A stretch of 64,000 nucleotides of DNA from Sphingopyxis sp. PET50 (GTDB taxonomy: Bacteria > Pseudomonadota > Alphaproteobacteria > Sphingomonadales > Sphingomonadaceae). The notes under the pieces were generated by a model. That model was not told where the DNA came from and ran no database searches. It saw only the letters and a program-made list of their open reading frames with translations. The DNA lies in contig NZ_CP104207.1 of assembly GCF_025244705.1 (NCBI RefSeq), forward strand, positions 2,418,001-2,482,000, read 5' to 3'. This document shows positions 1 through 64,000 of the stretch, in pieces (within the stretch, counting starts at the first letter, position 1; the number at the start of each line of letters is the position of its first letter). The translations under genes and the position numbers were made by a program.

Positions 1-682
1 AGCGGGCAAGCTGGTGGTGCTCGAGGGCGTCTATTCGATGCTCGGCGATGTCGCCCCGCTGAAGGAGATGGTGCGCATCGCCAAGGAAAACGGCGCGATG
101 GTGCTGGTCGACGAGGCACATTCGATGGGCTTCATCGGCGAGCATGGCCGCGGCGTCGCCGAGGCGCAGGGGGTGATCGACGATGTCGACTTCATCATCG
201 GCACTTTCAGCAAGAGCGTCGGCACCGTCGGCGGCTTCTGCGTGTCGAACCATCCGAAGTTCGAGATCATGCGGCTCGTCTGCCGCCCTTATGTGTTCAC
301 CGCCTCGCTGCCGCCGAGCGTCGTCGCGACCGCCGCGACGAGCATCCGCAAGCTGATGCACGGGTCGAACAAGCGCGCCCATCTGTGGGAGAACAGCAAG
401 GCGCTGCACAAGGGGCTGCGCGACCTGGGCTTCACGCTCGGCACCGACGAGCCGCAGTCGGCGATCATCGCGGTGATCATGCCCGATCTCGAAAAGGGCG
501 CGATGATGTGGGAGGCGCTGCTGGAGGAAGGCCTCTACGTCAACCTCGCGCGCCCGCCCGCGACCCCCGCGGGCATGACATTGCTGCGCTGTTCGCTCTG
601 CGCCGAGCATTCGAGCGCGCAGGTCGGCGAGATATTGGGCCGCTTCGAGCGCGCCGGCAAGGCCGTGGGGATTATCGGCTGA
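1..682 (+). CDS. spt: Serine palmitoyltransferase, C-terminal part (5' end outside window)
   Basis: This PLP enzyme condenses L-serine with palmitoyl-CoA (or palmitoyl-ACP) to 3-ketodihydrosphingosine, the first step of sphingolipid synthesis. About 226 C-terminal residues are present. The reading frame is open from base 2, so the true start lies upstream. Visible motifs are LVDEAHSMG (the Asp that contacts the PLP pyridine nitrogen, near residue 38) and GTFSKSVGTVGG, whose Lys is the Schiff-base residue of the alpha-oxoamine synthase family. The C-terminus RCSLCAEHSS fits sphingomonad SPT closely. Downstream lie a lipid kinase, a TAM41-like protein and a ceramide synthase candidate, which agrees with a sphingolipid locus. 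Confidence 0.93.
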   Translation, partial: AGKLVVLEGVYSMLGDVAPLKEMVRIAKENGAMVLVDEAHSMGFIGEHGRGVAEAQGVIDDVDFIIGTFSKSVGTVGGFCVSNHPKFEIMRLVCRPYVFTASLPPSVVATAATSIRKLMHGSNKRAHLWENSKALHKGLRDLGFTLGTDEPQSAIIAVIMPDLEKGAMMWEALLEEGLYVNLARPPATPAGMTLLRCSLCAEHSSAQVGEILGRFERAGKAVGIIG

Positions 683-796
683 ACCGGGCGCCGGCGCCGA
701 CCAGCGGATTCCTTTTCGGGGCGAATTGATCGGGCGGGGCCGCCGCGATCTCGTTCGTGGCTTTGCGGCGCGGCGCTTGTCCGGTACAAGGCGGCG

Positions 797-2759
797 GTGT
801 TCGAGCGGGATTACGACAGCGAAAACGACGACCGGCGCGGGCGGATCCGCTTCTGGCTGACCGTTGGCGTGGGCGCGATCCTGACCGGCGTCGTGGTCGC
901 CCTCGTCCTGCTGGTGACCCGCGCCAACGACAATTACGATCGCTCGCTGAGCTCGCAGGCGCACAGCCTGGAGGTCATCTCGCAGACGCGCAGCCTCGAC
1001 GCCGCGCTGGCGCGCGCCGAGGCGGCGCTCGGGCGTTTCGCGGTCGGGCTGCAAAAGGAGGATGGCCGCGTCTATCAGCAGCAATGGGGCGTCGCGCGCC
1101 AATATCTGACGCTGCTGCGCCGCAACGTGCGCGACAATCCGAAGGCGGCCGAACTGGTCAAGCAATTGACCGCCGAGCTCGACCGCCGCGGCCAGCAGCT
1201 CGGCGATGCCGCGCTCAGCGCCAATTACCGCCAGACCGTCGCGGCCATCTCCAAATATAATGCCGCGGGCCATGATGCCGCGCTGGTGCGGATCGACCGG
1301 CTGCTCACCGAGCTGATCCGCAACGAGCGCACCCTGCTCGCCGAACGCAACCGGATCGCGGCGTCCGACCGTGCCAGCCTGAACCAGGCGATCCTGCTCT
1401 TTTCGCTGCTCGGCGCCGAGCGCCGCGATCATCGCGATCGTCGCTACCTTCTCGCTCGTCCGCGCCGAAGGCGAGCGGCGGCTCGCGCGCCGCGAACAGT
1501 TCGCCGAAAGCGAGCGCGCGGCGCAGCTCGAATCGGCGGTCGAGGACCGCACCGCCGAGCTGGCGCGCGCGAACCTCGCGCTGCGCAGCGAGATGGCCGA
1601 GCGCGCGGCGGCCGAGGACCAGCTCCGCCAGGCGCAGAAGATGGAGGCGGTCGGCCAGCTGACCGGCGGCATCGCGCATGATTTCAACAATATGCTCGCG
1701 GTGGTCGTCGGCGGGCTCGAACTCGCGCAGCGCTGGCTCGCCGACGCGCCCGACAAGGCGCAGCGGCATATCCACAATGCGCTCGACGGCGCCAACCGTG
1801 CCGCCGACCTGACCCGCCGCCTGCTCGCCTTTGCGCGGTCCGAACCCGCGCGGCCCGAGATGATGGTCGTCGACGACAGCATCGCCGCCTTCGCCGAGCT
1901 GATCGAACGCACGATCGGCGACCGCATCGCGCTGACGCTCGACCTGCAGGCGCCGGGGCTCGCCTGCTGGCTCGACCGCCAGCAGTTCGAGAACGCGCTG
2001 CTCAACCTCGCGGTCAACGCGCGCGACGCGATGGAGGGGCATGGCTCGCTGACGATCCGCACCTTGCGCGACGAAGAGGAAGAGGCGGCGGCGCTCGCGG
2101 TGCAGGTGATCGACACCGGCTGCGGCATGTCGCCCGAAGTGCTCGAACGCGTCTTCGACCCCTTTTACACGACCAAGCCCGCGGGCCAGGGTACCGGCCT
2201 CGGCATGAGCCAGGTCTTCGCCTTCTGCCGCCAGTCGGAGGGCGAGGTGCAGATCCAGTCGGCCGAAGGCGAAGGCACCCGCGTCGCGATGCTGCTGCCC
2301 GTCGCGCGCCCGCCCGCCGCGATGCCGGCCGACCTCCCCGCCGCCCCGGCCGCCGCCGCGGCGGCGGCGAGCGACGCGCTGCAGATATTGGTGGTCGAGG
2401 ACGATCCGCGCGTCCTGACCGCGACGGTCGAGGCGGTCGAGGAACTGGGCCACCGCGCCGTCGCGTGCGGCGACCCGCGCGAGGCCGCGGCGCTGGTCGA
2501 GGCGCATGGCTTCGACCTGATCCTGTCCGACGTGCTGATGCCCGAACTGACCGGCCCCGAAATGGTCGCCGGACTGAAGCAGCGCTGGCCCGATCTCGCG
2601 GTGCTGTTCGTGACCGGTTTCGCAGGCGACGCGAGCGAGATCGCCAGCTTCGGCGACCATGACGTGCTGCGCAAGCCCTTCACGCTGACCCAGCTCGACC
2701 AGGCGATCCGGCGAAGCACCGAACCGCGCCCGGCGGAAAAGGTCGCGGCGTTCGGGTAG
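797..2759 (+). CDS. Hybrid sensor histidine kinase (interrupted by one inserted base)
   Basis: This is a membrane sensor kinase with a fused receiver domain. From a GTG start: TM1 near residues 15-38, a periplasmic helical sensor segment, TM2 near 199-221, coiled coil, HisKA with phospho-acceptor His in GGIAHDFNN (about residue 294), HATPase with NLAVNARDAM and DTGCGM, and a receiver domain with phospho-acceptor Asp in SDVLMPE (about residue 578). The frame breaks at 1419: observed GCCGAGC. Deleting that A restores GCCGGC and an unbroken TM2 (LLGAGAAIIAIV). Total length is a multiple of three plus one, consistent with one extra base. Signal and partner regulator are unknown. See the GCCGGC finding. 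Confidence 0.85.
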
Positions 2760-2797
2760 AAGCCAGAGCAGCGGCGTTGGGGTGGACACAAGACATT

Positions 2798-2907
2798 CCC
2801 CTCCCTTTTAGGGAGGGGTTAGGGGTGGGTAGCGAGCGCAGCGAGCAAGAGGAAAAGCGCCGCCTTTGGCGGCCACCCACCCCGACCCCTCCCTTGCAGG
2901 GAGGGGA
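2798..2907. repeat. Family A palindromic repeat
   Basis: The outer arms are short G/C palindromes (CCCTCCC...GGGAGGGG) and the interior carries GGGTGGGTAGCGAGCG with a partly complementary GCCACCCACCCCGACC. It sits between the convergent histidine kinase and nucleotidyltransferase genes. It is one of at least eight related copies in the window. Confidence 0.8.
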
Positions 2908-2937
2908 GAAGGAACATCCGCAACCGCCCGAAACAGC

Positions 2938-3786
2938 CTACCGGATCGCCCCGCTCCGCATCAATCGCGGCACCAGCGTCAGCGCCGCGACCAGCGGCCA
3001 TCTCCGTTGCCAGGGCTTGATCTCGATCTTCGTCCCCGCGTGGCGGTTGATCTTCCAGGCAAGGTAATCGATCCCGCCGGCATAGGTCAGGCTCGCCTTC
3101 GCAAGCCGGATGATGCTGAGCGCCTTGCCTTCGACGCGGCGGCGCAGCCAGCCGCCGCCGCGCGCGTTCGCGGGAATGGCGGCGATCGCGGGGGCACCGA
3201 AGCGCCGGTAGCGTTCCGGGTCGGCATCGACCACCGATTGCGCCCGTCCCTTGCGCTCGGCGCGCAGTTCGGCGGCGTAGGTCAGCGAGAAGGCACGGCG
3301 CCACCAGTCGAGGACATCCTCGCCCTCGACACGCCCCGCCGCGGCGAGCAGCGTTGGCGCGGCGCGCGACACGGCCGCAACGGCGCGCTCCGCCGCGGTG
3401 TCGTCGACCGCCCACACCAGCCGCGACGGCTGGGCGAAGCGCGCCCACACCGACACGTTGCGCGTCCCGGCCCCGTTGAGCCGGTCGAAGTCGGCCTCGC
3501 TGAGCACCGCATATTTGGCGATCAGCCCCTGATGCTGGAAGGGAAAGACGTTGGGCGGGATCAGCCGGTTCGCCGCCGCCATCCAGCGCCGGTCATAGGC
3601 GTCGCCATAGTCCGAGACGATCAGGTAGAAATCGAGCATCAGCCCGTCGAGTTCGCTTTCGCGCAGGCAACTGCCGTAAAACAGCACCGCGCGCGCCGAG
3701 CCCGGATAATGCGCCGCGATCGCCGCCGCCATCGCGCGGACGCGCGGATCGACGGGGATGGAAAGTTCGGCGCGGACCAGCGACAC
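2938..3786 (-). CDS. TAM41-like nucleotidyltransferase (possible lipid-phosphate cytidylyltransferase)
   Basis: The protein is about 282 residues with an N-terminal nucleotidyltransferase signature: FYGSCLRESE followed by MLDFYLIV, i.e. the GS-x(n)-D-x-[DY] metal and nucleotide site. The later NRLIPPNVFPF and KYAVLSEADF segments recall the TAM41 family, which makes CDP-diacylglycerol from phosphatidate and CTP. I infer this from motifs only. It lies just downstream of a lipid kinase on the same strand, so phosphorylated ceramide or phosphatidate is a plausible substrate. GTG at 3786 is preferred because GGAGGG stands just upstream; a TTG one codon earlier is possible. No transmembrane segment is obvious. 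Confidence 0.6.
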   Translation of the reverse strand: MSLVRAELSIPVDPRVRAMAAAIAAHYPGSARAVLFYGSCLRESELDGLMLDFYLIVSDYGDAYDRRWMAAANRLIPPNVFPFQHQGLIAKYAVLSEADFDRLNGAGTRNVSVWARFAQPSRLVWAVDDTAAERAVAAVSRAAPTLLAAAGRVEGEDVLDWWRRAFSLTYAAELRAERKGRAQSVVDADPERYRRFGAPAIAAIPANARGGGWLRRRVEGKALSIIRLAKASLTYAGGIDYLAWKINRHAGTKIEIKPWQRRWPLVAALTLVPRLMRSGAIR

Positions 3787-3796
3787 CAAACCCTCC

Positions 3797-3903
3797 GCTT
3801 CCCCGAGCGAAGACGAGGGGCCCGGCCGAGCGAAGTCGAGGCCTTCGACGTCCGATGCTTCTCGCTCCGCTCGAAGGAGTCCCTCGTCTTCGCTCGGGGA
3901 AGC
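3797..3903. repeat. Family C inverted repeat
   Basis: Perfect 23-bp inverted arms (left begins GCTTCCCCGAGCGAAG, right ends CTTCGCTCGGGGAAGC) enclose GAGCGAAGTCGAGG-type sequence. It separates the nucleotidyltransferase from the lipid kinase and could form a strong hairpin in their shared transcript. Confidence 0.85.
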
Positions 3904-3938
3904 GGCTGGGAAATTCGGGCCGAGCCACGGGAATGCCC

Positions 3939-4913
3939 TCAGGCGGCGAGGCGCAGGAAGGGCACCGGCTGGGTCGAGGTCAGCACGATCGGCCTGCCGC
4001 CCGTCGCCTCGAAGATCTCGCCGTCGAGGATGACGTTCGACCGTTTGCCCTCGATGCGGATTTCATCGCCCTGCTCGAAATGCACCCCCGCCAGATGGTG
4101 CTGGCCGAGCGTGCCGCGCCAGGCGCCGCCGAGCATGCGGAACAGCGCACCGACGCTGGTATCGGTCGCGAGCAATTTCATGTGGCCGTTGGTGCCATGC
4201 GCCTCGCTCGTGCGGATGCTGAGCAGCAGTTTCTCGAGCGTCGTGACGATCAGCAGCGAGAATTTGCCCTTGAACTCGCCCTGACGGATCAGCGACACGG
4301 TCATCGGTTCGGGCTTGGGCGGCAGCCGCCCGCCGCCGAGGCCGAGGATCATCGCGAACAGGCCGAGCACCGCCGCCAGGAAATGCGACACGCCGTTCGG
4401 CAGGCCGAGCGGATAGATGCGGTTGCGGCAATAGAGCATGACGTCGGCGAGATAGGCGCCGCCGAGGAACATGCCGAGCACCGGCCGGGCTTCGCCGCCG
4501 CTGTCGAGCGAGATCAGCTGGCGTTCGATGACATGATCCTCGATCCGGCCCGATTCGACCAGTTCGATCACGCGTTCGAGCGCCTTGAGCGGATCGCCCT
4601 CCGCGCCCAGGTCGAGCGCGATCAAATTGGTCTTGCCGTTGGGCAGCACCGCGACCGGCGGCGGCGAGCCGCCGAAATGGCCGCCCGAATACAGCTCGGT
4701 CAGCGCCGCCTGCACCGTGCCGTCGCCGCCGTTGATCGCGACGATGCGCGGGTTGACCATCGCGATGGTGCGAATCGCCTCGCCGATCTGGTCGACGTCC
4801 TCGACCTCGTAATGAAAGATGTCGGGATGCGCGGCGCAATATTCCCGCACGCGCGGCAACAGGGCCCGGTTGCCCGTCGAACGCGGATTGGAAAGGAGCG
4901 CGACGCTGGCCAT
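3939..4913 (-). CDS. Lipid kinase of the diacylglycerol/ceramide kinase superfamily
   Basis: This 324-residue protein has the DAGK catalytic signature: N-terminal LLSNPRSTGN, then AINGGDGTVQAAL (the GGDGT nucleotide-binding loop, about residues 60-65) and LPNGKTN. The C-terminal half has the beta-sandwich pattern of the fold (VILDGEIFE near the end). Known members phosphorylate diacylglycerol, sphingoid bases or ceramide with ATP at the membrane. Its place between spt and the ceramide synthase candidate suggests ceramide, as reported for CpgB of Caulobacter. That assignment is inference, and diacylglycerol cannot be excluded. It lies only 4 bp downstream of a DUF2141 gene, so they are probably cotranscribed. 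Confidence 0.78.
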   Translation of the reverse strand: MASVALLSNPRSTGNRALLPRVREYCAAHPDIFHYEVEDVDQIGEAIRTIAMVNPRIVAINGGDGTVQAALTELYSGGHFGGSPPPVAVLPNGKTNLIALDLGAEGDPLKALERVIELVESGRIEDHVIERQLISLDSGGEARPVLGMFLGGAYLADVMLYCRNRIYPLGLPNGVSHFLAAVLGLFAMILGLGGGRLPPKPEPMTVSLIRQGEFKGKFSLLIVTTLEKLLLSIRTSEAHGTNGHMKLLATDTSVGALFRMLGGAWRGTLGQHHLAGVHFEQGDEIRIEGKRSNVILDGEIFEATGGRPIVLTSTQPVPFLRLAA

Positions 4914-4917
4914 TTCC

Positions 4918-5391
4918 CTACATATATTTCATGCTGATCGAGATCGTCTTCGGCGCATCGCCGACCGCAAAGGCCGTCTTCTTGTAACTCGGCTTGCCGA
5001 GGTTGAAGATGTTGATGCTCGGGTTGTTCGACATGCCGCCGCCGTCCGACGACAGGTCGGTCTTGCCGTTGCCGTTGATGTCGTGGCGCACCGCGATGCC
5101 ATAGCTGCCGGCCGCGGGAAGCGGCACGCACACGGTCATCGAGCCCGCGCGCGCGGGCACTTCGATGCGGTTGATCCAACGGCCCTTGGCGAGCCAATCG
5201 GACGCATTGGCGCGATAGCTCTGGATGCGCAGCTTGCCGCCGCCGCTCTTGATGCCGCTGATCTGGACCAGGGTGGACGGCCCGCTCCTGCATTTCGACA
5301 GGTCGTTCGACAGGACCTGCCCCGATGCCTGGACGGGCATGGAGACCGCCAGCAACATGATGCAGAGAGATGCCGATACAAATTTCGACAT
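4918..5391 (-). CDS. DUF2141 secreted protein
   Basis: The protein is 157 residues with a cleavable signal peptide (hydrophobic core LCIMLLAVSMPVQASG). The mature part has the DUF2141 pattern: small beta-rich domain with VPARAGSMTVCVPLP, YGIAVRHDINGNGKTD and SNNPSINIFN. The family function is not established. It is probably periplasmic. Its neighbours are a lipid kinase (same strand, almost overlapping) and lptF (divergent, 122 bp away), so an envelope-lipid role is a reasonable guess. Confidence 0.75.
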   Translation of the reverse strand: MSKFVSASLCIMLLAVSMPVQASGQVLSNDLSKCRSGPSTLVQISGIKSGGGKLRIQSYRANASDWLAKGRWINRIEVPARAGSMTVCVPLPAAGSYGIAVRHDINGNGKTDLSSDGGGMSNNPSINIFNLGKPSYKKTAFAVGDAPKTISISMKYM

Positions 5392-5512
5392 GACGCATTA
5401 GCTCCCAATGGCTATAGCCATGCCAGCCACGGCCAGCACGGGTCCCTGTCGCCCTTGAATCGGCATATCGGAATCATTTGCGGCCAAATCATGGTGATGG
5501 GGCGACGAAAGC

Positions 5513-6736
5513 TTGAATAGATTGCCCGCCATCGACCGCTACATCGCGCGGCTCATCTTTTTCCCCATGCTCGGCACGCTGGTTCTGTCGGCGATGCTGC
5601 TCGTGCTCGAAAAGATGCTGCGGCTGTTCGATTTCGTCGCCAACGAGGGCGGCCCGGTCAGCGTCGTGTGGCGGATGCTCGCCAATCTGATCCCCGAATA
5701 TCTCTCGCTCGGCATCCCGATCGGCCTGATGCTCGGCATCCTGCTCGCCTTCCGCCGCCTCGCGACGTCGAGCGAACTCGACGTGCTCAAGGGCGTGGGC
5801 ATGAGCTTCGGGCGGCTGCTGCGCGTGCCCTATGCCTTTGCCTTCGCGCTCGCGCTGCTCAACCTCGCGATCGTCGGCTTCATCCAGCCCTATGCCCGCT
5901 ACGCCTATGAAGGGCTGCAATTCGAACTACGCTCGGGCGCGCTCGGCGCGTCGATCAAGGTCGGCGAATTCACCAACCTCGGCACCCGCATGACGCTGCG
6001 CATCGAGGAAAGCGCGAACGAGGGACGGACCCTGCGCGGCATCTTCGTGCGCGGCGAGCAGAAGGACGGGCAGGCCGTGTCGGCGACCGCCGCCGGGGGC
6101 CAGTTCCTCGCCACCGACGACCCCGACACGATCATCCTGCGGCTGACCAGGGGCGTGCTGATCCACGAATCGCCCAAATTCCCGGTGCCGCGCGTGCTGA
6201 CCTTCGACAATCACGACCTGCCGATCCCGCTGCCCAAGATCGACGCCTTCCGATTGCGCGGCGGCGCCGATCGCGAACTGACGATTCCCGAACTGTTCGT
6301 CGTCGGCAAGGACAGCCGACAGACGGTCGCCACCCGGCTCGAATCGCGCGCGAACTTCCATTTCCGCATCGTCGAGGTCGCGTCGATGTTCCTGATCCCG
6401 CTGATCGCGATCGCGCTCGCCATTCCGCCCAAAAGATCGACGTCGTCGCTCGGCGTCTTCCTGTCGATCGTGCTGCTGGTGACCCAGCACAAGATCAACG
6501 AATATGCCGAGGATATGGGCGCGCGCGGCACCGTCGATCCGCTGATCGCGCTGTGGGTGCCCTTCCTGCTCTTCGCCGGCCTCGCCTTCTGGATGTATTA
6601 TCAGACCGCGCATGTGCCCGGCGGCCAGCCGATCGGCGCGCTCGAACGCGTCGCCGCCAAGGCGGGCGAGCGGATTCGCGGGCTGGTGAAAATCTTCCAG
6701 CGCAAGCCGCGCCCCGCGCTGCAGGCGGCCGAATGA
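5513..6736 (+). CDS. lptF: LptF permease of the LPS/lipid export ABC transporter
   Basis: This 407-residue LptF/LptG-family protein is an inner-membrane component of the LptB2FG exporter, which extracts LPS or an equivalent glycolipid. The N-terminus DRYIARLIFFP is typical, followed by TM segments, a central periplasmic jellyroll (about residues 130-270, including GILVRG-like repeats) and C-terminal TMs (FLIPLIAIALAIPPK). The start appears to be TTG at 5513, because a stop occurs five codons upstream and no ATG precedes the conserved N-terminus. It overlaps lptG by ATGA. In sphingomonads, which largely replace LPS with glycosphingolipids, the cargo could include these; that is inference. Confidence 0.92.
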   Translation: MNRLPAIDRYIARLIFFPMLGTLVLSAMLLVLEKMLRLFDFVANEGGPVSVVWRMLANLIPEYLSLGIPIGLMLGILLAFRRLATSSELDVLKGVGMSFGRLLRVPYAFAFALALLNLAIVGFIQPYARYAYEGLQFELRSGALGASIKVGEFTNLGTRMTLRIEESANEGRTLRGIFVRGEQKDGQAVSATAAGGQFLATDDPDTIILRLTRGVLIHESPKFPVPRVLTFDNHDLPIPLPKIDAFRLRGGADRELTIPELFVVGKDSRQTVATRLESRANFHFRIVEVASMFLIPLIAIALAIPPKRSTSSLGVFLSIVLLVTQHKINEYAEDMGARGTVDPLIALWVPFLLFAGLAFWMYYQTAHVPGGQPIGALERVAAKAGERIRGLVKIFQRKPRPALQAAE

Positions 6737-7833
6737 TGCACCAGCTGCATTTCTTTCCGTCGCGCACCATGGCGCTCTATGTCGGGCGGCTGTTCCTCGT
6801 CCGCACCTTTGCGATCCTGTTCGCGCTGGTGCTGATCCTCCAGACGCTCGACCTGCTCGGCGAAAGCGGCAAGATCCTGGCGGTCGCGGGCAATGGCGAT
6901 GCCGAAGTGTGGCGCTATGTCGGCCTGCGCATCCCGCAGATCGTCGAGACCTTCCTGCCCTTTTCGGTGCTGCTCGGCACGATCCTGACGCTCGCGACGC
7001 TGAACCAGAACAGCGAGGTCATCGCGATGAAGGGCGCCGGCATGTCCGCGCATCAGGTGCTGGCGCCGCTGTTCCTCGCCGCTTTCCTCGTCGCCGGGAT
7101 CAGCTTCGCCTTCAACGAACGCATCGTCGCGCGTTCGACCGCGGCGCTCGCGGCCTGGCAAAAGGTGCAATATGCCAAGGTGCCGGTCGACAATGGCGTG
7201 CGCAGCAACATCTGGGTGCGCGCGGGCGACAATCTGATCAACGCGGCCACGGTTCAGACGGGCGGCCCGTTGGTCACGCTGACCGGGGTCAAGATCTATG
7301 AACGCAGCGGCGGCGTGCTGTCGTCGATCCTGTCAGCCGACAGCGCGCGCGCGGTGGCGGGCGGCTGGGAGCTGACCAATGCCAAGCGGTTCATCCGCCG
7401 TTCGGGCACGCTCCAGCCGCTCGGCACGATCGTCGCGGCGAAGGGCGTCACCCCCGACCAGTTCACGCTGGCACAGGTCAAGGGCGACCAGCTGCCCTTT
7501 CTCCAGCTCAAGAGCGCGATCGACGATCTCGAGGCCGCGGGCTAGCCGGTCGATGCGCTGAAGGGCGTGCTGTGGCACAAGATTTCGGGGCCACTGTCGG
7601 CGATATTGATGCCGCTGCTCGGTGCGGTCGCGGCCTTCGGCCTCGCGCGCTCGGGCAAATTGTTCGTGCGCGCGATCGTCGGCATGGCGCTCGGCTTCGC
7701 TTATTTCGTTGCCGACAATTTCGCGCTCGCGATGGGCGATCTCGGCGCCTACTCGCCGTTTCTGGCGGCATGGGGACCGTTCATCCTCTTCGCGCTGATC
7801 GGCGAGATGATCCTGATACGGACCGAGGAATAG
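6733..7833 (+). CDS. lptG: LptG permease, with an in-frame TAG at 7543
   Basis: LptG is the second permease of LptB2FG. The coding frame from ATG 6733 runs 270 residues to a TAG at 7543-7545 and then continues in the same frame for 96 more codons, encoding the expected final TMs (VLWHKISGPLSAILM, then FAYFVADNFAL). The full span of 366 codons matches normal LptG length. The stop lies in GCTAGC; restoring GCCGGC would change TAG to CGG (Arg) and give AAGRPVDALKG. LptG is essential in most Gram-negatives, so real truncation is unlikely. The lesion is treated as a probable sequencing artefact. Translation is coupled to lptF. Confidence 0.85.
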
Positions 7834-7840
7834 ATACGAC

Positions 7841-7950
7841 TTTCGTCATTACGAGGACCCCGGCGGAAGCCGGGGGACGCGGCAATCCAGAGCCCGCGTA
7901 AACCGCTCTGAATTGCTTCCCCGGCTTTCGCCGGGGTCGCAATGACGAAA
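7841..7950. repeat. Family E inverted repeat
   Basis: Outer arms TTTCGTCATT and AATGACGAAA are exact inverted copies. Inside are CCCGGCGGAAGCCGGG and CCCCGGCTTTCGCCGGGG hairpins. The repeat fills the space between convergent lptG and the desaturase gene and could act as a bidirectional terminator. Confidence 0.8.
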
Positions 7951-7957
7951 CCTGTTT

Positions 7958-9121
7958 TCAGGCAGCCGCGCCCCCCCGCGCCGAACCCGCAACCAGATTC
8001 ATCACCAGCTTGGGCAGGCTGTCGTAATTCGCGCCATGATATTGCGAATCGGCGGGCAGCGCGTCCTTCAGGCGGCGGTGCGCTTCGGGCAGCGCGTGAT
8101 AGGGCACGCCGGGCAGCAGGTGGTGCAGCGCATGGTAACGCAGGCCCACCGGCGCCCAGATTTCGGGCAGCAGCCCCGGCGGCGGCACGTTGACGCTGTC
8201 GAGGAACTGCGCGGTGACGGTCAGCTCGCCGCCGTCATTTTCCCACAGATGCGCGACGAGGGTGCGGATCTGGTTGAACACCAGGCTGGCCGAGGCGATC
8301 GCGCCGAAGATCAGCAGCGCGCGCAGCGGCACCCAGCCGAGCGCGCCCGCGACGATCAGCAGCGTCGACCACGCCCAGGCGCCGCCCTCCTGCCACGCCC
8401 ATTGGCGGCGGAACTCGCCCTCGGGCGCGCGGCGGCGGAACAGCGGGTTGATGATGAGGCCCGAATAACGCTCCATCACCAGCTTGCGCAGCGGCGGGAT
8501 GAGGAAAGACAAGGGCGTCAGCACCGCGAAGCGGAACAGCAGGGCGAACGGCGCAAAGGCCGCCGCGACCACGAACAGCGGCACCGTCCACGGCTTCATC
8601 AGCGCCAGCGGCAGATATTCGGGGTCCTCGACCGTGCCATATTTGGTGCGGTTGTGGTGCAGGCTGTGGATGCCTTCGTAGAGGAAGGAGGGGATCAGCA
8701 TCGGCACGCCGATCAGCGCATTCCACGCGAGCCGGAAACCCGGCAGCGCCTGTTTGCGGATATGCGTCAGCTCGTGGATGAAGCTGCCCGCGCGGTAGAG
8801 GGCGAGCACGGCGACAACCGCCGCGGCGAGCGCCCAGCCGGTCGACGGCGCCAGGATCGCCCCCGCGACGCCGGCATAGCCGAGCAGCGCCGAGCCCAGG
8901 AAATCGGTCCAGTAGATGCGCGCGCTGGGGGTCACCAGGTCGCGCGTCAGATCCGACGCGGCGCGCAGCATCGCCTTGTCGTCCGCAATCGCGGGCTTCC
9001 GACTCTTGTCGGCGTCCGCCGGCTTCGGACTCTTGTCGGCGTCCGCCGACGGGGGCGTCTTGACCGCTCCGGACACGAAGGGGGTCGCGATCCGATCGGC
9101 AGGGGGGTTGATCGTCGTCAT
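7958..9121 (-). CDS. Membrane fatty-acid/sphingolipid desaturase-like protein
   Basis: This 387-residue integral membrane di-iron protein has three histidine boxes: HELTH (about residue 117), HSLHHNR (about 155) and HALHHLLP near the C-terminus, with hydrophobic pairs between them. Such enzymes desaturate or hydroxylate acyl chains using O2. The substrate is unknown. Its position between lptFG and the ceramide synthase candidate makes a sphingolipid acyl or base chain worth considering. The N-terminal 40 residues are a Lys/Asp/Pro-rich tail containing a tandem 9-residue repeat (ADADKSPKP / ADADKSRKP), matched by a 27-bp DNA tandem at about 8997-9049. Confidence 0.8.
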   Translation of the reverse strand: MTTINPPADRIATPFVSGAVKTPPSADADKSPKPADADKSRKPAIADDKAMLRAASDLTRDLVTPSARIYWTDFLGSALLGYAGVAGAILAPSTGWALAAAVVAVLALYRAGSFIHELTHIRKQALPGFRLAWNALIGVPMLIPSFLYEGIHSLHHNRTKYGTVEDPEYLPLALMKPWTVPLFVVAAAFAPFALLFRFAVLTPLSFLIPPLRKLVMERYSGLIINPLFRRRAPEGEFRRQWAWQEGGAWAWSTLLIVAGALGWVPLRALLIFGAIASASLVFNQIRTLVAHLWENDGGELTVTAQFLDSVNVPPPGLLPEIWAPVGLRYHALHHLLPGVPYHALPEAHRRLKDALPADSQYHGANYDSLPKLVMNLVAGSARGGAAA

Positions 9122-9239
9122 ATCCAGGTCTTCACCATGATTTCATGGCAGCAAAATGGCCGAATGCGGGTCGCCACCGCCACAGCTATGCCCTAATGCC
9201 GCGTCACAGATATAGGACGCCCGAAACAGGAAACCAGCC

Positions 9240-10409
9240 ATGGCCGCCCATCATCAAGGCCCCGTCACCATCCACCCCGTGAAAACCAAGGGCGACAAGC
9301 GCGAATTCGTCGAGCTCGCCTATCGCCTCAACCGCGGCGATCCGGCGTGGGTGCCGCCGCTGCGGAACGAGGTGTTCGACCTGCTGACCCCCGGCAAGAA
9401 TCCCTGGTACGAACATGGCAAGGCGCAGCTGTTCACCGCGCGGCGCGACGGGCGGACGGTCGGGCGCATCTCGGCGCATATCGACACGCTGGCGCTCGAA
9501 CAGCCCGCCGGGCAGGGCATGGGCCCCGGCACCGGCAATTGGGGGATGTTCGAAGCCGAGGATGAAGAGGTCGCCCGCGCGCTGCTCGTCACCGCCGAGG
9601 ACTGGCTGCGCGGGCAGGGCATGACGCGGTCGCTCGGCCCGCTGTCGATCTCGATCTGGGACGAACCCGGCCTGCTGATCGAGGGCTTCGACGATGTGCC
9701 GACGATCATGATGGGGCACAACAGCCCGCTCTATCGCGGCTGGATCGAGGCGGCCGGCCATCGCCCGGTCAAGCAATTGCTCAACTATGGCGTGCGGGTC
9801 GATGGCGGCTTTCCGCCGCTGATCGACCGCATCGTCGCGGCGGGCGAGAAGAATGAGCGCATCCGCATCCGCAAGGTGAACAAGAAGAAGTTCGACGCCG
9901 AGGCGACACTCATCATGGGGCTGCTCAACGACGCCTGGTCGGACAATTGGGGCTTCGTGCCGCTGACCGACCACGAGATCGCCTTCATCGGCAAAAAGCT
10001 CAGGGACATCGTCTTCGAGGATCTGATCCGCGTCGCCGAACTCGATGGCGAGCCGGTCGCCTTCATGATCGTGCTGCCCAATATCAACGAGTTGCTGATC
10101 GACATGGACGGTTCGCTCTGGCCCTTCAACTGGGCGCGGCTGCTGTGGTGGCTCAGGAAGCCCAAGAGCGTGACGCTGCGCGTGCCGCTGATGGGGGTCG
10201 CGAAAAAGCTGCAGAACAGCCGCATGGCGAGCGCCCTCGCCTTCATGATGATCGAATTCATCCGCCGCGACGCGGTGCGCGACTATGGCACCAAATATGG
10301 CGACATCGGCTGGGTACTCGATGACAATCAGGGGATGAACGCGGTCGCCGCGGCGATCGAGGCCAAGGTCAATCGCGTGTACCAGATCTACGACAAGCCC
10401 CTCGGCTGA
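9240..10409 (+). CDS. GNAT-type N-acyltransferase, putative bacterial ceramide synthase
   Basis: This 389-residue protein belongs to the family often labelled dATP pyrophosphohydrolase-like or GNAT. Recognisable features are VPPLRNEVFDLL with NPWYEHGKAQLF near residues 40-65, IWDEPGLLIEGFDD, and a C-terminal GNAT-like half (GEPVAFMIVLPNINE, GWVLDDNQGMNAV). In Caulobacter a protein of this kind N-acylates the sphingoid base to give ceramide and lies near spt. Here it is divergent from the desaturase and about 9 kb from spt. I recognise the family by motif only, without alignment. If right, this window holds both the first and the ceramide-forming step. Confidence 0.62.
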   Translation: MAAHHQGPVTIHPVKTKGDKREFVELAYRLNRGDPAWVPPLRNEVFDLLTPGKNPWYEHGKAQLFTARRDGRTVGRISAHIDTLALEQPAGQGMGPGTGNWGMFEAEDEEVARALLVTAEDWLRGQGMTRSLGPLSISIWDEPGLLIEGFDDVPTIMMGHNSPLYRGWIEAAGHRPVKQLLNYGVRVDGGFPPLIDRIVAAGEKNERIRIRKVNKKKFDAEATLIMGLLNDAWSDNWGFVPLTDHEIAFIGKKLRDIVFEDLIRVAELDGEPVAFMIVLPNINELLIDMDGSLWPFNWARLLWWLRKPKSVTLRVPLMGVAKKLQNSRMASALAFMMIEFIRRDAVRDYGTKYGDIGWVLDDNQGMNAVAAAIEAKVNRVYQIYDKPLG

Positions 10410-10455
10410 CCGGCGGGTTTCGGGCGAAACCGGACGTGGACGCTGCTCCCCGCAA

Positions 10456-10735
10456 AAAAGGGCGATCATGTCCTTTGCAAACACGCCCGCTGAACAGGCG
10501 GTATCGGGCGGTGGCGGCCGTGAGAAATCCTCCCCGGAACGGGGAGGGGGACCGCCGCCGAAGGCGGTGGTGGAGGGGGCTGTCGGCCTGACGCGCCGTC
10601 CAAGGACGAGAACCCCCTCCGTCAGCCCTACGGGCTGCCACCTCCCCACAAGTGGGGAGGATCGTCTTGTTCCCACCCCGATCCCGACCGGCCCCTTGGG
10701 TTTGCAAAAGACATAATCGCCAAAAAAGGGGGCGC
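10456..10735. repeat. Family B composite repeat, copy 1 (fills the gap 10410-10769)
   Basis: The left end (10463-10515) reads GCGATCATGTCCTTTGCAAAC then CGCCCGCTGAACAGGCGGTAT. The right end (10670-10727) is CACCCCGATCCCGACCGGCC then TTGGGTTTGCAAAAGACATAAT. The TTTGCAAAC/GTTTGCAAA ends are inverted. Between them is a family A-type palindromic block (10531-10665, CTCCCCGGAACGGGGAG ... CCTCCCCACAAGTGGGGAGG). A second copy with the same architecture lies at 22102-22385. No gene is visible in this 360-bp gap. Confidence 0.8.
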
Positions 10736-10769
10736 GGATTTCCGATGTCCGCTCCCTGCCCCGAACGAC

Positions 10770-11162
10770 CTATCCCCGAAACGGCGCCACCACCTCGTCC
10801 GTCACCCGCAGCGGCTAGCCGCTCGCCTTGTCGAGCAGCGCCCACACCGTGCGTGCCCGCACGTGGACGCGGCCATCGGCACCGGCGAACTCCATAAAAC
10901 GGTCGAACTTCGCCCCCTGCGGCTTGTCGGCGACCCAGGTCCGCGCGGTCACCGTCGCGCCGGGGCCGAGCGCGCGCAGATAGTCGATCTCGTGCCGCAC
11001 CACGACCCAGATATAGGCGTCCTTGTGCGCCTGCGGCGCCGCGGCGTCCCAATGGCCGGTCGCGGCCTGCTGGATCCACTGCACCCAGACGGCGTTGTTG
11101 ACGTGGCCGAGCTCGTCGATCGTGTCGGGCGTGGCGGTGAGTTGAAGGGTAAACTCTTTCAT
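10770..11162 (-). CDS. 4HBT-family acyl-CoA thioesterase, with an in-frame TAG at 10815-10817
   Basis: This is a hot-dog fold thioesterase: DELGHVNNAVWVQW is the 4-hydroxybenzoyl-CoA thioesterase signature, with the catalytic Asp replaced by Glu in this variant, and YIWVVVRHEIDYLRA follows. A TAG after KASG would end the protein at 115 residues, but the frame continues 14 more codons (PLRVTDEVVAPFRG) to a second stop at 10770, giving the usual length of about 130. The stop lies in GCTAGC, exactly as in lptG; GCCGGC would read Arg. Substrate is unknown, probably a short acyl-CoA. Confidence 0.72.
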
Positions 11163-11173
11163 TGCATTCCTTC

Positions 11174-11290
11174 TCCCCTCCTCTTCAGAGGAGGGGTAGC
11201 GAGACTTGGGCGCTTGCGCCCTAGTCGCAGCGGGGTGGTGTCACTGCACCGGCGTCCACCACCCCAAACCCCTCCTCTGAAGAGGAGGGG
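11174..11290. repeat. Family A palindromic repeat
   Basis: Arms CCCCTCCTCTTCAGAGGAGGGG and CCCCTCCTCTGAAGAGGAGGGG flank a centre with GCAGCGGGGTGGTG and CCACCACCCC. It lies between the thioesterase and ilvA genes on the same strand. Confidence 0.85.
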
Positions 11291-11299
11291 CTTAAAGGT

Positions 11300-12550
11300 C
11301 TATGCCAGCTCCACCGTCGTCACCATATAGCCCGCCTCGCGCAGCGCCGAGACCAGGCTGTCGAGATGCTCCTTGTCGCGCGCCTCGCATTCGATGTCGG
11401 TGATCAGGCCCTTCGCGGGCAGGGTCGTGAAGATGCGCTGGTGATAGATTTCGATGATGTTGACCTGCTTCTCGTCGAACAGCTTCATCACCTTGAACAG
11501 TGCGCCCGGCCGGTCCTGCAGGCGGATGCGCAGCCGCGCGATGCGGCCCGAACGCGCAAGGTCGCGCAGCAGCACGTTGGCGAGCAGCCGCGTGTCGATA
11601 TTGCCGCCGGTGAGCACGAGCCCGACCTTGCGCCCCGCGAACTCCTCGGGATGCGCGAGCATCGCCGCGAGCCCGGCGGCCCCCGCGCCCTCGACCACCG
11701 TCTTCTCGATCTGGAGCAGCAGGCTCACCGCCCGCTCCAGATGCCGCTCGGCGACCAGCACGATGTCGTCGTTGAGCGCCGCGACCAGCTTGCGCGTGTA
11801 GCTGCCCGGCTCCTTCACCGCGATGCCCTCGGCGAGCGTGTCGCCTTCGCACGCCATATCGACGCCGTTCAGCTCGGCGTACATCGACGGATAAAGCTCG
11901 GCCTGCACCCCGACGAGGCGCATGTCATTCTTGATCCCGCGCGCCGCGGTGCCCATGCCCGCGAGCAGCCCGCCGCCGCCGATCGGCACGATCAAAGTGT
12001 CAAGCTCGGGCACGTCCTCGAGCATTTCGAGCGCCACCGTCCCCTGCCCCGCCGCGACATGCGGATGGTCGAAGGGATGGACGAAGGTCAGCCCGCGTTC
12101 CTTTTCGAGCACCCGCGCATGGGCATAGGCGTCGTCGAAGGTCTCGCCGTGGAGGACGATCGTCGCGCCGTGACTCGCGGTCTGCGACACCTTCACCTGC
12201 GGCGTCGTGCTCGGCATCACGATGGTCACCGGCACCCCGAGCCGCTTGCCGTGATAGGCAAGGCCCTGTGCATGATTGCCCGCCGACGCCGCGATCGCGC
12301 CGCGCGCCTTCGCCTCGTCGTCGAGCAGCAGCAGCGCGTTGAGCGCGCCGCGCTCCTTATAGGCCGCGGTGAACTGCAGATTCTCGAACTTCAGCCACAC
12401 CTCGGCGCCCACCAGCTCGGACAGCGTCTGCGAATGGAGCGTCGGCGTGCGCACGACCGCGCCGTTAATTCGCCCCGCCGCCGCGCGCACATCGTCGAGC
12501 GTGATCGCCGGAAGGTCGGCGGCGGAGGTCAGGGTGAGTTGATCGGTCAT
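11300..12550 (-). CDS. ilvA: Threonine ammonia-lyase (threonine deaminase) with ACT domain
   Basis: This 416-residue PLP enzyme converts L-threonine to 2-oxobutanoate, entering isoleucine synthesis. The Schiff-base Lys is in FTAAYKERGA (about residue 66). SAGNHAQGLAYH contacts the PLP phosphate region, and PIGGGGLLAGM is the glycine-rich phosphate loop. The C-terminal 75 residues form one ACT domain (RIRLQDRPGALFKVMKLF), as in the shorter ilvA/tdcB-type enzymes, so allosteric control by an amino acid is likely. It stands alone between two family A repeats. Confidence 0.92.
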   Translation of the reverse strand: MTDQLTLTSAADLPAITLDDVRAAAGRINGAVVRTPTLHSQTLSELVGAEVWLKFENLQFTAAYKERGALNALLLLDDEAKARGAIAASAGNHAQGLAYHGKRLGVPVTIVMPSTTPQVKVSQTASHGATIVLHGETFDDAYAHARVLEKERGLTFVHPFDHPHVAAGQGTVALEMLEDVPELDTLIVPIGGGGLLAGMGTAARGIKNDMRLVGVQAELYPSMYAELNGVDMACEGDTLAEGIAVKEPGSYTRKLVAALNDDIVLVAERHLERAVSLLLQIEKTVVEGAGAAGLAAMLAHPEEFAGRKVGLVLTGGNIDTRLLANVLLRDLARSGRIARLRIRLQDRPGALFKVMKLFDEKQVNIIEIYHQRIFTTLPAKGLITDIECEARDKEHLDSLVSALREAGYMVTTVELA

Positions 12551-12599
12551 AGCCGAGCGGCCCTAACGGCTAGCCAAGCGAAGTGGAAGAGCTACTTGC

Positions 12600-12725
12600 G
12601 CCCTCCCCTTCAGGGGAGGGCAGCGAGACTTGCGAACTTGTTCGTTAGTCGCAGCGGGTGGGGTCCATCGGCCTCGCGCAAGGCCGATGGACCCCACCCC
12701 AACCCCTCCCCTGAAGGGGAGGGGC
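12600..12725. repeat. Family A palindromic repeat (GGGTCCATCGGCC type)
   Basis: Outer arms CCCTCCCCTTCAGGGGAGGG and CCCCTCCCCTGAAGGGGAGGGG. The inner palindrome is GGGGTCCATCGGCC...GGCCGATGGACCCC around CTCGCGCAA. The spacer carries ACTTGCGAACTTGTTCGTTAG. Nearly identical copies are at 13674-13801 and 22189-22314. Confidence 0.9.
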
Positions 12726-12777
12726 TATGTCCAGGCCACCTAGCGCGCCGCCCAAACCATGGTTATGACCCCTCGCC

Positions 12778-13656
12778 ATGAGCGAACAGAAATTGCGCAT
12801 CAGCTTCCTCGGCATCGGGGTCATGGGCGGGCCGATGGCGGGTCATCTCGCCGGGGCGGGCCATAGCCTTACGGTCTACAACCGCACGCGCGCCAAGGCC
12901 GACGCCTGGGTGGCCCTCCACGGCGGGCGCGCTGTCGCGACGCCCGCCGAGGCCGCCGACGGCGCCGACGTCGTCATCACCTGCGTCGGCAACGACGACG
13001 ATCTGGCGCAGGTCGCGCTCGGCCGCGACGGCGCCTTCCGGTCGATGCGCCGCGGCGCGCTGTTCATCGACCACACCACCGTGTCGGCGCGCATCGCCCG
13101 CCAATTGTCGGTCGAGGCCGAAGCGCCCGGCCTGCTCGTCGTCGACGCCCCCGTGTCGGGCGGCGAGGCGGGCGCGCAGAACGGCACGCTGTCGATCATG
13201 TGCGGCGGCAGACAAGCGGCGTTCGAGGCCGCCGCGCCGATCATGCAAGCCTATGCGTCGCGCATTGTGCATATCGGCGGCCCCGGCGCGGGGCAGACGA
13301 CCAAGATGGTCAACCAGATCGCGATCGCCGGGGTGCTGCAGGGCCTGTCGGAAGCGCTGCGTTTCGCGCAGGCCTCGCGGCTCGACACCGGCAAGGTGTT
13401 CGAGGCGGTGTCGGGCGGCGCCGCCGCGAGCTGGCAGATGCTCAACCGCTGGGACACGATGGCAAAGGACGAGTTCGACTTCGGCTTCGCGGTCGACTGG
13501 ATGCGCAAGGATCTGGGGCTGGCGCTCGACGAAGCGCGCGTCAACGGCGCGACGCTGCCGGTGGCGGGCCTCGTCGATCAATTCTACGCCGATGTGCAAA
13601 GGGCGGGAGGCGGCCGCAAGGACACAAGTTCGCTCGTGACGAGGTTGCCGAAGTGA
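12778..13656 (+). CDS. NAD(P)-dependent 3-hydroxyisobutyrate dehydrogenase family oxidoreductase
   Basis: This 292-residue beta-hydroxyacid dehydrogenase has the Rossmann signature FLGIGVMGGPMA at residues 10-21, the substrate loop DAPVSGGEAGAQNGTL (about 124-139), and the catalytic Lys in GAGQTTKMVNQ. The family oxidises 3-hydroxyisobutyrate, tartronate semialdehyde, glyoxylate or related substrates. I cannot tell which from the sequence. It is bounded by family A repeats on both sides. Confidence 0.85.
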   Translation: MSEQKLRISFLGIGVMGGPMAGHLAGAGHSLTVYNRTRAKADAWVALHGGRAVATPAEAADGADVVITCVGNDDDLAQVALGRDGAFRSMRRGALFIDHTTVSARIARQLSVEAEAPGLLVVDAPVSGGEAGAQNGTLSIMCGGRQAAFEAAAPIMQAYASRIVHIGGPGAGQTTKMVNQIAIAGVLQGLSEALRFAQASRLDTGKVFEAVSGGAAASWQMLNRWDTMAKDEFDFGFAVDWMRKDLGLALDEARVNGATLPVAGLVDQFYADVQRAGGGRKDTSSLVTRLPK

Positions 13657-13673
13657 GCGCTCCCTGGAAATAC

Positions 13674-13801
13674 GCCCTCCCCTTCAGGGGAGGGCAGCGA
13701 GACTTGGCGGCTTGCCGCCTAGTCGCAGCGGGTGGGGTCCATCGGCCTTGCGCAAGGCCGATGGACCCCACCCCAACCCCTCCCCTGAAGGGGAGGGGCT
13801 T
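13674..13801. repeat. Family A palindromic repeat that enters the next gene
   Basis: This is a close copy of the 12600-12725 element, with centre GGGGTCCATCGGCC / GGCCGATGGACCCC. Its right half contains the only plausible start codon (ATG at 13761) of the downstream amidohydrolase, so the repeat encodes that protein's first 13 or so residues. Confidence 0.85.
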
Positions 13802-15440
13802 TATCTTTGCCGCACTCGCCACATTATTCCTCTCGACCCCCGCCCACGCCGACACGCTCGTCGACAATGTCAACGGCATCACCCTCGACGCCGACGGCAA
13901 GCTCGTCCGCTTCACCGGCCTCGTCATCGACGCGCAGGGCAAGGTGAAGCAGCTGCTCGACCGCAAGGACAAGCGCCCCGAACGCCCCGACTTCCAGGAG
14001 GACGGCAAGGGCCGCACCCTGATTCCCGGCCTCATCGACGCGCACGGCCATGTCATGGGCCTCGGCTTTTCGCTGATGCTGCTCGACCTCAGCGAAACGA
14101 CGTCGCTGGAGCAGGCGCAGGCGGCGATCCGCAAATATGCCGCCGACAATCCCGAAATGCCGTGGATCATCGGCCGCGGCTGGAACCAGGAGAAATGGGG
14201 GCTCGGCCGCTTCCCGACCGCCGCCGATCTCGACGCGGTGGTTCCCGACCGCGCGGTGTGGCTCGAACGCGTCGACGGCCATGCCGGCTGGGCGAATACG
14301 GCCGCGATGAACGCCGCGAAGATCAGCGCGGCCAGCAAGTCGCCCGAAGGCGGGCGTATCGAAATGGCGGGCGGCAAACCCAGCGGCGTCTTTGTCGATG
14401 CCGCGATGAGCCTGATCGACAATGCCAAGCCCCGGCCCCTCGCGCGCGACCGCGACCGCGCGCTTTTCCTCGCGCAGCAGAAGCTGCTCGAACAGGGGAT
14501 CACCGCGATCGCCGACATGGGCACGACGATCGAGGATTGGCAGGCCTTCCGCCGCGCCGGCGACCGGAAACAGCTTGCGGTGCGGATCATCGGCTATGGC
14601 GCCGACATCGACAATATGGCGCTGATCGCGGGGTCGGAGCCGACGCCCTGGCTCTACGACGACCGGCTGCGCATGGTCGGGGTGAAGCTCTATCTCGACG
14701 GCGCGCTCGGCTCGCGCGGGGCGTGGCTGAAGGCGCCCTACAGCGACGCGCCGGGGCAGAGGGGCCTGCCGCTGCTCACCCCCGCACAGCTGCGCAACAA
14801 GATGGTGCGCGCGTCGATGGACAAGTTCCAGGTCGCGATCCACGCAATCGGCGACGCCGCCAATGCCGAGGCGCTCGACGCCATCGCCGACCTCGACGCC
14901 GACCTGCCCGGGACACGCCGCTGGCGCATCGAACATGCGCAGATCGTCGACCCCGCCGACATCCCGCGCTTCGCGAGCATGAAGGTCATCGCCTCGATGC
15001 AGCCGGTCCACCAGACGTCGGACCGGCTGATGGCCGAAGCCCGGCTCGGCCCCGACCGGCTGAAGGGCGCCTATGCCTGGCGCAGCCTGTCGGCGTCGGG
15101 CGCGCGGCTCGCCTTCGGGTCCGACGTGCCGGTCGAAAGCGCCAACCCCTTCGCGGGGCTGGCCGCCGCCATCTCGCGCACCGACGCGAACGGCCAGCCG
15201 CTCGGCGGCTGGCGGCCCGAGGAGACGGTGAACCGCGAAACCGCGCTCGACGGCTTCACCCGCACCGCTGCCTTCGCGGGTTTCGCCGAGGACCGCATCG
15301 GCACGCTGATGCCGGGCATGCGCGCCGACTTCGTCTATCTCGACAGCGATCCCCTGCTCGCCAGCCCCGACGAAATCCGCCGCATGACGCCGCTCGAAAC
15401 CTGGGTCGGGGGTTATCGGTACTACAAGCGCAAGGAGTAG
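13761..15440 (+). CDS. Exported amidohydrolase of the YtcJ-like family
   Basis: This is a metal-dependent hydrolase of the amidohydrolase superfamily, about 559 residues. Motifs: LIPGLIDAHGHVMG (metal His pair), GRGWNQEKWG, KLYLDGALGSRGAW (metal-bridging Lys region), VAIHAIGDAAN, RIEHAQIV, and LAFGSDVPVES (catalytic Asp). The N-terminus has a signal-peptide core (FIFAALATLFLSTPAHAD). The only upstream start is ATG 13761, which lies inside a repeat and prefixes MDPTPTPPLKGRG to the signal peptide. Either the repeat now supplies the start or the original start was lost. The substrate is not predictable. Confidence 0.8.
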   Translation: MDPTPTPPLKGRGFIFAALATLFLSTPAHADTLVDNVNGITLDADGKLVRFTGLVIDAQGKVKQLLDRKDKRPERPDFQEDGKGRTLIPGLIDAHGHVMGLGFSLMLLDLSETTSLEQAQAAIRKYAADNPEMPWIIGRGWNQEKWGLGRFPTAADLDAVVPDRAVWLERVDGHAGWANTAAMNAAKISAASKSPEGGRIEMAGGKPSGVFVDAAMSLIDNAKPRPLARDRDRALFLAQQKLLEQGITAIADMGTTIEDWQAFRRAGDRKQLAVRIIGYGADIDNMALIAGSEPTPWLYDDRLRMVGVKLYLDGALGSRGAWLKAPYSDAPGQRGLPLLTPAQLRNKMVRASMDKFQVAIHAIGDAANAEALDAIADLDADLPGTRRWRIEHAQIVDPADIPRFASMKVIASMQPVHQTSDRLMAEARLGPDRLKGAYAWRSLSASGARLAFGSDVPVESANPFAGLAAAISRTDANGQPLGGWRPEETVNRETALDGFTRTAAFAGFAEDRIGTLMPGMRADFVYLDSDPLLASPDEIRRMTPLETWVGGYRYYKRKE

Positions 15441-15444
15441 TATC

Positions 15445-16264
15445 ATGACCGCCATTCGCCTCATCCCGCGCCGCGTCGCCAAGCCCTGGGGCCGCACCGA
15501 CATCGGTGCGCTTTTCGACGCCGGGGGCGAGCGGATCGGCGAAATCTGGTTCGAACTGCCCGCCGGGTCGCCCGAGCCCGCGCTGCTCGTCAAATATCTC
15601 TTCACCTCCGAAGCCCTGTCGGTGCAGGTCCACCCCGACGATGCGCAGGCGCAAGCCATCGGCGCGCGGCAGGGCAAGGAGGAGGCGTGGGTCATCCTCG
15701 ATGCCGACGACGACGCCGTGATCGGCCTCGGCCTCGAACAGCGCGTATCGCCGGAACGGCTGCGCGAGGCCGCGCTCGACGGCAGCATCGAGCAGCTGAT
15801 CGACTGGAAACCCGTCGCGCCCGGCGACCATTTCCACGTCACGCCCGGCACGATCCACGCGATCGGCGGCGGCCTGTCGCTGATCGAGGTGCAGCAATAT
15901 GCCGACATCACCTATCGCCTCTACGACTATGGGCGCCCGCGCGAACTGCACCTGGACGAGGCGATGGGCTGCGCCGAAACGGGCCCCTATCTGACCGCCA
16001 ATCTGCGCGCGCCGATCGCGGTGGGTATCGACCGGCTGGTCAACGGCCCGAAATTCGCCCTGATCGACGCGCATTGCGACGATTTCGCCGCTCTCCCCGA
16101 CCTCGGCGCCCATGGCCCCGTCTGGTTTATCCCGGTCGCGGGACACGGAACCGCGGGCGGCCTAGCCCTGGCAGCCCGGCGAATGCTGGCTGCTCGGCGA
16201 CGCCGCCGATCTTGCCGGCCTCGGCGGCAGCGGCCGCGCGCTGATCGCCTGGGCCACCGCATGA
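15445..16264 (+). CDS. manA: Mannose-6-phosphate isomerase, type I (one inserted base near the 3' end)
   Basis: This zinc enzyme interconverts mannose-6-phosphate and fructose-6-phosphate, feeding GDP-mannose for envelope polysaccharide. Metal ligands are visible: VQVHPDDAQ, GKEEAWVIL and HFHVTPGTIHAIGGG. As written, the frame runs into the next gene and looks like a fusion. Inside GCCTAGC at 16160-16166 one base is extra. Restoring GCCGGC gives GGRPWQPGECWLLGD and a proper stop TGA at 16262 overlapping the next ATG. The length is a multiple of three plus one. The fusion is therefore artefactual. Confidence 0.85.
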
Positions 16265-17517
16265 CGACACGCCGCGCGCTGCTCACCGGCCTCGCCGCCC
16301 TCCCGGTCGCCACCGCTGCCGCGGCGGCCGAGCGCAAGGAGCGCAAGCCGAAGAAGCGCAAGCCCGCGAAGCCGACCGTCCAGCACGTCGACGTTGCGGT
16401 GATCGGCGCCGGCGTGTTCGGCGCCTGGACCGCCTGGCACCTGCTGCGCGCAGGCAAGTCGGTGCGGCTGTTCGACGCCTATGGCGCGGGCCACGTCCGT
16501 TCCTCCTCGGGCGGCGAGAGCCGGGTCATCCGCATGGGCTATGGCGCCGACACCCTCTATTCGGACATGGCGCGCGAATCGCTGAAATATTGGAAGGATC
16601 TGTCCGACAGCGCCAGCGCGCCGATCTTCCACAATACCGGCGTGCTGTGGTTCGCGCCGCAGGGCGACGCCTATACCGCGCAGTCGCTCGCCTGGCTTCA
16701 GGCGAACCGGATCGGCCACGAACATGGCGACGTCGCCTGGCTCTCGAACAAATATCGGCAGATCCAATTCTATCAGGGCGAAACGGGCATTCTCGAAACC
16801 GAGACCGGCGCGCTGATCGCGGCGCGCGGCGTGCAGGAAGTGATCGCCGACGCGCAGATCGCGGTCGAGCCCGTGGTCATGCCCGCGCCCCTGCTGTCGA
16901 AGAAGATCCAGCGCCACACTTTGCCCGACGGCGGTACCGCCGATCATCTCGTCTATTGCTGCGGCCCCTGGCTCGCCGAACTCTTCCCGCAGCAGTTGAT
17001 GGGCCGGATCGTCGCGACGCGGCAGGAGGTCTATCATTTCGGCGCGCCGCAGGGCGACACGCGCTTCGCGCCGCCGAACCTGCCGGCCTGGGCCGATTTC
17101 AACAACGGCCGCATCGTCTATGGCATCCCCGACCTCGAGGGCGCCGGATTCAAGATCGCGAGCGACGTCCATGGCCCCGTCGTCGACCCCGACACACAGG
17201 ACCGCGCGCTCTCGCCCGCGGGCATCGCGGAAGCGCGCGCCTATGTCGAGCGCCGCTTCCCCGGCCTTGCCGGCGCGCCGCTGATCGGCGGGCGCGTCTG
17301 CCAATATGAGAACAGTTCGAACGGCGACTATCTGATCGACCGCCTGCCGGGGCAGGCGCGTGTCTGGCTGATCGGCGGCGGATCGGGCCATGGCTTCAAG
17401 AACGGCCCCGCGGTCGGCAAGCGCGTCGCCGCGCATATCCTCGACGAGAATCTGCCCGTCGAACCGCGCTTCAGCTTCGCGACCAAGGGCACCATGGCGG
17501 CGCGGACCGTCTTCTGA
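16261..17517 (+). CDS. Tat-exported FAD-dependent oxidoreductase (sarcosine oxidase/DAO-like)
   Basis: This 418-residue protein begins with a twin-arginine signal (MTTRRALLTGLAALPVATAAAAAE) and a basic linker. The FAD-binding Rossmann fold DVAVIGAGVFGAWTAWHL starts near residue 43, followed by SSGGESRVIRMGYG, which is typical of monomeric sarcosine oxidase and N-methyl amino acid oxidases. The C-terminus has WLIGGGSGHGFKNGPAVG, the second FAD contact. It probably oxidises a secondary amine or amino acid in the periplasm; the substrate is unknown. Its start overlaps the manA stop (ATGA). Confidence 0.82.
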   Translation: MTTRRALLTGLAALPVATAAAAAERKERKPKKRKPAKPTVQHVDVAVIGAGVFGAWTAWHLLRAGKSVRLFDAYGAGHVRSSSGGESRVIRMGYGADTLYSDMARESLKYWKDLSDSASAPIFHNTGVLWFAPQGDAYTAQSLAWLQANRIGHEHGDVAWLSNKYRQIQFYQGETGILETETGALIAARGVQEVIADAQIAVEPVVMPAPLLSKKIQRHTLPDGGTADHLVYCCGPWLAELFPQQLMGRIVATRQEVYHFGAPQGDTRFAPPNLPAWADFNNGRIVYGIPDLEGAGFKIASDVHGPVVDPDTQDRALSPAGIAEARAYVERRFPGLAGAPLIGGRVCQYENSSNGDYLIDRLPGQARVWLIGGGSGHGFKNGPAVGKRVAAHILDENLPVEPRFSFATKGTMAARTVF

Positions 17518-17540
17518 TTTCGTCACGCCCTCTTCCGTTC

Positions 17541-17614
17541 GCCCTGAGCTTGTCGAAGGGCCGTTCTTTCCTTCATAGGTCGAAAAGAAGAACAGTCCTT
17601 CGACAAGCTCAGGA
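17541..17614. repeat. Family C inverted repeat
   Basis: Arms CCTGAGCTTGTCGAAGG and CCTTCGACAAGCTCAGG are exact inverted copies about 37 bp apart. It lies between the FAD oxidoreductase and the lldD-like gene. Confidence 0.85.
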
Positions 17615-17633
17615 CAAACGGGGGTAGTAGAGC

Positions 17634-18782
17634 GTGCGCCTGACCGACTGCCACAATATCGACGATTTCCGCGCGCTGGCGAAGCGGCGCCTGCCCTGGC
17701 CCGTATTCGACTATATCGACGGCGCCGCCGACGACGAGGTCACGCGCCGCCGCAACCGCGAAGCCTTCGACGATTGCGACCTCGTCCCGCGCGTGCTTGC
17801 CGGGGTCCAGACCGTCGACATGCGCACCACCCTGTTCGGGCGCGAGATCGCGATGCCGCTGTTCCTCTCGCCGACCGCGCTCCAGCGCCTGTTCCACTGG
17901 CAGGGCGAACGCGCCGTGCTGCGCGCCGCGGCGAAGGCCGGCACCGTCGCGGGCATATCGAGCCTCGCGACGGTCGGTCTTGCCGAGGCGGGCGCGCTTA
18001 CCGACGGCCCCAAGCTGTTCCAGCTCTATGTCCACCATGACGAAGGTCTCAACCAGGCGATGCTAGAGGCCGCGCGCGCCGCGAAATTCGACGCGGTCGC
18101 GCTCACCGTCGACACGATCGTCGGGGGAAATCGCGAACGCTGCCTGCGCTCGGGCTTCACCTCGCCGCCGCGCTTCGCACCGGGCAACATGCTGAGCTAT
18201 GCGATCAAGCCCGGCTGGGGGCTGAACTATGTTCTGCGCGAGAAATTCAGCCTGCCCAACCTCGCGACGCATGTCTCCGAAGGGTCGAGCGTGCCCAAAT
18301 CGGTCGCCGAATATTTCACCTCGATGCTCGACCAGAGCCTCGACTGGAAACGCGCCGAGGCGATCCGCAAGCAATGGAACGGCCCCTTCTGCCTCAAGGG
18401 CATCGTCGCGGTCGAGGATGCCCGCCGCGCGGTCGATATCGGCGCGACTGCGATCATGGTGTCGAACCATGGCGGGCGCCAGCTCGACGGCAGCCGCTCC
18501 GCCTTCGACGCGCTGGCCGAGATCGTCGACGCGGTCGGCGACAAGGTGGAGGTGATCTGCGACGGCGGCATTACCCGCGGCACCCATGTGCTGAAGGCGC
18601 TGTCGGTCGGCGCCAAAGCCTGTTCGGGCGGCCGCCTCTACCTCTACGCCCTCGCCGCGGCGGGCGAGGACGGCGTCACCCGCGCGATTGCGCTGCTCCG
18701 CACCGAAATCGAGCGCGGGATGAAGCTGATGGGGGCGAGGAGCCTAGCCGACCTCGGCCCCGGCAATCTGCGCTGGCGTTAA
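17634..18782 (+). CDS. lldD: FMN-dependent alpha-hydroxy-acid dehydrogenase (L-lactate dehydrogenase type)
   Basis: This 382-residue TIM-barrel flavoprotein oxidises an L-2-hydroxy acid, probably L-lactate, passing electrons to the respiratory chain. The family signature with catalytic His and Arg is SNHGGRQLDGS (about residue 275). DYIDGAADDE at the N-terminus, LTVDTIVGGNRER, the FMN lysine in PFCLKGIV and CDGGITRGTHVLKAL are all present. The start is GTG at 17634. Substrate specificity (lactate, mandelate or glycolate) is not settled by sequence alone. Confidence 0.85.
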   Translation: MRLTDCHNIDDFRALAKRRLPWPVFDYIDGAADDEVTRRRNREAFDDCDLVPRVLAGVQTVDMRTTLFGREIAMPLFLSPTALQRLFHWQGERAVLRAAAKAGTVAGISSLATVGLAEAGALTDGPKLFQLYVHHDEGLNQAMLEAARAAKFDAVALTVDTIVGGNRERCLRSGFTSPPRFAPGNMLSYAIKPGWGLNYVLREKFSLPNLATHVSEGSSVPKSVAEYFTSMLDQSLDWKRAEAIRKQWNGPFCLKGIVAVEDARRAVDIGATAIMVSNHGGRQLDGSRSAFDALAEIVDAVGDKVEVICDGGITRGTHVLKALSVGAKACSGGRLYLYALAAAGEDGVTRAIALLRTEIERGMKLMGARSLADLGPGNLRWR

Positions 18783-18791
18783 AAATCGACG

Positions 18792-18872
18792 TGCCCCTGC
18801 GAAGGCAGGGGCCCATCTCCGGACGGTGCCAGGGTGAACCCGCAGGAGATGGGTCCCCGCCTTCGCGGGGAC
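18792..18872. repeat. Family E hairpin repeat
   Basis: GGGCCCATCTCC and GGAGATGGGTCC are inverted, each adjoined by a CCTGCGAAGGCAGG or CCCGCCTTCGCGGGG hairpin. It lies between convergent lldD and creD and may terminate both. Confidence 0.75.
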
Positions 18873-18882
18873 ACGCTCGCTT

Positions 18883-20364
18883 TTATACCGCCGTCCCCTC
18901 CGCCTTCTTGCCCACGCCGCCCCAATCGACATTGCGCGTCATGTACATCACGCCCGCGAGCGCGAAGAACATCAGCACCGACCCGATCAGCAGCGAATAG
19001 GCCTCCAGGTTGAGCAGCACATAGAGCAGCGCGTAAAGCCCGACGAGCATCGCCGCGAGGAAACGCGCGCGCTTCCAGCTCTTGAGCACCGCCGCGCTGT
19101 ACGCCGCGAGCAGCCCGATGATCGCGCCCGCCGCCAGCAGATAGGCAAAGAAGAAACCGATCACCTCGGCAAAGGCGAGCAGCAGCACGAAGAACAGGAC
19201 CAGCGCCACCCCGGTCAGCAGATATTCCGCCGCCGCGACCCGCGCGCCCGCGATGATGTCGAACATCAGGAAGGCGACGAAGGTGAAGGCGATGAACAGG
19301 AAGCCATATTTGATGCTGCGGTCGACCTGGCTGTAAAGGTCGACCGGTTCGATCAGGCTGATCGCGATCGCTTTCGCGACGCCGCCCGCCGCCTCGCCCG
19401 TACCGTCGGCCGCGGCCGCCGCCTCGACGGCGACGGGTTCCAGATAGTCGCGCCCGCCGCCGTACCTGACCTGCGGCGGCGACAGGTCACCGGTCAGTAC
19501 CTGCGCCTGCCCCAGCGCCAGATTGGGGATGGCATAGGTCGCGGTGAAACCGCTTCCCGTCACGCTGCGCGTCGCGGGCAGGAAATCGCCGCCGAAGCTG
19601 GGGTTCGGCCAGCTCGATTTGACCGTCCAGCGCGTATCGACGCCGCGCGGGACCAGCTTGAAATCGCCGAGTCCGCGCACGCCGATCCGGTAATCGACCT
19701 TCATCGGCGCGCCGCCGGTCCAGTCGACGAAGGCGAAGGTCCCCGAATTGCCGGTCGAGAGCAGTCCCTTGCCCGGCTGCAGCGGCACCGCGGTCCCGTT
19801 CACCGCCAGGCTGTTGCCGTCGATGAGCCCGCGCGCGTCGCTGATCCCCAGCCGCACCTCGGCGCGGTCGAGCAGCAAGGCCTCGCGCGCGACACCATAG
19901 CGCGCGATGTCGGCGGGCAGCACGAATTCGGCGCTTCCCGCGATCTGGCTTTCATAGACGACGGTCTCGTAAATCGCCTTCTTGCGCTTTTCGGGCTTGA
20001 TGACGACATCGGCCTTGTTCGCCTGCGGCGAGAGATAGAGGTTGCGGATGGTCTCGACCGTCCGCGTGACGTCGCGGCCATTCTCGGTCACCGTCTGCTG
20101 CTCGGTCGCGCGATAGGGGATGACGATCACCGGCCCGGCGATCGTCTGTTGCCCACCCCAGCCCTGCCCGATCGACGCCTGCGCGGTCTCCGCCTGCTGC
20201 TGCCGGTCCCAGAGCAGGCCATAGACCATCAGCAGCGGCACCATCAGCGCGACGGCAATGAACACCGCGATGATCAGCTTCACCCCCGGCGAGCGTTCGC
20301 CTTTCTCGCGGGACGGGGCCGGACGGGGCGACGGGGTGGGAGGAACGGACGCAGCATCGCTCAT
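18883..20364 (-). CDS. creD: CreD-family inner-membrane protein
   Basis: This 493-residue protein has one N-terminal TM (VKLIIAVFIAVALMVPLLMVYGLL), a large periplasmic domain (IGQGWGGQQTIAGPVIVIPY is the typical CreD opening) and five or so C-terminal TMs (YGFLFIAFTFVAFLMFDI). CreD is known from the E. coli CreBC regulon and affects envelope and beta-lactam responses. No creB/creC partners are visible here. The start at 20364 follows GAGGAGTCCCCC. The C-terminus is short and charged. Confidence 0.88.
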   Translation of the reverse strand: MSDAASVPPTPSPRPAPSREKGERSPGVKLIIAVFIAVALMVPLLMVYGLLWDRQQQAETAQASIGQGWGGQQTIAGPVIVIPYRATEQQTVTENGRDVTRTVETIRNLYLSPQANKADVVIKPEKRKKAIYETVVYESQIAGSAEFVLPADIARYGVAREALLLDRAEVRLGISDARGLIDGNSLAVNGTAVPLQPGKGLLSTGNSGTFAFVDWTGGAPMKVDYRIGVRGLGDFKLVPRGVDTRWTVKSSWPNPSFGGDFLPATRSVTGSGFTATYAIPNLALGQAQVLTGDLSPPQVRYGGGRDYLEPVAVEAAAAADGTGEAAGGVAKAIAISLIEPVDLYSQVDRSIKYGFLFIAFTFVAFLMFDIIAGARVAAAEYLLTGVALVLFFVLLLAFAEVIGFFFAYLLAAGAIIGLLAAYSAAVLKSWKRARFLAAMLVGLYALLYVLLNLEAYSLLIGSVLMFFALAGVMYMTRNVDWGGVGKKAEGTAV

Positions 20365-20499
20365 GGGGGACTCCTCGCTCAATTCGTCGATAGAAATAAA
20401 CGGTTCGTCGATGCCGTCAAGCGACTTGCGATGTGTCGCAGGGATGCTATCGGTGCTGTGGTAGGATCGCAGCGCAGGGGGCAGAAGGTTGCGACAGCC

Positions 20500-22063
20500 A
20501 TGACGGCGCAGCGGACGGACGCATCGGCCGAGCGTCCCTACGACATCTTCATCAGCTACAGCCGCGTCGATGCCGACAAGGCGATGCAGCTGCGCGACCT
20601 GCTGCTCGCGCGCGGCCATCATGTGTTCTTCGATGCCGAGGGCATCGATGCGGGCGCCGAATTTCCCGACGTCATCGACCACGCGGTCAAGGGCGCCAAG
20701 GTCGTGCTCGGATGCTGGACCCCCGCCGCGATCCAGCGCCGCTGGGTCCGCATCGAAAGCCGCATCGGGCTCGACCGCGGCTCGCTCGTCGCCATCGCGC
20801 TCGAAAAGATGGACCTCGAGGCGCTGCCCGCCGAATTCTACAACGTCAACGTCCTCGACATGTCGGGGTTCGACGGCGGCGCGGAGAATGCGGCGTGGCA
20901 GCGCGTCCTCGCCGCGATCGACCGCCGTCTCAGGAAGACCGGCGCCGCGGCCACCGCGGACGACATCCGCCCCGCCGGTCCGCAGAAGCGCCGCCTCTCG
21001 CCGCTCGCGCTCGGCGGCGCGGCGGCGCTCGCGGTCGCGGCGATCGGCGGCGGCGGCTGGTATTATGCGAACAGCGCCCCCGCCTTCGACGAGGCCGCGG
21101 TCGCCGCCGGCTTCGACAAGACGGTCAGGACCACCGAACCGGTGATGGCCAACGCGCTCGTCAGCGCCCTGAACGACGCCGAGACCACGAACAACGGCAA
21201 GATCTTCTGGGCGCTGGCGCAGCTGATCGCGGTCGAAAAGTCGCCGAACGCCGAAGAACTGCAGCGCTTCGAGGCCGCGGTCGCGAAATTTCTCGGCAGC
21301 CCCTGCCATTGCGTCGTCGTCGAGGGCGCGCCCTTCACCATCGTCTCGACCTGGACGCTCACCGCCTATGGCGTGATGGACCGCACGCCCCCGGCGCCGG
21401 TGGTCGAGGCGCTGCTTGCCGCGCAGAATCGCGAAGGCTGGTGGTCGAGCGCGATGGACGCCGCCGACCGCCCCGACAATGCCGCGACCTATATCACCGC
21501 GCTGTCGGTCATCGCGCTGCGCGACATCGACCCGGTGCTGAAGGGCGACCCGGCGTTGCAGGCGAAGGTCAGGGCGGCGCGCGCCCGCGCGGTCGGATGG
21601 CTCAAGAAACGGCGCCCGCGCCCCGGGGTCAACTGGTCGGACTATCCCGACAACAGCCTGCGCACCGAAGCGCCGTCGGTATCGGCGATGGCGACGGTCG
21701 CGCTGCTGCCCGAGGTCGGCGAGGCCGAGGCGAAGGAGATCGCCGAAATCTATGTCGCGGGCATCGACAGGCTGTCGCCGGTCGATCAGAATATCTCGAA
21801 CGACGTCAACGTTATCCGTGCCGGCGGCGACACCTATGTCGACACCTATCGCCACGTCCCCTTCGGCTGGGAGGTCTATGCGCTGGGCAAGGCCTGGCCG
21901 CTGCTCGGCGGCGAGCCGGCCGGCAAAGGCCGCGGGTCTGCTGAACCAGGCCCGGACCGTCAGCCTGTCCGACCCCAAGCTCGCGCGGCAGGACTGGATG
22001 CTGGCCGAACAATTCCTCGGCCTGCGCGGCGCGCGCGATGCGCTGATGGCGGCGAAGCGATAG
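20500..22063 (+). CDS. TIR-domain membrane protein with C-terminal alpha/alpha-toroid-like domain (one inserted base)
   Basis: Residues 8-140 are a TIR domain: YDIFISYSRVDADKAM, HHVFFDAEGIDAG and RRWVRIESRIGLD, where the Glu of W-x-x-x-E matches the catalytic Glu of NAD-cleaving TIRs. A single TM (LGGAAALAVAAIGGGGWYYA) follows at about 168-190. The roughly 320 residues after it contain NREGWWSSAMDAADRPDNAATYITA and further Trp-rich helical repeats that resemble squalene-cyclase-like toroids (a weak, pattern-only guess). The frame breaks near 21925, where AAA should be AA, directly after two overlapping GCCGGC sites. Repaired, it ends LGLRGARDALMAAKR. Function is unknown; signalling or defence is possible. 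Confidence 0.7.
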
Positions 22064-22101
22064 CCTCGTGACGAATGAGGCGAAGGTCCGCCCGAATCCC
22101 G

Positions 22102-22385
22102 CCGCAAAAAGAAGGCGATTATGTCCTTTGCAAACACGCCCGGTGAACAGGCGGTATTGGGCGGGAGCGGACATTGGAATAGATCAGGCCCTCCCCTTCA
22201 GGGGAGGGCAGCGAGACTTACGAACTTGTTCGTTAGTCGCAGCGGGTGGGGTCCATCGGCCTCGCGCAAGGCCGATGGACCCCACCCCAACCCCTCCCCT
22301 GAAGGGGAGGGGCTTCATGTCCGCCTTCCACCCCGATCCCGACAGGCCGCTTGGGTTTGCAAAAGACATAATCGCCAAAAAGAAA
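22102..22385. repeat. Family B composite repeat, copy 2 (fills the gap 22064-22430)
   Basis: The left end GCGATTATGTCCTTTGCAAAC matches copy 1 and the right end is CACCCCGATCCCGACAGGCC then TTGGGTTTGCAAAAGACATAAT. Nested inside at 22189-22314 is a full family A element nearly identical to those at 12600 and 13674. Copy 1 carries a different inner block, so the outer shell and the insert vary independently. No gene is seen here. Confidence 0.85.
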
Positions 22386-22430
22386 AGGCTGGCAAAGGCC
22401 TAGCCCTTTCCGTCGCGAGTGAAGATAAAG

Positions 22431-22460
22431 GGAGGCGGCCTCCCCCCAGAGGCCGCCTCC
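22431..22460 (-). terminator. Hairpin 3' of the first TorF gene
   Basis: GGAGGCGGCCTC and GAGGCCGCCTCC form a perfect 12-bp stem with a 6-nt loop, 10 bp beyond the stop codon of the minus-strand porin gene. On that strand it is followed by a modest T-rich stretch (CTTTATCTT). Confidence 0.65.
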
Positions 22461-22470
22461 GGGCCCGGCG

Positions 22471-23202
22471 TCAGAAAGACGCGCCGAGCGAGAAGATCAC
22501 CGCACCGTCGGCGCCCACGGCTTCCTTGAAGCCGCCGAACTTGGGCGCGTCGGTGTTGACGTAGGCGACGCCGAGCGTCAGCATCTTGTAGCTGAAGTCG
22601 ACGCCGACCGAATAGTCGAACACTTCGCCGTCGAGACCGCCGAGGAAGCTGTCGCTCTTGGCATAGCCGACATGGCCCTTCAGCGTGACCGGCGTGTCGG
22701 GAATCGCGACCCCGATATCGCCGGCGAGATAGACACCGCTCGCGTCGCCGAGCGAATCCTGTCCGCCCGGCGCCCAGGCGACGAGGCCCTTGATCGAGGC
22801 CGGACCGACATCCCCCGACAGCGAGAAATAGGGTTCGATGACCGAGCTGTTCGACGTGCCGGGATAGAGATAGAGGGTCGCGCCGATATCGGCGGTCAGC
22901 CCCGAGGTGACTTCGGTGGAATAGCCGGCGAAAACGTCGATCTCGGTGCCGTTGGCGAAGCCGATGCTCGAACCCCAGGTGCCGATGTAGAAGCCGACGT
23001 CGTGCGACAGCGTGATGCCGCCCTGGATCGCGGCCTCCTCGTTCGACTGGCTGAAGCCGCGGAAACGATAGTCGCTGACGACGGTGGCGCTACCCGAAAT
23101 GGTGATGCCGTCGCTGTCTTCTTCTTCCTCGGCATAGGCAGTCGAGGGAACCGCAACGGCGGCGAGAAGCATGCCCAGGCATGCGCGGGAGAGTTTCTTC
23201 AT
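22471..23202 (-). CDS. TorF-family putative outer-membrane porin
   Basis: The protein is 243 residues with a signal peptide (LGMLLAAVAVPSTAYAEE). The mature part begins [22 protein letters not shown], the hallmark of the TorF/Gcw_chp family of small outer-membrane beta-barrels, with alternating beta-strand pattern and terminal Phe (FSLGASF) for BAM recognition. The cargo is unknown. It is a paralogue of the next gene downstream (23422-24150). Confidence 0.85.
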   Translation of the reverse strand: MKKLSRACLGMLLAAVAVPSTAYAEEEEDSDGITISGSATVVSDYRFRGFSQSNEEAAIQGGITLSHDVGFYIGTWGSSIGFANGTEIDVFAGYSTEVTSGLTADIGATLYLYPGTSNSSVIEPYFSLSGDVGPASIKGLVAWAPGGQDSLGDASGVYLAGDIGVAIPDTPVTLKGHVGYAKSDSFLGGLDGEVFDYSVGVDFSYKMLTLGVAYVNTDAPKFGGFKEAVGADGAVIFSLGASF

Positions 23203-23421
23203 GGACAGATCCCCAAATGGAAAAACGGATCGTCCCTGCCTGCTGCGTGACAGCCAGCCTCTATGTCGGGCCAGTCCGGTCATGCGTGCGTCTCTTTTGG
23301 CGAAGTTGCTGCGCCGCACAATCGAAAAAGTTGCGGCGCCTGTCTTAAAAAGGGCCGCTGTGACAATTTTGCAACAATTACCTTACGCTATAGCGGTTTC
23401 AGATGAAACAAAATTGCGCGG

Positions 23422-24150
23422 TCAGAAGGCAAATCCCAGCGACGCGACGACGGTCGCGTCATAGCGCCGGTCGATCGCCTTCACGCCGGTCTTGCGCACA
23501 CCGGTATCGACATATTTCAGCCCCAGCGTGAACCGGTCGAAGGTCGCGGTCGCCCCCAGCGACCAGTCGCGATAATCGCCCCCCGGCGCCAGCGCGCCGT
23601 CGCTGTGTCCGATGCTCGCATTCAGCGTCACCGGGGTGTTCGGGATTCCCGACGACAAGCCGAGCCTGAGATAGAGATTGTCGGAATCGCCGAGCGCCGC
23701 CTGGTTCCATGCATAGGCGACCGTGCCCGTCGCCTCGACCGGCCCCAGCATATAGGACAGGCGCAGCGTTCCCTCGCCATAATCGCTCGGCCCGAATGCG
23801 CCGTCGCCATCGGGATACCAATAATAGGTCAGCCCGGCGTCGAGCCGCACCCCCGGCGCGATCCCGGTCTCGTATCCGCCATAAAGGTCGACCTCGACAT
23901 CGTCGGCGGCCGCGCCCGCGTCGATATTCGAACCCCAGGCGCCGAGGTAGAAGCCGCTGTCGTGGCTGACCGTGATCGCCGGCTGCACCGCGACATCCTT
24001 GTCCGACAGCGAGAGGCCGCGAAAGCGATAATCCGACACCAGGTCGATCCCGCCCGACACGGTCAGCGAACCCGAAGGTGGATCGGTGACGTCCTGCGCG
24101 GCGGCGGGCGCGGCGATCAGGAGCGCGGGGACGGCAAGCAGACGAAGCAT
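23422..24150 (-). CDS. TorF-family putative outer-membrane porin, paralogue
   Basis: This 242-residue protein has signal peptide [19 protein letters not shown] and mature start [22 protein letters not shown], with the C-terminal Phe (VASLGFAF). Shared motifs with its neighbour are SDYRFRG, SHDSGFY.G.WGSNI and IPNTPVTLN. The two lie 219 bp apart on the same strand, suggesting tandem duplication followed by divergence. AAGGATG stands upstream of the start. The space between the two genes is AT-richer and probably holds the promoter of the downstream copy. Confidence 0.85.
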
Positions 24151-24325
24151 GAAACATCCTTGGAGGTTCGGGGGACCGCGACTCTGGCCGCACCGCGCCG
24201 CAAGAGCAACCATCGCCCCTATCGTCGTCCCGGCGAAGACCGGGATGACGGACGTGAGGGTAAAACGCTTCATCCAAAGCCAATCCTGCTCTAAAGAGCG
24301 ACAAACCTCTCCCAAGGACGAACCG

Positions 24326-25477
24326 ATGAGCGATCACAACCCCGGCCTGCGCCCCTGGCGCGACATCGCGCGGCGCCAGTGCCGCCGGATCATGGTCGGC
24401 ACCGTCCCCGTCGGCGGCGACGCACCGATCACGGTGCAGACGATGACCAACACACTGACCAGCGACGCGGTCGCGACAATCGACCAGATCCGCCGCTGCG
24501 AGGAAGCGGGCGCCGACCTGATCCGCGTCTCGTGCCCCGACACCGATTCGACCGCCGCGCTCGGCAAGATCGTCCGCGCCGCGCGCGTGCCGATCATCGC
24601 CGACATCCATTTCCACTACAAGCGTGCCTTGGAAGCCGCCGATGCCGGGGCCGCGTGCCTGCGCATCAATCCGGGCAACATCGGCAGCGGCGAGCGTGTC
24701 GGCGAGGTCGTCCGCGCCGCCAAGGCGAACGGCTGCGCGATCCGCATCGGCGTCAACGCCGGCAGCCTGGAGAAGGATCTGCTCGAAAAATATGGCGAGC
24801 CCTGTCCCGAAGCGCTGACCGAAAGCGCGCTCGACCATATCAAGCTGCTGCAAGACCATGATTTCCACGACTATAAGGTCGCGGTGAAGGCGAGCGACGT
24901 CTTCCTCGCCGTCGCCGCCTATATGCAGCTCGCCGAAGCGGTCGACTGTCCCTTGCACCTCGGCATCACCGAAGCCGGCGGACTGATCGGCGGCACCGTC
25001 AAGTCGGCGCTCGGCATCGGCAATTTGCTCTGGGCGGGCATCGGCGACACGATCCGCGTCAGCCTGTCGGCCGAGCCCGAGGAAGAAGTCCGCGTCGGCT
25101 ACGAGATTCTGAAGTCGCTGGGCCTCAGAACCCGCGGCGTCCGCGTCGTCTCGTGCCCCAGCTGCGCGCGCCAGGGCTTCGACGTCATCCGCACCGTCCA
25201 GGCGCTCGAGGAGGCGCTGAGCCATATCAAGACCCCGATGTCGCTGTCGGTGCTCGGCTGCGTCGTCAACGGCCCCGGCGAGGCGCGCGAGACCGACATC
25301 GGCATCACCGGCGGCGGCAACGGCCGGCACATGGTGTACCTCTCGGGCGTCACCGACCATCATGTCCAGGACGCCGACATGATCGCGCATGTCGTCAGGC
25401 TCGTCGAAGCCAAGGCAGCCGAGATCGAGGCGGGCAGCGCGGTGAGCATGGACACGCTGCACGGCAAGGCGGCGTGA
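24326..25477 (+). CDS. ispG: 4-hydroxy-3-methylbut-2-en-1-yl diphosphate synthase
   Basis: IspG (GcpE) reduces MEcPP to HMBPP in the MEP isoprenoid pathway using a [4Fe-4S] cluster. The 383-residue protein shows the TIM-barrel opening [15 protein letters not shown], the barrel motif [14 protein letters not shown], and the C-terminal cluster cysteines in [10 protein letters not shown] and [11 protein letters not shown]. The start ATG 24326 has AAGGACG upstream. It overlaps the next small gene by GTGA, so they are coupled. Confidence 0.96.
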
Positions 25478-25734
25478 AGGGCAAGACCGACATCGTCATC
25501 GAACCGCCGGTCGCGCGCAAGGCGGCCGCGACCGGAGCTTCGGCTACCGGCGCCGCGGCGCTCGGCGCGGGCCATGTCGCGGCGCTCGCGATCGGCGCCT
25601 TCGCGCTGGGCGCCTTCGCGGTCGGCGCGCTCGCCATCGGCCGCCTCCGCATCGGAAGGGCGCGTATCCGCAAGCTGCGCATCGACGAGCTGGAGGTGGG
25701 GAAAATTGTCCGGGTCGGGGAGAATCGGCGCTGA
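25474..25734 (+). CDS. Small hydrophobic repeat protein coupled to ispG
   Basis: This 86-residue protein starts at GTG, overlapping the ispG stop. After a polar N-terminus, it shows an imperfect five-residue periodicity ([25 protein letters not shown]) that turns basic towards the C-terminus ([15 protein letters not shown]). The pattern resembles short beta-helix or pentapeptide-like repeats, or a membrane hairpin with a basic tail. The family is not recognised. Its coupling to ispG is evident from the overlap, but a role in isoprenoid synthesis is only conjecture. Confidence 0.6.
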
Positions 25735-25761
25735 CACGGCTCCGGTACATTGTCGATCTTT

Positions 25762-25787
25762 AGGTCCTATGATATGAAATGGGACCT
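25762..25787. promoter_or_regulatory. Inverted-repeat operator candidate upstream of vapB
   Basis: AGGTCC and GGACCT are exact inverted half-sites with a 14-bp AT-rich centre (TATGATATGAAATG), ending 12 bp before the vapB start. Type II antitoxins with AbrB folds usually bind such sites to repress their own operon. Confidence 0.5.
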
Positions 25788-25799
25788 GAGGAGTTCGTC

Positions 25800-26060
25800 A
25801 TGACCTACCACGCCAAGCTGATCAAAGGGGGCAAGATTGTCATCCCGGCCGAATTGCGCCGTGAACTGGGGTTCAAGGACGGCGACCAGTTGGTCATCGA
25901 ACGCGACGGAAACAGTCTTGTTCTTAAAACCTCTCAACAGGTCCTGCGCGAAATCCAAGCAGAGGTCCGAAAACTGATCGGTCCCTACAAGGGGTCCTTG
26001 GTGGACGAACTCATCGCCGAACGCCGTGCGGAGGCGGCCGCCGAAGATCGCAAACCGTGA
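25800..26060 (+). CDS. vapB: AbrB/MazE-fold antitoxin (VapB-like)
   Basis: The protein is 86 residues. An N-terminal swapped-hairpin DNA-binding domain (KGGKIVIPAELRRELGFKDG, about residues 8-27) is followed by a charged helical C-terminus that would wrap the toxin. The start at 25800 is chosen for AGGAG eight bases upstream; an earlier in-frame ATG overlaps the operator. The gene overlaps vapC by GTGA. Codon use is less GC-biased than that of its neighbours, which suggests acquisition. Confidence 0.85.
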   Translation: MTYHAKLIKGGKIVIPAELRRELGFKDGDQLVIERDGNSLVLKTSQQVLREIQAEVRKLIGPYKGSLVDELIAERRAEAAAEDRKP

Positions 26061-26443
26061 CGGTCGTACTGGATGCGTCGGCCGTCCTTTCCGTCCTGTT
26101 GGCCGAGAATGGGGCGGACGTCGTGGCCGAGCATTTGTCCGCTGCCCGCTTGGGATCGGTCAATATGAGCGAAATATTGGCCAAATTGATGGAATATGGC
26201 CTGTCGATGCGCGATGCGCGGCGGCAGATCGTGCGCTTGGAACTGGGAATCCATGATTTCGATTCCGACCAAGCCGAGCGTAGCGCCCTGCTGCGACAAC
26301 CCACCAGACACCTCGGCCTTTCACTCGGCGACCGGGCATGTCTCGCATTGGGTCAGCAACTCGGTCTGCCGATCCTGACTGCCGACCGCCGAATGGCAGA
26401 GGCAAAATCCTTGCTCGAAATCGACATAAGGCTGATCCGCTGA
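26057..26443 (+). CDS. vapC: PIN-domain ribonuclease toxin (VapC-like)
   Basis: This 128-residue PIN domain protein begins VVLDASAVLSVLLAE, with the first catalytic Asp at residue 5. MSEILAKL supplies the conserved Glu and LGDRACLALG the Asp of the acidic site; the later TADRRM carries the final Asp. Such toxins cleave tRNA or rRNA when the antitoxin is degraded. It forms a translationally coupled pair with vapB. Confidence 0.88.
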   Translation: MTVVLDASAVLSVLLAENGADVVAEHLSAARLGSVNMSEILAKLMEYGLSMRDARRQIVRLELGIHDFDSDQAERSALLRQPTRHLGLSLGDRACLALGQQLGLPILTADRRMAEAKSLLEIDIRLIR

Positions 26444-26445
26444 CA

Positions 26446-27228
26446 ATGACCACCCAGAGCCAGATAGCGGCATTTTTCCGCACCATTCTTTCCGCCATCG
26501 GCGACTATCTGACCCGCACGGTCAGCCTGTTCTGGGTCGGCTCCGTTGTCGTCGCGCTCGTCGTCGTCCCCGAATTCGCGCAGCATGTCGCCGAAATCCG
26601 GCTCGGCATGTTCGACAGCCTGGCGATCGGGCGCAGCCTTGCCAACGACCCGCTGCGCTGGGCCTTCGGCTATGCGAAGCTCACCGGCCTCGCGCTCACC
26701 TTCTTCGCTTCGGCGCGCTTCTGGTGGTGCCGCGCCCATGGCGGGCGCTGGTATGATATCCGCCGCCTCGGCTTGGGCCAGCTGCTGCTCGGCTTTGCCG
26801 CCTTCTTCCTGATCGGGTCGACCGGCGAGCTTTTCCCGCTGCTCGCGGACCGCGAGCCGCCGATCATCGTCTCGATCCTCTTCAGCCTGCTGTCCTTCCC
26901 CTTCCTGTTCGTGATGCTCGCCGGCCTTTTCGGCGACCGCGCGACGCCGTTGCGCACGATCCTGACCCGCAGCTGGCCTTGGATCCTGCTGCTCGCGCTG
27001 CTGCTTCCGCTCGCCTACGCGCCGCTGATGCTGATCCACAGCCTGAACCATAAATGGGCGCTCGGCGCTCCCGACGCCTTGGTCTGGGCGCTGATGGTCT
27101 TCGACAGCCTTGTCGTCGGGCTGATGGCCTCGTCGGTCGGTGCGGCGCTGTTCGTCGCCTATGATCGCTTCTATAAGAGCATCGGAACGGCCAGGCAGGA
27201 GACGGGCGATGGCGGCGGCAAAATATGA
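26446..27228 (+). CDS. Polytopic membrane protein of unknown function
   Basis: The protein is 260 residues with about six hydrophobic segments (LFWVGSVVVALVVVPEFA, LLLGFAAFFLIGSTGELFPLL, ILFSLLSFPFLFVMLAGLF, ILLLALLLPLAYAPLMLI, VFDSLVVGLMASSVGAALFVA). I do not recognise the family. It starts directly after vapC and overlaps the next membrane protein gene by 20 bp, so the two are probably coexpressed. Confidence 0.7.
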   Translation: MTTQSQIAAFFRTILSAIGDYLTRTVSLFWVGSVVVALVVVPEFAQHVAEIRLGMFDSLAIGRSLANDPLRWAFGYAKLTGLALTFFASARFWWCRAHGGRWYDIRRLGLGQLLLGFAAFFLIGSTGELFPLLADREPPIIVSILFSLLSFPFLFVMLAGLFGDRATPLRTILTRSWPWILLLALLLPLAYAPLMLIHSLNHKWALGAPDALVWALMVFDSLVVGLMASSVGAALFVAYDRFYKSIGTARQETGDGGGKI

Positions 27229-27628
27229 CCTGCTCGACCGCGTGGTCCAGCTGCTCCTGCTGGTCGCGGCGGTCACCACCATCGCCAACGGCCTTTTCAT
27301 GCTGGCGAAGCCGCTCGACTGGTATGTCTTCGTGCCCACCGTCGTCACGACCGGCCCGCCCAACCAGCATTTCATCCGCGACATCGGCCTCGCCTATGCC
27401 GGCAGCGGGCTGATCCTGCTCTACGCCGCGCTCGACCCCGTTCGGCGGTGGCGCGCGGCGGCTGTCGGCGGGCTGTGGCTCGCGCTCCACGGTGCGCTCC
27501 ATATCTATGAGGTCGCGGCCGGCATCTGCGGTCCCGCGACCTTCTGGGCCGACGCGCCCGCGGTGATCGGCCAGCCCGCGCTGGTCATCGCCGCGCTCGC
27601 GATCCTCGCGGCGCGAAAGCGGATTTGA
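27209..27628 (+). CDS. Small four-helix membrane protein of unknown function
   Basis: This 139-residue protein has four predicted TMs (VVQLLLLVAAVTTIANGLFML, GLAYAGSGLILLYAAL, AAAVGGLWLALHGALHIYEV, PALVIAALAILAA). The layout resembles DUF4345/DoxX-like small membrane proteins. GGCAGGAGACGGG precedes the ATG. It overlaps the upstream gene. Function is unknown. Confidence 0.7.
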   Translation: MAAAKYDLLDRVVQLLLLVAAVTTIANGLFMLAKPLDWYVFVPTVVTTGPPNQHFIRDIGLAYAGSGLILLYAALDPVRRWRAAAVGGLWLALHGALHIYEVAAGICGPATFWADAPAVIGQPALVIAALAILAARKRI

Positions 27629-27659
27629 CAGCGGCGGCGGCGCGCGACAGACGCCGGGC

Positions 27660-28139
27660 ATGACCCTCACCATCCGTCCCGCCACGCCCGCCGACCTGCC
27701 GCTGATCGCGCGGTTCATCCGCGACCTCGCCGATTATGAGAAACTGGCGCACGAGGTACGTTTCGACGAAGCCGCGCTCGGCGACCGGCTGTTCGGCGCG
27801 CGGCCCTATGCCGAGGTGGTGATCGGCGAGATCGACGGCAGCCCGCAGGGCTTCGCGCTCTTCTTCCACAATTTCTCGACCTTCGAGGGCAAGCCGGGCC
27901 TCTATCTCGAAGACCTGTTCGTGCGGCCCGAAGCGCGCGGGTCGGGGCTGGGCAAGGCGCTGCTGACCCATCTCGCGAAGCTCTGCAAGGAGCGCGACTG
28001 CGCGCGGCTCGAATGGTGGGTGCTCGACTGGAACACCCCGTCGATCGGCTTCTACCGGAGCCTTGGCGCCAGACCGATGGACGAATGGACCGTTATGCGC
28101 GTCGATGGCGATGCGCTGACCGCGCTGGCGGGGCAATAG
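27660..28139 (+). CDS. GNAT-family N-acetyltransferase
   Basis: This 159-residue protein has the full GNAT fold: LTIRPATPADLPLIARFIRDLA at the N-terminus, LYLEDLFVRPEARGSGLGKALL for acetyl-CoA pyrophosphate binding (about residues 81-102), and a final WWVLDWNTPSIGFYRSLGA. The pattern is close to the spermidine/thialysine acetyltransferase (SSAT-like) branch; the substrate is not certain. Confidence 0.85.
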   Translation: MTLTIRPATPADLPLIARFIRDLADYEKLAHEVRFDEAALGDRLFGARPYAEVVIGEIDGSPQGFALFFHNFSTFEGKPGLYLEDLFVRPEARGSGLGKALLTHLAKLCKERDCARLEWWVLDWNTPSIGFYRSLGARPMDEWTVMRVDGDALTALAGQ

Positions 28140-28264
28140 TCAAAGCGGCGACAGGCGTTCGGCCAAAGAGTGGCTGGCCGCCGATGCTCCCCGGCGCGGG
28201 ATGATCGCTTGTGACCGCCCTCGCCCGAAAACCGTCACCACAGAAGAGGGATAGGGCCGGTGGG

Positions 28265-28888
28265 CTACCTTCCGCTCGGCCCGTTCGCGGTCAGGTCGTC
28301 GACGTCGTCCATGATGCTGCGGAACGCCTCGCTCGCGGGCAGGGGATCGCTGCTGCGCAGCGGCATCTGTCCGCCGTCCAATATGTCCTGCAGCGCCGTC
28401 CGCGCGCGCGACACGCGGCTTTTCATCGTCCCCACCGCGCAGCCGCAGATCGCCGCCGCTTCCTCATAGGATAATTGCCCGGCCCCGATCAGCACCAGCG
28501 CCTCGCGCTGATCGACCGGCAGCATCATCAACCCGCGCTGGACATCGCCCAGATGCAGGCTGTCGTCCTGATCGTCGGGCGCGACGAGCAGCCGTTCGGC
28601 GGCGATTTCGTCATAATCGGCGGTGAATTTCCGGCGCCGCATCTGCGACAGGAAACAGTTGCGCAGGATGACGAAGGCCCAGCTCTTCATGCTCGACGGC
28701 CCGGGAATATATTGCGTCCGCGCCTTCCACGCCTTCAGCATCGTTTCCTGCACCAGGTCGTCGGCCAGGTCGGCATTGCCGCACAGGCTGCGGCCAAAGG
28801 CGCGCAGATGCGGCAGCATCGCGGCGAGTTCCTTCTTGAACGCCGCGTCGTCGAGCGGCTGTGCGGTGTCGCTGGTTGTCACGGGCAC
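28265..28888 (-). CDS. EcfG-type general stress sigma factor, paralogue
   Basis: This 207-residue ECF15 sigma factor has region 2 HLRAFGRSLCGNADLADDLVQETMLKAWKAR and region 4 VDQREALVLIGAGQLSYEEAAAICGCAVGTMKSRVSRART. It is clearly paralogous to the EcfG encoded 1 kb away on the other strand, sharing the same core motifs but a different linker (EIAAERLLVAPDDQDD). No nepR is adjacent. I see no GGAAC-CGTT promoter upstream. It may tune or back up the main EcfG. Confidence 0.88.
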   Translation of the reverse strand: MPVTTSDTAQPLDDAAFKKELAAMLPHLRAFGRSLCGNADLADDLVQETMLKAWKARTQYIPGPSSMKSWAFVILRNCFLSQMRRRKFTADYDEIAAERLLVAPDDQDDSLHLGDVQRGLMMLPVDQREALVLIGAGQLSYEEAAAICGCAVGTMKSRVSRARTALQDILDGGQMPLRSSDPLPASEAFRSIMDDVDDLTANGPSGR

Positions 28889-28998
28889 CCGTCCGGTCCC
28901 GCTGGCAGAGCCTTGAAGTCAGACATCATCTTGGCATGGCTTAGCCCGTTCGCGGCGCGATGCAAACCCATATGGCGGCGGCGCGGCAGAGAGATGGC

Positions 28999-29403
28999 TC
29001 ACCCCGCTCCGCCGGGCCGGCCGAGCCCGAGGAAATTGGACATCAGCCGCTCGTCCTGCGGGTCGAGCGCCCTGCGCGCGGCGAGCCGCGACAGATCCTC
29101 GTCATGCGCCCGGAACAGCGGGCTGTAGAGCATCGAAAAGTCCGCGAACTCGCGGACGTCGACCAGCCGGCGGCGAACCTCGATCATCCCGTGGTGCCGC
29201 AGGTCGGCGCGGATGCGCGCCAGGCACGCCTCGACCCCGGCCACCGGCCCTTCGAGCAATTGCATGAAATTCTGGCCGTTGTAGATCAGCGCGCCGGTCA
29301 GCCCGTCGCGCGCGTTGTTGGCCTGGGCGCCCGCGACCATCGACGCGATATCGGCGGGCCCGAGATCGGGGTCGGCGACGCTGACATAGATGACCGAAAG
29401 CAT
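28999..29403 (-). CDS. BLUF-domain blue-light photoreceptor
   Basis: This 134-residue single-domain BLUF protein binds FAD. Key residues are Tyr in VIYVSVA (residue 6), Asn in NNARDGLTGALIY, Gln in GQNFMQLLEGP (the light-switching glutamine) and Met in FSMLYSP; the usual Trp of the W-x-M pair is Phe here. The short C-terminal tail (ERLMSNFLGLGRP) has no output domain, so it probably acts by protein contact. It sits between two EcfG genes, which makes a light input to the stress response an attractive guess. Confidence 0.88.
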   Translation of the reverse strand: MLSVIYVSVADPDLGPADIASMVAGAQANNARDGLTGALIYNGQNFMQLLEGPVAGVEACLARIRADLRHHGMIEVRRRLVDVREFADFSMLYSPLFRAHDEDLSRLAARRALDPQDERLMSNFLGLGRPGGAG

Positions 29404-29545
29404 GGCACGACCCTCCCGCCCAGGCAGCCGATGTGCCCCGCCCCCGCCGGGACTACATGGGCGCGGGGCGCGACGCGCTAATCCAGGTTAGCCGCGCCGA
29501 TCTTTTGTCGCGCCGCGCGATCCGTCGCAAAAAACAACGGGCGCG

Positions 29546-29570
29546 GGAACTTGCCGCCTCCTTTTTCGTT
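29546..29570 (+). promoter_or_regulatory. EcfG-dependent promoter upstream of nepR-ecfG
   Basis: GGAAC (29546-29550), exactly 16 bases, then CGTT (29567-29570). This is the known EcfG consensus of alphaproteobacteria and predicts autoregulation. Because the -10 element lies only 9 bp before ATG 29579, it also argues for the downstream ATG at 29603 as the nepR start. Confidence 0.8.
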
Positions 29571-29602
29571 CCTCGGACATGGCAACGCACGGGGATCATA
29601 GG

Positions 29603-29836
29603 ATGAAGGGCAATGGCGCCTCCCTGCGGGTGGCCGCGGAGCGTCGCCCGCCGGTGGGCAGTTTCACCGGCACCGGCGGCGACGAGTGGCACCGCGCCCT
29701 CACTGGGCGGCAGGCCCCCGAGCCGGTCAGCGCCAGGCTGCGCACGATCTATGGCAATATCGTGGCCGAGGCCCTGCCCGACGACATGCTCGATCTCCTC
29801 TCGCAGCTCGAACGGAAAGCCCCCCACCGCGAATGA
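29603..29836 (+). CDS. nepR: NepR anti-sigma factor
   Basis: This small protein (77 residues from ATG 29603; 85 if ATG 29579 is used) sequesters EcfG until phosphorylated PhyR releases it. The NepR signature is at the C-terminus: SARLRTIYGNIVAEALPDDM followed by LDLLSQLE. The N-terminus is disordered and basic. It overlaps ecfG by ATGA. No phyR is in the window. Confidence 0.9.
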   Translation: MKGNGASLRVAAERRPPVGSFTGTGGDEWHRALTGRQAPEPVSARLRTIYGNIVAEALPDDMLDLLSQLERKAPHRE

Positions 29837-30468
29837 CCGAGGCAAGTGCCGTTTCTCAGCGGGAGGGGAGGAACAGCCTGCCCGACCGCGAATTCAAGAC
29901 TCTGCTCGCCGGGGTCATCCCGCATCTGCGCGCCTATGGCCGCAGCCTGTCGGGCAATCCCGACCTCGCCGACGATCTGACCCAGGACACGATGGTCAAG
30001 GCCTGGGCCTCGCGCGACCGCTTCGAGCCGGGAACCTCGATCAAGGCATGGACCTTCGTCATCCTGCGCAACACCTTCCTGTCGCAGATGCGGCGCAACA
30101 AGTTCGTCGGCGATTATGACGAGACGGCGGTCGAACGCACGCTGTCGACGCCCGCGAGCCAGGAGGAATCGGGCGAAATGGCCGACCTGCAGCGCGGCCT
30201 GATGGAATTGCCGCAGGACCAGCGCGAGGCGCTGATCCTCGTCGGTGCCGGCGGCATGTCCTATGAGGAGGCCGCGAGCATCTGCGGCTGCGCGCTCGGC
30301 ACGATGAAGAGCCGCGTGTCGCGCGCCCGCACCGCGCTCGAAGACATCATGGCGCAGGGCCAGTTCTCGCAGAGACGCGCCGAGGCCGCGCCCGCCAGCG
30401 AGGCGATCGACGCGATCATGGACAGCGTCGAAACCATCGCCGCGCGGCACGAGACGCAGGGGCGCTGA
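29833..30468 (+). CDS. ecfG: General stress response sigma factor EcfG
   Basis: This 211-residue ECF15 sigma factor has region 2 HLRAYGRSLSGNPDLADDLTQDT with KAWTFVILRNTFLSQMRR and region 4 MELPQDQREALILVGAGGMSYEEAASICGCALGTMKSR. It directs transcription from GGAAC-N16/17-CGTT promoters, one of which lies upstream of its own operon. It is translationally coupled to its antagonist NepR. A paralogue is encoded at 28265-28888. Confidence 0.93.
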   Translation: MTEASAVSQREGRNSLPDREFKTLLAGVIPHLRAYGRSLSGNPDLADDLTQDTMVKAWASRDRFEPGTSIKAWTFVILRNTFLSQMRRNKFVGDYDETAVERTLSTPASQEESGEMADLQRGLMELPQDQREALILVGAGGMSYEEAASICGCALGTMKSRVSRARTALEDIMAQGQFSQRRAEAAPASEAIDAIMDSVETIAARHETQGR

Positions 30469-30538
30469 CCCCTCGACTCCGCGGGTCGCAGAGGGCAGAC
30501 TGGCCGCGCTTCCTCCCCCAGCAAAGCGAGCGAGATCC

Positions 30539-31705
30539 ATGAAAACCCTCCCCCATCTTACCCTCGCCGCGGCGATGCTGGTCGGCGCCTGTTCGTCGGG
30601 CGCGACGCGCAGCGAGGCCGCCGCCGCGATCGACGCCAACGGCGCGCAGCCCGCGGCGCCGCTCGCCGACGCCCCCTTCACGGTGCAGGAGGTCGCGAGC
30701 TTCGACGAGCCCTGGGCGATGACCTTCCTGCCCGGCGGGCGCCAGGCGCTGGTCACCGAAAAATCGGGCAGGCTCAAACTCTGGCAGGAGGGCGGCCCGA
30801 CACTCGACGTCGCCGGAGTGCCCGCGGTCGCCTATGGCGGGCAGGGCGGTTTCGGCGACGTGATCCTCGCGCCCGATTTCGCCACGAGCGGCACGGTCTA
30901 TCTGAGCTGGGTCGAAGCCGGCGATAACGGCACCTTCGGCGCGGTGGTAAGCAAGGCGAAGCTGGTGCAGGGCGCCGCGCCGCGGCTCGAGGGACTGCAG
31001 ACGATCTGGACCCAGTCGCCCAAGGTCGGCGGCCGCGGCCATTTCTCGCACCGCCTCGCTTTCTCGCCCGACGGCCGATATCTGTTCATCGGCTCGGGCG
31101 AGCGGCAGAAATTCGACCCCGCGCAGGACATGAAGGCCAATCTCGGCAAGATCCTGCGCCTCAACCCCGACGGCAGCATCCCCGCCGACAATCCTTTCGC
31201 CGGCGAGGGCGGCGTCACCGCACAGATCTGGTCGCTCGGCCATCGCAACATCCTCGGCCTCGCCTTCGACGGCTCGGGCAAACTCTGGAACCAGGAAATG
31301 GGCCCGAGGGGCGGCGACGAGGTCAACCTCGTCGCGGCGAAATCCAATTACGGCTATCCGATCGTGTCGAACGGCGACCATTATGACGGGCGGGACATTC
31401 CCGACCACCCGACCCGACCCGAATTCGCGGCCCCGGCGCTCTGGTGGAACCCCTCGGTCTCGCCCGCCGGTCTCGCCTGGTACGATGGCGACCTCTATCC
31501 CGGCTGGAAGAACAGCCTGCTGATGGGCGCGCTGTCGGGCGAAGGGCTGATCCGGATGGCGATCGACGGCGACAGGCTGCACAAATCCGGCCGCTGGGAC
31601 TTCGGCAAGCGCATCCGCGAGGTCGAGGTGCGCGACGACGGCACCGTCTGGCTGCTGACCGACGGCAGCGACGGCAAGCTGCTGAAACTGGTTCCGAAAG
31701 GATGA
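30539..31705 (+). CDS. PQQ-dependent aldose sugar dehydrogenase, lipoprotein
   Basis: This 388-residue six-bladed beta-propeller is of the soluble glucose dehydrogenase/YliI family. A lipoprotein signal with lipobox LVGAC is at residues 15-19. Propeller motifs: FDEPWAMTFLPGGRQALVTEK, GRGHFSHRLAFSPDGRYLFI (the His is the catalytic base position in this family), LNPDGSIPADNPF, GHRNILGLAFD and WNQEMGPRGGDEVN. It oxidises aldoses in the periplasm with PQQ. No PQQ synthesis genes are in the window. Confidence 0.85.
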   Translation: MKTLPHLTLAAAMLVGACSSGATRSEAAAAIDANGAQPAAPLADAPFTVQEVASFDEPWAMTFLPGGRQALVTEKSGRLKLWQEGGPTLDVAGVPAVAYGGQGGFGDVILAPDFATSGTVYLSWVEAGDNGTFGAVVSKAKLVQGAAPRLEGLQTIWTQSPKVGGRGHFSHRLAFSPDGRYLFIGSGERQKFDPAQDMKANLGKILRLNPDGSIPADNPFAGEGGVTAQIWSLGHRNILGLAFDGSGKLWNQEMGPRGGDEVNLVAAKSNYGYPIVSNGDHYDGRDIPDHPTRPEFAAPALWWNPSVSPAGLAWYDGDLYPGWKNSLLMGALSGEGLIRMAIDGDRLHKSGRWDFGKRIREVEVRDDGTVWLLTDGSDGKLLKLVPKG

Positions 31706-31708
31706 ACG

Positions 31709-31785
31709 TTCCCCGGCGAAAGCCGGGGTCCAGGAAAGTTTACGCGATCCTGCTGGCCCCCGGCTTTCGCCGGGAAACAACAATG
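31709..31785. repeat. Family E hairpin repeat
   Basis: TTCCCCGGCGAAAGCCGGGG and CCCCGGCTTTCGCCGGGAA are inverted copies around a 35-bp centre, immediately 3' of the sugar dehydrogenase gene. It could terminate that transcript. Confidence 0.75.
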
Positions 31786-31832
31786 ACTATATCGCCGCGG
31801 ATGATCCGCGGCTTTCTCACCCGCCGCGCCGA

Positions 31833-32552
31833 ATGGCTAGCGCGCGCATTCCCGACCCCGACGCGCCACCGCCGCTGGGCCTGCTGTGGCGCGAGATCGG
31901 GTTGCTCGCGCGCGCCTTGTGGGGCCGCGTCCGCCCCCTGCCGCCCGAGCCCAATCCCGACAGCGAGCATCCGCCGGTGATGGTGCTGCCCGGTTTCCTG
32001 TCGGGCGACTGGGCGACCAAGGCGCTGCGCGCCGACCTGCGCCGCGCGGGTTTCCGCTGCTATGCCTGGGGCCTCGGTTTCAACCGCGGCGCGACCCCCG
32101 ACATCATCGAGCGGATCGACGGGCGCGTGCAATGGATCATCGACCGCACCGGCCATGCGCCCGCGCTGGTCGGCTGGAGCCTCGGCGGCATCTATGCCCG
32201 CGAATATGCCAAGCATCATCCCGGCAAGGTCGCGCGCGTCGTCACCCTGGGCTCGCCCTTTTCGGGCAGCCGCCGCGCCAACCGCGCCTGGCGCCTCTAT
32301 CACCTGATCGCGCGCCACCCGGTCGACAATCCGCCGATCGACTTCCATCCCGCCCCGCGCCCCGAAATGCCGACCTTCGCGCTGTGGTCGAAGCACGACG
32401 GGGTCGTCGCGATCAACAGCGCCCGCGGCGCCCCGCACGAAAGCGACCGCCAGATCGAGGTCGACTGCGGCCATATGGGCTTCGCCTATGCCCCGACTTC
32501 GGTCGCGGCGATCGTCAAGGCGCTGCAGGAAGAGGTTACGGCGGCCGACTAG
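31833..32552 (+). CDS. Alpha/beta-hydrolase (triacylglycerol lipase-like)
   Basis: This 239-residue alpha/beta-hydrolase has VMVLPGFLSGDW (oxyanion-hole strand), the nucleophile elbow LVGWSLGGIYAREYA (Ser about residue 114), the acidic residue region SKHDGVVAI and the final His in DCGHMGFAY. It is cytoplasmic by sequence; no signal is seen. The substrate is probably an ester or lipid. Confidence 0.82.
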   Translation: MASARIPDPDAPPPLGLLWREIGLLARALWGRVRPLPPEPNPDSEHPPVMVLPGFLSGDWATKALRADLRRAGFRCYAWGLGFNRGATPDIIERIDGRVQWIIDRTGHAPALVGWSLGGIYAREYAKHHPGKVARVVTLGSPFSGSRRANRAWRLYHLIARHPVDNPPIDFHPAPRPEMPTFALWSKHDGVVAINSARGAPHESDRQIEVDCGHMGFAYAPTSVAAIVKALQEEVTAAD

Positions 32553-32558
32553 AGCCTG

Positions 32559-32611
32559 CCCTGTTCGAGGCGGTGGCACGCTGGTGGAAAGCCGCGCTGG
32601 TGCTGGGTTTA
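32559..32611 (+). pseudogene. Remnant resembling an internal piece of the acyltransferase gene
   Basis: CTGTTCGAGGCGGTGGCACG and the following GCTGGTGGAAAGCCGCGCTG closely match the coding strand of the acyltransferase at about 35345-35398 (CTGTTCGAGACGGTGGCGCG...). The translation is LFEAVARWWKAALVLGL versus LFETVARWWKVALVLGV. No surrounding frame is intact. It looks like a decayed fragment of a related gene. Confidence 0.5.
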
Positions 32612-32633
32612 CCCCGACATGGACCGCAGGATG

Positions 32634-33386
32634 TCAGCCCGGTTTCCGGAACCGCAGCACGAACTGGTCGGTTTTGCCCTTGATCGCGTCGTCGAACACC
32701 GGCAGCGTGCGCGCATCGGCCTTGTTGACCAGCAGCGGGCTTTCGCCCTCGAGCACGAAGCCCGCCGCCAGCACTTCGGCCTTCACCGCCTCGACGTCGA
32801 TGCGGTGCAGCGTGTCGACGTCGCGCAGCCCCGATCCCGCCGCGGCGCTATGGTCGAGCACGATATAATAGCCGCCGGGCTTGAGAGCTGCGAACGCCGC
32901 CTTGTTGACCTGCTCCGCCGCGTCGGCGGGCGCCTTCGGACCTTTCAGGTCGTGATAGTTGCGCGACGTCCACACGACGTCGGCGACGCCCGCCGGGGCG
33001 ATGTCGCCGGGCTTGCCGGCATAGGCCTCGACATTGCCGCGCCCCGGTTCGGCGGCGATCGCCTGCGCCCCCGCCGGGTCGCGCAGCTCGGTCGCATAGA
33101 CCTTGCCCTTGGGCCCCACCGCGTTCGAGAAGATGCGCGTGAAATAGCCCTCGCCGGGCAGGATCTCGACGACCGTGTCGCCGCGCTTGATGCGCGCGAA
33201 CTTGACCATCATGCCGGGTTTGCGGTCGGCGTCCTGCGCCTTGTCGGCGGCGGGACGGCCGGGGGCGACCGCGGCGACCTGGGCCTGCGCCGGCTGGACC
33301 GGCATCGCGGCGGCGAGACCGGCGACGGCGAGACCGAACGCGGCGAACAGAAAGCTGGTATTCCGAAGCTGGGTCAGATGCGACAT
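32634..33386 (-). CDS. Exported class I SAM-dependent methyltransferase-like protein
   Basis: The protein is 250 residues with a signal peptide (FLFAAFGLAVAGLAAAMPVQPAQAQ). The mature part has a Rossmann methyltransferase core: VVEILPGEGYFTRIFSNAVG in place of motif I, GKVYATEL, ADVVWTSRNYHDL and LKPGGYYIVLDH. Exported proteins of this type are common in sphingomonads; whether they methylate anything in the periplasm, where SAM is not expected, is unclear. GGGAGGAAC precedes the ATG. Confidence 0.78.
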   Translation of the reverse strand: MSHLTQLRNTSFLFAAFGLAVAGLAAAMPVQPAQAQVAAVAPGRPAADKAQDADRKPGMMVKFARIKRGDTVVEILPGEGYFTRIFSNAVGPKGKVYATELRDPAGAQAIAAEPGRGNVEAYAGKPGDIAPAGVADVVWTSRNYHDLKGPKAPADAAEQVNKAAFAALKPGGYYIVLDHSAAAGSGLRDVDTLHRIDVEAVKAEVLAAGFVLEGESPLLVNKADARTLPVFDDAIKGKTDQFVLRFRKPG

Positions 33387-33545
33387 GATGTTCCTCCCTT
33401 TTTGGTGGTGACGACGCCGGCTAGACGGCGGCAACCGGCCAATCGGATGCAGGATAAAGGACGCGCGGTCGCGCGAGGCGTATTATTCCACCAATACACG
33501 TTGTGAGGCGACGAACGGACGAACGGCGGCGCGCCGTCCGCTGCG

Positions 33546-34679
33546 TCAGCCGCCGGGCGTGGCGGGCGCCGCCGCGGGCCGCGGCCGCCGCCGCTCCATC
33601 GGCGCGCCGGGGACGTGCGCGTCGGACAGGCGCTTCGCCTCGTCGGCGCCGATGCCCAGGTCGGTGAGCACGCGCACCAGCGCCTCGGCCGCCGGAACCG
33701 CCACGTCGGGGGCGACGCCGTCGCCTTCCCAATCCTTGCCGGTCACCGGATCATAGGTCCGGCCGACCGGGATGAAGGCCTGGAAACCGTCGCCCAATTC
33801 CTCGCCATAGCCGAAATGATTGGCGCCGCCGGTCGCGTCGCCGACCAAGGTGCCGCGCCGCGTATGCTTCATCGCCAGCGCGAAATGCTCGGCCGCCGAT
33901 CCGCTCGCGCCCGAGGTCAGCACATAGATTTTGGCGTCGCGCAGCCGCGTGTCGCCGTTCGGCGTCGCCCAATGCTCGCGCGCCACCATGCCGGCGTCGC
34001 CCTTCACCGGGCGCATCGACGCGATCCCGTCGATCGGCGACCCGCCCCGTGCGTCGACCGATTCGCGCGTCGCCATCGTCACCAGCCGCGTCGGCTGAGC
34101 AAACAGCCAGGGAAAGATGACGTCCATCTGGTCCAGCCCGCCGCCGCGATGGGTGCGGATGTCGAAGATGATCGCCCTGGCATCGGCATGGTCGGCCATG
34201 AACTTCGCCGTCGCGGCGGTCACCGCCGCGTCGTCGGGGAACAGGTTGAAACGGATATAGGCGATCCCCGGCGCGATCCAGCCCGGCTGTTCGATCGGCG
34301 GCAGGTTCGGCGTGCGGACGCGGACCGGTCCGCCGCCCGGCGGTGGCGCGGCGGGCGCGCTGCCCGCCGGCGGGCGCACCCGCAAATGGCCGTCGGGCGC
34401 CACCGCGTTCACATCCTCGTCAATCGCCTTTGCCAGCGCGTCGCCCGACAGCGCCCTGTAGCGCCCCGCAGCGATCGCGGCGCGGATCGCGGCGGCATAG
34501 CGCGCGCCGGTTTCGGGATAGACATAGTCGCGCGCGAGCAGCGCGGCATAGGCTTCGGCCACCGCATCGGCGCCGACCGGCGCGGGCGCGGCGGCCTCTT
34601 CGGCGGCAAGAGCGGGGGTCAGGGGCAGCGGCGCGGCGGCCAGCAGCAACAGCGGCAAAAAGCGCGAACGGCGAATCAT
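33546..34679 (-). CDS. S41-family peptidase, exported
   Basis: This 377-residue secreted serine protease is of the tail-specific/C-terminal-processing type. It has a signal peptide (FLPLLLLAAAPLPLTPALAAEE), then the IRBP-like core: IIFDIRTHRGGGLDQMDVIFPWL, and the catalytic block VLTSGASGSAAEHFALAMKHTRRGTLVGDATGGANH with the nucleophile Ser in GSAAEHF. No PDZ domain is evident. The C-terminus is Pro/Arg-rich. The alternative upstream start would bury the signal peptide. Confidence 0.85.
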   Translation of the reverse strand: MIRRSRFLPLLLLAAAPLPLTPALAAEEAAAPAPVGADAVAEAYAALLARDYVYPETGARYAAAIRAAIAAGRYRALSGDALAKAIDEDVNAVAPDGHLRVRPPAGSAPAAPPPGGGPVRVRTPNLPPIEQPGWIAPGIAYIRFNLFPDDAAVTAATAKFMADHADARAIIFDIRTHRGGGLDQMDVIFPWLFAQPTRLVTMATRESVDARGGSPIDGIASMRPVKGDAGMVAREHWATPNGDTRLRDAKIYVLTSGASGSAAEHFALAMKHTRRGTLVGDATGGANHFGYGEELGDGFQAFIPVGRTYDPVTGKDWEGDGVAPDVAVPAAEALVRVLTDLGIGADEAKRLSDAHVPGAPMERRRPRPAAAPATPGG

Positions 34680-34759
34680 CCTCGTCTCCAATCCACCCCG
34701 GTGAGCGAGGTGTATCAGAACGGCAATACGGATCAACTACATTTGTAGTCGGTGGCCGG

Positions 34760-34960
34760 TCAGGGCTGTCTGCGCGCGAACCAGATCAGCACGAGCCCGA
34801 CCACCGCCAGCACCGTGCCGTTGCGCGTCCAGGCCGGATCGCCGAGCATGAAGCTGCTCGACGGCCAGCGCACGATGTCGAGTCCCTGCAATATCCAGAG
34901 GCCGCCCATCAGCACCGCCGCGACCCCGACGACCGCCATCAGGCCTTTCAATGCGCCCAT
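34760..34960 (-). CDS. Small two-helix membrane protein
   Basis: This 66-residue protein has two TMs (GLMAVVGVAAVLMGGLWILQGL and GTVLAVVGLVLIWFA) and the middle DIVRWPSSSFMLGDPAW. It resembles short sphingomonad proteins of the same plan, with no known function. GGGAGAG stands 7 bp before the ATG. It is 11 bp downstream of the acyltransferase gene and probably shares its mRNA. Confidence 0.75.
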   Translation of the reverse strand: MGALKGLMAVVGVAAVLMGGLWILQGLDIVRWPSSSFMLGDPAWTRNGTVLAVVGLVLIWFARRQP

Positions 34961-34971
34961 CTTCGCTCTCC

Positions 34972-36105
34972 CTATCGGCGCTGCAGTCCGATCAGCGGCC
35001 GCAGCCAGCCGATGCTGCGCCCGATCGCATAGAAAAGCCAGCATCCGATGACGGTCGCGGCGAGCAGGACGAGGAAGGAGGGCAGCGCCGCGACATGCGC
35101 CCGGAGCAGATACCAGCCGGCGACGACGATGATCGTCTGGTGGACGATGTAGAAGGGAAACACCGCCTCGGCGAGCATCGCGCGCCGGGGATGGTCGCGG
35201 TTCCAGTAGCGGTCGGCGATGCCGACCAGCGCGACGATCACCAGCCAGCCGTTGATGTTGCGCGCGAGGTGATAGGGCAGGAACACTTCGGGCGGCGCGA
35301 CCGTATCGCCCGGCCATGTCCACTCGATCCAGGCAACGGGGATAAAGGCCAGCACGCCCAGCACCAGCGCGACCTTCCACCAGCGCGCCACCGTCTCGAA
35401 CAGCACCGGCCGCACGCGCAGCAGCCAGCCGACGCCGAACGCCGCCAGATAATGAAGATGCGACGGCCCGTCGTCGAACAGCGCATGCGTCTCGTCATGG
35501 TCGGGGAAGGCGAGATAGATGGCGATCCACCACAAGGCGGGCACGACCAGCAACCGCCACCCGCCGAGCAGCCGCGCCGCACCGTCGGCGATCCGTGCCC
35601 GCGCACCCGCGGGGATCAGCGCCAGCAGCGCCGCCGCGAGCATCGTATAGACCCACAGATAGACGACGAACCACAGATGCTGCCACGTCGGCAACGCGAT
35701 GCCGTCGATGAACTGGAAGCCGAAATAATCGTGGAGCCAGAAATGCAGGAAACCATGGGCATAACCATGCTGGCCCATGAGGTCGATCCACGGCTGCGGC
35801 GGGATGATGACGATCATGCCGAACAGCAGGGGGATCAGCAGCCGCGCGCTGCGCGACCGCGCGAACCCGCCCGCCCCGCCGAGCTTCGCGAACAGCGCGG
35901 CACTGGCATAGCCCGACACGAGAAACAGCAGCGCCAGCCGCCAGCTGTTCGTCGCCAGCATCGGGATCGTCACCCAGTCGATCGGCTGCGCGATCTTCAC
36001 ATGCCAGCCCCACGGCACGAAATACATGCCGATATGATAGAGGATCAGCAACGCGAACGCCCCGATGCGGAGCCAGTCCATGCCGTAGTGGCGTTGCGCG
36101 GTCAT
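34972..36105 (-). CDS. Acyltransferase_3 family membrane protein (OpgC/MdoC-like)
   Basis: This 377-residue integral membrane acyltransferase has about ten TMs. The opening RHYGMDWLRIGAFALLILYHIGM contains the conserved R..G.D.LR...I..V..H pattern. PTWQHLWFVVYLWVYTM and AVFPFYIVHQTIIVVAGWYLL complete the family signature. Members O-acylate periplasmic glucans, exopolysaccharides or lipid sugars. The substrate is unknown. A decayed piece of a similar gene sits at 32559. Confidence 0.85.
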   Translation of the reverse strand: MTAQRHYGMDWLRIGAFALLILYHIGMYFVPWGWHVKIAQPIDWVTIPMLATNSWRLALLFLVSGYASAALFAKLGGAGGFARSRSARLLIPLLFGMIVIIPPQPWIDLMGQHGYAHGFLHFWLHDYFGFQFIDGIALPTWQHLWFVVYLWVYTMLAAALLALIPAGARARIADGAARLLGGWRLLVVPALWWIAIYLAFPDHDETHALFDDGPSHLHYLAAFGVGWLLRVRPVLFETVARWWKVALVLGVLAFIPVAWIEWTWPGDTVAPPEVFLPYHLARNINGWLVIVALVGIADRYWNRDHPRRAMLAEAVFPFYIVHQTIIVVAGWYLLRAHVAALPSFLVLLAATVIGCWLFYAIGRSIGWLRPLIGLQRR

Positions 36106-36127
36106 GCCGGTCCCCTTACCCGTCCTC

Positions 36128-36280
36128 CTCCCCTCCCGCAGGCGGGAGGGGCAACGAGGCTTGCCAGCTTGCTGGCTAGCCGCAGTGGGGTGGGCTGGCA
36201 ACGGCGCGTCAAAGGCCCACCCCGCTGCGACTAACGAACAAGTTCGTAAGTCTCGCTCCCCTCCCGCCTGCGGGAGGGGG
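36128..36280. repeat. Family A palindromic repeat
   Basis: Arms CCCCTCCCGCAGGCGGGAGG and CCCCTCCCGCCTGCGGGAGG, with inner GCCGCAGTGGGGTGGGC and GCCCACCCCGCTGCGAC. The spacer has GCTTGCCAGCTTGCTGGC on one side and ACGAACAAGTTCGTAAG on the other. Confidence 0.85.
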
Positions 36281-36295
36281 TAAGGGAGTCCTTGC

Positions 36296-37813
36296 CTACT
36301 TCAGCACCCGCCACGCCAGTTCGGCAAACTCGCAGAGCAGCGGCCGCGTGTCCCTTGGATCGACAATGTCCTCGACGCCGAATTTCTCCGCCGTACGGAA
36401 GGGCGAGCGCACGCGATTGAGCCGCTCCCTGATCGCCTCCAGATGCGCGGCCGGATCCTCGGCCGCCTCCAGCTCGCTCTTGTACGCGACCTCGACCCCG
36501 CCCTCGATCGGCAGGCTGCCCCAGTCGCCCGACGGCCAGGCAAAGCGGTACTGGAAGCGCTCGGCGTTCGACATCGCGCTCCCCGCGATCCCGTAAGCCC
36601 GCCGCACCACCACCGACGCCAGCGGCACGGTGGCGCGATAGATGGCGTTCATCGCCTGCACGCCGTAGCGGATCGTCCCCGTCCGCTCGGCCTCGCCGCC
36701 GATCATGAATCCGGGATTGTCGACCAGATGCACGATCGGCAGGCGGAACTGGTCGGCGAGCTTGACGAAGCGTTCGGCCTTCTCGCTCGTCTTGGCGTCC
36801 CACGACCCGCCGAGGAAGCTGGGGTCGCTTGCCAGCACCGCGACCGGCCAGCCGTCGAGCCGCGCGAACGCCGTGATCGCCGCCCGCCCCCAGCGCGCAC
36901 CCATCTCGAAAAAGCTGCCCGCGTCGAACACGGCATTGGCGATGCGCCGCATCGAATAAACCTGCTTCGCCTCGCGCGGGACGACCGACAGCAAGGTCTC
37001 ATCACGGCGGTCCACCGGATCGCTGCACGGCGTGCGCGCGGCTCGCTCGTGGATCGACGAGGGGAGGTAGGACAGAAAGCGCCGCGCCGCCGCGAACGCC
37101 TCGGCTTCGCTCGCCACCTCGTCATCGACGACGCCGTTGCGCGTGTGCACGTCGCTGCCGCCCAGTTCCTCGCGGTCGAGCGTATCGCCGATCGCCGCCG
37201 CGACCGCAGGTCCCGCCGCGAACAGTTGCGACAGGCCGCGCACCATCACGCTGTAATGGCTCGCGACGACGCGCGCCGCCCCCAGCCCCGCGGTCGGCCC
37301 CAGCGCCAGCGCCACCACCGGCACGGTGTCGAGATTGGCGATGATCTGGTCCCAGCCGGGCACATGCGGGATATAGGTATAGCCCATATCCTCCAGCGTC
37401 CTGACCGACCCGCCGCCGCCGGTGCCGTCGATCATGCGGATCAGCGGCAGGCGATATTCATGCGCCATCGCCTCGCACTGGACGAATTTGCGGTGCAGCG
37501 CCGCATCGGCCGCGCCGCCGCGCACGGTGAAATCGTCGGCGCTGGCGACCACCGGCCGCCCGTCGATATTCGCGCGCCCGAAGATGAAATTGCTCGCGGC
37601 GAGGTCTTCGAGTTCGCCATCGGCACCATATTTGCCGCGCCCCGCGATCTTGCCGATTTCGCGAAAGCTGCCGGGGTCGACGATCGCCGCGAGCCGCGCC
37701 CGTGCGTCCATCTTGCCGCGCCCGTGCTGGCGCGCGACCTTTTCTTCCCCGCCCATCTTCTCGGCCATCGCGCGGCGCGCACCGAGCTCCTCGACTTCTT
37801 TTTTCCAGCTCAT
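36296..37813 (-). CDS. Acyl-CoA carboxylase, carboxyltransferase (beta) subunit
   Basis: This 505-residue protein has the two crotonase-like halves of the carboxyltransferase: RQHGRGKMDARARLAAIVDPGSF, DGTGGGGSVRTLEDMGYTYIP, GPTAGLGAARVVASHYSVM, and in the second half VDNPGFMIGGEAERTGTIRYG. It transfers the carboxyl group from biotin to an acyl-CoA (propionyl-, methylcrotonyl- or geranyl-CoA type). No biotin-carboxylase subunit is in the window. The C-terminus (DIVDPRDTRPLLCEFAELAW) fits the family. Confidence 0.85.
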   Translation of the reverse strand: MSWKKEVEELGARRAMAEKMGGEEKVARQHGRGKMDARARLAAIVDPGSFREIGKIAGRGKYGADGELEDLAASNFIFGRANIDGRPVVASADDFTVRGGAADAALHRKFVQCEAMAHEYRLPLIRMIDGTGGGGSVRTLEDMGYTYIPHVPGWDQIIANLDTVPVVALALGPTAGLGAARVVASHYSVMVRGLSQLFAAGPAVAAAIGDTLDREELGGSDVHTRNGVVDDEVASEAEAFAAARRFLSYLPSSIHERAARTPCSDPVDRRDETLLSVVPREAKQVYSMRRIANAVFDAGSFFEMGARWGRAAITAFARLDGWPVAVLASDPSFLGGSWDAKTSEKAERFVKLADQFRLPIVHLVDNPGFMIGGEAERTGTIRYGVQAMNAIYRATVPLASVVVRRAYGIAGSAMSNAERFQYRFAWPSGDWGSLPIEGGVEVAYKSELEAAEDPAAHLEAIRERLNRVRSPFRTAEKFGVEDIVDPRDTRPLLCEFAELAWRVLK

Positions 37814-37869
37814 GGCGCCAAGGCTATCTTACGTTGACGGAAACGTCATGCAAAACCTATCGTCGGCGC

Positions 37870-38376
37870 ATGATCCGCATCATCGCCCTCGCCTTCGCGC
37901 TCCTCGCCCTGCCGCTCGCGCCCGCCGCGGCCGGCGAGGACGCGCCGCTCCGCTCGATCCCCGGCGTCGAAAAGCCCTATGAAACCACCGCCTTCGATCC
38001 CGCCGCCGACGCGATGGCGCTGGTCGACACCGCGCTTGCCGCGGCGCGCCAGTCGGGCAAGCGGGTGCTGCTCGTGATGGGGTCGAACGACTGCCACGAC
38101 AGCGCCTGGTTCGCCAACGCCATCGCCGGCATCGACATCGCGGGCGCGCTGATGACGCGCTACCATATCATCTTCGTCGATATCGGCGCGCCGCGGGTCG
38201 GCCAGGGCCGGAACCTCGAAGTTGCCCGGCGCTTCGGCTTCAAGAACATCAGGGGCACGCCGACCGTCGCGATTCTCGACGCCCGGGGCCATGTCCTCAA
38301 CCGCAAGGCCGCCCCCAAATGGCGTAATGCGGCAAGCCGGAGCCCTGACGAAATCCAAGCCGAACTGATGCAATAG
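37870..38376 (+). CDS. Exported thioredoxin-like protein with a degenerate active site
   Basis: This 168-residue protein has a signal peptide (MIRIIALAFALLALPLAPAAAG). The fold is thioredoxin-like: KRVLLVMGSNDCHDSAWF at the active-site position, GFKNIRGTPTVAILDARG with the cis-Pro. Only one Cys is present (NDCHDS rather than C-x-x-C), so it cannot form the usual disulfide and may be a chaperone or reductase of another kind. It diverges from the carboxylase gene and is followed 12 bp later by the SDR gene. Confidence 0.7.
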   Translation: MIRIIALAFALLALPLAPAAAGEDAPLRSIPGVEKPYETTAFDPAADAMALVDTALAAARQSGKRVLLVMGSNDCHDSAWFANAIAGIDIAGALMTRYHIIFVDIGAPRVGQGRNLEVARRFGFKNIRGTPTVAILDARGHVLNRKAAPKWRNAASRSPDEIQAELMQ

Positions 38377-38388
38377 GGAGAGAGATAC

Positions 38389-39168
38389 ATGGCCGAGATG
38401 AACCTGACCGGGCGCGTCGCGCTCGTCACCGGCGCCTCGCGCGGGATCGGGCGCGGGATCGCGCTGGCGCTGGCCAAGGCGGGCGCCGACATCGCGGTCA
38501 ACTACACCCGCGACGAGGCCGCCGCCGCCGAAACCGTCGCGGCGATCGAGGCGCTCGGCCGCAAGGCGAAAGCCTATCGGGCCTCGGTCACCGACGAGGA
38601 AGCCTGCGCCGCGATGGTCGCCGCGATCGAGGCCGATCTCGGCCCGCTGTCGATCCTGGTCAACAACGCCGGCATCGCCAGCCGCGGGCGGAGCGTCGCC
38701 GACACCGATCCCGCCGAACTCGAACGCGTCATCGGGGTCCATGCGCTCGGCCCGCACCGCATGAGCCGCCTCGCGCTGCCGCAGTTGCGCCAGCACAAGC
38801 GCAGCGACATCATCGTGATTTCCAGCGTCGCGACGCTCGGCAACAATGCCAATGGCGCGCCCTACAATATGGGCAAGGCCGCGGGCGAGGCGCTCGCGCT
38901 GACCCTCGCCAAGGAAGAAATGCGGAACGGCGTGCGCGTCAATATCGTCTCCCCCTCGCTGACCGTCAGCGACATGGGATCGAAACTGTCGCGCGCGGTG
39001 ACCGGCGAGGAGGATATCCACCACCTCGACGCCAAATTCCCCTTCGGCCGCGTCGCGCTGCCCGAGGATGTCGCGGCGGCGGTGCTGTGGTTCGTCAGCG
39101 ACGCGAATCCCTATTGCTCGGGGCAGAAGCTCAACATCGACGGCGCCGGTATGGCGACGTTTCGGTAG
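38389..39168 (+). CDS. Short-chain dehydrogenase/reductase
   Basis: This 259-residue classical SDR has the cofactor motif TGASRGIGRG (residues 15-24), NNAGIAS, the catalytic Ser in VISSVATLG and YNMGK as the Y-x-x-x-K pair, followed by VNIVSPSLT. It resembles FabG-like 3-oxoacyl reductases; the substrate is not certain. The start has GGGAGAG upstream. Confidence 0.88.
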   Translation: MAEMNLTGRVALVTGASRGIGRGIALALAKAGADIAVNYTRDEAAAAETVAAIEALGRKAKAYRASVTDEEACAAMVAAIEADLGPLSILVNNAGIASRGRSVADTDPAELERVIGVHALGPHRMSRLALPQLRQHKRSDIIVISSVATLGNNANGAPYNMGKAAGEALALTLAKEEMRNGVRVNIVSPSLTVSDMGSKLSRAVTGEEDIHHLDAKFPFGRVALPEDVAAAVLWFVSDANPYCSGQKLNIDGAGMATFR

Positions 39169-39192
39169 ATTGGATCAGAGCAGGAGGGCGAG

Positions 39193-40009
39193 GTGACGAC
39201 CTTCAACGATTTGATACGCAAGGCCGGACTCAATCCAAAAGAGGTCATTCTTGTTCGACACAGCGGCACCGGTGCAACGGGCCTCAAGCCATATGATCTA
39301 TGGCTTGAGCGTAGCGATCGTTTTGATCGCTACCAGTCGACCCAGGAGGCAGGGCGGCCCATATTTCGAAAAGCGAAATATTGGGCCAGCTTTGTTTCAG
39401 GTCCGGAAAACACGACAATCTTCGTCAGCTTGTACGGGGCATCGCTTGGCGACGCGAGTGACGTCGACTGGGACTGTCCTCTCAGCGGATTGAAACCCGG
39501 GCAAGATAAGAACAAACCATATGATTTCTATTTGTTGGACAAGCGGGAGGAGTTGTCTCGCTTGATAGCCAAACTCCAAATCCGTTGGTCCGAAAGCGAG
39601 CGGTCGTGGGTTCAATATGCGCATAAAAACGAGAAAATCGTCGAGCTTGGCGCAATGGGAGTGTCGCTAGACGTACCTGAACCGACATCGGAGGAAGGAC
39701 GGCGAGTATGGCGCACTCAACTCGCAATAGAACGCTCCGGAACGATCGGGAAACGGGCAAAGCTGAAAAATGCTGAATTAAACGGCGGCCACCTATGCTG
39801 CGACGCATGTCAGTTCAAACATCCCGACCCGTCGATGTTCGACGCCCATCATATCAGCCCCCTGATGGCCGAGCGAGCGACGATCCAATCTCGATGACCT
39901 CCTGATATTATGCCCAACATGCCATCGCCGCGCTCACCGAAGCGAGAACCGGCTGCTCCCTTTCGATGTGTTCGAACTGCGGACATGGGTCATCGCAGGG
40001 AGGCCATAG
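39193..40009 (+). CDS. HNH endonuclease, two-domain (one inserted base)
   Basis: This is an AT-richer gene with a strong AGGAGG before a GTG start. The N-terminal 115 residues (NDLIRKAGLNPKEVILVRHS, then YQSTQEAGRPIFRKAKYWASF) are a domain found in front of GIY-YIG or HNH nucleases. The C-terminal HNH has LCCDACQFKHPD and DAHHISPLMAG. The frame breaks at 39872 in GCCGAGC; restoring GCCGGC yields GERRSNLDDLLILCPTCHRR and a stop at 40007, a complete zinc-HNH finger. It is probably an acquired defence or homing-type nuclease. Confidence 0.75.
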
Positions 40010-40043
40010 TCGCGCGTTCCATTTATCCGCTACAGCCGCCGCT

Positions 40044-40947
40044 ATGCGCCCCGATTCGCCCTCGCCGACCATCCCCTTCCTGATCGCCTGCGCCGAGCAT
40101 CGCGACCTTTTCGATGATGGACGTGCTGATGAAGGGGCTGTCGATCGAACTCGGCGCGTATAACGCCGTCCTCTGGCGCACCGGGGTCGGCACGCTCGTC
40201 AGCGGCGCCGTCTATTTCTCGCTCCGTGCAGCCTGGCCCGACCGCGCGACGATGACCATTCACGCCTGGCGCTCGCTGTTCGTCGCGGCGATGGCGCTGT
40301 GCTTCTTCTGGGCGCTCGCGCGGCTGCCGATGGCGGAGGCGATCGCCCTCGCCTTTGTCGCGCCGCTGATGGCGCTCTACATGGCGGCGACCTTCCTCGG
40401 CGAGAAGATCGGCCCGCGCTCGGTCGCCGCCTCGCTGCTCGGCCTCGCCGGCGTGATCATCATCGTCGCGGGCAAGCTCGGCGCCAGCGGCTACCGGCCC
40501 GATGCGCTGTGGGCGGTCGGCGCGGTGTTCCTGTCGGCGGTCTTCTACGCCTACAACCTCATCCTCGCGCGGCGGCAGGCGAAGATGGCGGAGCCGCTCG
40601 AAATCGCCTTTTTCCAGAATTTCTTCGTCGCCGCGATCCTCGCGCTCGGTGCGCCATGGTTTGCGACGGTGCCGGACGGCGGCCATGCCCCGCACATCCT
40701 CGGCGCCGCAATCCTCGCGACCACCTCGCTGCTGCTGCTGAGCTGGGCCTATGCCCGCGCCGAGACGCAGATCCTCGCGACCACCGAATATACCGGCTTC
40801 CTGTGGGCGATGCTGTTCGGCTGGCTCTTCTTCGGCGAGCCGGTGGCGCTGCCGACGATCGCCGGCGCGGTCCTCATCGTCGCCGCCTGCCTGATCGTCG
40901 CGCGCAAGGTCCCGCACGACGATCCGGTGGAGCCGGCGGCAGCTTAA
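40044..40947 (+). CDS. EamA-family (DMT) transporter (one inserted base)
   Basis: This is a ten-TM drug/metabolite exporter of two EamA halves, about 300 residues. The first residues MRPDSPSPTIPFLIACA are out of frame with the rest because of GCCGAGC at 40092-40098; with GCCGGC the join reads IACAGIATFSMMDVLMKGLS. Later features are WALARLPMAEAIALAFVAPLMALYMA and TTEYTGFLWAMLFGWLFFGEP. The exported substrate is unknown. Confidence 0.8.
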
Positions 40948-40955
40948 AAATAGTC

Positions 40956-41096
40956 TCGCACAAAGGCACGAAGGCACAAAGAGGGCGTCCGCCGCGAAGC
41001 GGCTTCCTCCCGCCACCTCGCGCCCGAAAACTTGGCTTAAGGAAAATGGGGCCTGTCGGCCCAAACCCCTTTGTGCCTTCGTGCCTTTGTGCGAGT
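40956..41096. repeat. Family D inverted repeat pair
   Basis: TCGCACAAAGGCACGAAGGC on the left and GCCTTCGTGCCTTTGTGCGA on the right are inverted copies enclosing about 85 bp of unique sequence with CGCCGCGAAGCGGC. It lies between convergent EamA and Sua5-family genes. Confidence 0.85.
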
Positions 41097-41103
41097 CAAA
41101 TAT

Positions 41104-42036
41104 TCACACAGCCGCCCGCGAAAGCCGGTCGTTGATGGCCGCGCCCAACCCCTCGTCCGGGATCGCCGCCACCGCAATCCGTGCCTTCGCGCTCGCCGCC
41201 CCCGCATGCAGCGCGTCGAACAGCCGCGCCGCCGCCTCGGTCAGGTCGCCCGCCGCGCTCAACTGATAATCGCCCGCGACCTTGCCGAAGCCGATGCCGA
41301 ACTCGTCATCCCCAAAATCCTTCGCCCTCAGCCGCACCGGCTTGCCCGGCGCATAATGGCTCGCCAGCATCCCCGGCGCGACGATCTCCGCCCCTGCAAC
41401 CCCGGACACGGGCAGCCCCGACGCCTCGCCCAGCATCGCCGCCGTCACCGGCCCCGGCCGCAGCACCTCGACCGCGCCGTCCCTGACCCGCGCGATCGTC
41501 GATTCGACCCCCGCCGCCGTCGGCCCGTCGTCGATCACCAGCGCGATCCGGCCGTCCAGCGTCGCAAGCACATGCTCCGCCTTCGTCGGGCTCACCCCGC
41601 CGCTGGCATTGGCGCTCGGCGCCGCGAGCGGGGCGCCGGTTTCGGCGAGCAGCGCCTGCATCGCGCGATGCCCCGGCACCCGAAGCGCGATCGTATCGAG
41701 TCCCGCCGTCGCGACGCTCGCCACAGGGCAGTCACCGGTACGCGGTACCACCAGAGTCAGCGGCCCCGGCCAGAACCGCGCCGCCAACAGACGCTCGACC
41801 GTGCCGAACACCCCCAGCATCTCCGCCGCGGCCAGATCGGGCACATGCACGATCAGCGGGTTGAAATCGGGCCGCCCCTTCGCGGCGTAGATTCGCGCGA
41901 CCGCCGCCGCGTTACGCGCGTCGGCCGCAAGGCCATAGACCGTCTCGGTCGGCACCGCGACCGGCAGCCCCTCCCCGACCAGCCCCCCGGCGCGCGCGAT
42001 TGCCTCCGCGCCAAATGGGCGGATATCGGTCGTCAT
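41104..42036 (-). CDS. L-threonylcarbamoyladenylate synthase (Sua5/YrdC family)
   Basis: This 310-residue Sua5-type enzyme makes threonylcarbamoyl-AMP for the t6A37 modification of ANN-decoding tRNAs. The YrdC core is VPTETVYGLAADARN, IYAAKGRPDFNPLIVHV, ARFWPGPLTLVV, LRVPGHRAMQALL and APSANASGGVSPT. The extra C-terminal Sua5 domain starts near GMLASHYAPGKPVRLRA. Start 42036 has GAGGG eight bases upstream; an in-frame ATG at 42057 is possible. Confidence 0.92.
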   Translation of the reverse strand: MTTDIRPFGAEAIARAGGLVGEGLPVAVPTETVYGLAADARNAAAVARIYAAKGRPDFNPLIVHVPDLAAAEMLGVFGTVERLLAARFWPGPLTLVVPRTGDCPVASVATAGLDTIALRVPGHRAMQALLAETGAPLAAPSANASGGVSPTKAEHVLATLDGRIALVIDDGPTAAGVESTIARVRDGAVEVLRPGPVTAAMLGEASGLPVSGVAGAEIVAPGMLASHYAPGKPVRLRAKDFGDDEFGIGFGKVAGDYQLSAAGDLTEAAARLFDALHAGAASAKARIAVAAIPDEGLGAAINDRLSRAAV

Positions 42037-42110
42037 GCGCGTTTGACCCTCGGCCATGCCGCGCTATAGCGCCGCCACCTGTGGAATCATCCCTAAAAGG
42101 GGAGCCGAAG

Positions 42111-43845
42111 ATGACCTATACGCCGCCGACCACCGAGCAATTGTTCGTCCTCAACCACATCGCGCGGGTCGACGCGATGGCGCAGCACGACCGCTTCGCC
42201 GACGCGACCCCCGACATGGTCGAGGCGATCGTCACCGGCATCGGCGAGTTCGCGGCGGAGGTCTATGCTCCGCTCAACCGCGTCGGCGACACGAACAACC
42301 CGAAGTGGCAGGACGGCAAGGTCACCATGCCCCCGGGGTTCAGGGAAGCGTATCGGCAGTTCGTCGAGGCGGGCTGGGGCAGCATCGACGGCCCCGTCGA
42401 ATACGGCGGCCAAGGCCTGCCCTTCACCCTCGCGACCGTGGTGATCGAGGCGCTGGGCAGCGCCGACATGGGTTTCACCCTCTGCAACATCCTCACCCCC
42501 GGCGCGATCCACGCGCTGATGGCCTATGGCACCGAGGAGCAGCGGCAGACCTGGCTTCCCAAGCTCGTTTCGGGCGAATGGAACGGCACGATGAACCTGA
42601 CCGAGCCGGGCGCGGGCAGCGACGTCGGCGCGCTCCGCTCGACCGCCGAAAAGGTCACCGACGGCCCGAACGCGGGCCTCTACAGGATCAGGGGACAGAA
42701 GATCTTCATCACCTTCGGCGAGCACGACCTCACCGACAATATCGTTCATCTCGTCCTCGCCCGCACGCCGGGCGCGCCCGAGGGGACGCGCGGCATCTCG
42801 CTCTTTCTCGTCCCCAAATACCGCCTCGACGCCGCCGGCAATCCGACGATTTCGAACGGCGTCCATTGCGCGTCCATAGAACATAAGCTCGGCATCCACG
42901 GCTCGCCGACCGCGGTGATGGTCTATGGCGAGGGCGAGGATTGCCTCGGCGAGATCGTCGGCGACGAGATGGGCGGGATGCGCGCGATGTTCGTGATGAT
43001 GAACAACGCGCGCCTGATGGTCGGCTGCCAGGGCGTCCAGATCGCCGAACGCGCGACGCAGCAGGCGCAAGCCTACGCCGCCGAGCGTATCCAGTCATCG
43101 CTCGCGGGCTCGCCCGACCGCACGCCCGTGACCATCGACCAGCACCCCGACGTGCGCCGCATGCTGTGGCGGATGCGCGCGCAGACCGAGGCGGCGCGCG
43201 CGCTCATCTATTACGCCGCCGCCCAGACCGATTTCGGCAAATTGGGCGACGAGGCCGCCGCGATGCGCGCCGAAATCCTGATCCCGCTGGCGAAGGCGCA
43301 CGCGACCGACATCGGCTGCGAGGTCGCCAGCCTCGGCGTGCAGGTGCATGGCGGCATGGGCTTCATCGAGGAAACCGGCGCCGCGCAGCATTATCGCGAC
43401 GCGCGCATCGCGCCGATCTACGAAGGCACCAACGGCATCCAGGCGGCCGACCTCGTCGGGCGCAAGCTCGGCATGGCCGGCGGCGACCTGGTTCGCGGCC
43501 TCATCGACGATATCGCGCACGGCGCCGCCGATTTCCCCGAATTGCGGCAACTCGCCGATGCGTGCCGCGCGGTCACCGACTGGATGGCGAACGCTCCCAT
43601 CGGCGAACGCCTCGCGGGCAGCTATCCCTATCTGACGATGCTGTCGACCGCGACCTGCGGCTGGCTGATGGCGCTCCAGCACCGGGCCGCGCGCGCGGCG
43701 CTCGACGAAAGCCAGGGCGATGCCGCCTTCCTCGAAGCGAAGATCGCCTCGACGCGTTTCTACCTGCAGCAGATCGTCCCTGCGGCGACGGGGCTGGCGC
43801 CGTCGGCGCTGGCCGAGCGACGCGGCGCTTCCGGCGTTCGGCTGA
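42111..43845 (+). CDS. Acyl-CoA dehydrogenase (one inserted base near the 3' end)
   Basis: This FAD enzyme, about 577 residues after repair, is of the large acyl-CoA dehydrogenase class with a C-terminal extension. Motifs: MNLTEPGAGSDVGALRSTAEKV, GEHDLTDNIVHLVLAR, EHKLGIHGSPTAVM, and QVHGGMGFIEETGAAQHYRDARI with YEGTNGIQAADLVGRKL. The frame breaks at 43816 in GCCGAGC; GCCGGC restores SALAGDAALPAFG and a TGA at 43843. As written, it reads on to 43928 with an unrelated tail. Chain-length preference is unknown. Confidence 0.88.
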
Positions 43846-43930
43846 CCCCGGTTTCCGCGGCGTTTCGGGCCGTTTTCGCGCGCCCGATATCCCGCGTGAT
43901 TAACGCGATGATAACCATCGGACCTTAGGC

Positions 43931-46253
43931 ATGGGGGGTAACCGCTGGAGACGTGCGCGCGTGCCACCCGTAGTGAACAGGATGATCGTCAGCTGGCGCA
44001 CCCTCGGGCTCGCCCTGCTGCTCAGCATCCTCGTCGGCGTTTCGGGCGCGGGCGACCTGCCCGACCGGCTCATCGGCTCCGCGACGAGCCGGCTCGGCGA
44101 CCGGCCGGTGTCGGGCGATATCGTCATCGTCGCGCTCGACGACCGCACCCTCGGCCAGACCCCCGGCGGCAGTTTTTCGATGACCCAATATGCCGAGGTC
44201 GTCAGCGCGATCGACAAGGTCGGCGCCAAGCGCCTGTTCCTCGATTTCTATTTCGACCGCCGCGAATCGGACCCCGATTTCTCGCGCCTGACCCAGGCGG
44301 TGCGCAAGATGGGCAACCGGGCGGTGCTCGCGGTCGCGACCAAGTCGATGCCCGGCACCGACCGCAGCCGCTCGATCTTCCCCAATCCGGCGTTCGGCGA
44401 CAAGGCGCAGCTCGCCAGCATCGCCTGGGATTTCGAATTCTGGCAGGTGTGGAACGTGCCGATCACCTATGTCGCCGACGGCCGCAAGCTGCCGAGCTTT
44501 GCCTCGCTGCTCGGCGGCAAGACGTCGGCGGAGCCCAGGAGCTTCCGGCTCGATTTTTCGTACAACACCAACAGCATCCCCATTTACGGCGCCGCCGACC
44601 TGCTCGCCGGGCGCGTCGGAGCGGCGCAGCTCAAGGGCAAGGACGTCATCTTCGCGCCCACCGCATCGACCTTTCAGGATGCCCATTATCTCCCCGGCCA
44701 CGACCTCGTTCCCGGCGCCTATATCCACCTGATCGGCGGCGAGACGCTGAAGCGGGGCAATCCGGTCGACATCGGCTGGCTGCCGGCGCTGGTCGCGACG
44801 ATGATCGCGCTCTTCGCCGCGCTGCTGCCGCGTTTCCAGCGCTGGTACGCGCCGCGCGGCGCTCGCCGCGGTCGCGGTTCTGGTGATCGTCAAGGTGCTG
44901 CTCGCCACCCTGCTCGTCACCGTGTCGATCGGTGCCGCGCTGTTCCTGATCGCCGCGATCAGCGCCAATGTCAGCCGCAAGCGCCGCCGCTTCTCCGCCC
45001 AGCGCGAAAATCCGGTGTCGGGCCTGCCCAATTTCGAAGCCCTGCGCTCGCAGCCCGCGTTCGGCAGCGCGACCGTCATCGCCGCCAAGCTCGTCAATTT
45101 CGAGGATCTCGCCGCCTTCCTGCCCGGCGAGGGCAGCCAGCAGCTCGTCGACCAGGTCGCGCGCCGCCTGACCCTCGCCTGCCACGGCACCCAGCTCCAC
45201 CACGATCTCGACGGCACCTTCGCCTGGCTCGTCCCCTATTATCAGCACAGCCAGATCGAAGGCCATCTCGCCGGCCTCGCCGCCTTGTTCAACGCCCCGC
45301 TGACGATCGGCGAACTGCGCGTCGACGTCGCGATCGCCTTCGGGGTCAACGACGAGTTTGAAGGATCGAACGCCCAGCGCCTCGCCGCGGCGCTCGTCGC
45401 CGCCGAACGCGCGATCCGCACCCGCGCGCTGTGGACCAAATATTCGCCGCGGCAAAAGGAGGACGCCGGCTGGCAGCTTTCCTTCCACTCGCAGCTCGAG
45501 GACGCGCTCACCAGCGGCGACATCTGGGTCGCCTTCCAGCCGCAGTACGACATCCGGACCCACGCGCTCGTCGGGGTCGAGGCGCTGGCGCGCTGGACGC
45601 ATCCGACGCGCGGGCCGATCCCGCCCGACGAATTCATCGTCCAGGCGGAAAAGAGCCAGGATATCTATCGTCTCACCCTGTTCGTGATGGATCATGCGAT
45701 CCGGTCCGCGACGCAGCTGCGCGAGCGCGGGCTCGACATCCATATGTCGGTCAACCTGTCGGCGACCTTGCTCGACCATGCCGATCTGGTCGGCACGATC
45801 CGCGTCATGCTGACCGCGCACCATCTGCCGCCCGAAATGCTGACGATCGAGATCACCGAAACGGCGCAGATCGAAAACAGCCGCCAGGCGCGCCAGACGC
45901 TCGCGCAACTCCGCCGCGCGGGCATCCGCCTGTCGATCGACGACTATGGCACCGGCCAGTCGAACCTCGAATATCTGACCGAAATCGAGGCCGACGAGAT
46001 CAAGATCGACAAGCGATTCGTGATGACCATGCGCGATTCGCAACGCAACTTCGAAGTCGTCAAATCGACCATCGACCTCGCCCACCGCCTGGGCGCGGTC
46101 GCGGTCGCCGAAGGGATCGAGGATGCCCCGACAATGGCCCTGCTCGAACAGCTCGGTTGCGACGTCGGCCAAGGTTATCACCTTGGAAAACCGCAGCTAT
46201 TCTCCGAACTCACCGCCACGCTCGCCCCCACCCACCACAGCCGCACGGCATAA
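43931..46253 (+). CDS. CHASE2 - degenerate GGDEF - EAL c-di-GMP phosphodiesterase (one inserted base)
   Basis: The protein is about 773 residues. It contains an N-terminal TM, an extracytoplasmic CHASE2 sensor (DIVIVALDDRTLGQTP, AKRLFLDFYFD), then three TMs near residues 285-345. A GGDEF-like domain follows with HDLDG where GGDEF should be, so it is inactive. The EAL domain is complete: GVEALARW, MSVNLSA, ITETAQIE, DDYGTGQSNLEYL, IKIDKRFV, AEGIED and GYHLGKP, predicting hydrolysis of c-di-GMP. The lesion is at 44855 (GCCGCGC for GCCGGC); repair restores YAPAALAAVAVLVIVKVLL through a TM. An internal ATG at 43982 is an alternative start. Confidence 0.82.
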
Positions 46254-46255
46254 TC

Positions 46256-46272
46256 GTTACCACTTTGGTAAC
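46256..46272. promoter_or_regulatory. Short perfect palindrome after the EAL gene
   Basis: GTTACC-ACTTT-GGTAAC, 2 bp after the stop codon. It could be a weak terminator or an operator for the tiny gene that follows. A possible promoter with TATATGCT at 46311-46318 lies just downstream. Confidence 0.4.
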
Positions 46273-46371
46273 ATTCTTGGTTAAGACTCGATTTACCATG
46301 TCTTTTAGGGTATATGCTGCGTTAACTGCTCTGCGTGGGCAGTGCAGACGTGCATCACTAGGAGACATCCC

Positions 46372-46434
46372 ATGGGTTGGTTCTACAGGTGGTTGGGCGG
46401 CGGCGGCACCGGTAGCGGTGGCGGCCAGGCCTGA
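46372..46434 (+). CDS. 20-residue peptide gene, Gly-rich
   Basis: The reading frame ATG 46372 to TGA 46434 encodes MGWFYRWLGGGGTGSGGGQA. It has a strong ribosome-binding site (AGGAG, 8 bp upstream), a plausible promoter about 60 bp upstream and a clean rho-independent terminator 18 bp after the stop, so it looks like a complete monocistronic unit. The N-terminal half is aromatic and amphipathic (MGWFYRWL), the rest is a flexible Gly/Ser tail. I do not recognise it. It might be a membrane-associated microprotein or a precursor peptide; no modification genes are nearby. Confidence 0.6.
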   Translation: MGWFYRWLGGGGTGSGGGQA

Positions 46435-46452
46435 TCCAAATGAATAGAGAAA

Positions 46453-46480
46453 GGGCCTCGGCATCGCCGGGGCCTTTTTT
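46453..46480 (+). terminator. Rho-independent terminator of the 20-residue peptide gene
   Basis: GGCCTCGGC-ATC-GCCGGGGCC forms a 9-bp stem (one G-T pair) with a 3-nt loop, followed by TTTTTT. Confidence 0.85.
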
Positions 46481-46482
46481 CA

Positions 46483-46545
46483 TTTGGCGATGATGTCTTT
46501 TGCAAACCCAGGCGGCCTGTCGGGATCGGGGTGGGAGGCGGACGT
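46483..46545. repeat. Family B solo end
   Basis: GGCGATGATGTCTTTTGCAA then CCCAGGCGGCCTGTCGGGAT is the inverted form of the right-hand ends at 10727 and 22378 (GTTTGCAAAAGACATAAT). No partner end or inner block is present, so this is a single terminus. Confidence 0.75.
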
Positions 46546-46600
46546 TTGGCGACGCGCTCAGCAAGCGTTGTTCGAGGCTGATGGGGCGGATATTTTGTTT

Positions 46601-46745
46601 CGCACAAAGGCACAAAGGCACGAAGAAGCCGTTCGCGGCCGAAAGGCCGCCTTCTCATCGACGTCGATGTTTTGACGAGGCCCAAGAGGTAAAGCCGCTT
46701 CGCGGCAAGCACGACATCTTCGTGCCTTTGTGCCTTTGTGCGAAA
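46601..46745. repeat. Family D inverted repeat pair
   Basis: TCGCACAAAGGCACAAAGGC and its inverted copy GCCTTTGTGCCTTTGTGCGA enclose a centre with GGCCGAAAGGCC. It belongs to the gap 46435-47383, which otherwise holds no convincing gene. Confidence 0.85.
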
Positions 46746-46901
46746 TCAATCTCACTCACGTCGGCGCACTGCGCCTTCGGTGCCGCCGATAAGCCTGCGT
46801 CCGCTCCCGCCCGATTGTCGACTATGAGCGCGACGAACATCCGCCTCGCCGCCGCGGCGAAGGAAAATTGGACGAAGCGTTGCATAAGGTCCCCGGCCCG
46901 C

Positions 46902-47004
46902 GCCGGACAGGCTGGGCGACGACCGGGATTTCGCCACCGACCCCGCGCACCGCAAAGCCTGTCCGGCATCCCTCCCCCATATCTTGTGCCGGCCGGATTT
47001 TTTT
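46902..47004 (+). ncRNA. Candidate structured transcript in the gap upstream of nrdA
   Basis: GCCGGACAGGC (46902-46912) and GCCTGTCCGGC (46957-46967) are perfect 11-bp complements with a 44-nt loop. The right part can instead pair TCCGGCA with the downstream TGCCGG followed by GGATTTTTTT, like a terminator. No reading frame here looks coding. I cannot match it to a known RNA family. Low confidence. Confidence 0.25.
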
Positions 47005-47383
47005 GTGCCGCGCCGCGGCGCTTCGCGTCGCCCTCCAACATCGCGGAAAGCCGCCATTTGGCACCGTGAGCCGTGCCCGGTCAGCGACGAAGCGAGATCA
47101 GAAGAGCGACGAACCGAGTCGCTAATCTGTCATTTACCGTCTTGCATCGCCGCGCCGACGTGGCACTATGGGTTGTGGGTCAACCGCCGGGGGCACCCCA
47201 ACAAATAGTATCAGGCCGAAAGTGGCGGATTTCCGTCGCCTTCCTATATGGAGGCGGAAAAACCCTCTTTGCGCCCGAAAATAAGTGCCAACCGGGACCG
47301 AGAAAATGCTAAGACCGGGGCTTCGTCCCGAGTCGAACAAGACAGGAACAAACGCGCAGGACGCGCGTTCGAATCGGGGGCGT

Positions 47384-49327
47384 ATGAGCATGGATTTTCG
47401 CGAGATGGAACGGGTGGAGACGAGCGACGTGGCGACGGTGGAACTGACAAAGAATGAAGCGCCGCTCGCGAGCGAATCGAAGAGCGAATCGCCGCCCGCG
47501 AAACGCGACGATTCGAGCGAACCCAAGGTCCACGCCCGCCGCTTCGCGATCGAAACCGACAAGAGCCGCGACGCGCTGCTCACCGACTTCGGCAAGGAAA
47601 CGCTCGAAGACCGCTACCTCCTCCCCGGCGAATCCTATCAGGACCTGTTCGCGCGCGTCGCCGACGCCTATGCCGACGATCAGGACCACGCGCAGCGCCT
47701 CTACGACTATATCTCGAAGCTGTGGTTCATGCCCGCCACCCCCGTCCTCTCGAACGGCGGCACCGGCCGCGGCCTGCCCATCTCCTGCTACCTCAACTCG
47801 GTCGACGACAGCCTCGAAGGCATCGTCGGCACGTGGAACGAGAATGTCTGGCTCGCGAGCCGCGGCGGCGGCATCGGCACCTATTGGGGCAATGTCCGCG
47901 GCATCGGCGAACCCGTCGGCCTCAACGGCAAGACCAGCGGCATCATTCCCTTCGTCCGCGTGATGGACAGCCTGACCCTCGCCATCTCGCAGGGCAGCTT
48001 GCGCCGCGGTTCGGCCGCCTGCTATCTCGACATCTCGCACCCCGAGATCGAGGAGTTCCTCGAGGTCCGCAAGCCGTCGGGCGACTTCAACCGCAAGGCG
48101 CTGAACCTCCACCACGGCGTGCTCATCACCGACGAGTTCATGGAGGCGGTGCGCGACGGCAAGGAATTCGACCTCCGCTCGCCGAAGGACCAGAGCGTCC
48201 GCGGCACCGTCGACGCGCGCGGCCTGTTCCAGAAGCTCGTCGAGACGCGCCTCGCGACCGGCGAACCCTACATCATCTTCATCGACCAGGTGAACCGCAT
48301 GATGCCCAAGCATCACCGCGACCTGGGGCTGAAGGTCACGACATCGAATCTGTGCAGCGAGATCACGCTGCCCACCGGCCGCGACCATCTCGGCAACGAT
48401 CGCACCGCGGTCTGCTGCCTCTCGTCCTTGAACCTCGAAACCTGGGACGAGTGGAACGGCGACAAGCGCTTCATCGAGGATGTCATGCGCATGCTCGACA
48501 ACGTCCTTCAGGACTATATCGACCGTGCCCCGCCCGAAATGGCGCGCGCCAAATATAGCGCGAGCCGCGAACGCTCGGTCGGCCTCGGCGTGATGGGCTT
48601 CCACAGCTTCCTCCAGGCGCGCGGCCTGCCGTTCGAGGGCGCGATGGCGAAGTCGTCGAACCTGCGCGTCTTCAAGCATATCCGCGCGCAGGTCGATGCC
48701 GCGTCGATGCTGCTCGCCAACGAGCGCGGCCCCTGCCCCGACGCCGCCGATCAGGGCGTGATGGAGCGCTTCAGCTGCAAGATGGCGATCGCGCCCACGG
48801 CGTCGATTTCGATCATCTGCGGCGGCACCAGCGCGTGCATCGAGCCGATCCCCGCGAACATCTACACGCACAAGACGCTCTCGGGCAGCTTCTCGATCCG
48901 CAATCCGCACCTCGAAGCGCTGCTCGTCGACAAGGCGAAGAACAGCGACGCGATCTGGAACTCGATCCTCGAAAAGGGCGGCAGCGTCCAGCACCTCGAC
49001 TTCCTGACCCAGGACGAAAAGGATGTGTTCAAGACCAGCTTCGAGATCGACCAGCGCTGGCTGCTCGAACTCGCCGCCGACCGCACGCCGTACATCGACC
49101 AGGCCGCGTCGCTGAACCTGTTCATTCCGGCGGACGTCGAGAAATGGGACCTGCTCATGCTCCACTACCGCGCGTGGGAGCTCGGCATCAAATCGCTCTA
49201 TTATCTGCGGTCCAAGTCGGTCCAGCGCGCCGGCTTCGCGGGCGGGGTCGAGGCCGACAACACGCCCGAGGCGCCGAAATACGAGCTGCAAACCACCGAT
49301 TACGACGAGTGCCTCGCGTGCCAGTAA
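47384..49327 (+). CDS. nrdA: Ribonucleoside-diphosphate reductase, alpha subunit (class I)
   Basis: This catalytic subunit reduces NDPs to dNDPs. Active-site cysteines are visible: SCYLNSV (substrate disulfide), SNLCSEI (thiyl-radical Cys) and CCLSSLNL; the C-terminal shuttle pair is ECLACQ. IAPTASISIICGGTSACIEPI is also typical. From ATG 47384 it has 647 residues; no ATP-cone domain is apparent. GGGGG precedes this ATG; longer frames from 47285 start in non-conserved sequence. It is separated from nrdB by a repeat-flanked DUF559 gene. Confidence 0.93.
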   Translation: MSMDFREMERVETSDVATVELTKNEAPLASESKSESPPAKRDDSSEPKVHARRFAIETDKSRDALLTDFGKETLEDRYLLPGESYQDLFARVADAYADDQDHAQRLYDYISKLWFMPATPVLSNGGTGRGLPISCYLNSVDDSLEGIVGTWNENVWLASRGGGIGTYWGNVRGIGEPVGLNGKTSGIIPFVRVMDSLTLAISQGSLRRGSAACYLDISHPEIEEFLEVRKPSGDFNRKALNLHHGVLITDEFMEAVRDGKEFDLRSPKDQSVRGTVDARGLFQKLVETRLATGEPYIIFIDQVNRMMPKHHRDLGLKVTTSNLCSEITLPTGRDHLGNDRTAVCCLSSLNLETWDEWNGDKRFIEDVMRMLDNVLQDYIDRAPPEMARAKYSASRERSVGLGVMGFHSFLQARGLPFEGAMAKSSNLRVFKHIRAQVDAASMLLANERGPCPDAADQGVMERFSCKMAIAPTASISIICGGTSACIEPIPANIYTHKTLSGSFSIRNPHLEALLVDKAKNSDAIWNSILEKGGSVQHLDFLTQDEKDVFKTSFEIDQRWLLELAADRTPYIDQAASLNLFIPADVEKWDLLMLHYRAWELGIKSLYYLRSKSVQRAGFAGGVEADNTPEAPKYELQTTDYDECLACQ

Positions 49328-49329
49328 CG

Positions 49330-49392
49330 AATCCCTCTCCCACCGGGAGAGGGAGGGAGGCGCAAAGCGCCGGAAGGGTGAGGGCGACGAAT
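49330..49392. repeat. Repeat flanking the DUF559 gene, left copy
   Basis: CCCTCTCCCACCGGGAGAGG hairpin, then GAGGGAGGCGCAAAGCGCCG and GAAGGGTGAGGGCGACGAA. The last 45 or so bases recur as a direct repeat at about 49740-49787. Confidence 0.85.
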
Positions 49393-49830
49393 ATGCGCAC
49401 CTATCGCCATCAACCCTCCGGCACCGTCACCCGCGCCCGCACCTTGCGCAAATCCGCCACCGAAGCCGAAAAGCGCATGTGGCGCGCGCTGCGCGAAACC
49501 TTCCCCGCCATCAAATGGCGGCGGCAGGTTCCGATCGGCCCCTATTTCGCCGACTTCTTCAGCTTCGCCGCGAAGCTGGTGATCGAGGTCGATGGCGGAC
49601 AGCATAGCGAGGCGGCGTCTTACGACGCCCGCCGCACCGAATTTCTCGAAGCGCAAGGCCTCACCGTCCTCCGCTTCTGGAACACCGACGTGCTCGCCAA
49701 CACGCAGGGCGTCATGGAAACAATCTCCCTCTCCCTCCGGGAGAGGGAGGGAGCCGCGAAGCGGCGGAAGGGTGAGGGCGACGAACCGCCGCCACCCGAC
49801 CGCCGAACACCCTCACCTTCCCAAGGCTGA
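49393..49830 (+). CDS. DUF559 (Vsr-like fold) endonuclease-family protein
   Basis: The 145-residue protein's conserved core spans residues 1-110: RARTLRKSATEAEKRMWRAL, FRRQ-type RRQVPIGPYFADFF, LVIEVDGGQH (the PD-(D/E)xK Asp and Glu-like positions), RRTEFLEAQGLTVLRFWNTDVL. The remaining residues (REREGAAKRRKGEGDE...) are encoded by the right-hand repeat, so the tail is repeat-derived. The family function is unproven; the fold relates to Vsr and restriction nucleases. It interrupts nrdA and nrdB, which otherwise would be adjacent. Confidence 0.8.
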   Translation: MRTYRHQPSGTVTRARTLRKSATEAEKRMWRALRETFPAIKWRRQVPIGPYFADFFSFAAKLVIEVDGGQHSEAASYDARRTEFLEAQGLTVLRFWNTDVLANTQGVMETISLSLREREGAAKRRKGEGDEPPPPDRRTPSPSQG

Positions 49831-49864
49831 CGCCTTGGGCCCCTTCCTCTCCCGGCGGGAGAGG
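49725..49864. repeat. Repeat flanking and entering the DUF559 gene, right copy
   Basis: TCCCTCCGGGAGAGGGAGGG then AGCCGCGAAGCGGCGGAAGG and GTGAGGGCGACGAA repeat the left copy directly. An inverted end follows (CACCCTCACCTTCCCAAGG ... CCTCTCCCGGCGGGAGAGG). It overlaps the last third of the DUF559 reading frame. Confidence 0.85.
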
Positions 49865-49892
49865 AGTAAGAAATACCAGTCTGGAGTCCGCA

Positions 49893-50951
49893 ATGCCCCT
49901 TCTAGAAGCCCGCAAGACCTACAAGCCCTTCGAATATCCGTGGGCGTTCGATTTCTGGAAGCGCCAGCAGCAGATCCACTGGGTGCCCGAGGAAGTGCCG
50001 CTGGGCGAGGATTGCCGCGACTGGGCGCAGAAGATCTCGGACCACGAGCGCAACCTGCTCACCCAGATCTTCCGCTTCTTCACCCAGGCCGACATCGAGG
50101 TGCAGGATTGCTACCACGAAAAATACGGCCGCGTGTTCAAGCCGACCGAGATCAAGATGATGCTGACCGCGTTCAGCAACATGGAAACCGTCCACATCGC
50201 GGCGTACAGCCACCTGCTCGACACCATCGGCATGCCCGAGAGCGAGTACGGCATGTTCCTCGAATATGACGAGATGCGCGCCAAGCACGACTATATGCAG
50301 CAGTTCGGCGTCGACAGCGACGAGGATATCGCGCGCACCCTCGCGATGTTCGGCGGCTTTACCGAAGGCTTGCAGCTCTTCGCCAGCTTCGCGATGCTGA
50401 TGAACTTCCCGCGCTTCAACAAGATGAAGGGCATGGGCCAGATCGTCAGCTGGTCGATCCGCGACGAAAGCCTCCACTGCGAAGGCATCATCAAGCTGTT
50501 CCACACCTTCACCAAGGAACGCGGCTGCCTGACCAAGGCGGTGAAGGAAGACATCATCGACACCTGCCAGAAGACCGTGCGGCTGGAGGATGCCTTCATC
50601 GACCTCGCCTTCGAACAGGGCCAGGTCCCCGGCATGACGCCCAAGGAGATCAAGCGCTACATCCGCTACATCGCCGACTGGCGCCTGGGCCAGCTCGGCT
50701 TCCAGCCGATCTACATGATCGACGAACACCCGCTGCCCTGGCTCGCCCCGCTGCTCAACGGCGTCGAGCACGCCAACTTCTTCGAAACCCGCGCGACCGA
50801 ATACAGCAAGGGCGCGACCCGCGGCGACTGGAACACGGTATGGTCGAGCTTCGACAACCGCAAGAAGGCCAAGGCGAACGACGACAGCGCCCCCGCGCCC
50901 GAAACCGACGGCGAGGACATGTTCGCCAAGGCGGGCATCGCCGCCGAATAA
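49893..50951 (+). CDS. nrdB: Ribonucleoside-diphosphate reductase, beta subunit (class I)
   Basis: This 352-residue radical-generating subunit has the di-iron ligands in FFTQADIEVQDCY (Glu/Asp), ETVHIAAYSHLLD (Glu and His), FTEGLQLFASFAML and RDESLHCEGI (Glu, His); a Tyr in the first group's neighbourhood fits the radical site. The C-terminus EDMFAKAGIAAE is the likely NrdA-docking tail. It works with nrdA upstream. Confidence 0.94.
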   Translation: MPLLEARKTYKPFEYPWAFDFWKRQQQIHWVPEEVPLGEDCRDWAQKISDHERNLLTQIFRFFTQADIEVQDCYHEKYGRVFKPTEIKMMLTAFSNMETVHIAAYSHLLDTIGMPESEYGMFLEYDEMRAKHDYMQQFGVDSDEDIARTLAMFGGFTEGLQLFASFAMLMNFPRFNKMKGMGQIVSWSIRDESLHCEGIIKLFHTFTKERGCLTKAVKEDIIDTCQKTVRLEDAFIDLAFEQGQVPGMTPKEIKRYIRYIADWRLGQLGFQPIYMIDEHPLPWLAPLLNGVEHANFFETRATEYSKGATRGDWNTVWSSFDNRKKAKANDDSAPAPETDGEDMFAKAGIAAE

Positions 50952-50971
50952 GCCCCTTCAAAACCCCTCCC

Positions 50972-51029
50972 GCAAGCGGGAGGGGCAGCGAAACTTGCCA
51001 GCTTGCTGGCTAGTTGCAGCGGGGTGGGC
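50972..51029. repeat. Family A half element
   Basis: CCCCTCCCGCAAGCGGGAGG then GCAGCGAAACTTGCCAGC and AGCGGGGTGGGC match one half of the 36128 element; the mirrored half is missing. It lies in the 396-bp gap 50952-51347, which has no convincing gene. Confidence 0.7.
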
Positions 51030-51153
51030 AGGCTTCGCCGCGCCGGAAGTCCGCATCGCGAGGCGTCACGCCGACAACGCCCAAAACCCGCCGTCATCCC
51101 CGTGAAGGGTGACGGGAGGCACGTGACTCCAGGCACAATCCAGCTTTTTCCTT

Positions 51154-51219
51154 CTTCGTGCCTTTGCGCCTTTGCGTGAGATTTTTCTGGTTTCACGCAA
51201 AGGCGCAAAGGCACGAAGA
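51154..51219. repeat. Family D inverted repeat, compact copy
   Basis: CTTCGTGCCTTTGCGCCTTT and AAAGGCGCAAAGGCACGAAG are perfect inverted arms with a short centre, able to form a long hairpin. Confidence 0.85.
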
Positions 51220-51347
51220 AAAGGACAAAAGAAGTAAACTGGATCCCCGCCTTCGCGGGGATGACGAAGTTGGAGACCTTATCGCGTGTCGGGCCGCCCC
51301 CATCCTTCGCCCTTCACCCCGCCGCCGATCTCGACTATCCTGCGGGC

Positions 51348-51581
51348 ATGACCGACAAGAAACCCAAGCTCAAACTGCTGGCCCTCAGCCAGCCCCAGCG
51401 CGCGACCCTCGAAGGCATATCGAACCGCCGCCCCCAGCTCCCCAGCGACCCGATCCGCGACGAACTCGCCGCCCTCGGCCTCGTCGCGCAGCAAGGCGCG
51501 AAGTGGACGCTGACCCCGACGGGCAAGAAGGTGCTCGCGGCGGGGTCGAATCGGCGGAACGCGGGCGGGTTTTCCGTTTAG
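51348..51581 (+). CDS. Small basic protein, winged-helix-like, unknown
   Basis: This 77-residue protein ends KKVLAAGSNRRNAGGFSV. The middle (DPIRDELAALGLVAQQGAKWTLTPTGKKVL) resembles the recognition-helix and wing of small winged-helix proteins that sense an N-terminal partner, but no family is certain. It lies between the nrd genes and the restriction-modification island. Confidence 0.55.
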   Translation: MTDKKPKLKLLALSQPQRATLEGISNRRPQLPSDPIRDELAALGLVAQQGAKWTLTPTGKKVLAAGSNRRNAGGFSV

Positions 51582-51711
51582 CTTTGAGAGCCCGACAAAG
51601 TCGATTCTGACAGGTCCATTACGGATGCGACTGCTTAAATTTTGAGGGTATAGGCCTTGCCAAGCCTGATGGAACATATAAAGAACGCAGATACTGCTCC
51701 CGGGAGGTCAC

Positions 51712-52668
51712 ATGCAATCGATTGAATTTTGCGCGGGAGCCGGAGGACAGGCGCTCGGTTTAGAACAAGCCGGTTTTCGTCATGCGGCGCTCGTCGAAAT
51801 AGAGCGAGATTTCGCCAAAACACTTGAACTGAATCGGCCGACTTGGAACGTCATTTCGCAGGACATGAATACGTTCGACGGAACGCCGTATCGCGGGGTG
51901 GATTTGCTCACGGCTGGCTTGCCGTGCCCGCCATTTTCGGTCGCCGGCAAACAACTCGGCGACAAGGACGAACGCAATCTATTCCCCGCCGCTTTGCGCT
52001 TGATTGACGAGATCAAGCCCAAAGCCGTCATGATCGAAAACGTGCGTGGCTTTCTATCAGCCGTATTCGATGACTATCGGACCCATCTTAAAAAACAACT
52101 TTCCAATCTGGGATATGAGACGGATTGGCGCTTACTTAACGCATCCGATTTCGGCGTGCCCCAACTAAGGCCTCGCGTTGTAATCGTGGCGATAAGACAG
52201 GACCTCACCGACGCATTCGACTGGCCAAGCGTCAGCCCACACAACCCTCCAACGGTGGGGGAAACGCTGCGTGACCTTATGGCAGCCAACGGCTGGCACG
52301 GCGCGGATACATGGGCATCACGGGCAAACGATATCGCGCCGACCATTGTTGGAGGCTCGAAGAAGCACGGCGGCCCCGACCTCGGACCGACGCGCGCAAA
52401 AAGGGCGTGGGCTTCGCTCGGGGTCGAGGGACGAACTATCGCTGATAGTGCGCCTGACAAAGATTTTGTCGGAATGCCCCGCCTTACCACCCGCATGGTG
52501 GCGCGACTTCAGGGCTTCCCCGATCATTGGCAATTTTATGGCCGAAAAACTATGGCTTATCGGCAGGTTGGCAACGCGTTTCCTCCGCCGGTCGCGAAGG
52601 CCGTAGCTAATAATCTGCGTATCGCGCTTGCCGTACAGCAGAACTTTTTGGTACATGCCGTTGGGTGA
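51712..52668 (+). CDS. DNA (cytosine-5) methyltransferase of the NaeI-like system
   Basis: This 318-residue C5-methyltransferase has motif I SIEFCAGAGGQALGLEQAG, motif IV with the catalytic Cys in TAGLPCPPFSVAGKQ, motif VI MIENVRGF, motif VIII QLRPRVVIVAIR, and motif X YRQVGNAFPPPVA. Its variable region is between VIII and IX. From its partner enzyme I infer that it methylates GCCGGC; pattern of lesions elsewhere in the window points to the third base, GC(C)GGC. The start has GGGAGGT. It overlaps the restriction gene by GTGA. This island is AT-richer than the rest. Confidence 0.93.
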   Translation: MQSIEFCAGAGGQALGLEQAGFRHAALVEIERDFAKTLELNRPTWNVISQDMNTFDGTPYRGVDLLTAGLPCPPFSVAGKQLGDKDERNLFPAALRLIDEIKPKAVMIENVRGFLSAVFDDYRTHLKKQLSNLGYETDWRLLNASDFGVPQLRPRVVIVAIRQDLTDAFDWPSVSPHNPPTVGETLRDLMAANGWHGADTWASRANDIAPTIVGGSKKHGGPDLGPTRAKRAWASLGVEGRTIADSAPDKDFVGMPRLTTRMVARLQGFPDHWQFYGRKTMAYRQVGNAFPPPVAKAVANNLRIALAVQQNFLVHAVG

Positions 52669-53558
52669 ACCTATTTCCCAATTCAGGATACCGATCGCTT
52701 CCCGCTAGCCATCCTGACTGTGAAGACCTTGCGGCTCTCGAATCTGAACTGCTTACCGCGATTGGCGGAAAGGAAGTTTTTGAAGAGAAGCTACGGTCTT
52801 TCTTTCGCTCCGCTATCGATGAAGTAATTGATACGGCTAGAACTGGTCGATTTTTTCTCTCGGAGCTAGAAAAAACAGAAAAGACCTATCTAGGTACGAA
52901 ATTCGAGATACTGCTTCGTGATTGGCTGCAAGTGCCTCGAGGCGTCCTTCTGGACCTGCTTATCGGGGACCGAGAGGTAGACGTTAAATCGACGACAGGC
53001 GGCGGTTCAGGTTGGATGATTCCGCCAGAAGCTATCGATCAATACTGCATATTGCTGCGCGTAAACGAAACATTGGCGAAATGCGCTGTTGGGCTGGTTC
53101 GTGCTCGTCCTGCATATCTGCGTCAAGGGAAGAACAGAGATGCGAAAACATCGTTCTCTGCCGCCGGGACCGAGCATATCTGGTGGCTGGTTTCAAACTT
53201 CGACTACACACCAAACTTTTGGTCGCTGATAGACGAAGAGCACCGGAAAAAGATAATGAGTAGCGGCAAGGGGACGAAGCGCTTAGCGACCCTTTTCCAA
53301 ACCTGTCTGGGCATGCCGGTTTCCCGTGTGCAGGTCGCAGCAATTGCGGCACAAGATGACTATATGAAACGGCTTCGCAGAAACGGCGGAGCGCGAGATT
53401 CTCTGGCAAAAATGGGGATCGCCATTCTTTATTCGGGTTATGACCGAGAACTCATGCAGCGGCTGGGCCTGAAAGTAGGTCATCGAGAATTTGTCTCCTA
53501 CCGTCCAAAAACGGAGGAACAAGAAGGCTGGCTTCGTGAGGCGGGCAAAATCGACTAG
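52665..53558 (+). CDS. NaeI-like type IIE restriction endonuclease (predicted target GCCGGC)
   Basis: This 297-residue enzyme matches R.NaeI in order of motifs I can recall: LEKTEKTYLGTKFEILLRD (NaeI has a KTEKT..GT segment, where a Leu-to-Lys change famously gives topoisomerase activity), a PD-(D/E)xK-type core LLDLLIGDREVDVKSTT, then GGSGWMIPPEAIDQYCILL, GKNRDAKTSFSAAG, and in the DNA-binding C-terminal half AAQDDYMKRLRRNGGARDSL. It cuts GCC/GGC in the type member and needs a second site as effector. Identity is from remembered family sequence, not alignment. The gene sits between the methyltransferase and vsr. Confidence 0.85.
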   Translation: MNLFPNSGYRSLPASHPDCEDLAALESELLTAIGGKEVFEEKLRSFFRSAIDEVIDTARTGRFFLSELEKTEKTYLGTKFEILLRDWLQVPRGVLLDLLIGDREVDVKSTTGGGSGWMIPPEAIDQYCILLRVNETLAKCAVGLVRARPAYLRQGKNRDAKTSFSAAGTEHIWWLVSNFDYTPNFWSLIDEEHRKKIMSSGKGTKRLATLFQTCLGMPVSRVQVAAIAAQDDYMKRLRRNGGARDSLAKMGIAILYSGYDRELMQRLGLKVGHREFVSYRPKTEEQEGWLREAGKID

Positions 53559-53567
53559 CCGCACGTC

Positions 53568-53975
53568 ATGGACAAGCTTACTCCCGAGCGGCGCAGCGCT
53601 AACATGCGAGCAATTCGAAGCGCCGGTATGAAGCCGGAGATGGTGGTCAGACGGGTCGTCTACGCCTTAGGCTATAGATATCGGCTTCACCGCAAAGACC
53701 TGCCTGGAAAGCCTGACTTGGCCTTCATCGGCCGCAGAAAGGTCATTTTTGTCCACGGATGTTTTTGGCATCAACATCCTGACTGTCGCGAAGGACGGCC
53801 GCCAAAATCAAACAGCGGCTATTGGGGGCCTAAACTGGCTCGAAACATCGAACGCGATGCTGAAAATGTCCGTCGCCTAAGGGAGTTGGGTTGGACTGTC
53901 CTCACCATATGGGAATGTGAAACCGAGCGTCACGAGGACCTAGTCAGACGTATAACATCTTTCCTGAACACGTGA
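53568..53975 (+). CDS. vsr: Very short patch repair (Vsr) endonuclease
   Basis: This 135-residue Vsr protein has MDKLTPERRSANMRAIRSAG, the core PGKPDLAFIGRRKVIFVHGCFWHQHPDC (catalytic Asp and zinc-binding His/Cys) and WGPKLARNIERDAENVRRLRELGWTVLTIWECE. It nicks next to T:G mismatches left by deamination of 5-methylcytosine, here presumably in GCCGGC. Nine base pairs separate it from the restriction gene, so all three genes form one operon. Confidence 0.94.
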   Translation: MDKLTPERRSANMRAIRSAGMKPEMVVRRVVYALGYRYRLHRKDLPGKPDLAFIGRRKVIFVHGCFWHQHPDCREGRPPKSNSGYWGPKLARNIERDAENVRRLRELGWTVLTIWECETERHEDLVRRITSFLNT

Positions 53976-54120
53976 TTACGGTGGTGATTACGGTGACAGG
54001 TGCAACAACCCCTAATTAGCCCGAGTCCCACCCCGCCCCACGCCCCACCAAATCCTATTTCGCACATCCCACGCAAAAAAACGCTTTCCTAAATTATTTC
54101 GCCATGCTCCAAACTGGCAG

Positions 54121-54831
54121 ATGAGCCACATCGCCTCGATCCCCTCGCCCGATCCCGCCGCCGGAACCGCGCTCGACGCGCACGGCCACGACCCCGCCGC
54201 CTATGACTGGGTGCCGGTGCTGAAAAAGCGGCGCAAGGACGGCTGGTCGCCCGACAAGCAGCGCGCCTTTATCGAGGCGCTGGCCGACAGCGGATCGGTC
54301 GTCACCGCGGCGCAACATGTCGGCATGTCCGAATCCTCCGCCTATCGCCTGCGCCGCTCCCCCGGCGCCGAAGCGTTCGACCGCGCCTGGTCGGCGGCGA
54401 TCGACACGGCGTCGAAGAAATTGCTCGACGCCGCCTTCGAACGCGCGCTGGTCGGCACCGACGAGCCGGTGTTCGACCGCGAGGGCAACCGCGTCGGCCG
54501 CCGCCTGCGCCAGAGCGACCGCTTGCTGATGTTCCTGCTGCGCGCTTATGGCCCCGACTGTTTCCGCGACGCCGCCGCCCGCCGAAGCGACCGCGCCCCC
54601 GCGTCGGCGCCCGCCACCCCGGTGGCCGAGGCCCTGGTCCATCTGCACCCCGCACCGCCCGCCGCGCCCGAGGCGTTGATGGCCCCCGACGATCTCGCGG
54701 TGGCGCTGGAGGTTGCCGATCTTGGCGACGGGGAATTGCCGCATTGGTATCGCGACCCTCCGGCCGAAGGCGAGCCCGTGCCCGCAGGCCCGTCGGCCCC
54801 CTGGGACCGCGACGAGGCTGAACTTTCCTGA
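54121..54831 (+). CDS. Terminase-small-subunit-like HTH protein, unknown role
   Basis: This 236-residue protein contains an N-terminal helix-turn-helix (SPDKQRAFIEALADSGSVVTAAQHVGMSESSAYRLRRS, given here by its core SVVTAAQHVGMSESSAYRL, about residues 58-78), followed by DRAWSAAIDTASKKLLDAAFERALVGTDEPVFD. The second half is Ala/Pro-rich and probably disordered. Proteins like this are common and often single-copy in sphingomonads outside prophages. No other phage genes are nearby. Confidence 0.6.
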   Translation: MSHIASIPSPDPAAGTALDAHGHDPAAYDWVPVLKKRRKDGWSPDKQRAFIEALADSGSVVTAAQHVGMSESSAYRLRRSPGAEAFDRAWSAAIDTASKKLLDAAFERALVGTDEPVFDREGNRVGRRLRQSDRLLMFLLRAYGPDCFRDAAARRSDRAPASAPATPVAEALVHLHPAPPAAPEALMAPDDLAVALEVADLGDGELPHWYRDPPAEGEPVPAGPSAPWDRDEAELS

Positions 54832-54877
54832 ACTTTGACCGAACGGCCGTGCCAATGGGCTGAACTTCACTGAACTT
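54818..54877. repeat. Tandem CTGAACTT repeats at the end of the HTH gene
   Basis: Four copies of CTGAACTT at 54818, 54828, 54860 and 54870, arranged as two pairs with 10-bp spacing. The first overlaps the stop codon of the gene. The even helical-turn spacing would suit a DNA-binding protein, possibly the HTH protein itself. Confidence 0.55.
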
Positions 54878-54919
54878 TGGCCCGCAGCGGGACGGGCGAT
54901 GGTGCGTTAAACCTGAACC

Positions 54920-55066
54920 GCCTCCCCGAGCGAAGACGAGGGGCTATGCCGAGCGAAGTCGAGGCAGCAACGTCGAAGCTTCTCGCTTCGCTCGAACGAG
55001 CCCCTCGTCTTCGGTCCGAAGGCCGAAGTTTATCCTGAGCGCCTGCAAGGCAGTCGAAGGGCTCGG
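54920..55066. repeat. Family C inverted repeat
   Basis: CCCCGAGCGAAGACGAGGGG and CCCCTCGTCTTCGGTCCGAAG, with GAGCGAAGTCGAGG between and a terminal GCAGTCGAAGGGCTCGGGG. It fills most of the 270-bp gap before the convergent gene. Confidence 0.75.
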
Positions 55067-55101
55067 GGATACGGAGGGACTCAGATTTCACGCAATTTGA
55101 T

Positions 55102-55599
55102 CTAATTCACCGTCACCCCGCTCGGCACCCCGCGCATGCCCGCGGCCGCGAACATCACGCCGCCCTTCACCGCCTCCGCCGAGCCGTCCAGCATCGCCAG
55201 CTTCACCAGCTCGCGCGTCACTTCGCTGTCGTCGTCGACCACCAGCCGCAGCGTCTGGATGCCCATGCCGTTCTTCGCCAGCACCACGTCGCGGACCAGC
55301 GCCAGCGGCCAGCGCGCGCTGCCGCCGCGGTAGAGCGTCACGCCGTCATGCCGCACATAGGCGGCGCGCCAGCGCCACAGCCGCCGGAACCAGACGAAGC
55401 CCAGCACCGCGGCCGCCATCAGCGCGGTCATCACCACGTCGCCGAACAGGATGTGCCGCACTACCTCGCCCGCCGTGTCGCCGCGCGCCTGCATCGCCAC
55501 CAGCACGCCGAACGCCAACAGGCACAGCATTTGCCCCGCCGCCAGCGGCTTCGGCTTCAGCCGCGCGATGGTGATGGTCCTGCGGTCCCCGTTGCTCAT
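55102..55599 (-). CDS. Two-TM membrane protein of unknown function
   Basis: This 165-residue protein has TMs near GQMLCLLAFGVLVAM and VVMTALMAAAVLGFVWF, then a soluble C-terminal half (VTLYRGGSARWPLALVRDVVLAKNGM; LRLVVDDDSEVTRELVKLAMLDGS). The layout looks like a PH-like small membrane protein; the family is not recognised. Confidence 0.65.
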   Translation of the reverse strand: MSNGDRRTITIARLKPKPLAAGQMLCLLAFGVLVAMQARGDTAGEVVRHILFGDVVMTALMAAAVLGFVWFRRLWRWRAAYVRHDGVTLYRGGSARWPLALVRDVVLAKNGMGIQTLRLVVDDDSEVTRELVKLAMLDGSAEAVKGGVMFAAAGMRGVPSGVTVN

Positions 55600-55784
55600 C
55601 GCGCCCAGATAGGCACGCCCGCGCCGCGATGCCACCCGTGGCGGGCGAAATCGGGGCGCCGCCCATCCGCCCGCTGCGAAGCCTAGCCCCCCAAAACAAA
55701 CAGCCGATTTATGGGTTAAACGCGACCAGCCGTCCCCACGCCGCCGCAAAGGCTGCTATAAGAGGACGCGAAAGGAGACGAACG

Positions 55785-55934
55785 ATGCAAGCCGTGACAG
55801 AGGGCAACCGCCGCAAGGAAATCCGCGTGCTGCTGCACCGGATTCAGACCCACCCCGAACGCGACTGGAGCGCCGCGCGCCGCCGCCTCGCGACGCTGAC
55901 CAGGCTCGTCGCCGTGGCCGCCAGGGGACGCTGA
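55785..55934 (+). CDS. Small Arg-rich protein
   Basis: The 49-residue product (GNRRKEIRVLLHRIQTHPER...) is helical and basic. AAAGGAGACG stands 4 bp before the ATG, one of the best ribosome-binding sites in the window, which supports translation. Unknown function; possibly RNA- or DNA-binding. Confidence 0.55.
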   Translation: MQAVTEGNRRKEIRVLLHRIQTHPERDWSAARRRLATLTRLVAVAARGR

Positions 55935-55950
55935 CCCGGCCTGTCCGCCG

Positions 55951-56208
55951 TTATTCGGCTTCCTCGAACAGGTCGGCCGCGTTGGCGGCGGTCGCCGATA
56001 GCCGCACCGTGTCGCCCTCGACCGCGGCGACCAGCCCGGCGGGCAGATAATGATGCTTGCCGCCCTGGCCGTCCCCGGTCTGCGGGCTGTCGGCTCTGGT
56101 CAGCTTGATCCGCTCGCCGTCGAGATGGTCGACCGTGCCGATATGGACGCCGTCGGCGCCGACGACCTGCATATTTTCCTTGATCGCGCTGTGGTCATGC
56201 TCTGCCAT
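55951..56208 (-). CDS. DUF2171 domain protein
   Basis: This 85-residue protein has the DUF2171/PRC-barrel-like pattern IKENMQVVGADGVHIGTVDHLDGERIKL with HHYLPAGLVAAVEGDTVRLS. Such proteins are common in sphingomonads and Methylobacterium and often belong to stress regulons, though I see no EcfG promoter directly upstream. Cytoplasmic; function not established. Confidence 0.8.
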   Translation of the reverse strand: MAEHDHSAIKENMQVVGADGVHIGTVDHLDGERIKLTRADSPQTGDGQGGKHHYLPAGLVAAVEGDTVRLSATAANAADLFEEAE

Positions 56209-56327
56209 GGGGATGCTCCTTGCCGCTCGCCGGACCGTCGCCGGCGAGTTCCGCGCTTCATACGCCCGGCGGCGCCATTCGATCCACGGCCATCGGCGGA
56301 CCGCCGCCGCCGCGACGGTCGAGCCGC

Positions 56328-56867
56328 TCAGCACCAGGGTCGCCGCCGCCCTTCCCACGGCCGCGCCAGTCCTTCGCCGACCAGCATCGCGCCGACGCTG
56401 GCCCCGCCGCGGGTCACGATGCGCAGCTTGCGGCCGTAACGGTCGGTGTCGCGCCCGGCTCCTCCGAGGCTGAACGGCCCTGCGTTCATCCACGCCTGCA
56501 AGCGCCGCGCCGCGGCCGCGCCCAGCGCCGCTTCCTCGGCACAGCGCGCCGGGTGCGTCTCGGGCGTGTCGATATCGGCGATGCGGTATTTCTCGCCCGC
56601 GAACCGGAAGGTGTCGCCGTCGACCACACAATCGCGCCCGCCGCCGCTGGGGCAAAAGCCGAAGCGCGCCGACAGGCGGTCGGCGGAGGGGGCCGGGCCA
56701 TCGGCGGGAGGTGCCGGCGACCCTTGCAGCGCCGCCAATGTCGCGAGAAACCCCAGCGCCATCACCGGCGTGACGAAGCGGATCGGACCGACGCCGCGCC
56801 GCGGCCGCAGGGGTCTGCGATGCCGCCGCTGACGGCGATGCGTGGACAGAAGATCGGGACCGGCCAT
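56328..56867 (-). CDS. Thermonuclease-like (SNase) membrane-anchored protein
   Basis: This 179-residue protein has an N-terminal basic region and one TM (FVTPVMALGFLATLAALQG), then a staphylococcal-nuclease fold: CVVDGDTFRFAGEKYRIADIDTPETHPARC (the VDGDT and DTPE active-site loops) and DRYGRKLRIVTRGGASVGAMLV. The catalytic Asp and Glu are present; the second Arg site is plausible in GRDTDRYGR. It could degrade extracellular or periplasmic nucleic acid. Confidence 0.8.
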   Translation of the reverse strand: MAGPDLLSTHRRQRRHRRPLRPRRGVGPIRFVTPVMALGFLATLAALQGSPAPPADGPAPSADRLSARFGFCPSGGGRDCVVDGDTFRFAGEKYRIADIDTPETHPARCAEEAALGAAAARRLQAWMNAGPFSLGGAGRDTDRYGRKLRIVTRGGASVGAMLVGEGLARPWEGRRRPWC

Positions 56868-56906
56868 GTCCCGATCCTGCCATCGCAGGCTTGGCAAAAT
56901 CCTAAC

Positions 56907-56921
56907 GTACCGGTCCGGTAC
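56907..56921. promoter_or_regulatory. Perfect 15-bp palindrome in a divergent intergenic region
   Basis: GTACCGG-T-CCGGTAC, 40 bp upstream of the SNase gene start and 114 bp before the small membrane protein gene. It is the only symmetric motif in the divergent space and could be an operator for either gene. Confidence 0.35.
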
Positions 56922-57034
56922 GGCAGCGGTCGACGAGGAAATGCCTCCGCCGCGGCGCCGGTTTGACCGATGTCAATGCAGCGCGGCGCGGGGCGACCGA
57001 CAAGGGGACATCACCAAGCCATGGAGCCCCTCTC

Positions 57035-57151
57035 ATGACCGACGCCCTTCTTCAGACCCCCGTCCTCGTCTTCGTCTTCATGATGGGGGCGTTCATGTTC
57101 ACGCTCGGCCCGATCGCCGCCGCCGACCTGATCCGCTCGCGGCGGCGCTGA
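57035..57151 (+). CDS. Small single-TM membrane protein
   Basis: The 38-residue product has one TM (VLVFVFMMGAFMFTLGPIAAADL) and a basic end RSRRR. GGAGCCCC precedes the ATG. The family is not recognised, though such short proteins are common in sphingomonads. Confidence 0.5.
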   Translation: MTDALLQTPVLVFVFMMGAFMFTLGPIAAADLIRSRRR

Positions 57152-57194
57152 TTCGCAAGGACGGATGGTCAGGGCGCCGAGGCGCCGGCGTTCT

Positions 57195-57887
57195 TCAGGC
57201 CGCGTCGGCCAGTATCTTGCGTTCGATCACCCGGATGAACACCTCGGCCTCTTGCGCGCCGGGCACCAGCATCCGCCCGCCAAGGATGAAGGCGGGAACG
57301 CCGGTGATATTCTGGTCGGCCCAATAAGCCTCCTCGGTCCGCACCATCTCGCCGAACTCGCCGGAGGCGAGGATCGCGGCGGCGCGGGCGCGGTCGAGTC
57401 CCACCGACGCCGCGACGTCGGCGAGTATGTCGGGATCGCCGACGTCGCGATTGTCGGTGAAATGCGCCCGGAACAGCGCGAGTTTCAGCGCTGTCTGCAC
57501 GCCGGTCGCCGCCGTTTGGTCGGGCTCCTCCAGCGCTCCGGCCCAACTCAGCAGCCGGTGCGCGTCGAAACTGTTGCGCATCCGGAACCCCGGCCCGCGG
57601 TTGAACGTGAAGCCCAGATCGGCGGCGATCCCCGCCATCTTGCCGCTGTTGGCGCGGCTCTGTTCGGCGCTGATGCCATATTTGCGCATCACATGCGCGG
57701 CGGCATCCTCGCCGCCAGGCGGCATATCGGGGTTGAGTTCGAAGGGATGCCATTGCACCCGGAAATCGAGCCGCCCGGCGAAATGCAGCATCACCTGCTC
57801 GAACTTCTTCCAGCCGATGATGCACCAAGGGCACATCACGTCGGAAACGATATCGACACCGAGGCGCGGAAGGTTCGATCGGGACAT
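57195..57887 (-). CDS. DsbA/FrnE-like thiol oxidoreductase
   Basis: This 230-residue thioredoxin-fold protein with helical insert has DVMCPWCIIGWKKFEQ (C-P-W-C active site, residues 18-21), HPFELNPDMPPGGEDA and GVPAFILGGRMLVPGAQ with the cis-Pro. It is of the FrnE/polyketide-oxidoreductase type, which is cytoplasmic; no signal is seen. It may act as a glutathione- or disulfide-dependent isomerase under oxidative stress. Confidence 0.88.
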   Translation of the reverse strand: MSRSNLPRLGVDIVSDVMCPWCIIGWKKFEQVMLHFAGRLDFRVQWHPFELNPDMPPGGEDAAAHVMRKYGISAEQSRANSGKMAGIAADLGFTFNRGPGFRMRNSFDAHRLLSWAGALEEPDQTAATGVQTALKLALFRAHFTDNRDVGDPDILADVAASVGLDRARAAAILASGEFGEMVRTEEAYWADQNITGVPAFILGGRMLVPGAQEAEVFIRVIERKILADAA

Positions 57888-58144
57888 GGCACCGCCTTTT
57901 CCGGAGCAGCCCGGTCCTGGCCGCCACTGCGATCCTAACCCGGAAGCGCCCGCCGCGCCACCCGGCATCGTCGCTCGCTGCCCCTGCAACGCGCGGCACG
58001 CGATTCATGCCGGCCCCGCACCCCTGCGTACGAAAGCACGCCAGACCGAGCCAGCCGTCCGATAGGGCGAATATCCTAGACCTTTGCAAAAAAAAGAATT
58101 TCATGTTATGCTGCGTTGCACCATTGAAAAAAAGGGGACAGAAG

Positions 58145-58387
58145 ATGAACCTGTTCAAGAAGATTGCGCTCTCTCTCACGGCCACGTCCATGGTCGTGGC
58201 TCCCGTAGCGGCTTCGGCCGCGCCAGCTATCGCGGCGGTGTCCTTCGACGACGTCGCCGCCGTCTCGACCGTCGAAGGCCAGAGCGAACTGGAAGGCCGG
58301 AGCTGGATCTTCATCCTGCTGGCGATCGCCGCCGGGGTTGGCCTCTATTTCATCCTCGACGACGACGACGGGCCGACCAGCCCGTAA
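58145..58387 (+). CDS. Small exported/membrane protein with acidic C-terminus
   Basis: The protein is 80 residues: signal peptide (ALSLTATSMVVAPVAASAA), a short polar region (VEGQSELEGRS), a TM (WIFILLAIAAGVGLYFIL) and an acidic end DDDDGPTSP. The unit has its own AAGGGGACAG ribosome site and a rho-independent terminator, so it is a genuine gene. Similar proteins are frequent in sphingomonads with no known role. Confidence 0.7.
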   Translation: MNLFKKIALSLTATSMVVAPVAASAAPAIAAVSFDDVAAVSTVEGQSELEGRSWIFILLAIAAGVGLYFILDDDDGPTSP

Positions 58388-58412
58388 ACGCGAAATTCCC
58401 ATCCACTGAACT

Positions 58413-58438
58413 GGCCCCGCTCATGCGGGGCCTTTTCT
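58413..58438 (+). terminator. Rho-independent terminator
   Basis: GGCCCCGC-TCAT-GCGGGGCC followed by TTTTCT, 25 bp after the stop codon of the small exported protein. Confidence 0.88.
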
Positions 58439-58492
58439 GGACAGTAAACCGGCCGCAAGCAGCCCGACCTCCGGCTCTCGAAACGCCGGGGT

Positions 58493-58618
58493 TCACGTCG
58501 CGATACGGCGGTCGGTCCCCGAGCGGCGTTCGGGCCCCTTGTAATTCGGATTGTCCGTCTTGCGACGATCTTCGCTTCGGCGGCCTGCGTCGTCGCGCTG
58601 GTCTTTCTCGGGTTTCAT
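58493..58618 (-). CDS. Small very hydrophilic protein
   Basis: The 41-residue product is charged throughout (EDRRKTDNPNYKGPERRSGT). GGAGAGATGGG precedes the ATG. The NYKGPERR motif recurs in short PilZ-neighbour and stress proteins of sphingomonads, but I cannot name a function. Confidence 0.55.
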   Translation of the reverse strand: MKPEKDQRDDAGRRSEDRRKTDNPNYKGPERRSGTDRRIAT

Positions 58619-58694
58619 CCCATCTCTCCTGCCCCGCCCCACCGGCGGAAGGACACTTATCGCACGAGGGCAATGCGAAAGCGTTAACGAGCGA

Positions 58695-59120
58695 TTAGCC
58701 AGCCGAGCCTTCCGGCGCAGGTGCATCGGCGACCGGCCCAGGCCGCGACAGCACCCACCAGCTGCCGATCATCAACAGGACCGACAGCGCCTCGACGATC
58801 ATCCCCTGCACGATCCCGAAATTGGTCGGATCGCCCATCGCCACCCCGATCAGCCGCCCGGCGAGCGCGGTGCCGTACAGTGCCGCGGGCACGAGCAGGG
58901 CGCGCACCCAGGAAGGTACGAGCGCGCCGAGCGCCGCGGCGCCCGCCGACACGAGGAAGAAGGACGACAGATCGGCGCGCAGCGTATTGATCGCGACGCC
59001 GCTGATCGTGAAGCCGAAAGTATCGGTATAGCTGGCCGGGTCGATCACCCCGCGCGCGCCGATCAGGAAGAAGAACAGCGCCCACAGCAGGACGGCGCCG
59101 CGCAAGACCCAATTGACCAT
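58695..59120 (-). CDS. DUF4345-like four-helix membrane protein
   Basis: This 141-residue protein has four TMs (VLRGAVLLWALFFFLIGARGVI, LSSFFLVSAGAAALGALVP, ALLVPAALYGTALAGRLIGVAM, IVEALSVLLMIGSWWVL). The internal DTFGFTISGVAINTLRADL fits the family. GGGGAGACG stands upstream. Unknown function. Confidence 0.75.
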   Translation of the reverse strand: MVNWVLRGAVLLWALFFFLIGARGVIDPASYTDTFGFTISGVAINTLRADLSSFFLVSAGAAALGALVPSWVRALLVPAALYGTALAGRLIGVAMGDPTNFGIVQGMIVEALSVLLMIGSWWVLSRPGPVADAPAPEGSAG

Positions 59121-59313
59121 GATCGTCTCCCCTGTTTGCGCCTCAGGCTGCGGCATCGGGGAGGAAAAGGCAATATCGACGACCGAATCGGGCGGTACCT
59201 GCCGTTCCCGGGGTGCATGAGGAGCGGGCTGTGTCTGGCATCGAGCCCCGGCTTTCGCCGGGGACCGGGAAGCACCGAAATCAGGCTATTGGGTTAAACC
59301 GCCTTATAAATCC

Positions 59314-59446
59314 CGTTCGTGTCGAGCGAAGTCGAGACACCCATCGGCATCGCGCCCAGCCCGACGGGTGTCTCGACTTCGGCCAAAGGCCGAAGTTTAT
59401 CCTGAGCGCCCGCCCTGCGGGCAGTCGAAGGGCTCGACACGAACGG
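59314..59446. repeat. Family C inverted repeat
   Basis: Terminal arms CGTTCGTGTCGAGC and GCTCGACACGAACG are perfect inverted copies; nested inside are GTCGAGACACCC / GGGTGTCTCGAC. With the family E hairpin at 59236-59263 it makes up most of the gene-free stretch 59121-59565. Confidence 0.85.
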
Positions 59447-59500
59447 AAATAGGGGACGGTCTGAAAACGCCCGGTTGCAGGCGGAGGCGGACGTTGATCT

Positions 59501-59616
59501 CCCCCTCCCGCAGGCGGGAGGGGCGGGGGTGGGCAGCAGCGTCGCGATGGCCCACCCCGCTGCGACTAACGAGCAAGCTCGTAAGTCTCGCTGCCCCTCC
59601 CGCTTGCGGGAGGGGA
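59501..59616. repeat. Family A palindromic repeat that enters mnmA
   Basis: CCCCTCCCGCAGGCGGGAGG and CCCCTCCCGCTTGCGGGAGG flank GCGGGGGTGGGC / GCCCACCCCGCTGCG. Its right half overlaps the 3' end of the mnmA reading frame and supplies its stop codon. Confidence 0.85.
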
Positions 59617-60822
59617 AACCGGTTCATTCCTCAAATGTCCGCTAACCACCCCAAAGCAGACACCCGACGTGTTCCGCCTCAATCCCCCCTCTGCCGCGAA
59701 CGTCTCCTCGATCCAGCCGCCGCCGAGGACGCGGCTTTCGTCGGCCGCATCGTACAGCACCGCCGCCTGCCCCGGCGCGACGCCATATTCGGGCGCCGCA
59801 AAGACCAGCCGATCGCCATCGATCCGCGCGGGTACCGGCTTCGCCATGCTGCGCACCTTCGCCAGAACGTCACGCCCCGCGACATCGGCCAGCCAGTTCG
59901 CCTCGCCCAGCCGCGCGCCCGAGACAGCCAGCGCGCGCCGCGGCCCGACGACGACCTCTTTCCTGTCCGCGTCGAGGCGGACGACATAGAGCGGCTCGGC
60001 CTGCCCGCCGATCTCGATCCCGCGCCGCTGCCCGACCGTATAGTGGATCAGGCCCTTGTGCGCACCCAGCACCGTGCCGTCGACATGGACGATCGCGCCC
60101 TGGTCGTCGGCCTCGGGGCGCAGCTTGCGGACGAGCGTCGCATAATCACCGTCGGGCACAAAGCAGATGTCCTGGCTGTCGGGCTTGCCCGCGACGCCCA
60201 GGCCCAGCTCGCGCGCGATCTCGCGCACCACGCTCTTTTCCAGCCCGCCGAGCGGGAAGCGCAGGAAGTCGAGCTGCTCCTGCGTCGTCGCGAAGAGGAA
60301 ATAGCTCTGGTCGCGCGCCGGATCGACCGCGCGGTGCAGCTCGGCGCCCGCGGGGCCCATCACGCGCCGCACATAATGGCCGGTCGCAAGGCAATCCGCT
60401 CCCAGCTCCTTCGCGAGCTGGAACAGGTCGGTGAACTTCACCCCCATGTTGCAGCGCACGCACGGGATGGGCGTCCGCCCGGCGAGATATTCGTCGGCGA
60501 ACTGGTCGATCACCGTGTCGCGAAAGCGGCTCTCATGGTCATGGACATGATGGACGAAACCCAGCCGGTCGGCGACCGCGCGCGCGTCGCGGATATCCTG
60601 CCCCGCGCAACACGCCCCGACCCGCTTCGCCTTGGCGCCATGATCGTAGAGCTGGAGCGTCACCCCGATCACCTCAGCACCCGACCGGGCCGCGAGCGCC
60701 GCGACGACGCTCGAATCGACTCCGCCCGACATGGCGACGACGATTCGCCGGTCCCTGAGCGGCCCGGCGAGCTGGAAGTCGGCCTGGGCAAGCCCGGCAG
60801 GGGGTGAAAGCAGCGTTGCCAT
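59566..60822 (-). CDS. mnmA: tRNA-specific 2-thiouridylase MnmA with a repeat-encoded tail
   Basis: MnmA inserts sulfur at U34 of tRNA Lys/Glu/Gln. ATP-PPi motif [16 protein letters not shown] (PP-loop), catalytic Cys in [29 protein letters not shown] (second Cys) and [10 protein letters not shown] are all present. Normal MnmA ends soon after VLGGGWIE; here some 45 more residues follow, the last part ([12 protein letters not shown]) being encoded by the family A repeat. Start 60822 (MATLL) is chosen; an in-frame ATG lies 4 codons upstream. Confidence 0.93.
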
Positions 60823-60896
60823 ATGCCGCGCCATCTAGGGGCGAGAGTCCGAAAATACCAGCTTTTCTGCCCCGTCTGTCAAGATATTGACGGGGG

Positions 60897-60911
60897 TTAA
60901 GCTTCGCTAAC
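60897..60911 (+). promoter_or_regulatory. Possible CtrA-type site
   Basis: TTAA-N7-TAAC (TTAAGCTTCGCTAAC), one base off the TTAA-N7-TTAA CtrA consensus. It lies between mnmA and the genes leading to sciP, a CtrA antagonist. Suggestive only. Confidence 0.35.
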
Positions 60912-60966
60912 AAGCCATGAAATGGGTATTTACGGGACTTTAGGCGGTCGCGGTTAGACCGGCAGC

Positions 60967-61347
60967 ATGAACCTCGCCTCGTCCGACCTTCCGCGCCTTG
61001 CGGGTGCCGTCAGCCTGTCGAAGCCCGGCTTCGACATCATCCTGGCCGTGTCAGCCGCACGCCAGGCCGTGCTGCCGACCGCCGGCCTGCTGCGCGCACG
61101 CAGCGACCGCGACGCGCACACCGATCTCGCCGCGACACGCCGCGCAATGCTGTGCGGAACGAAGGCGGAAACCTGGGCGTTCGGCCCCAGACCAGCCCGC
61201 TTTTTCGATCTGTCGGAAGAAGTGAACGCCTTGCCCGAAACTATGAACAGCCTGTTTACCAGAGGATTTCAGCCGATGTTGAACTCCTCCCATATAGACC
61301 CTGTCTCGTCGGACATCCCCCCTTCCGACGTTGAAGATATGGAATGA
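60967..61347 (+). CDS. Uncertain reading frame upstream of sciP
   Basis: This 126-residue frame has no recognised domain and overlaps sciP by ATGA. The N-terminal half is Ala/Arg-rich, the C-terminal part acidic (PPSDVEDME). The overlap supports coupling, but base composition in the second half looks non-coding. It may instead be the sciP leader. Confidence 0.3.
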   Translation: MNLASSDLPRLAGAVSLSKPGFDIILAVSAARQAVLPTAGLLRARSDRDAHTDLAATRRAMLCGTKAETWAFGPRPARFFDLSEEVNALPETMNSLFTRGFQPMLNSSHIDPVSSDIPPSDVEDME

Positions 61348-61649
61348 TTATGATCGAAAATCAGAAAATCCGCCCGGCTCAGGTCATCGGCCCCCTCGGG
61401 GAGCCGCTGACGCTCGACTCGCTTCCGCCCGCGAACACGACCCGCTGGGTTGTGCGCCGCAAGGCCGAAGTCGTGGCGGCGGTCAACGGCGGTCTGCTGA
61501 CCGTCGACGAGGTCTGCGAACGCTATGGCCTGACGCTCGAGGAATTTGCGAGCTGGCAGCGCTCGATCGATCGCAGCGGCATGCCGGGCCTGCGCGTCAC
61601 GCGCATCCAGCACTACCGCGACCTCTACGAGCGGCAGCAGCGCTTCTGA
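61344..61649 (+). CDS. sciP: SciP (DUF1153) CtrA inhibitor
   Basis: This 101-residue helix-turn-helix protein has RPAQVIGPLGEPLTLDSLPP, then RWVVRRKAEVVAAVNGGLLT and VDEVCERYGLTLEEFASWQR. In Caulobacter SciP binds CtrA and blocks its transcription in G1, shaping the cell cycle. The start could be ATG 61344 or 61350. It has its own terminator. Confidence 0.92.
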   Translation: MIMIENQKIRPAQVIGPLGEPLTLDSLPPANTTRWVVRRKAEVVAAVNGGLLTVDEVCERYGLTLEEFASWQRSIDRSGMPGLRVTRIQHYRDLYERQQRF

Positions 61650-61670
61650 TCGCGGCGCGACAAAAAGGGA

Positions 61671-61699
61671 AAAGGGCGCCCGTGGGCGCCCTTTTTTTT
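61671..61699 (+). terminator. Rho-independent terminator of sciP
   Basis: AAAGGGCGCC-CGTG-GGCGCCCTTT with a run of eight T residues. Confidence 0.9.
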
Positions 61700-61719
61700 G
61701 GCAGCGCACTGATCGGCCA

Positions 61720-62391
61720 TCAACCGGGCCGGACAATCCCCTCGATCTGCTCCTCGAGAATCGCGATCACTGCATCGGCCTGATCGCCGACGCTGATCGC
61801 CCGCGCGACGATGTCGCGGCCTTCGACCAGTCCGGTCAGGCTTGAAATCATCATGACCGCACGCAGACGCGCCTCGCCCTCGCCGATCATCCCGCCCCGT
61901 GCATGCGCGATCAATTCCGCCGCAAGCTCGATCCCCGGACGCCACAATTCGGCGTAGAGAATCTCGAAGGCCGGACCAGGACTGGCAATCTCGCGTTGCA
62001 CGAACAGGGTCCGGTGTGCGACCTCCCCGGTGGACAGCAGGAACCGCGCGAGTGCCGCCATCAGCCGCTGGAGCAAGGCCGCAGCCTCGCCCGGTGCCAG
62101 CGGCTTCGCCAGCGCATCGGCCACATGCTGCGCTACGGTGCCCACTCCATCGCGATACCCCGCGACGATCCTCTGCGCGCAGGCGAGATACAGCCCCTCC
62201 TTGCCCCCGAAATAATAGGTCAGCGCCGGCAGGTTGACCGCCGCCCGGTCTGCGATCTGCCGCGTCGTCGCCGCGGCATAACCGTGGAGTCCGAACTCGA
62301 TCAGCGCCGCATCCAGAATGCGCGCGTGCGTCTCCCCGCCCTTGCGGTATCCGCTCGGCGCGCGGGAGGCGGAAGGGGCATGACGGCTCAT
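61720..62391 (-). CDS. TetR/AcrR-family regulator (YbiH/DUF1956 type)
   Basis: This 223-residue regulator has the HTH ARILDAALIEFGLHGYAAATTRQIADRAAVNLPALTYYFGGKEGLY (core TTRQIADRAAVNLPALTYYF), followed by a C-terminal ligand domain (LAPGEAAALLQRLMAALARFL; REIASPGPAFEILYAELW). It is divergent from an MpaB-like oxygenase gene with two operator-like palindromes between them, so it probably represses both. Confidence 0.9.
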   Translation of the reverse strand: MSRHAPSASRAPSGYRKGGETHARILDAALIEFGLHGYAAATTRQIADRAAVNLPALTYYFGGKEGLYLACAQRIVAGYRDGVGTVAQHVADALAKPLAPGEAAALLQRLMAALARFLLSTGEVAHRTLFVQREIASPGPAFEILYAELWRPGIELAAELIAHARGGMIGEGEARLRAVMMISSLTGLVEGRDIVARAISVGDQADAVIAILEEQIEGIVRPG

Positions 62392-62411
62392 CTGCGATTC
62401 TGCCTTGAATT

Positions 62412-62444
62412 TATATCATATGATATATATCTATCACTTGATAG
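62412..62444. promoter_or_regulatory. Two tandem palindromic operators between tetR and the oxygenase gene
   Basis: TATATCATATGATATA (62412-62427) and CTATCACTTGATAG (62431-62444). Both contain TATCA-N2-TGATA and their centres are 18 bp apart. They lie 21 bp upstream of the tetR start and 34 bp before the oxygenase start, where RNA polymerase binding would be blocked. Confidence 0.75.
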
Positions 62445-62477
62445 ATTTTGGGGCACATAGCCTGGAAAGGCAATAGC

Positions 62478-63827
62478 ATGGCCGCGACCGTTTCGATCGA
62501 CAATTTGCGCGCCCGCGTATACGCGCAAAAGGACCGCATTCCGGCAATCTATGGCAATGTCGACTTTTCGGCCGTGCCCGAACGCTTTGCCGACGCCCCG
62601 GACGACGCGACCAGCCTGTCGGGCGGTTATGTCGACGAGCGTTTGCGGCTGCTCGCTGATCCCGAACGGCTCGAATTCATCCGCGCCTATACCATGATGG
62701 GCGACGGCGTTGCCGACGCCTATGCCGCGCTGATGCGCGACTACGGTTTTCGCCGCCTCGTCGATATGCTGGTTGAAGCCTGTGACCATGGCGTCGAAAA
62801 GGTTGCCGACGCACCGCCCGAACTCGTTGCCTTCATCGCTGACATGGAACGCATCCCCGACTGGCTCGATATGGCGCTCGTCGAGGAAGGCGCGCGACTC
62901 GACCGCAACTCGGCCGCCAATCTCGGCCCCTTCATCATCCGCGGCGCCTTTATCGCGACCTTCATGAACAAATATGCCGCGCTGCCGATGGCGATCACCA
63001 ACACGCTGTCGCGCGACACCGCCGCGCGCCGTGTCAAGGAGACCGCCACCTTCTTTACCACTTCGGTCCTCCCGGGCGCGCTGGAACGCTTCGGTCCCGG
63101 TTTCAAGTCGGCGGCGATGGTGCGGCTGATGCACTCGATGGTGCGCGCCAATGTGATGCGACGGCCGAAGGATTGGGACGTTGGCGTCTTCGGCATCCCG
63201 ATCCCGCAGGTCGACCAGATGCCTGCCGGGCTGATCGCGATCTTCCTGATGTCCTACAAGATCCTCGCCAAGGGCCGCAATCACTTCACCCGCTCCGAAC
63301 GGGCGCGTGTCGAACTCGCCCGCTACCGCTGCTTCCTGCTGGGCTTGCCCGAGGATCTGCTCGCCGACACGCCGCAGGGGATCGTTGACCTGATGACTGC
63401 GCGCGGCGGCACGCTGCGTTCGGGCTATGACGATCACACTTGCGGCGAACTGCTGCGCGCGACGATGGCGGCCGACCTGCGTCCCGACGCCTCGCTGTCC
63501 TCGCGCATCTACGAACGCTTCGAACGCAGTTTCTCGAAGCTCTTCTTCGTCCAGAATTTCATGGCGGGAGACCGCAAAAAGGCCGCCGCGATCGGCGTGG
63601 CGCTGACGCGCGCCGACATGGTGCGGGCCGCCGCGGCGGGGCTCTATGTCTATGGCCGGATCAAGCTCTATGCGCTCGCCAGCCATATTCCGGGCCTCAA
63701 CCGCACCGCCGACCGCCGCCTGGTCGCAAAGCTGAAGGCGCAGCTGGCGAGCTATGGCCACGCCGAATTCACCACCGATGCGGCGCAATATCGTGCCGCT
63801 CCGCCGCCTCGGCTTGCGACCGGATAG
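62478..63827 (+). CDS. MpaB-like oxygenase (DUF2236)
   Basis: This 449-residue protein fits the rubber-oxygenase/MpaB fold: RLEFIRAYTMMGDGVADAY, RAFIATFMNKYAALPMAITNT, RVKETATFFTTSVLPGALERFGPGF, RLMHSMVRANVMRRPKDWDVGVFGIPIPQVDQM and a final GRIKLYALASHIPGL. The conserved His and Arg residues for heme are in the HSMVR and RRPKDWD segments. Members oxidise diverse hydrophobic substrates. Its TetR neighbour suggests induction by that substrate. GGAAAGG precedes the ATG. Confidence 0.78.
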   Translation: MAATVSIDNLRARVYAQKDRIPAIYGNVDFSAVPERFADAPDDATSLSGGYVDERLRLLADPERLEFIRAYTMMGDGVADAYAALMRDYGFRRLVDMLVEACDHGVEKVADAPPELVAFIADMERIPDWLDMALVEEGARLDRNSAANLGPFIIRGAFIATFMNKYAALPMAITNTLSRDTAARRVKETATFFTTSVLPGALERFGPGFKSAAMVRLMHSMVRANVMRRPKDWDVGVFGIPIPQVDQMPAGLIAIFLMSYKILAKGRNHFTRSERARVELARYRCFLLGLPEDLLADTPQGIVDLMTARGGTLRSGYDDHTCGELLRATMAADLRPDASLSSRIYERFERSFSKLFFVQNFMAGDRKKAAAIGVALTRADMVRAAAAGLYVYGRIKLYALASHIPGLNRTADRRLVAKLKAQLASYGHAEFTTDAAQYRAAPPPRLATG

Positions 63828-63926
63828 CAAGAAAATCCGCGCTTTTCCGGATATTTGACATTTGGCGTGCAACCCTCGTGTTCACCGGGCGTTAAGCGTC
63901 CAAGTCAACCACGGGAGTCACCGACT

Positions 63927-64000
63927 ATGCGTAAGATCCTCATCACCCTCGCCGCCACCACGACGCTGGCCCTCGGCGCCTGCCAGAGCCCCGCCGCCGA
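63927..64000 (+). CDS. Small lipoprotein, N-terminal part (3' end outside window)
   Basis: The visible MRKILITLAATTTLALGACQ is a lipoprotein signal with lipobox ALGAC. GGGAG stands upstream. The mature part lies beyond the window, so nothing more can be said. Confidence 0.7.
   Translation, partial: MRKILITLAATTTLALGACQSPAA

Follow-up and report, generated by a model that had tools for sequence, protein, structure and literature searches.

Frameshifts at GCCGGC in a Sphingopyxis genome assembly: probable consensus errors at a predicted NaeI-type methylation target

Restriction-modification genes and broken reading frames in the window

The 64,000 nucleotides of the Sphingopyxis sp. PET50 chromosome analyzed here (the window) contain genes for a C5-cytosine DNA methyltransferase, a NaeI-like restriction endonuclease and a Vsr-type mismatch endonuclease, together with ten genes whose reading frames are broken (Table 1). 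A NaeI-like restriction-modification system with a C5 methyltransferase had been proposed from the letters of the window alone, and the adjoining matches to PF00145 and PF09126 bear this out. The PF00145 match is the only one found in the 3.8-Mb genome. The nuclease gene has an open frame and matches its family. The catalytic motif of NaeI is an acidic residue plus D-x-K. When the predicted nuclease was aligned to NaeI structure 1ev7 (245 of 297 residues, E=3.2e-28), its VDVK fell on VDCK of 1ev7, and an Asp nine residues earlier was common to both. No NaeI match was found in the 79 other congeners searched, leaving one genome in 80 of the genus, this one. From its family, the methyltransferase is predicted to mark GCCGGC.

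Table 1. Lesions and restriction-modification genes in the window; names marked (s) come from the sequence-only reading
Position	Strand	Feature	Evidence
1415..1421	+	+1 at GCCGAGC, CHASE3-domain sensor kinase-like gene	5 genomes place the shift at 1418; CHASE3 E=1.2e-7
7541..7546	+	in-frame TAG via GCTAGC, lptG	LptF_LptG E=1.7e-51 in window ORF
10814..10819	-	in-frame TAG via GCTAGC, short gene labelled thioesterase (s)	codons of relatives
16160..16166	+	+1 at GCCTAGC, putative manA (s)	frame change of tail; codon score flip
21915..21927	+	frameshift beside double GCCGGC, TIR-domain gene	TIR_2 E=8e-18; frame change; codon score flip
31836..31841	+	+2 at GCTAGC near gene start	5 genomes agree on 31837; nucleotide context; absent from the earlier list
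39868..39874	+	+1 at GCCGAGC, putative HNH-type gene (s)	tail in different frame
40092..40098	+	+1 at GCCGAGC, gene labelled EamA (s)	8 genomes agree on 40095
43812..43818	+	+1 at GCCGAGC, acyl-CoA dehydrogenase-like gene	8 genomes agree on 43815; family of relative
44851..44857	+	+1 at GCCGCGC, gene labelled CHASE2-EAL (s)	7 genomes, placed at 44843-44855
51712..52668	+	C5-cytosine DNA methyltransferase	PF00145 E=6.4e-72
52665..53558	+	NaeI-like restriction endonuclease	PF09126 E=1.1e-54, 186.1 bits (curated cut-off 25)
53568..53975	+	Vsr-type mismatch endonuclease	PF03852 E=4.9e-30

Nine of the ten lesions had been listed in the sequence-only reading; all nine motifs and all nine broken frames were found where that list placed them, and a +2 frameshift at 31836 was added to it. 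The window was scanned by protein-to-DNA alignment that allows frameshifts, using proteins of congeners and blind to the earlier site list. Eighteen frameshift clusters were backed by at least two proteins. Five of them had at least five proteins (+1 at 1418, 40095, 43815 and 44843-44855; +2 at 31837), and the remaining 13, with two to four proteins each and mostly at gene ends, were left uncounted. A comparison with the genomes of relatives, which had been suggested as a check, gave intact codons or frames in the relatives at the six listed sites that had homologues. The TAG at 7541 corresponds to Arg codons in all nine relatives shown, with the exact GCCGGC in one, and the intact protein of a relative is LptG (TIGR04408). 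The TAG at 10814 likewise corresponds to Arg codons in all five relatives shown, again with the exact GCCGGC in one, and a 130-aa relative spans the stop at 90%. At 43812 four of the eight relatives shown have the exact word. The gene at 31836..31841 has a weak alpha/beta-hydrolase match, assigned from the family of a relative. GCTAGC occurs six times in the window and three of these copies are demonstrable lesions.

For the manA, HNH-type and TIR-domain genes (16160, 39868 and 21915-27), no homologue spanning the site was present among the relatives fetched. We take the downstream tail at 16160 to be ManA-like and that at 39868 to be HNH-like. The upstream ORF of the HNH-type gene has no Pfam match, and the codon score of the new frame at this site is merely less bad (-9.7 vs -28.8). 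The TIR-gene lesion is placed to 21915-27 and not to the exact added base.

Frameshifts and word usage along the chromosome

The same frameshift-aware comparison was extended to 864 kb of the chromosome, with the earlier list unused. Coding DNA that could be compared amounted to 283 kb and contained 73 frameshifts. Two congeners served as control targets, and in each of them 8 frameshifts were found over about 184 kb; the 864-kb run used the genes of two relatives, each control those of one. When one relative was taken at a time, with stops included, strong events in this genome numbered 41 over 172 kb with the genes of the first (G020) and 26 over 133 kb with those of the second (G024). An event was called strong if identity was 70% or more on either side of it, a selection rule that carries no evidential weight against pseudogenes; all strong events were counted, including those that looked false. 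Before genes were named, 10 of 47 strong events were dropped by means of a hand-made list. Names were given to 30 proteins and to 10 more from the genes of the further 400-kb sample described below, in which 25 of 29 events lie in proteins that had a reference or were deliberately skipped for naming.

Many of the frameshifts gather at two words. GCCGAGC, GCCTAGC or a reverse complement lay within 10 bases of 30 of the 73 frameshifts (background 2.6%, p about 4e-28), as against 0 of 8 and 1 of 8 in the two controls, which are congeners with no NaeI match and whose sequencing platforms may differ. At 44 frameshifts in 464 kb the top 7-mer was GCCGAGC (15 vs 0.91 expected, p=6.6e-15). Outside the window it was found at 12 of 37 frameshifts (0.76 expected, Bonferroni 5e-8) and GCCTAGC at 4 of 37 (0.03 expected); in a further 400 kb GCCTAGC was found at 6 of 29 (0.04 expected, Bonferroni 1e-8), and either word or its reverse complement at 11 of 29. 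The enrichment is thus significant after Bonferroni correction in both samples beyond the window. Shifts of +1 predominate, with 38 of 47 strong events in the 464-kb sample and 23 of 29 in the further 400 kb. A wider pattern of GCCGGC products takes in 40 of the 73 frameshifts and matches 11.7% of random positions; this pattern, like the list of products by which 28 lesions had been picked out, was drawn up after the sequences had been read. The other 33 of 73 fit no GCCGGC product even so, and we have counted them against a reading of the lesions as miscalled methylated sites. A positional bias was also seen: the added base lies in the 3' half, in gene direction, in 26 of 30 lesions (26:4, p=6e-5), and counts of single flanking bases showed no cause. 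An error that is blind to strand would not be expected to produce this bias at a palindrome, and the observation also weighs against miscalling. Three lesions fall at GANTC, spelled GATCTC (0.82 expected). The genome has a CcrM match (6pbd, E=1.5e-149); GANTC is likely a second methylated word, and CcrM is possibly a second source of errors.

The original word was recovered without being assumed. For 19 lesions with products of the GCCGAGC and GCCTAGC type, GCCGGC was the best of all 4096 hexamers at restoring the codons of relatives (53 of 63 identical), as the sequence-only reading had claimed; the test used 27 event-relative pairs, two without downstream agreement being retained. Genome-wide word counts gave a divided result. 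GCTAGC, one of the words that the sequence-only reading had proposed to count, is not enriched (145 vs 130-375 in 24 congeners) and fails as a marker, whereas GCCTAGC serves as one (314 vs 92-181 in 15 congeners, or 1.7-3.4 times their density). The ratio of GCCGAGC to its reversed word is 1.89 here and 1.33-1.84 in congeners. Two of nine genomes of the same order but other genera have more GCCTAGC per Mb, which was counted against the miscall reading.

Several other measures were less informative. Depletion of GCCGGC was ambiguous (0.74 of the reversed word vs 0.47-1.33 in 15 congeners). Retention of GCCGGC into this genome gave a weak signal (43/165 and 37/145, vs 75/222 and 77/228 between controls). 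Ungapped replacements at conserved GCCGGC were mostly ordinary codon changes, with GCTAGC in 0 of 131 sites. Enrichment of nucleotide gaps in the window by the hexamer of relatives was noisy, GCCGGC not being among the 25 words listed, and the protein-level method was substituted. In two-frame tblastn comparisons shadow ORFs obscured the picture, and the CHASE2-EAL case alone stood out clearly.

Origin of the lesions

Indispensable genes are among those hit. The gene for IF-2 (chromosome 2687598) is broken mid-gene at GCCTAGC: one match covers model positions 4-187, an adjoining one in another frame covers 187-586, and the two meet at the lesion. A search of the genome gave no further IF-2 match above the cut-off. 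Splitting the only full IF-2 gene found should be lethal to the cell, and we therefore read the lesions as assembly errors rather than real pseudogenes. The gene rpsK (chromosome 2587536), with one match in the genome, is also broken, but a GTG in the shifted frame ahead of the break could start S11 with a changed N-terminus; the argument from essential genes therefore rests on IF-2. The genes for IlvE and LeuC are each hit twice, with 22-25 of 25 flanking residues kept. Completeness of the genome is 87%, compared with 99-100% in 21 of 24 congeners.

We consider it highly probable (about 0.88) that the broken frames are consensus errors at GCCGGC, the predicted target of NaeI-type methylation, in an assembly made from long reads only and left unpolished. 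The methyltransferase of the window would mark GCCGGC, the methyl mark would disturb the read signal, and the consensus would adopt a wrong spelling at perhaps one site in 8. The usual outcome would be one added base, with GCCGAGC and GCCTAGC as the main products, and the living strain would carry intact genes. Motif enrichment, the recovered parent word, the one C5 methyltransferase found beside the NaeI-like nuclease, the lack of the lesion pattern in the two controls and the split IF-2 gene all favor the earlier claim that methylation-linked miscalls account for the window better than nine pseudogenes.

It is unlikely that a base caller or polisher simply mishandled a GC-rich palindrome, with methylation not involved. 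A few lesions do fall in homopolymers, which suggests that ordinary errors are present in the assembly as well and fits such an account. However, the leading k-mers (judged on the top 5-8 entries per list) are GCCGGC products and not CGGCCG, GGCGCC, CCGCGG or GCGCGC; the NaeI-type nuclease is found in this genome only of the 80, lesions having been checked in two others; and the three GANTC lesions implicate a second word that is likely methylated. Less probable still are real mutations, in which the NaeI-like nuclease would occasionally cut the chromosome and error-prone end joining would add bases at GCCGGC. The intact nuclease gene, the preponderance of insertions at the expected site of the enzyme and the 26:4 bias, for which a cellular process is the more readily imagined cause, are in keeping with this, but lesions in IF-2, rpsK and lptG, the GCTAGC stops, which are substitutions, the lesions at GANTC and the well-kept flanks of the twice-hit IlvE and LeuC genes all argue against it. 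Ordinary pseudogenes of a decaying genome, which the low completeness might suggest, are scarcely credible given a single motif, the dominance of +1 shifts and the hits in indispensable genes.

If miscalling at methylated GCCGGC is right, some 800 gene breaks in the genome, by extrapolation, are not biology, and miscalling explains the low completeness score at least in part. Assemblies of this kind would then introduce a bias into pseudogene counts, pangenomes and surveys of essential genes, wherever the strain's own restriction-modification systems have their targets, and the error scars would permit a cheap guess at methyltransferase specificity. We think the odds slightly favor a broader proposal, that scars in sequence-only assemblies form a readable methylome, in which comparison with relatives reveals methylated words without raw signal and assigns targets to methyltransferases; here GCCGGC would go to the NaeI-type enzyme and, possibly, GANTC to CcrM.

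Comparison with known systems

The gene order resembles that of the NaeI restriction-modification system (structures 1ev7, 1iaw) in that a gene for a NaeI-family nuclease directly follows that for a C5 methyltransferase; the alignment to NaeI is limited to the residues given above, and site specificity is predicted from the family. Consensus errors at Dcm sites, CCWGG, are described in nanopore assemblies (Wick 2019, PMC6591954). As in that account, errors here concentrate at a word that a C5 methyltransferase marks, the methylation being predicted in our case; unlike it, the word is GCCGGC, the errors are mostly +1, and they were deduced from the assembly and relatives alone. In Listeria (Chiou 2023, Modpolish, PMC10687267), each lineage has a single motif (GCAGC or GCTGG) at which modification-mediated errors center, and one lineage has a defence system that encodes a methyltransferase and that the good genomes lack. 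PET50 is similar in its single central motif and in encoding a methyltransferase system. In Listeria mismatches are dominant, in contrast to the insertions here, a difference that we have counted against the miscall reading. Misreading of methylated sites, the most likely explanation here, belongs to a class of artefacts already described, with an insertion-rich spectrum in this genome.

Lesions inside the window

The nine lesion motifs that the sequence-only reading had attributed to methylation-linked long-read miscalls at GCCGGC were all found in place, and the intact GCCGGC sites it had listed were present within a few bases of the positions given. Lesions were also sought independently of that list: genes of relatives were predicted by codon usage, their proteins were aligned to the window with frame changes allowed, and the resulting events were clustered. 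There were 18 clusters with at least two proteins, five of them with at least five (see table); the others have 2-4 proteins each and lie mostly at gene ends.

Positions of well-supported window frameshifts and of frameshifts at GANTC sites
Event	Window position	Chromosome position	Sample position	Remark
+1 frameshift	1418			at least 5 proteins
+1 frameshift	40095			at least 5 proteins
+1 frameshift	43815			at least 5 proteins
+1 frameshift	44843-44855			at least 5 proteins
+2 frameshift	31837			at least 5 proteins; absent from the list of the sequence-only reading
Frameshift at GANTC		2576910	358910	
Frameshift at GANTC		2635632	417632	
Frameshift at GANTC		2737846	519846	

At each of the in-frame TAG codons at 7541 and 10814, the relatives shown have Arg codons, and the nucleotide context is exactly GCCGGC in one of them; at site 43812 exact GCCGGC is found in 4 of the 8 relatives shown. 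No homologue across the lesion site was found among the fetched relatives for manA, the HNH gene or the TIR gene, and in all three the tail and the codon score switch frame at the lesion. The new frame of the HNH gene also has a negative codon score, merely less so, and this case therefore depends on the appearance of the tail. A 1084-aa ORF (18883-22137, minus strand) runs antisense to the TIR gene in its first part and ends in CreD (PF06123), for which relatives' proteins are 494-498 aa. Dispersed repeats at 2771-2934, 10500-10695 and 36231-36280 (about 160, 190 and 50 bases) have many copies in this genome or in congeners.

Lesions across the chromosome

The window occupies positions 2418001-2482000 of a single contig of 3,796,965 bases, whose completeness is 87.04%, versus 99-100% in 21 of 24 listed congeners. 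When 464 kb of the chromosome was compared with the genes of two congeners, 196 kb was covered and contained 47 strong events (at least 70% identity on both flanks), namely 44 frameshifts and 3 stops, with 38 of the 47 being +1; in two congeners used as control targets, each with 184 kb covered, events including stops numbered 9 and 10. Among the 7-mers within 10 bases of a frameshift GCCGAGC led (15/44, 0.91 expected); outside the window it accompanied 12 of 37 versus 0.76 expected (Bonferroni 5e-8). A further 400 kb, fetched once the pattern was already known, added 29 frameshifts, of which 23 were +1. GCCGAGC was missing from the six leading words of this set; GCCTAGC was found at six (0.04 expected, Bonferroni 1e-8), AGCCGGC, with A added directly before an intact site, at five, and GCCGAGC, GCCTAGC or a reverse complement at 11. 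Pooled, 30 of 73 frameshifts had GCCGAGC or GCCTAGC, on either strand, within 10 bases, as did 2.63% of random covered positions and 0/8 and 1/8 control frameshifts. Frameshift density was 0.26 per kb versus 0.04 in the controls, or some 800 excess breaks genome-wide if the covered DNA is typical.

The original word was sought by scoring every hexamer in place at 19 lesions picked for having product words (27 event-relative pairs, 63 codons). GCCGGC was best (substitution score 248, 53/63 codons identical), followed by GCAGGC (233, 51 codons). Genome-wide there are 314 GCCTAGC, whereas counts in 15 congeners range over 92-181; per Mb, computed from rounded sizes, this is 83 versus 25-49; 2 of 9 genomes of other genera in the same order have more per Mb. 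The ratio of GCCGAGC to its reversed word is 1.89 (1.33-1.84 in the 15 congeners), and no rise was found for GCTAGC. Covered coding DNA of the 464-kb sample holds 208 intact GCCGGC versus 28 lesions classed as its products, about 1 in 8, by a class list drawn up after the contexts had been read.

Essential genes and features that do not fit

IF-2 is indispensable for cell life. Its gene is broken mid-gene at GCCTAGC (codon 449 of 848, relative's numbering), and an IF-2 model matched the whole genome in two pieces, 4-187 and 187-586 of the model, which lie in different frames and adjoin at the lesion; the six further matches were all weak and under the cut-off. Because the gene is split and the cell cannot live without IF-2, we read the lesions as error and not mutation. 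The single match to rpsK (ribosomal protein S11) is broken near its start; translation there could begin at a GTG of the shifted frame and yield an altered N-terminus, and rpsK is therefore a weaker case. Other broken genes, by relatives' identity, encode LptG, LeuC (twice), IlvE (twice), glycerol-3-phosphate acyltransferase, succinate-CoA ligase beta and adenosylhomocysteinase.

When lesions are oriented by gene, 26 of the 30 across 864 kb have the added base in the 3' half (p=6e-5), a 26:4 bias despite the palindromic site; by genomic strand the same lesions divide 18:12. No cause was evident in counts of single flanking bases, and longer codon-imposed context may be responsible. No product word of a wide list matches 33 of the 73 frameshifts, some of which are at gene starts, homopolymers or GANTC. 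Three frameshifts coincide with a GANTC site of the relative, and each reads as GATCTC or its reverse complement (0.82 expected). A CcrM is encoded in the genome, and these three cases are suggestive of a possible second methylation-linked error source at its sites.

The NaeI-like locus and known errors

NaeI cuts GCCGGC, and the methyltransferase paired with it methylates this sequence; by family, the same specificity is predicted for the enzymes of the window. The window locus carries genes for a C5 methyltransferase and a NaeI-family nuclease, the second overlapping the end of the first, and a gene for Vsr. Alignment of the nuclease to NaeI (1ev7) includes the D-x-K motif, and among 80 genomes of the genus the family was found in this one alone. 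The methyltransferase has its closest relatives in Sphingomonas soli and an uncultured Novosphingobium. Of 35 loci encoding a related methyltransferase, 20 have a NaeI-like match inside the 6-kb flank, one of these matches being a 65-residue piece. A search of the genome yielded no second C5 methyltransferase. Another methyltransferase gene, of PF01555 (adenine or N4-cytosine), gives two matches in different frames at chromosome 1900379-1901102.

Neisseria gonorrhoeae has been reported to have a methylase for GCCGGC (PMC12871193). In one Klebsiella benchmark, Dcm-site errors accounted for some 70% of the consensus errors with then-current base callers (PMC6591954), and in Listeria motif-centred errors were linked to lineage-specific modification (PMC10687267); this kind of error is therefore already known. 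Among the papers listed by a literature search combining GCCGGC and nanopore, none had a title on such errors, and within the literature searched both GCCGGC as the error word and a spectrum rich in insertions look new.
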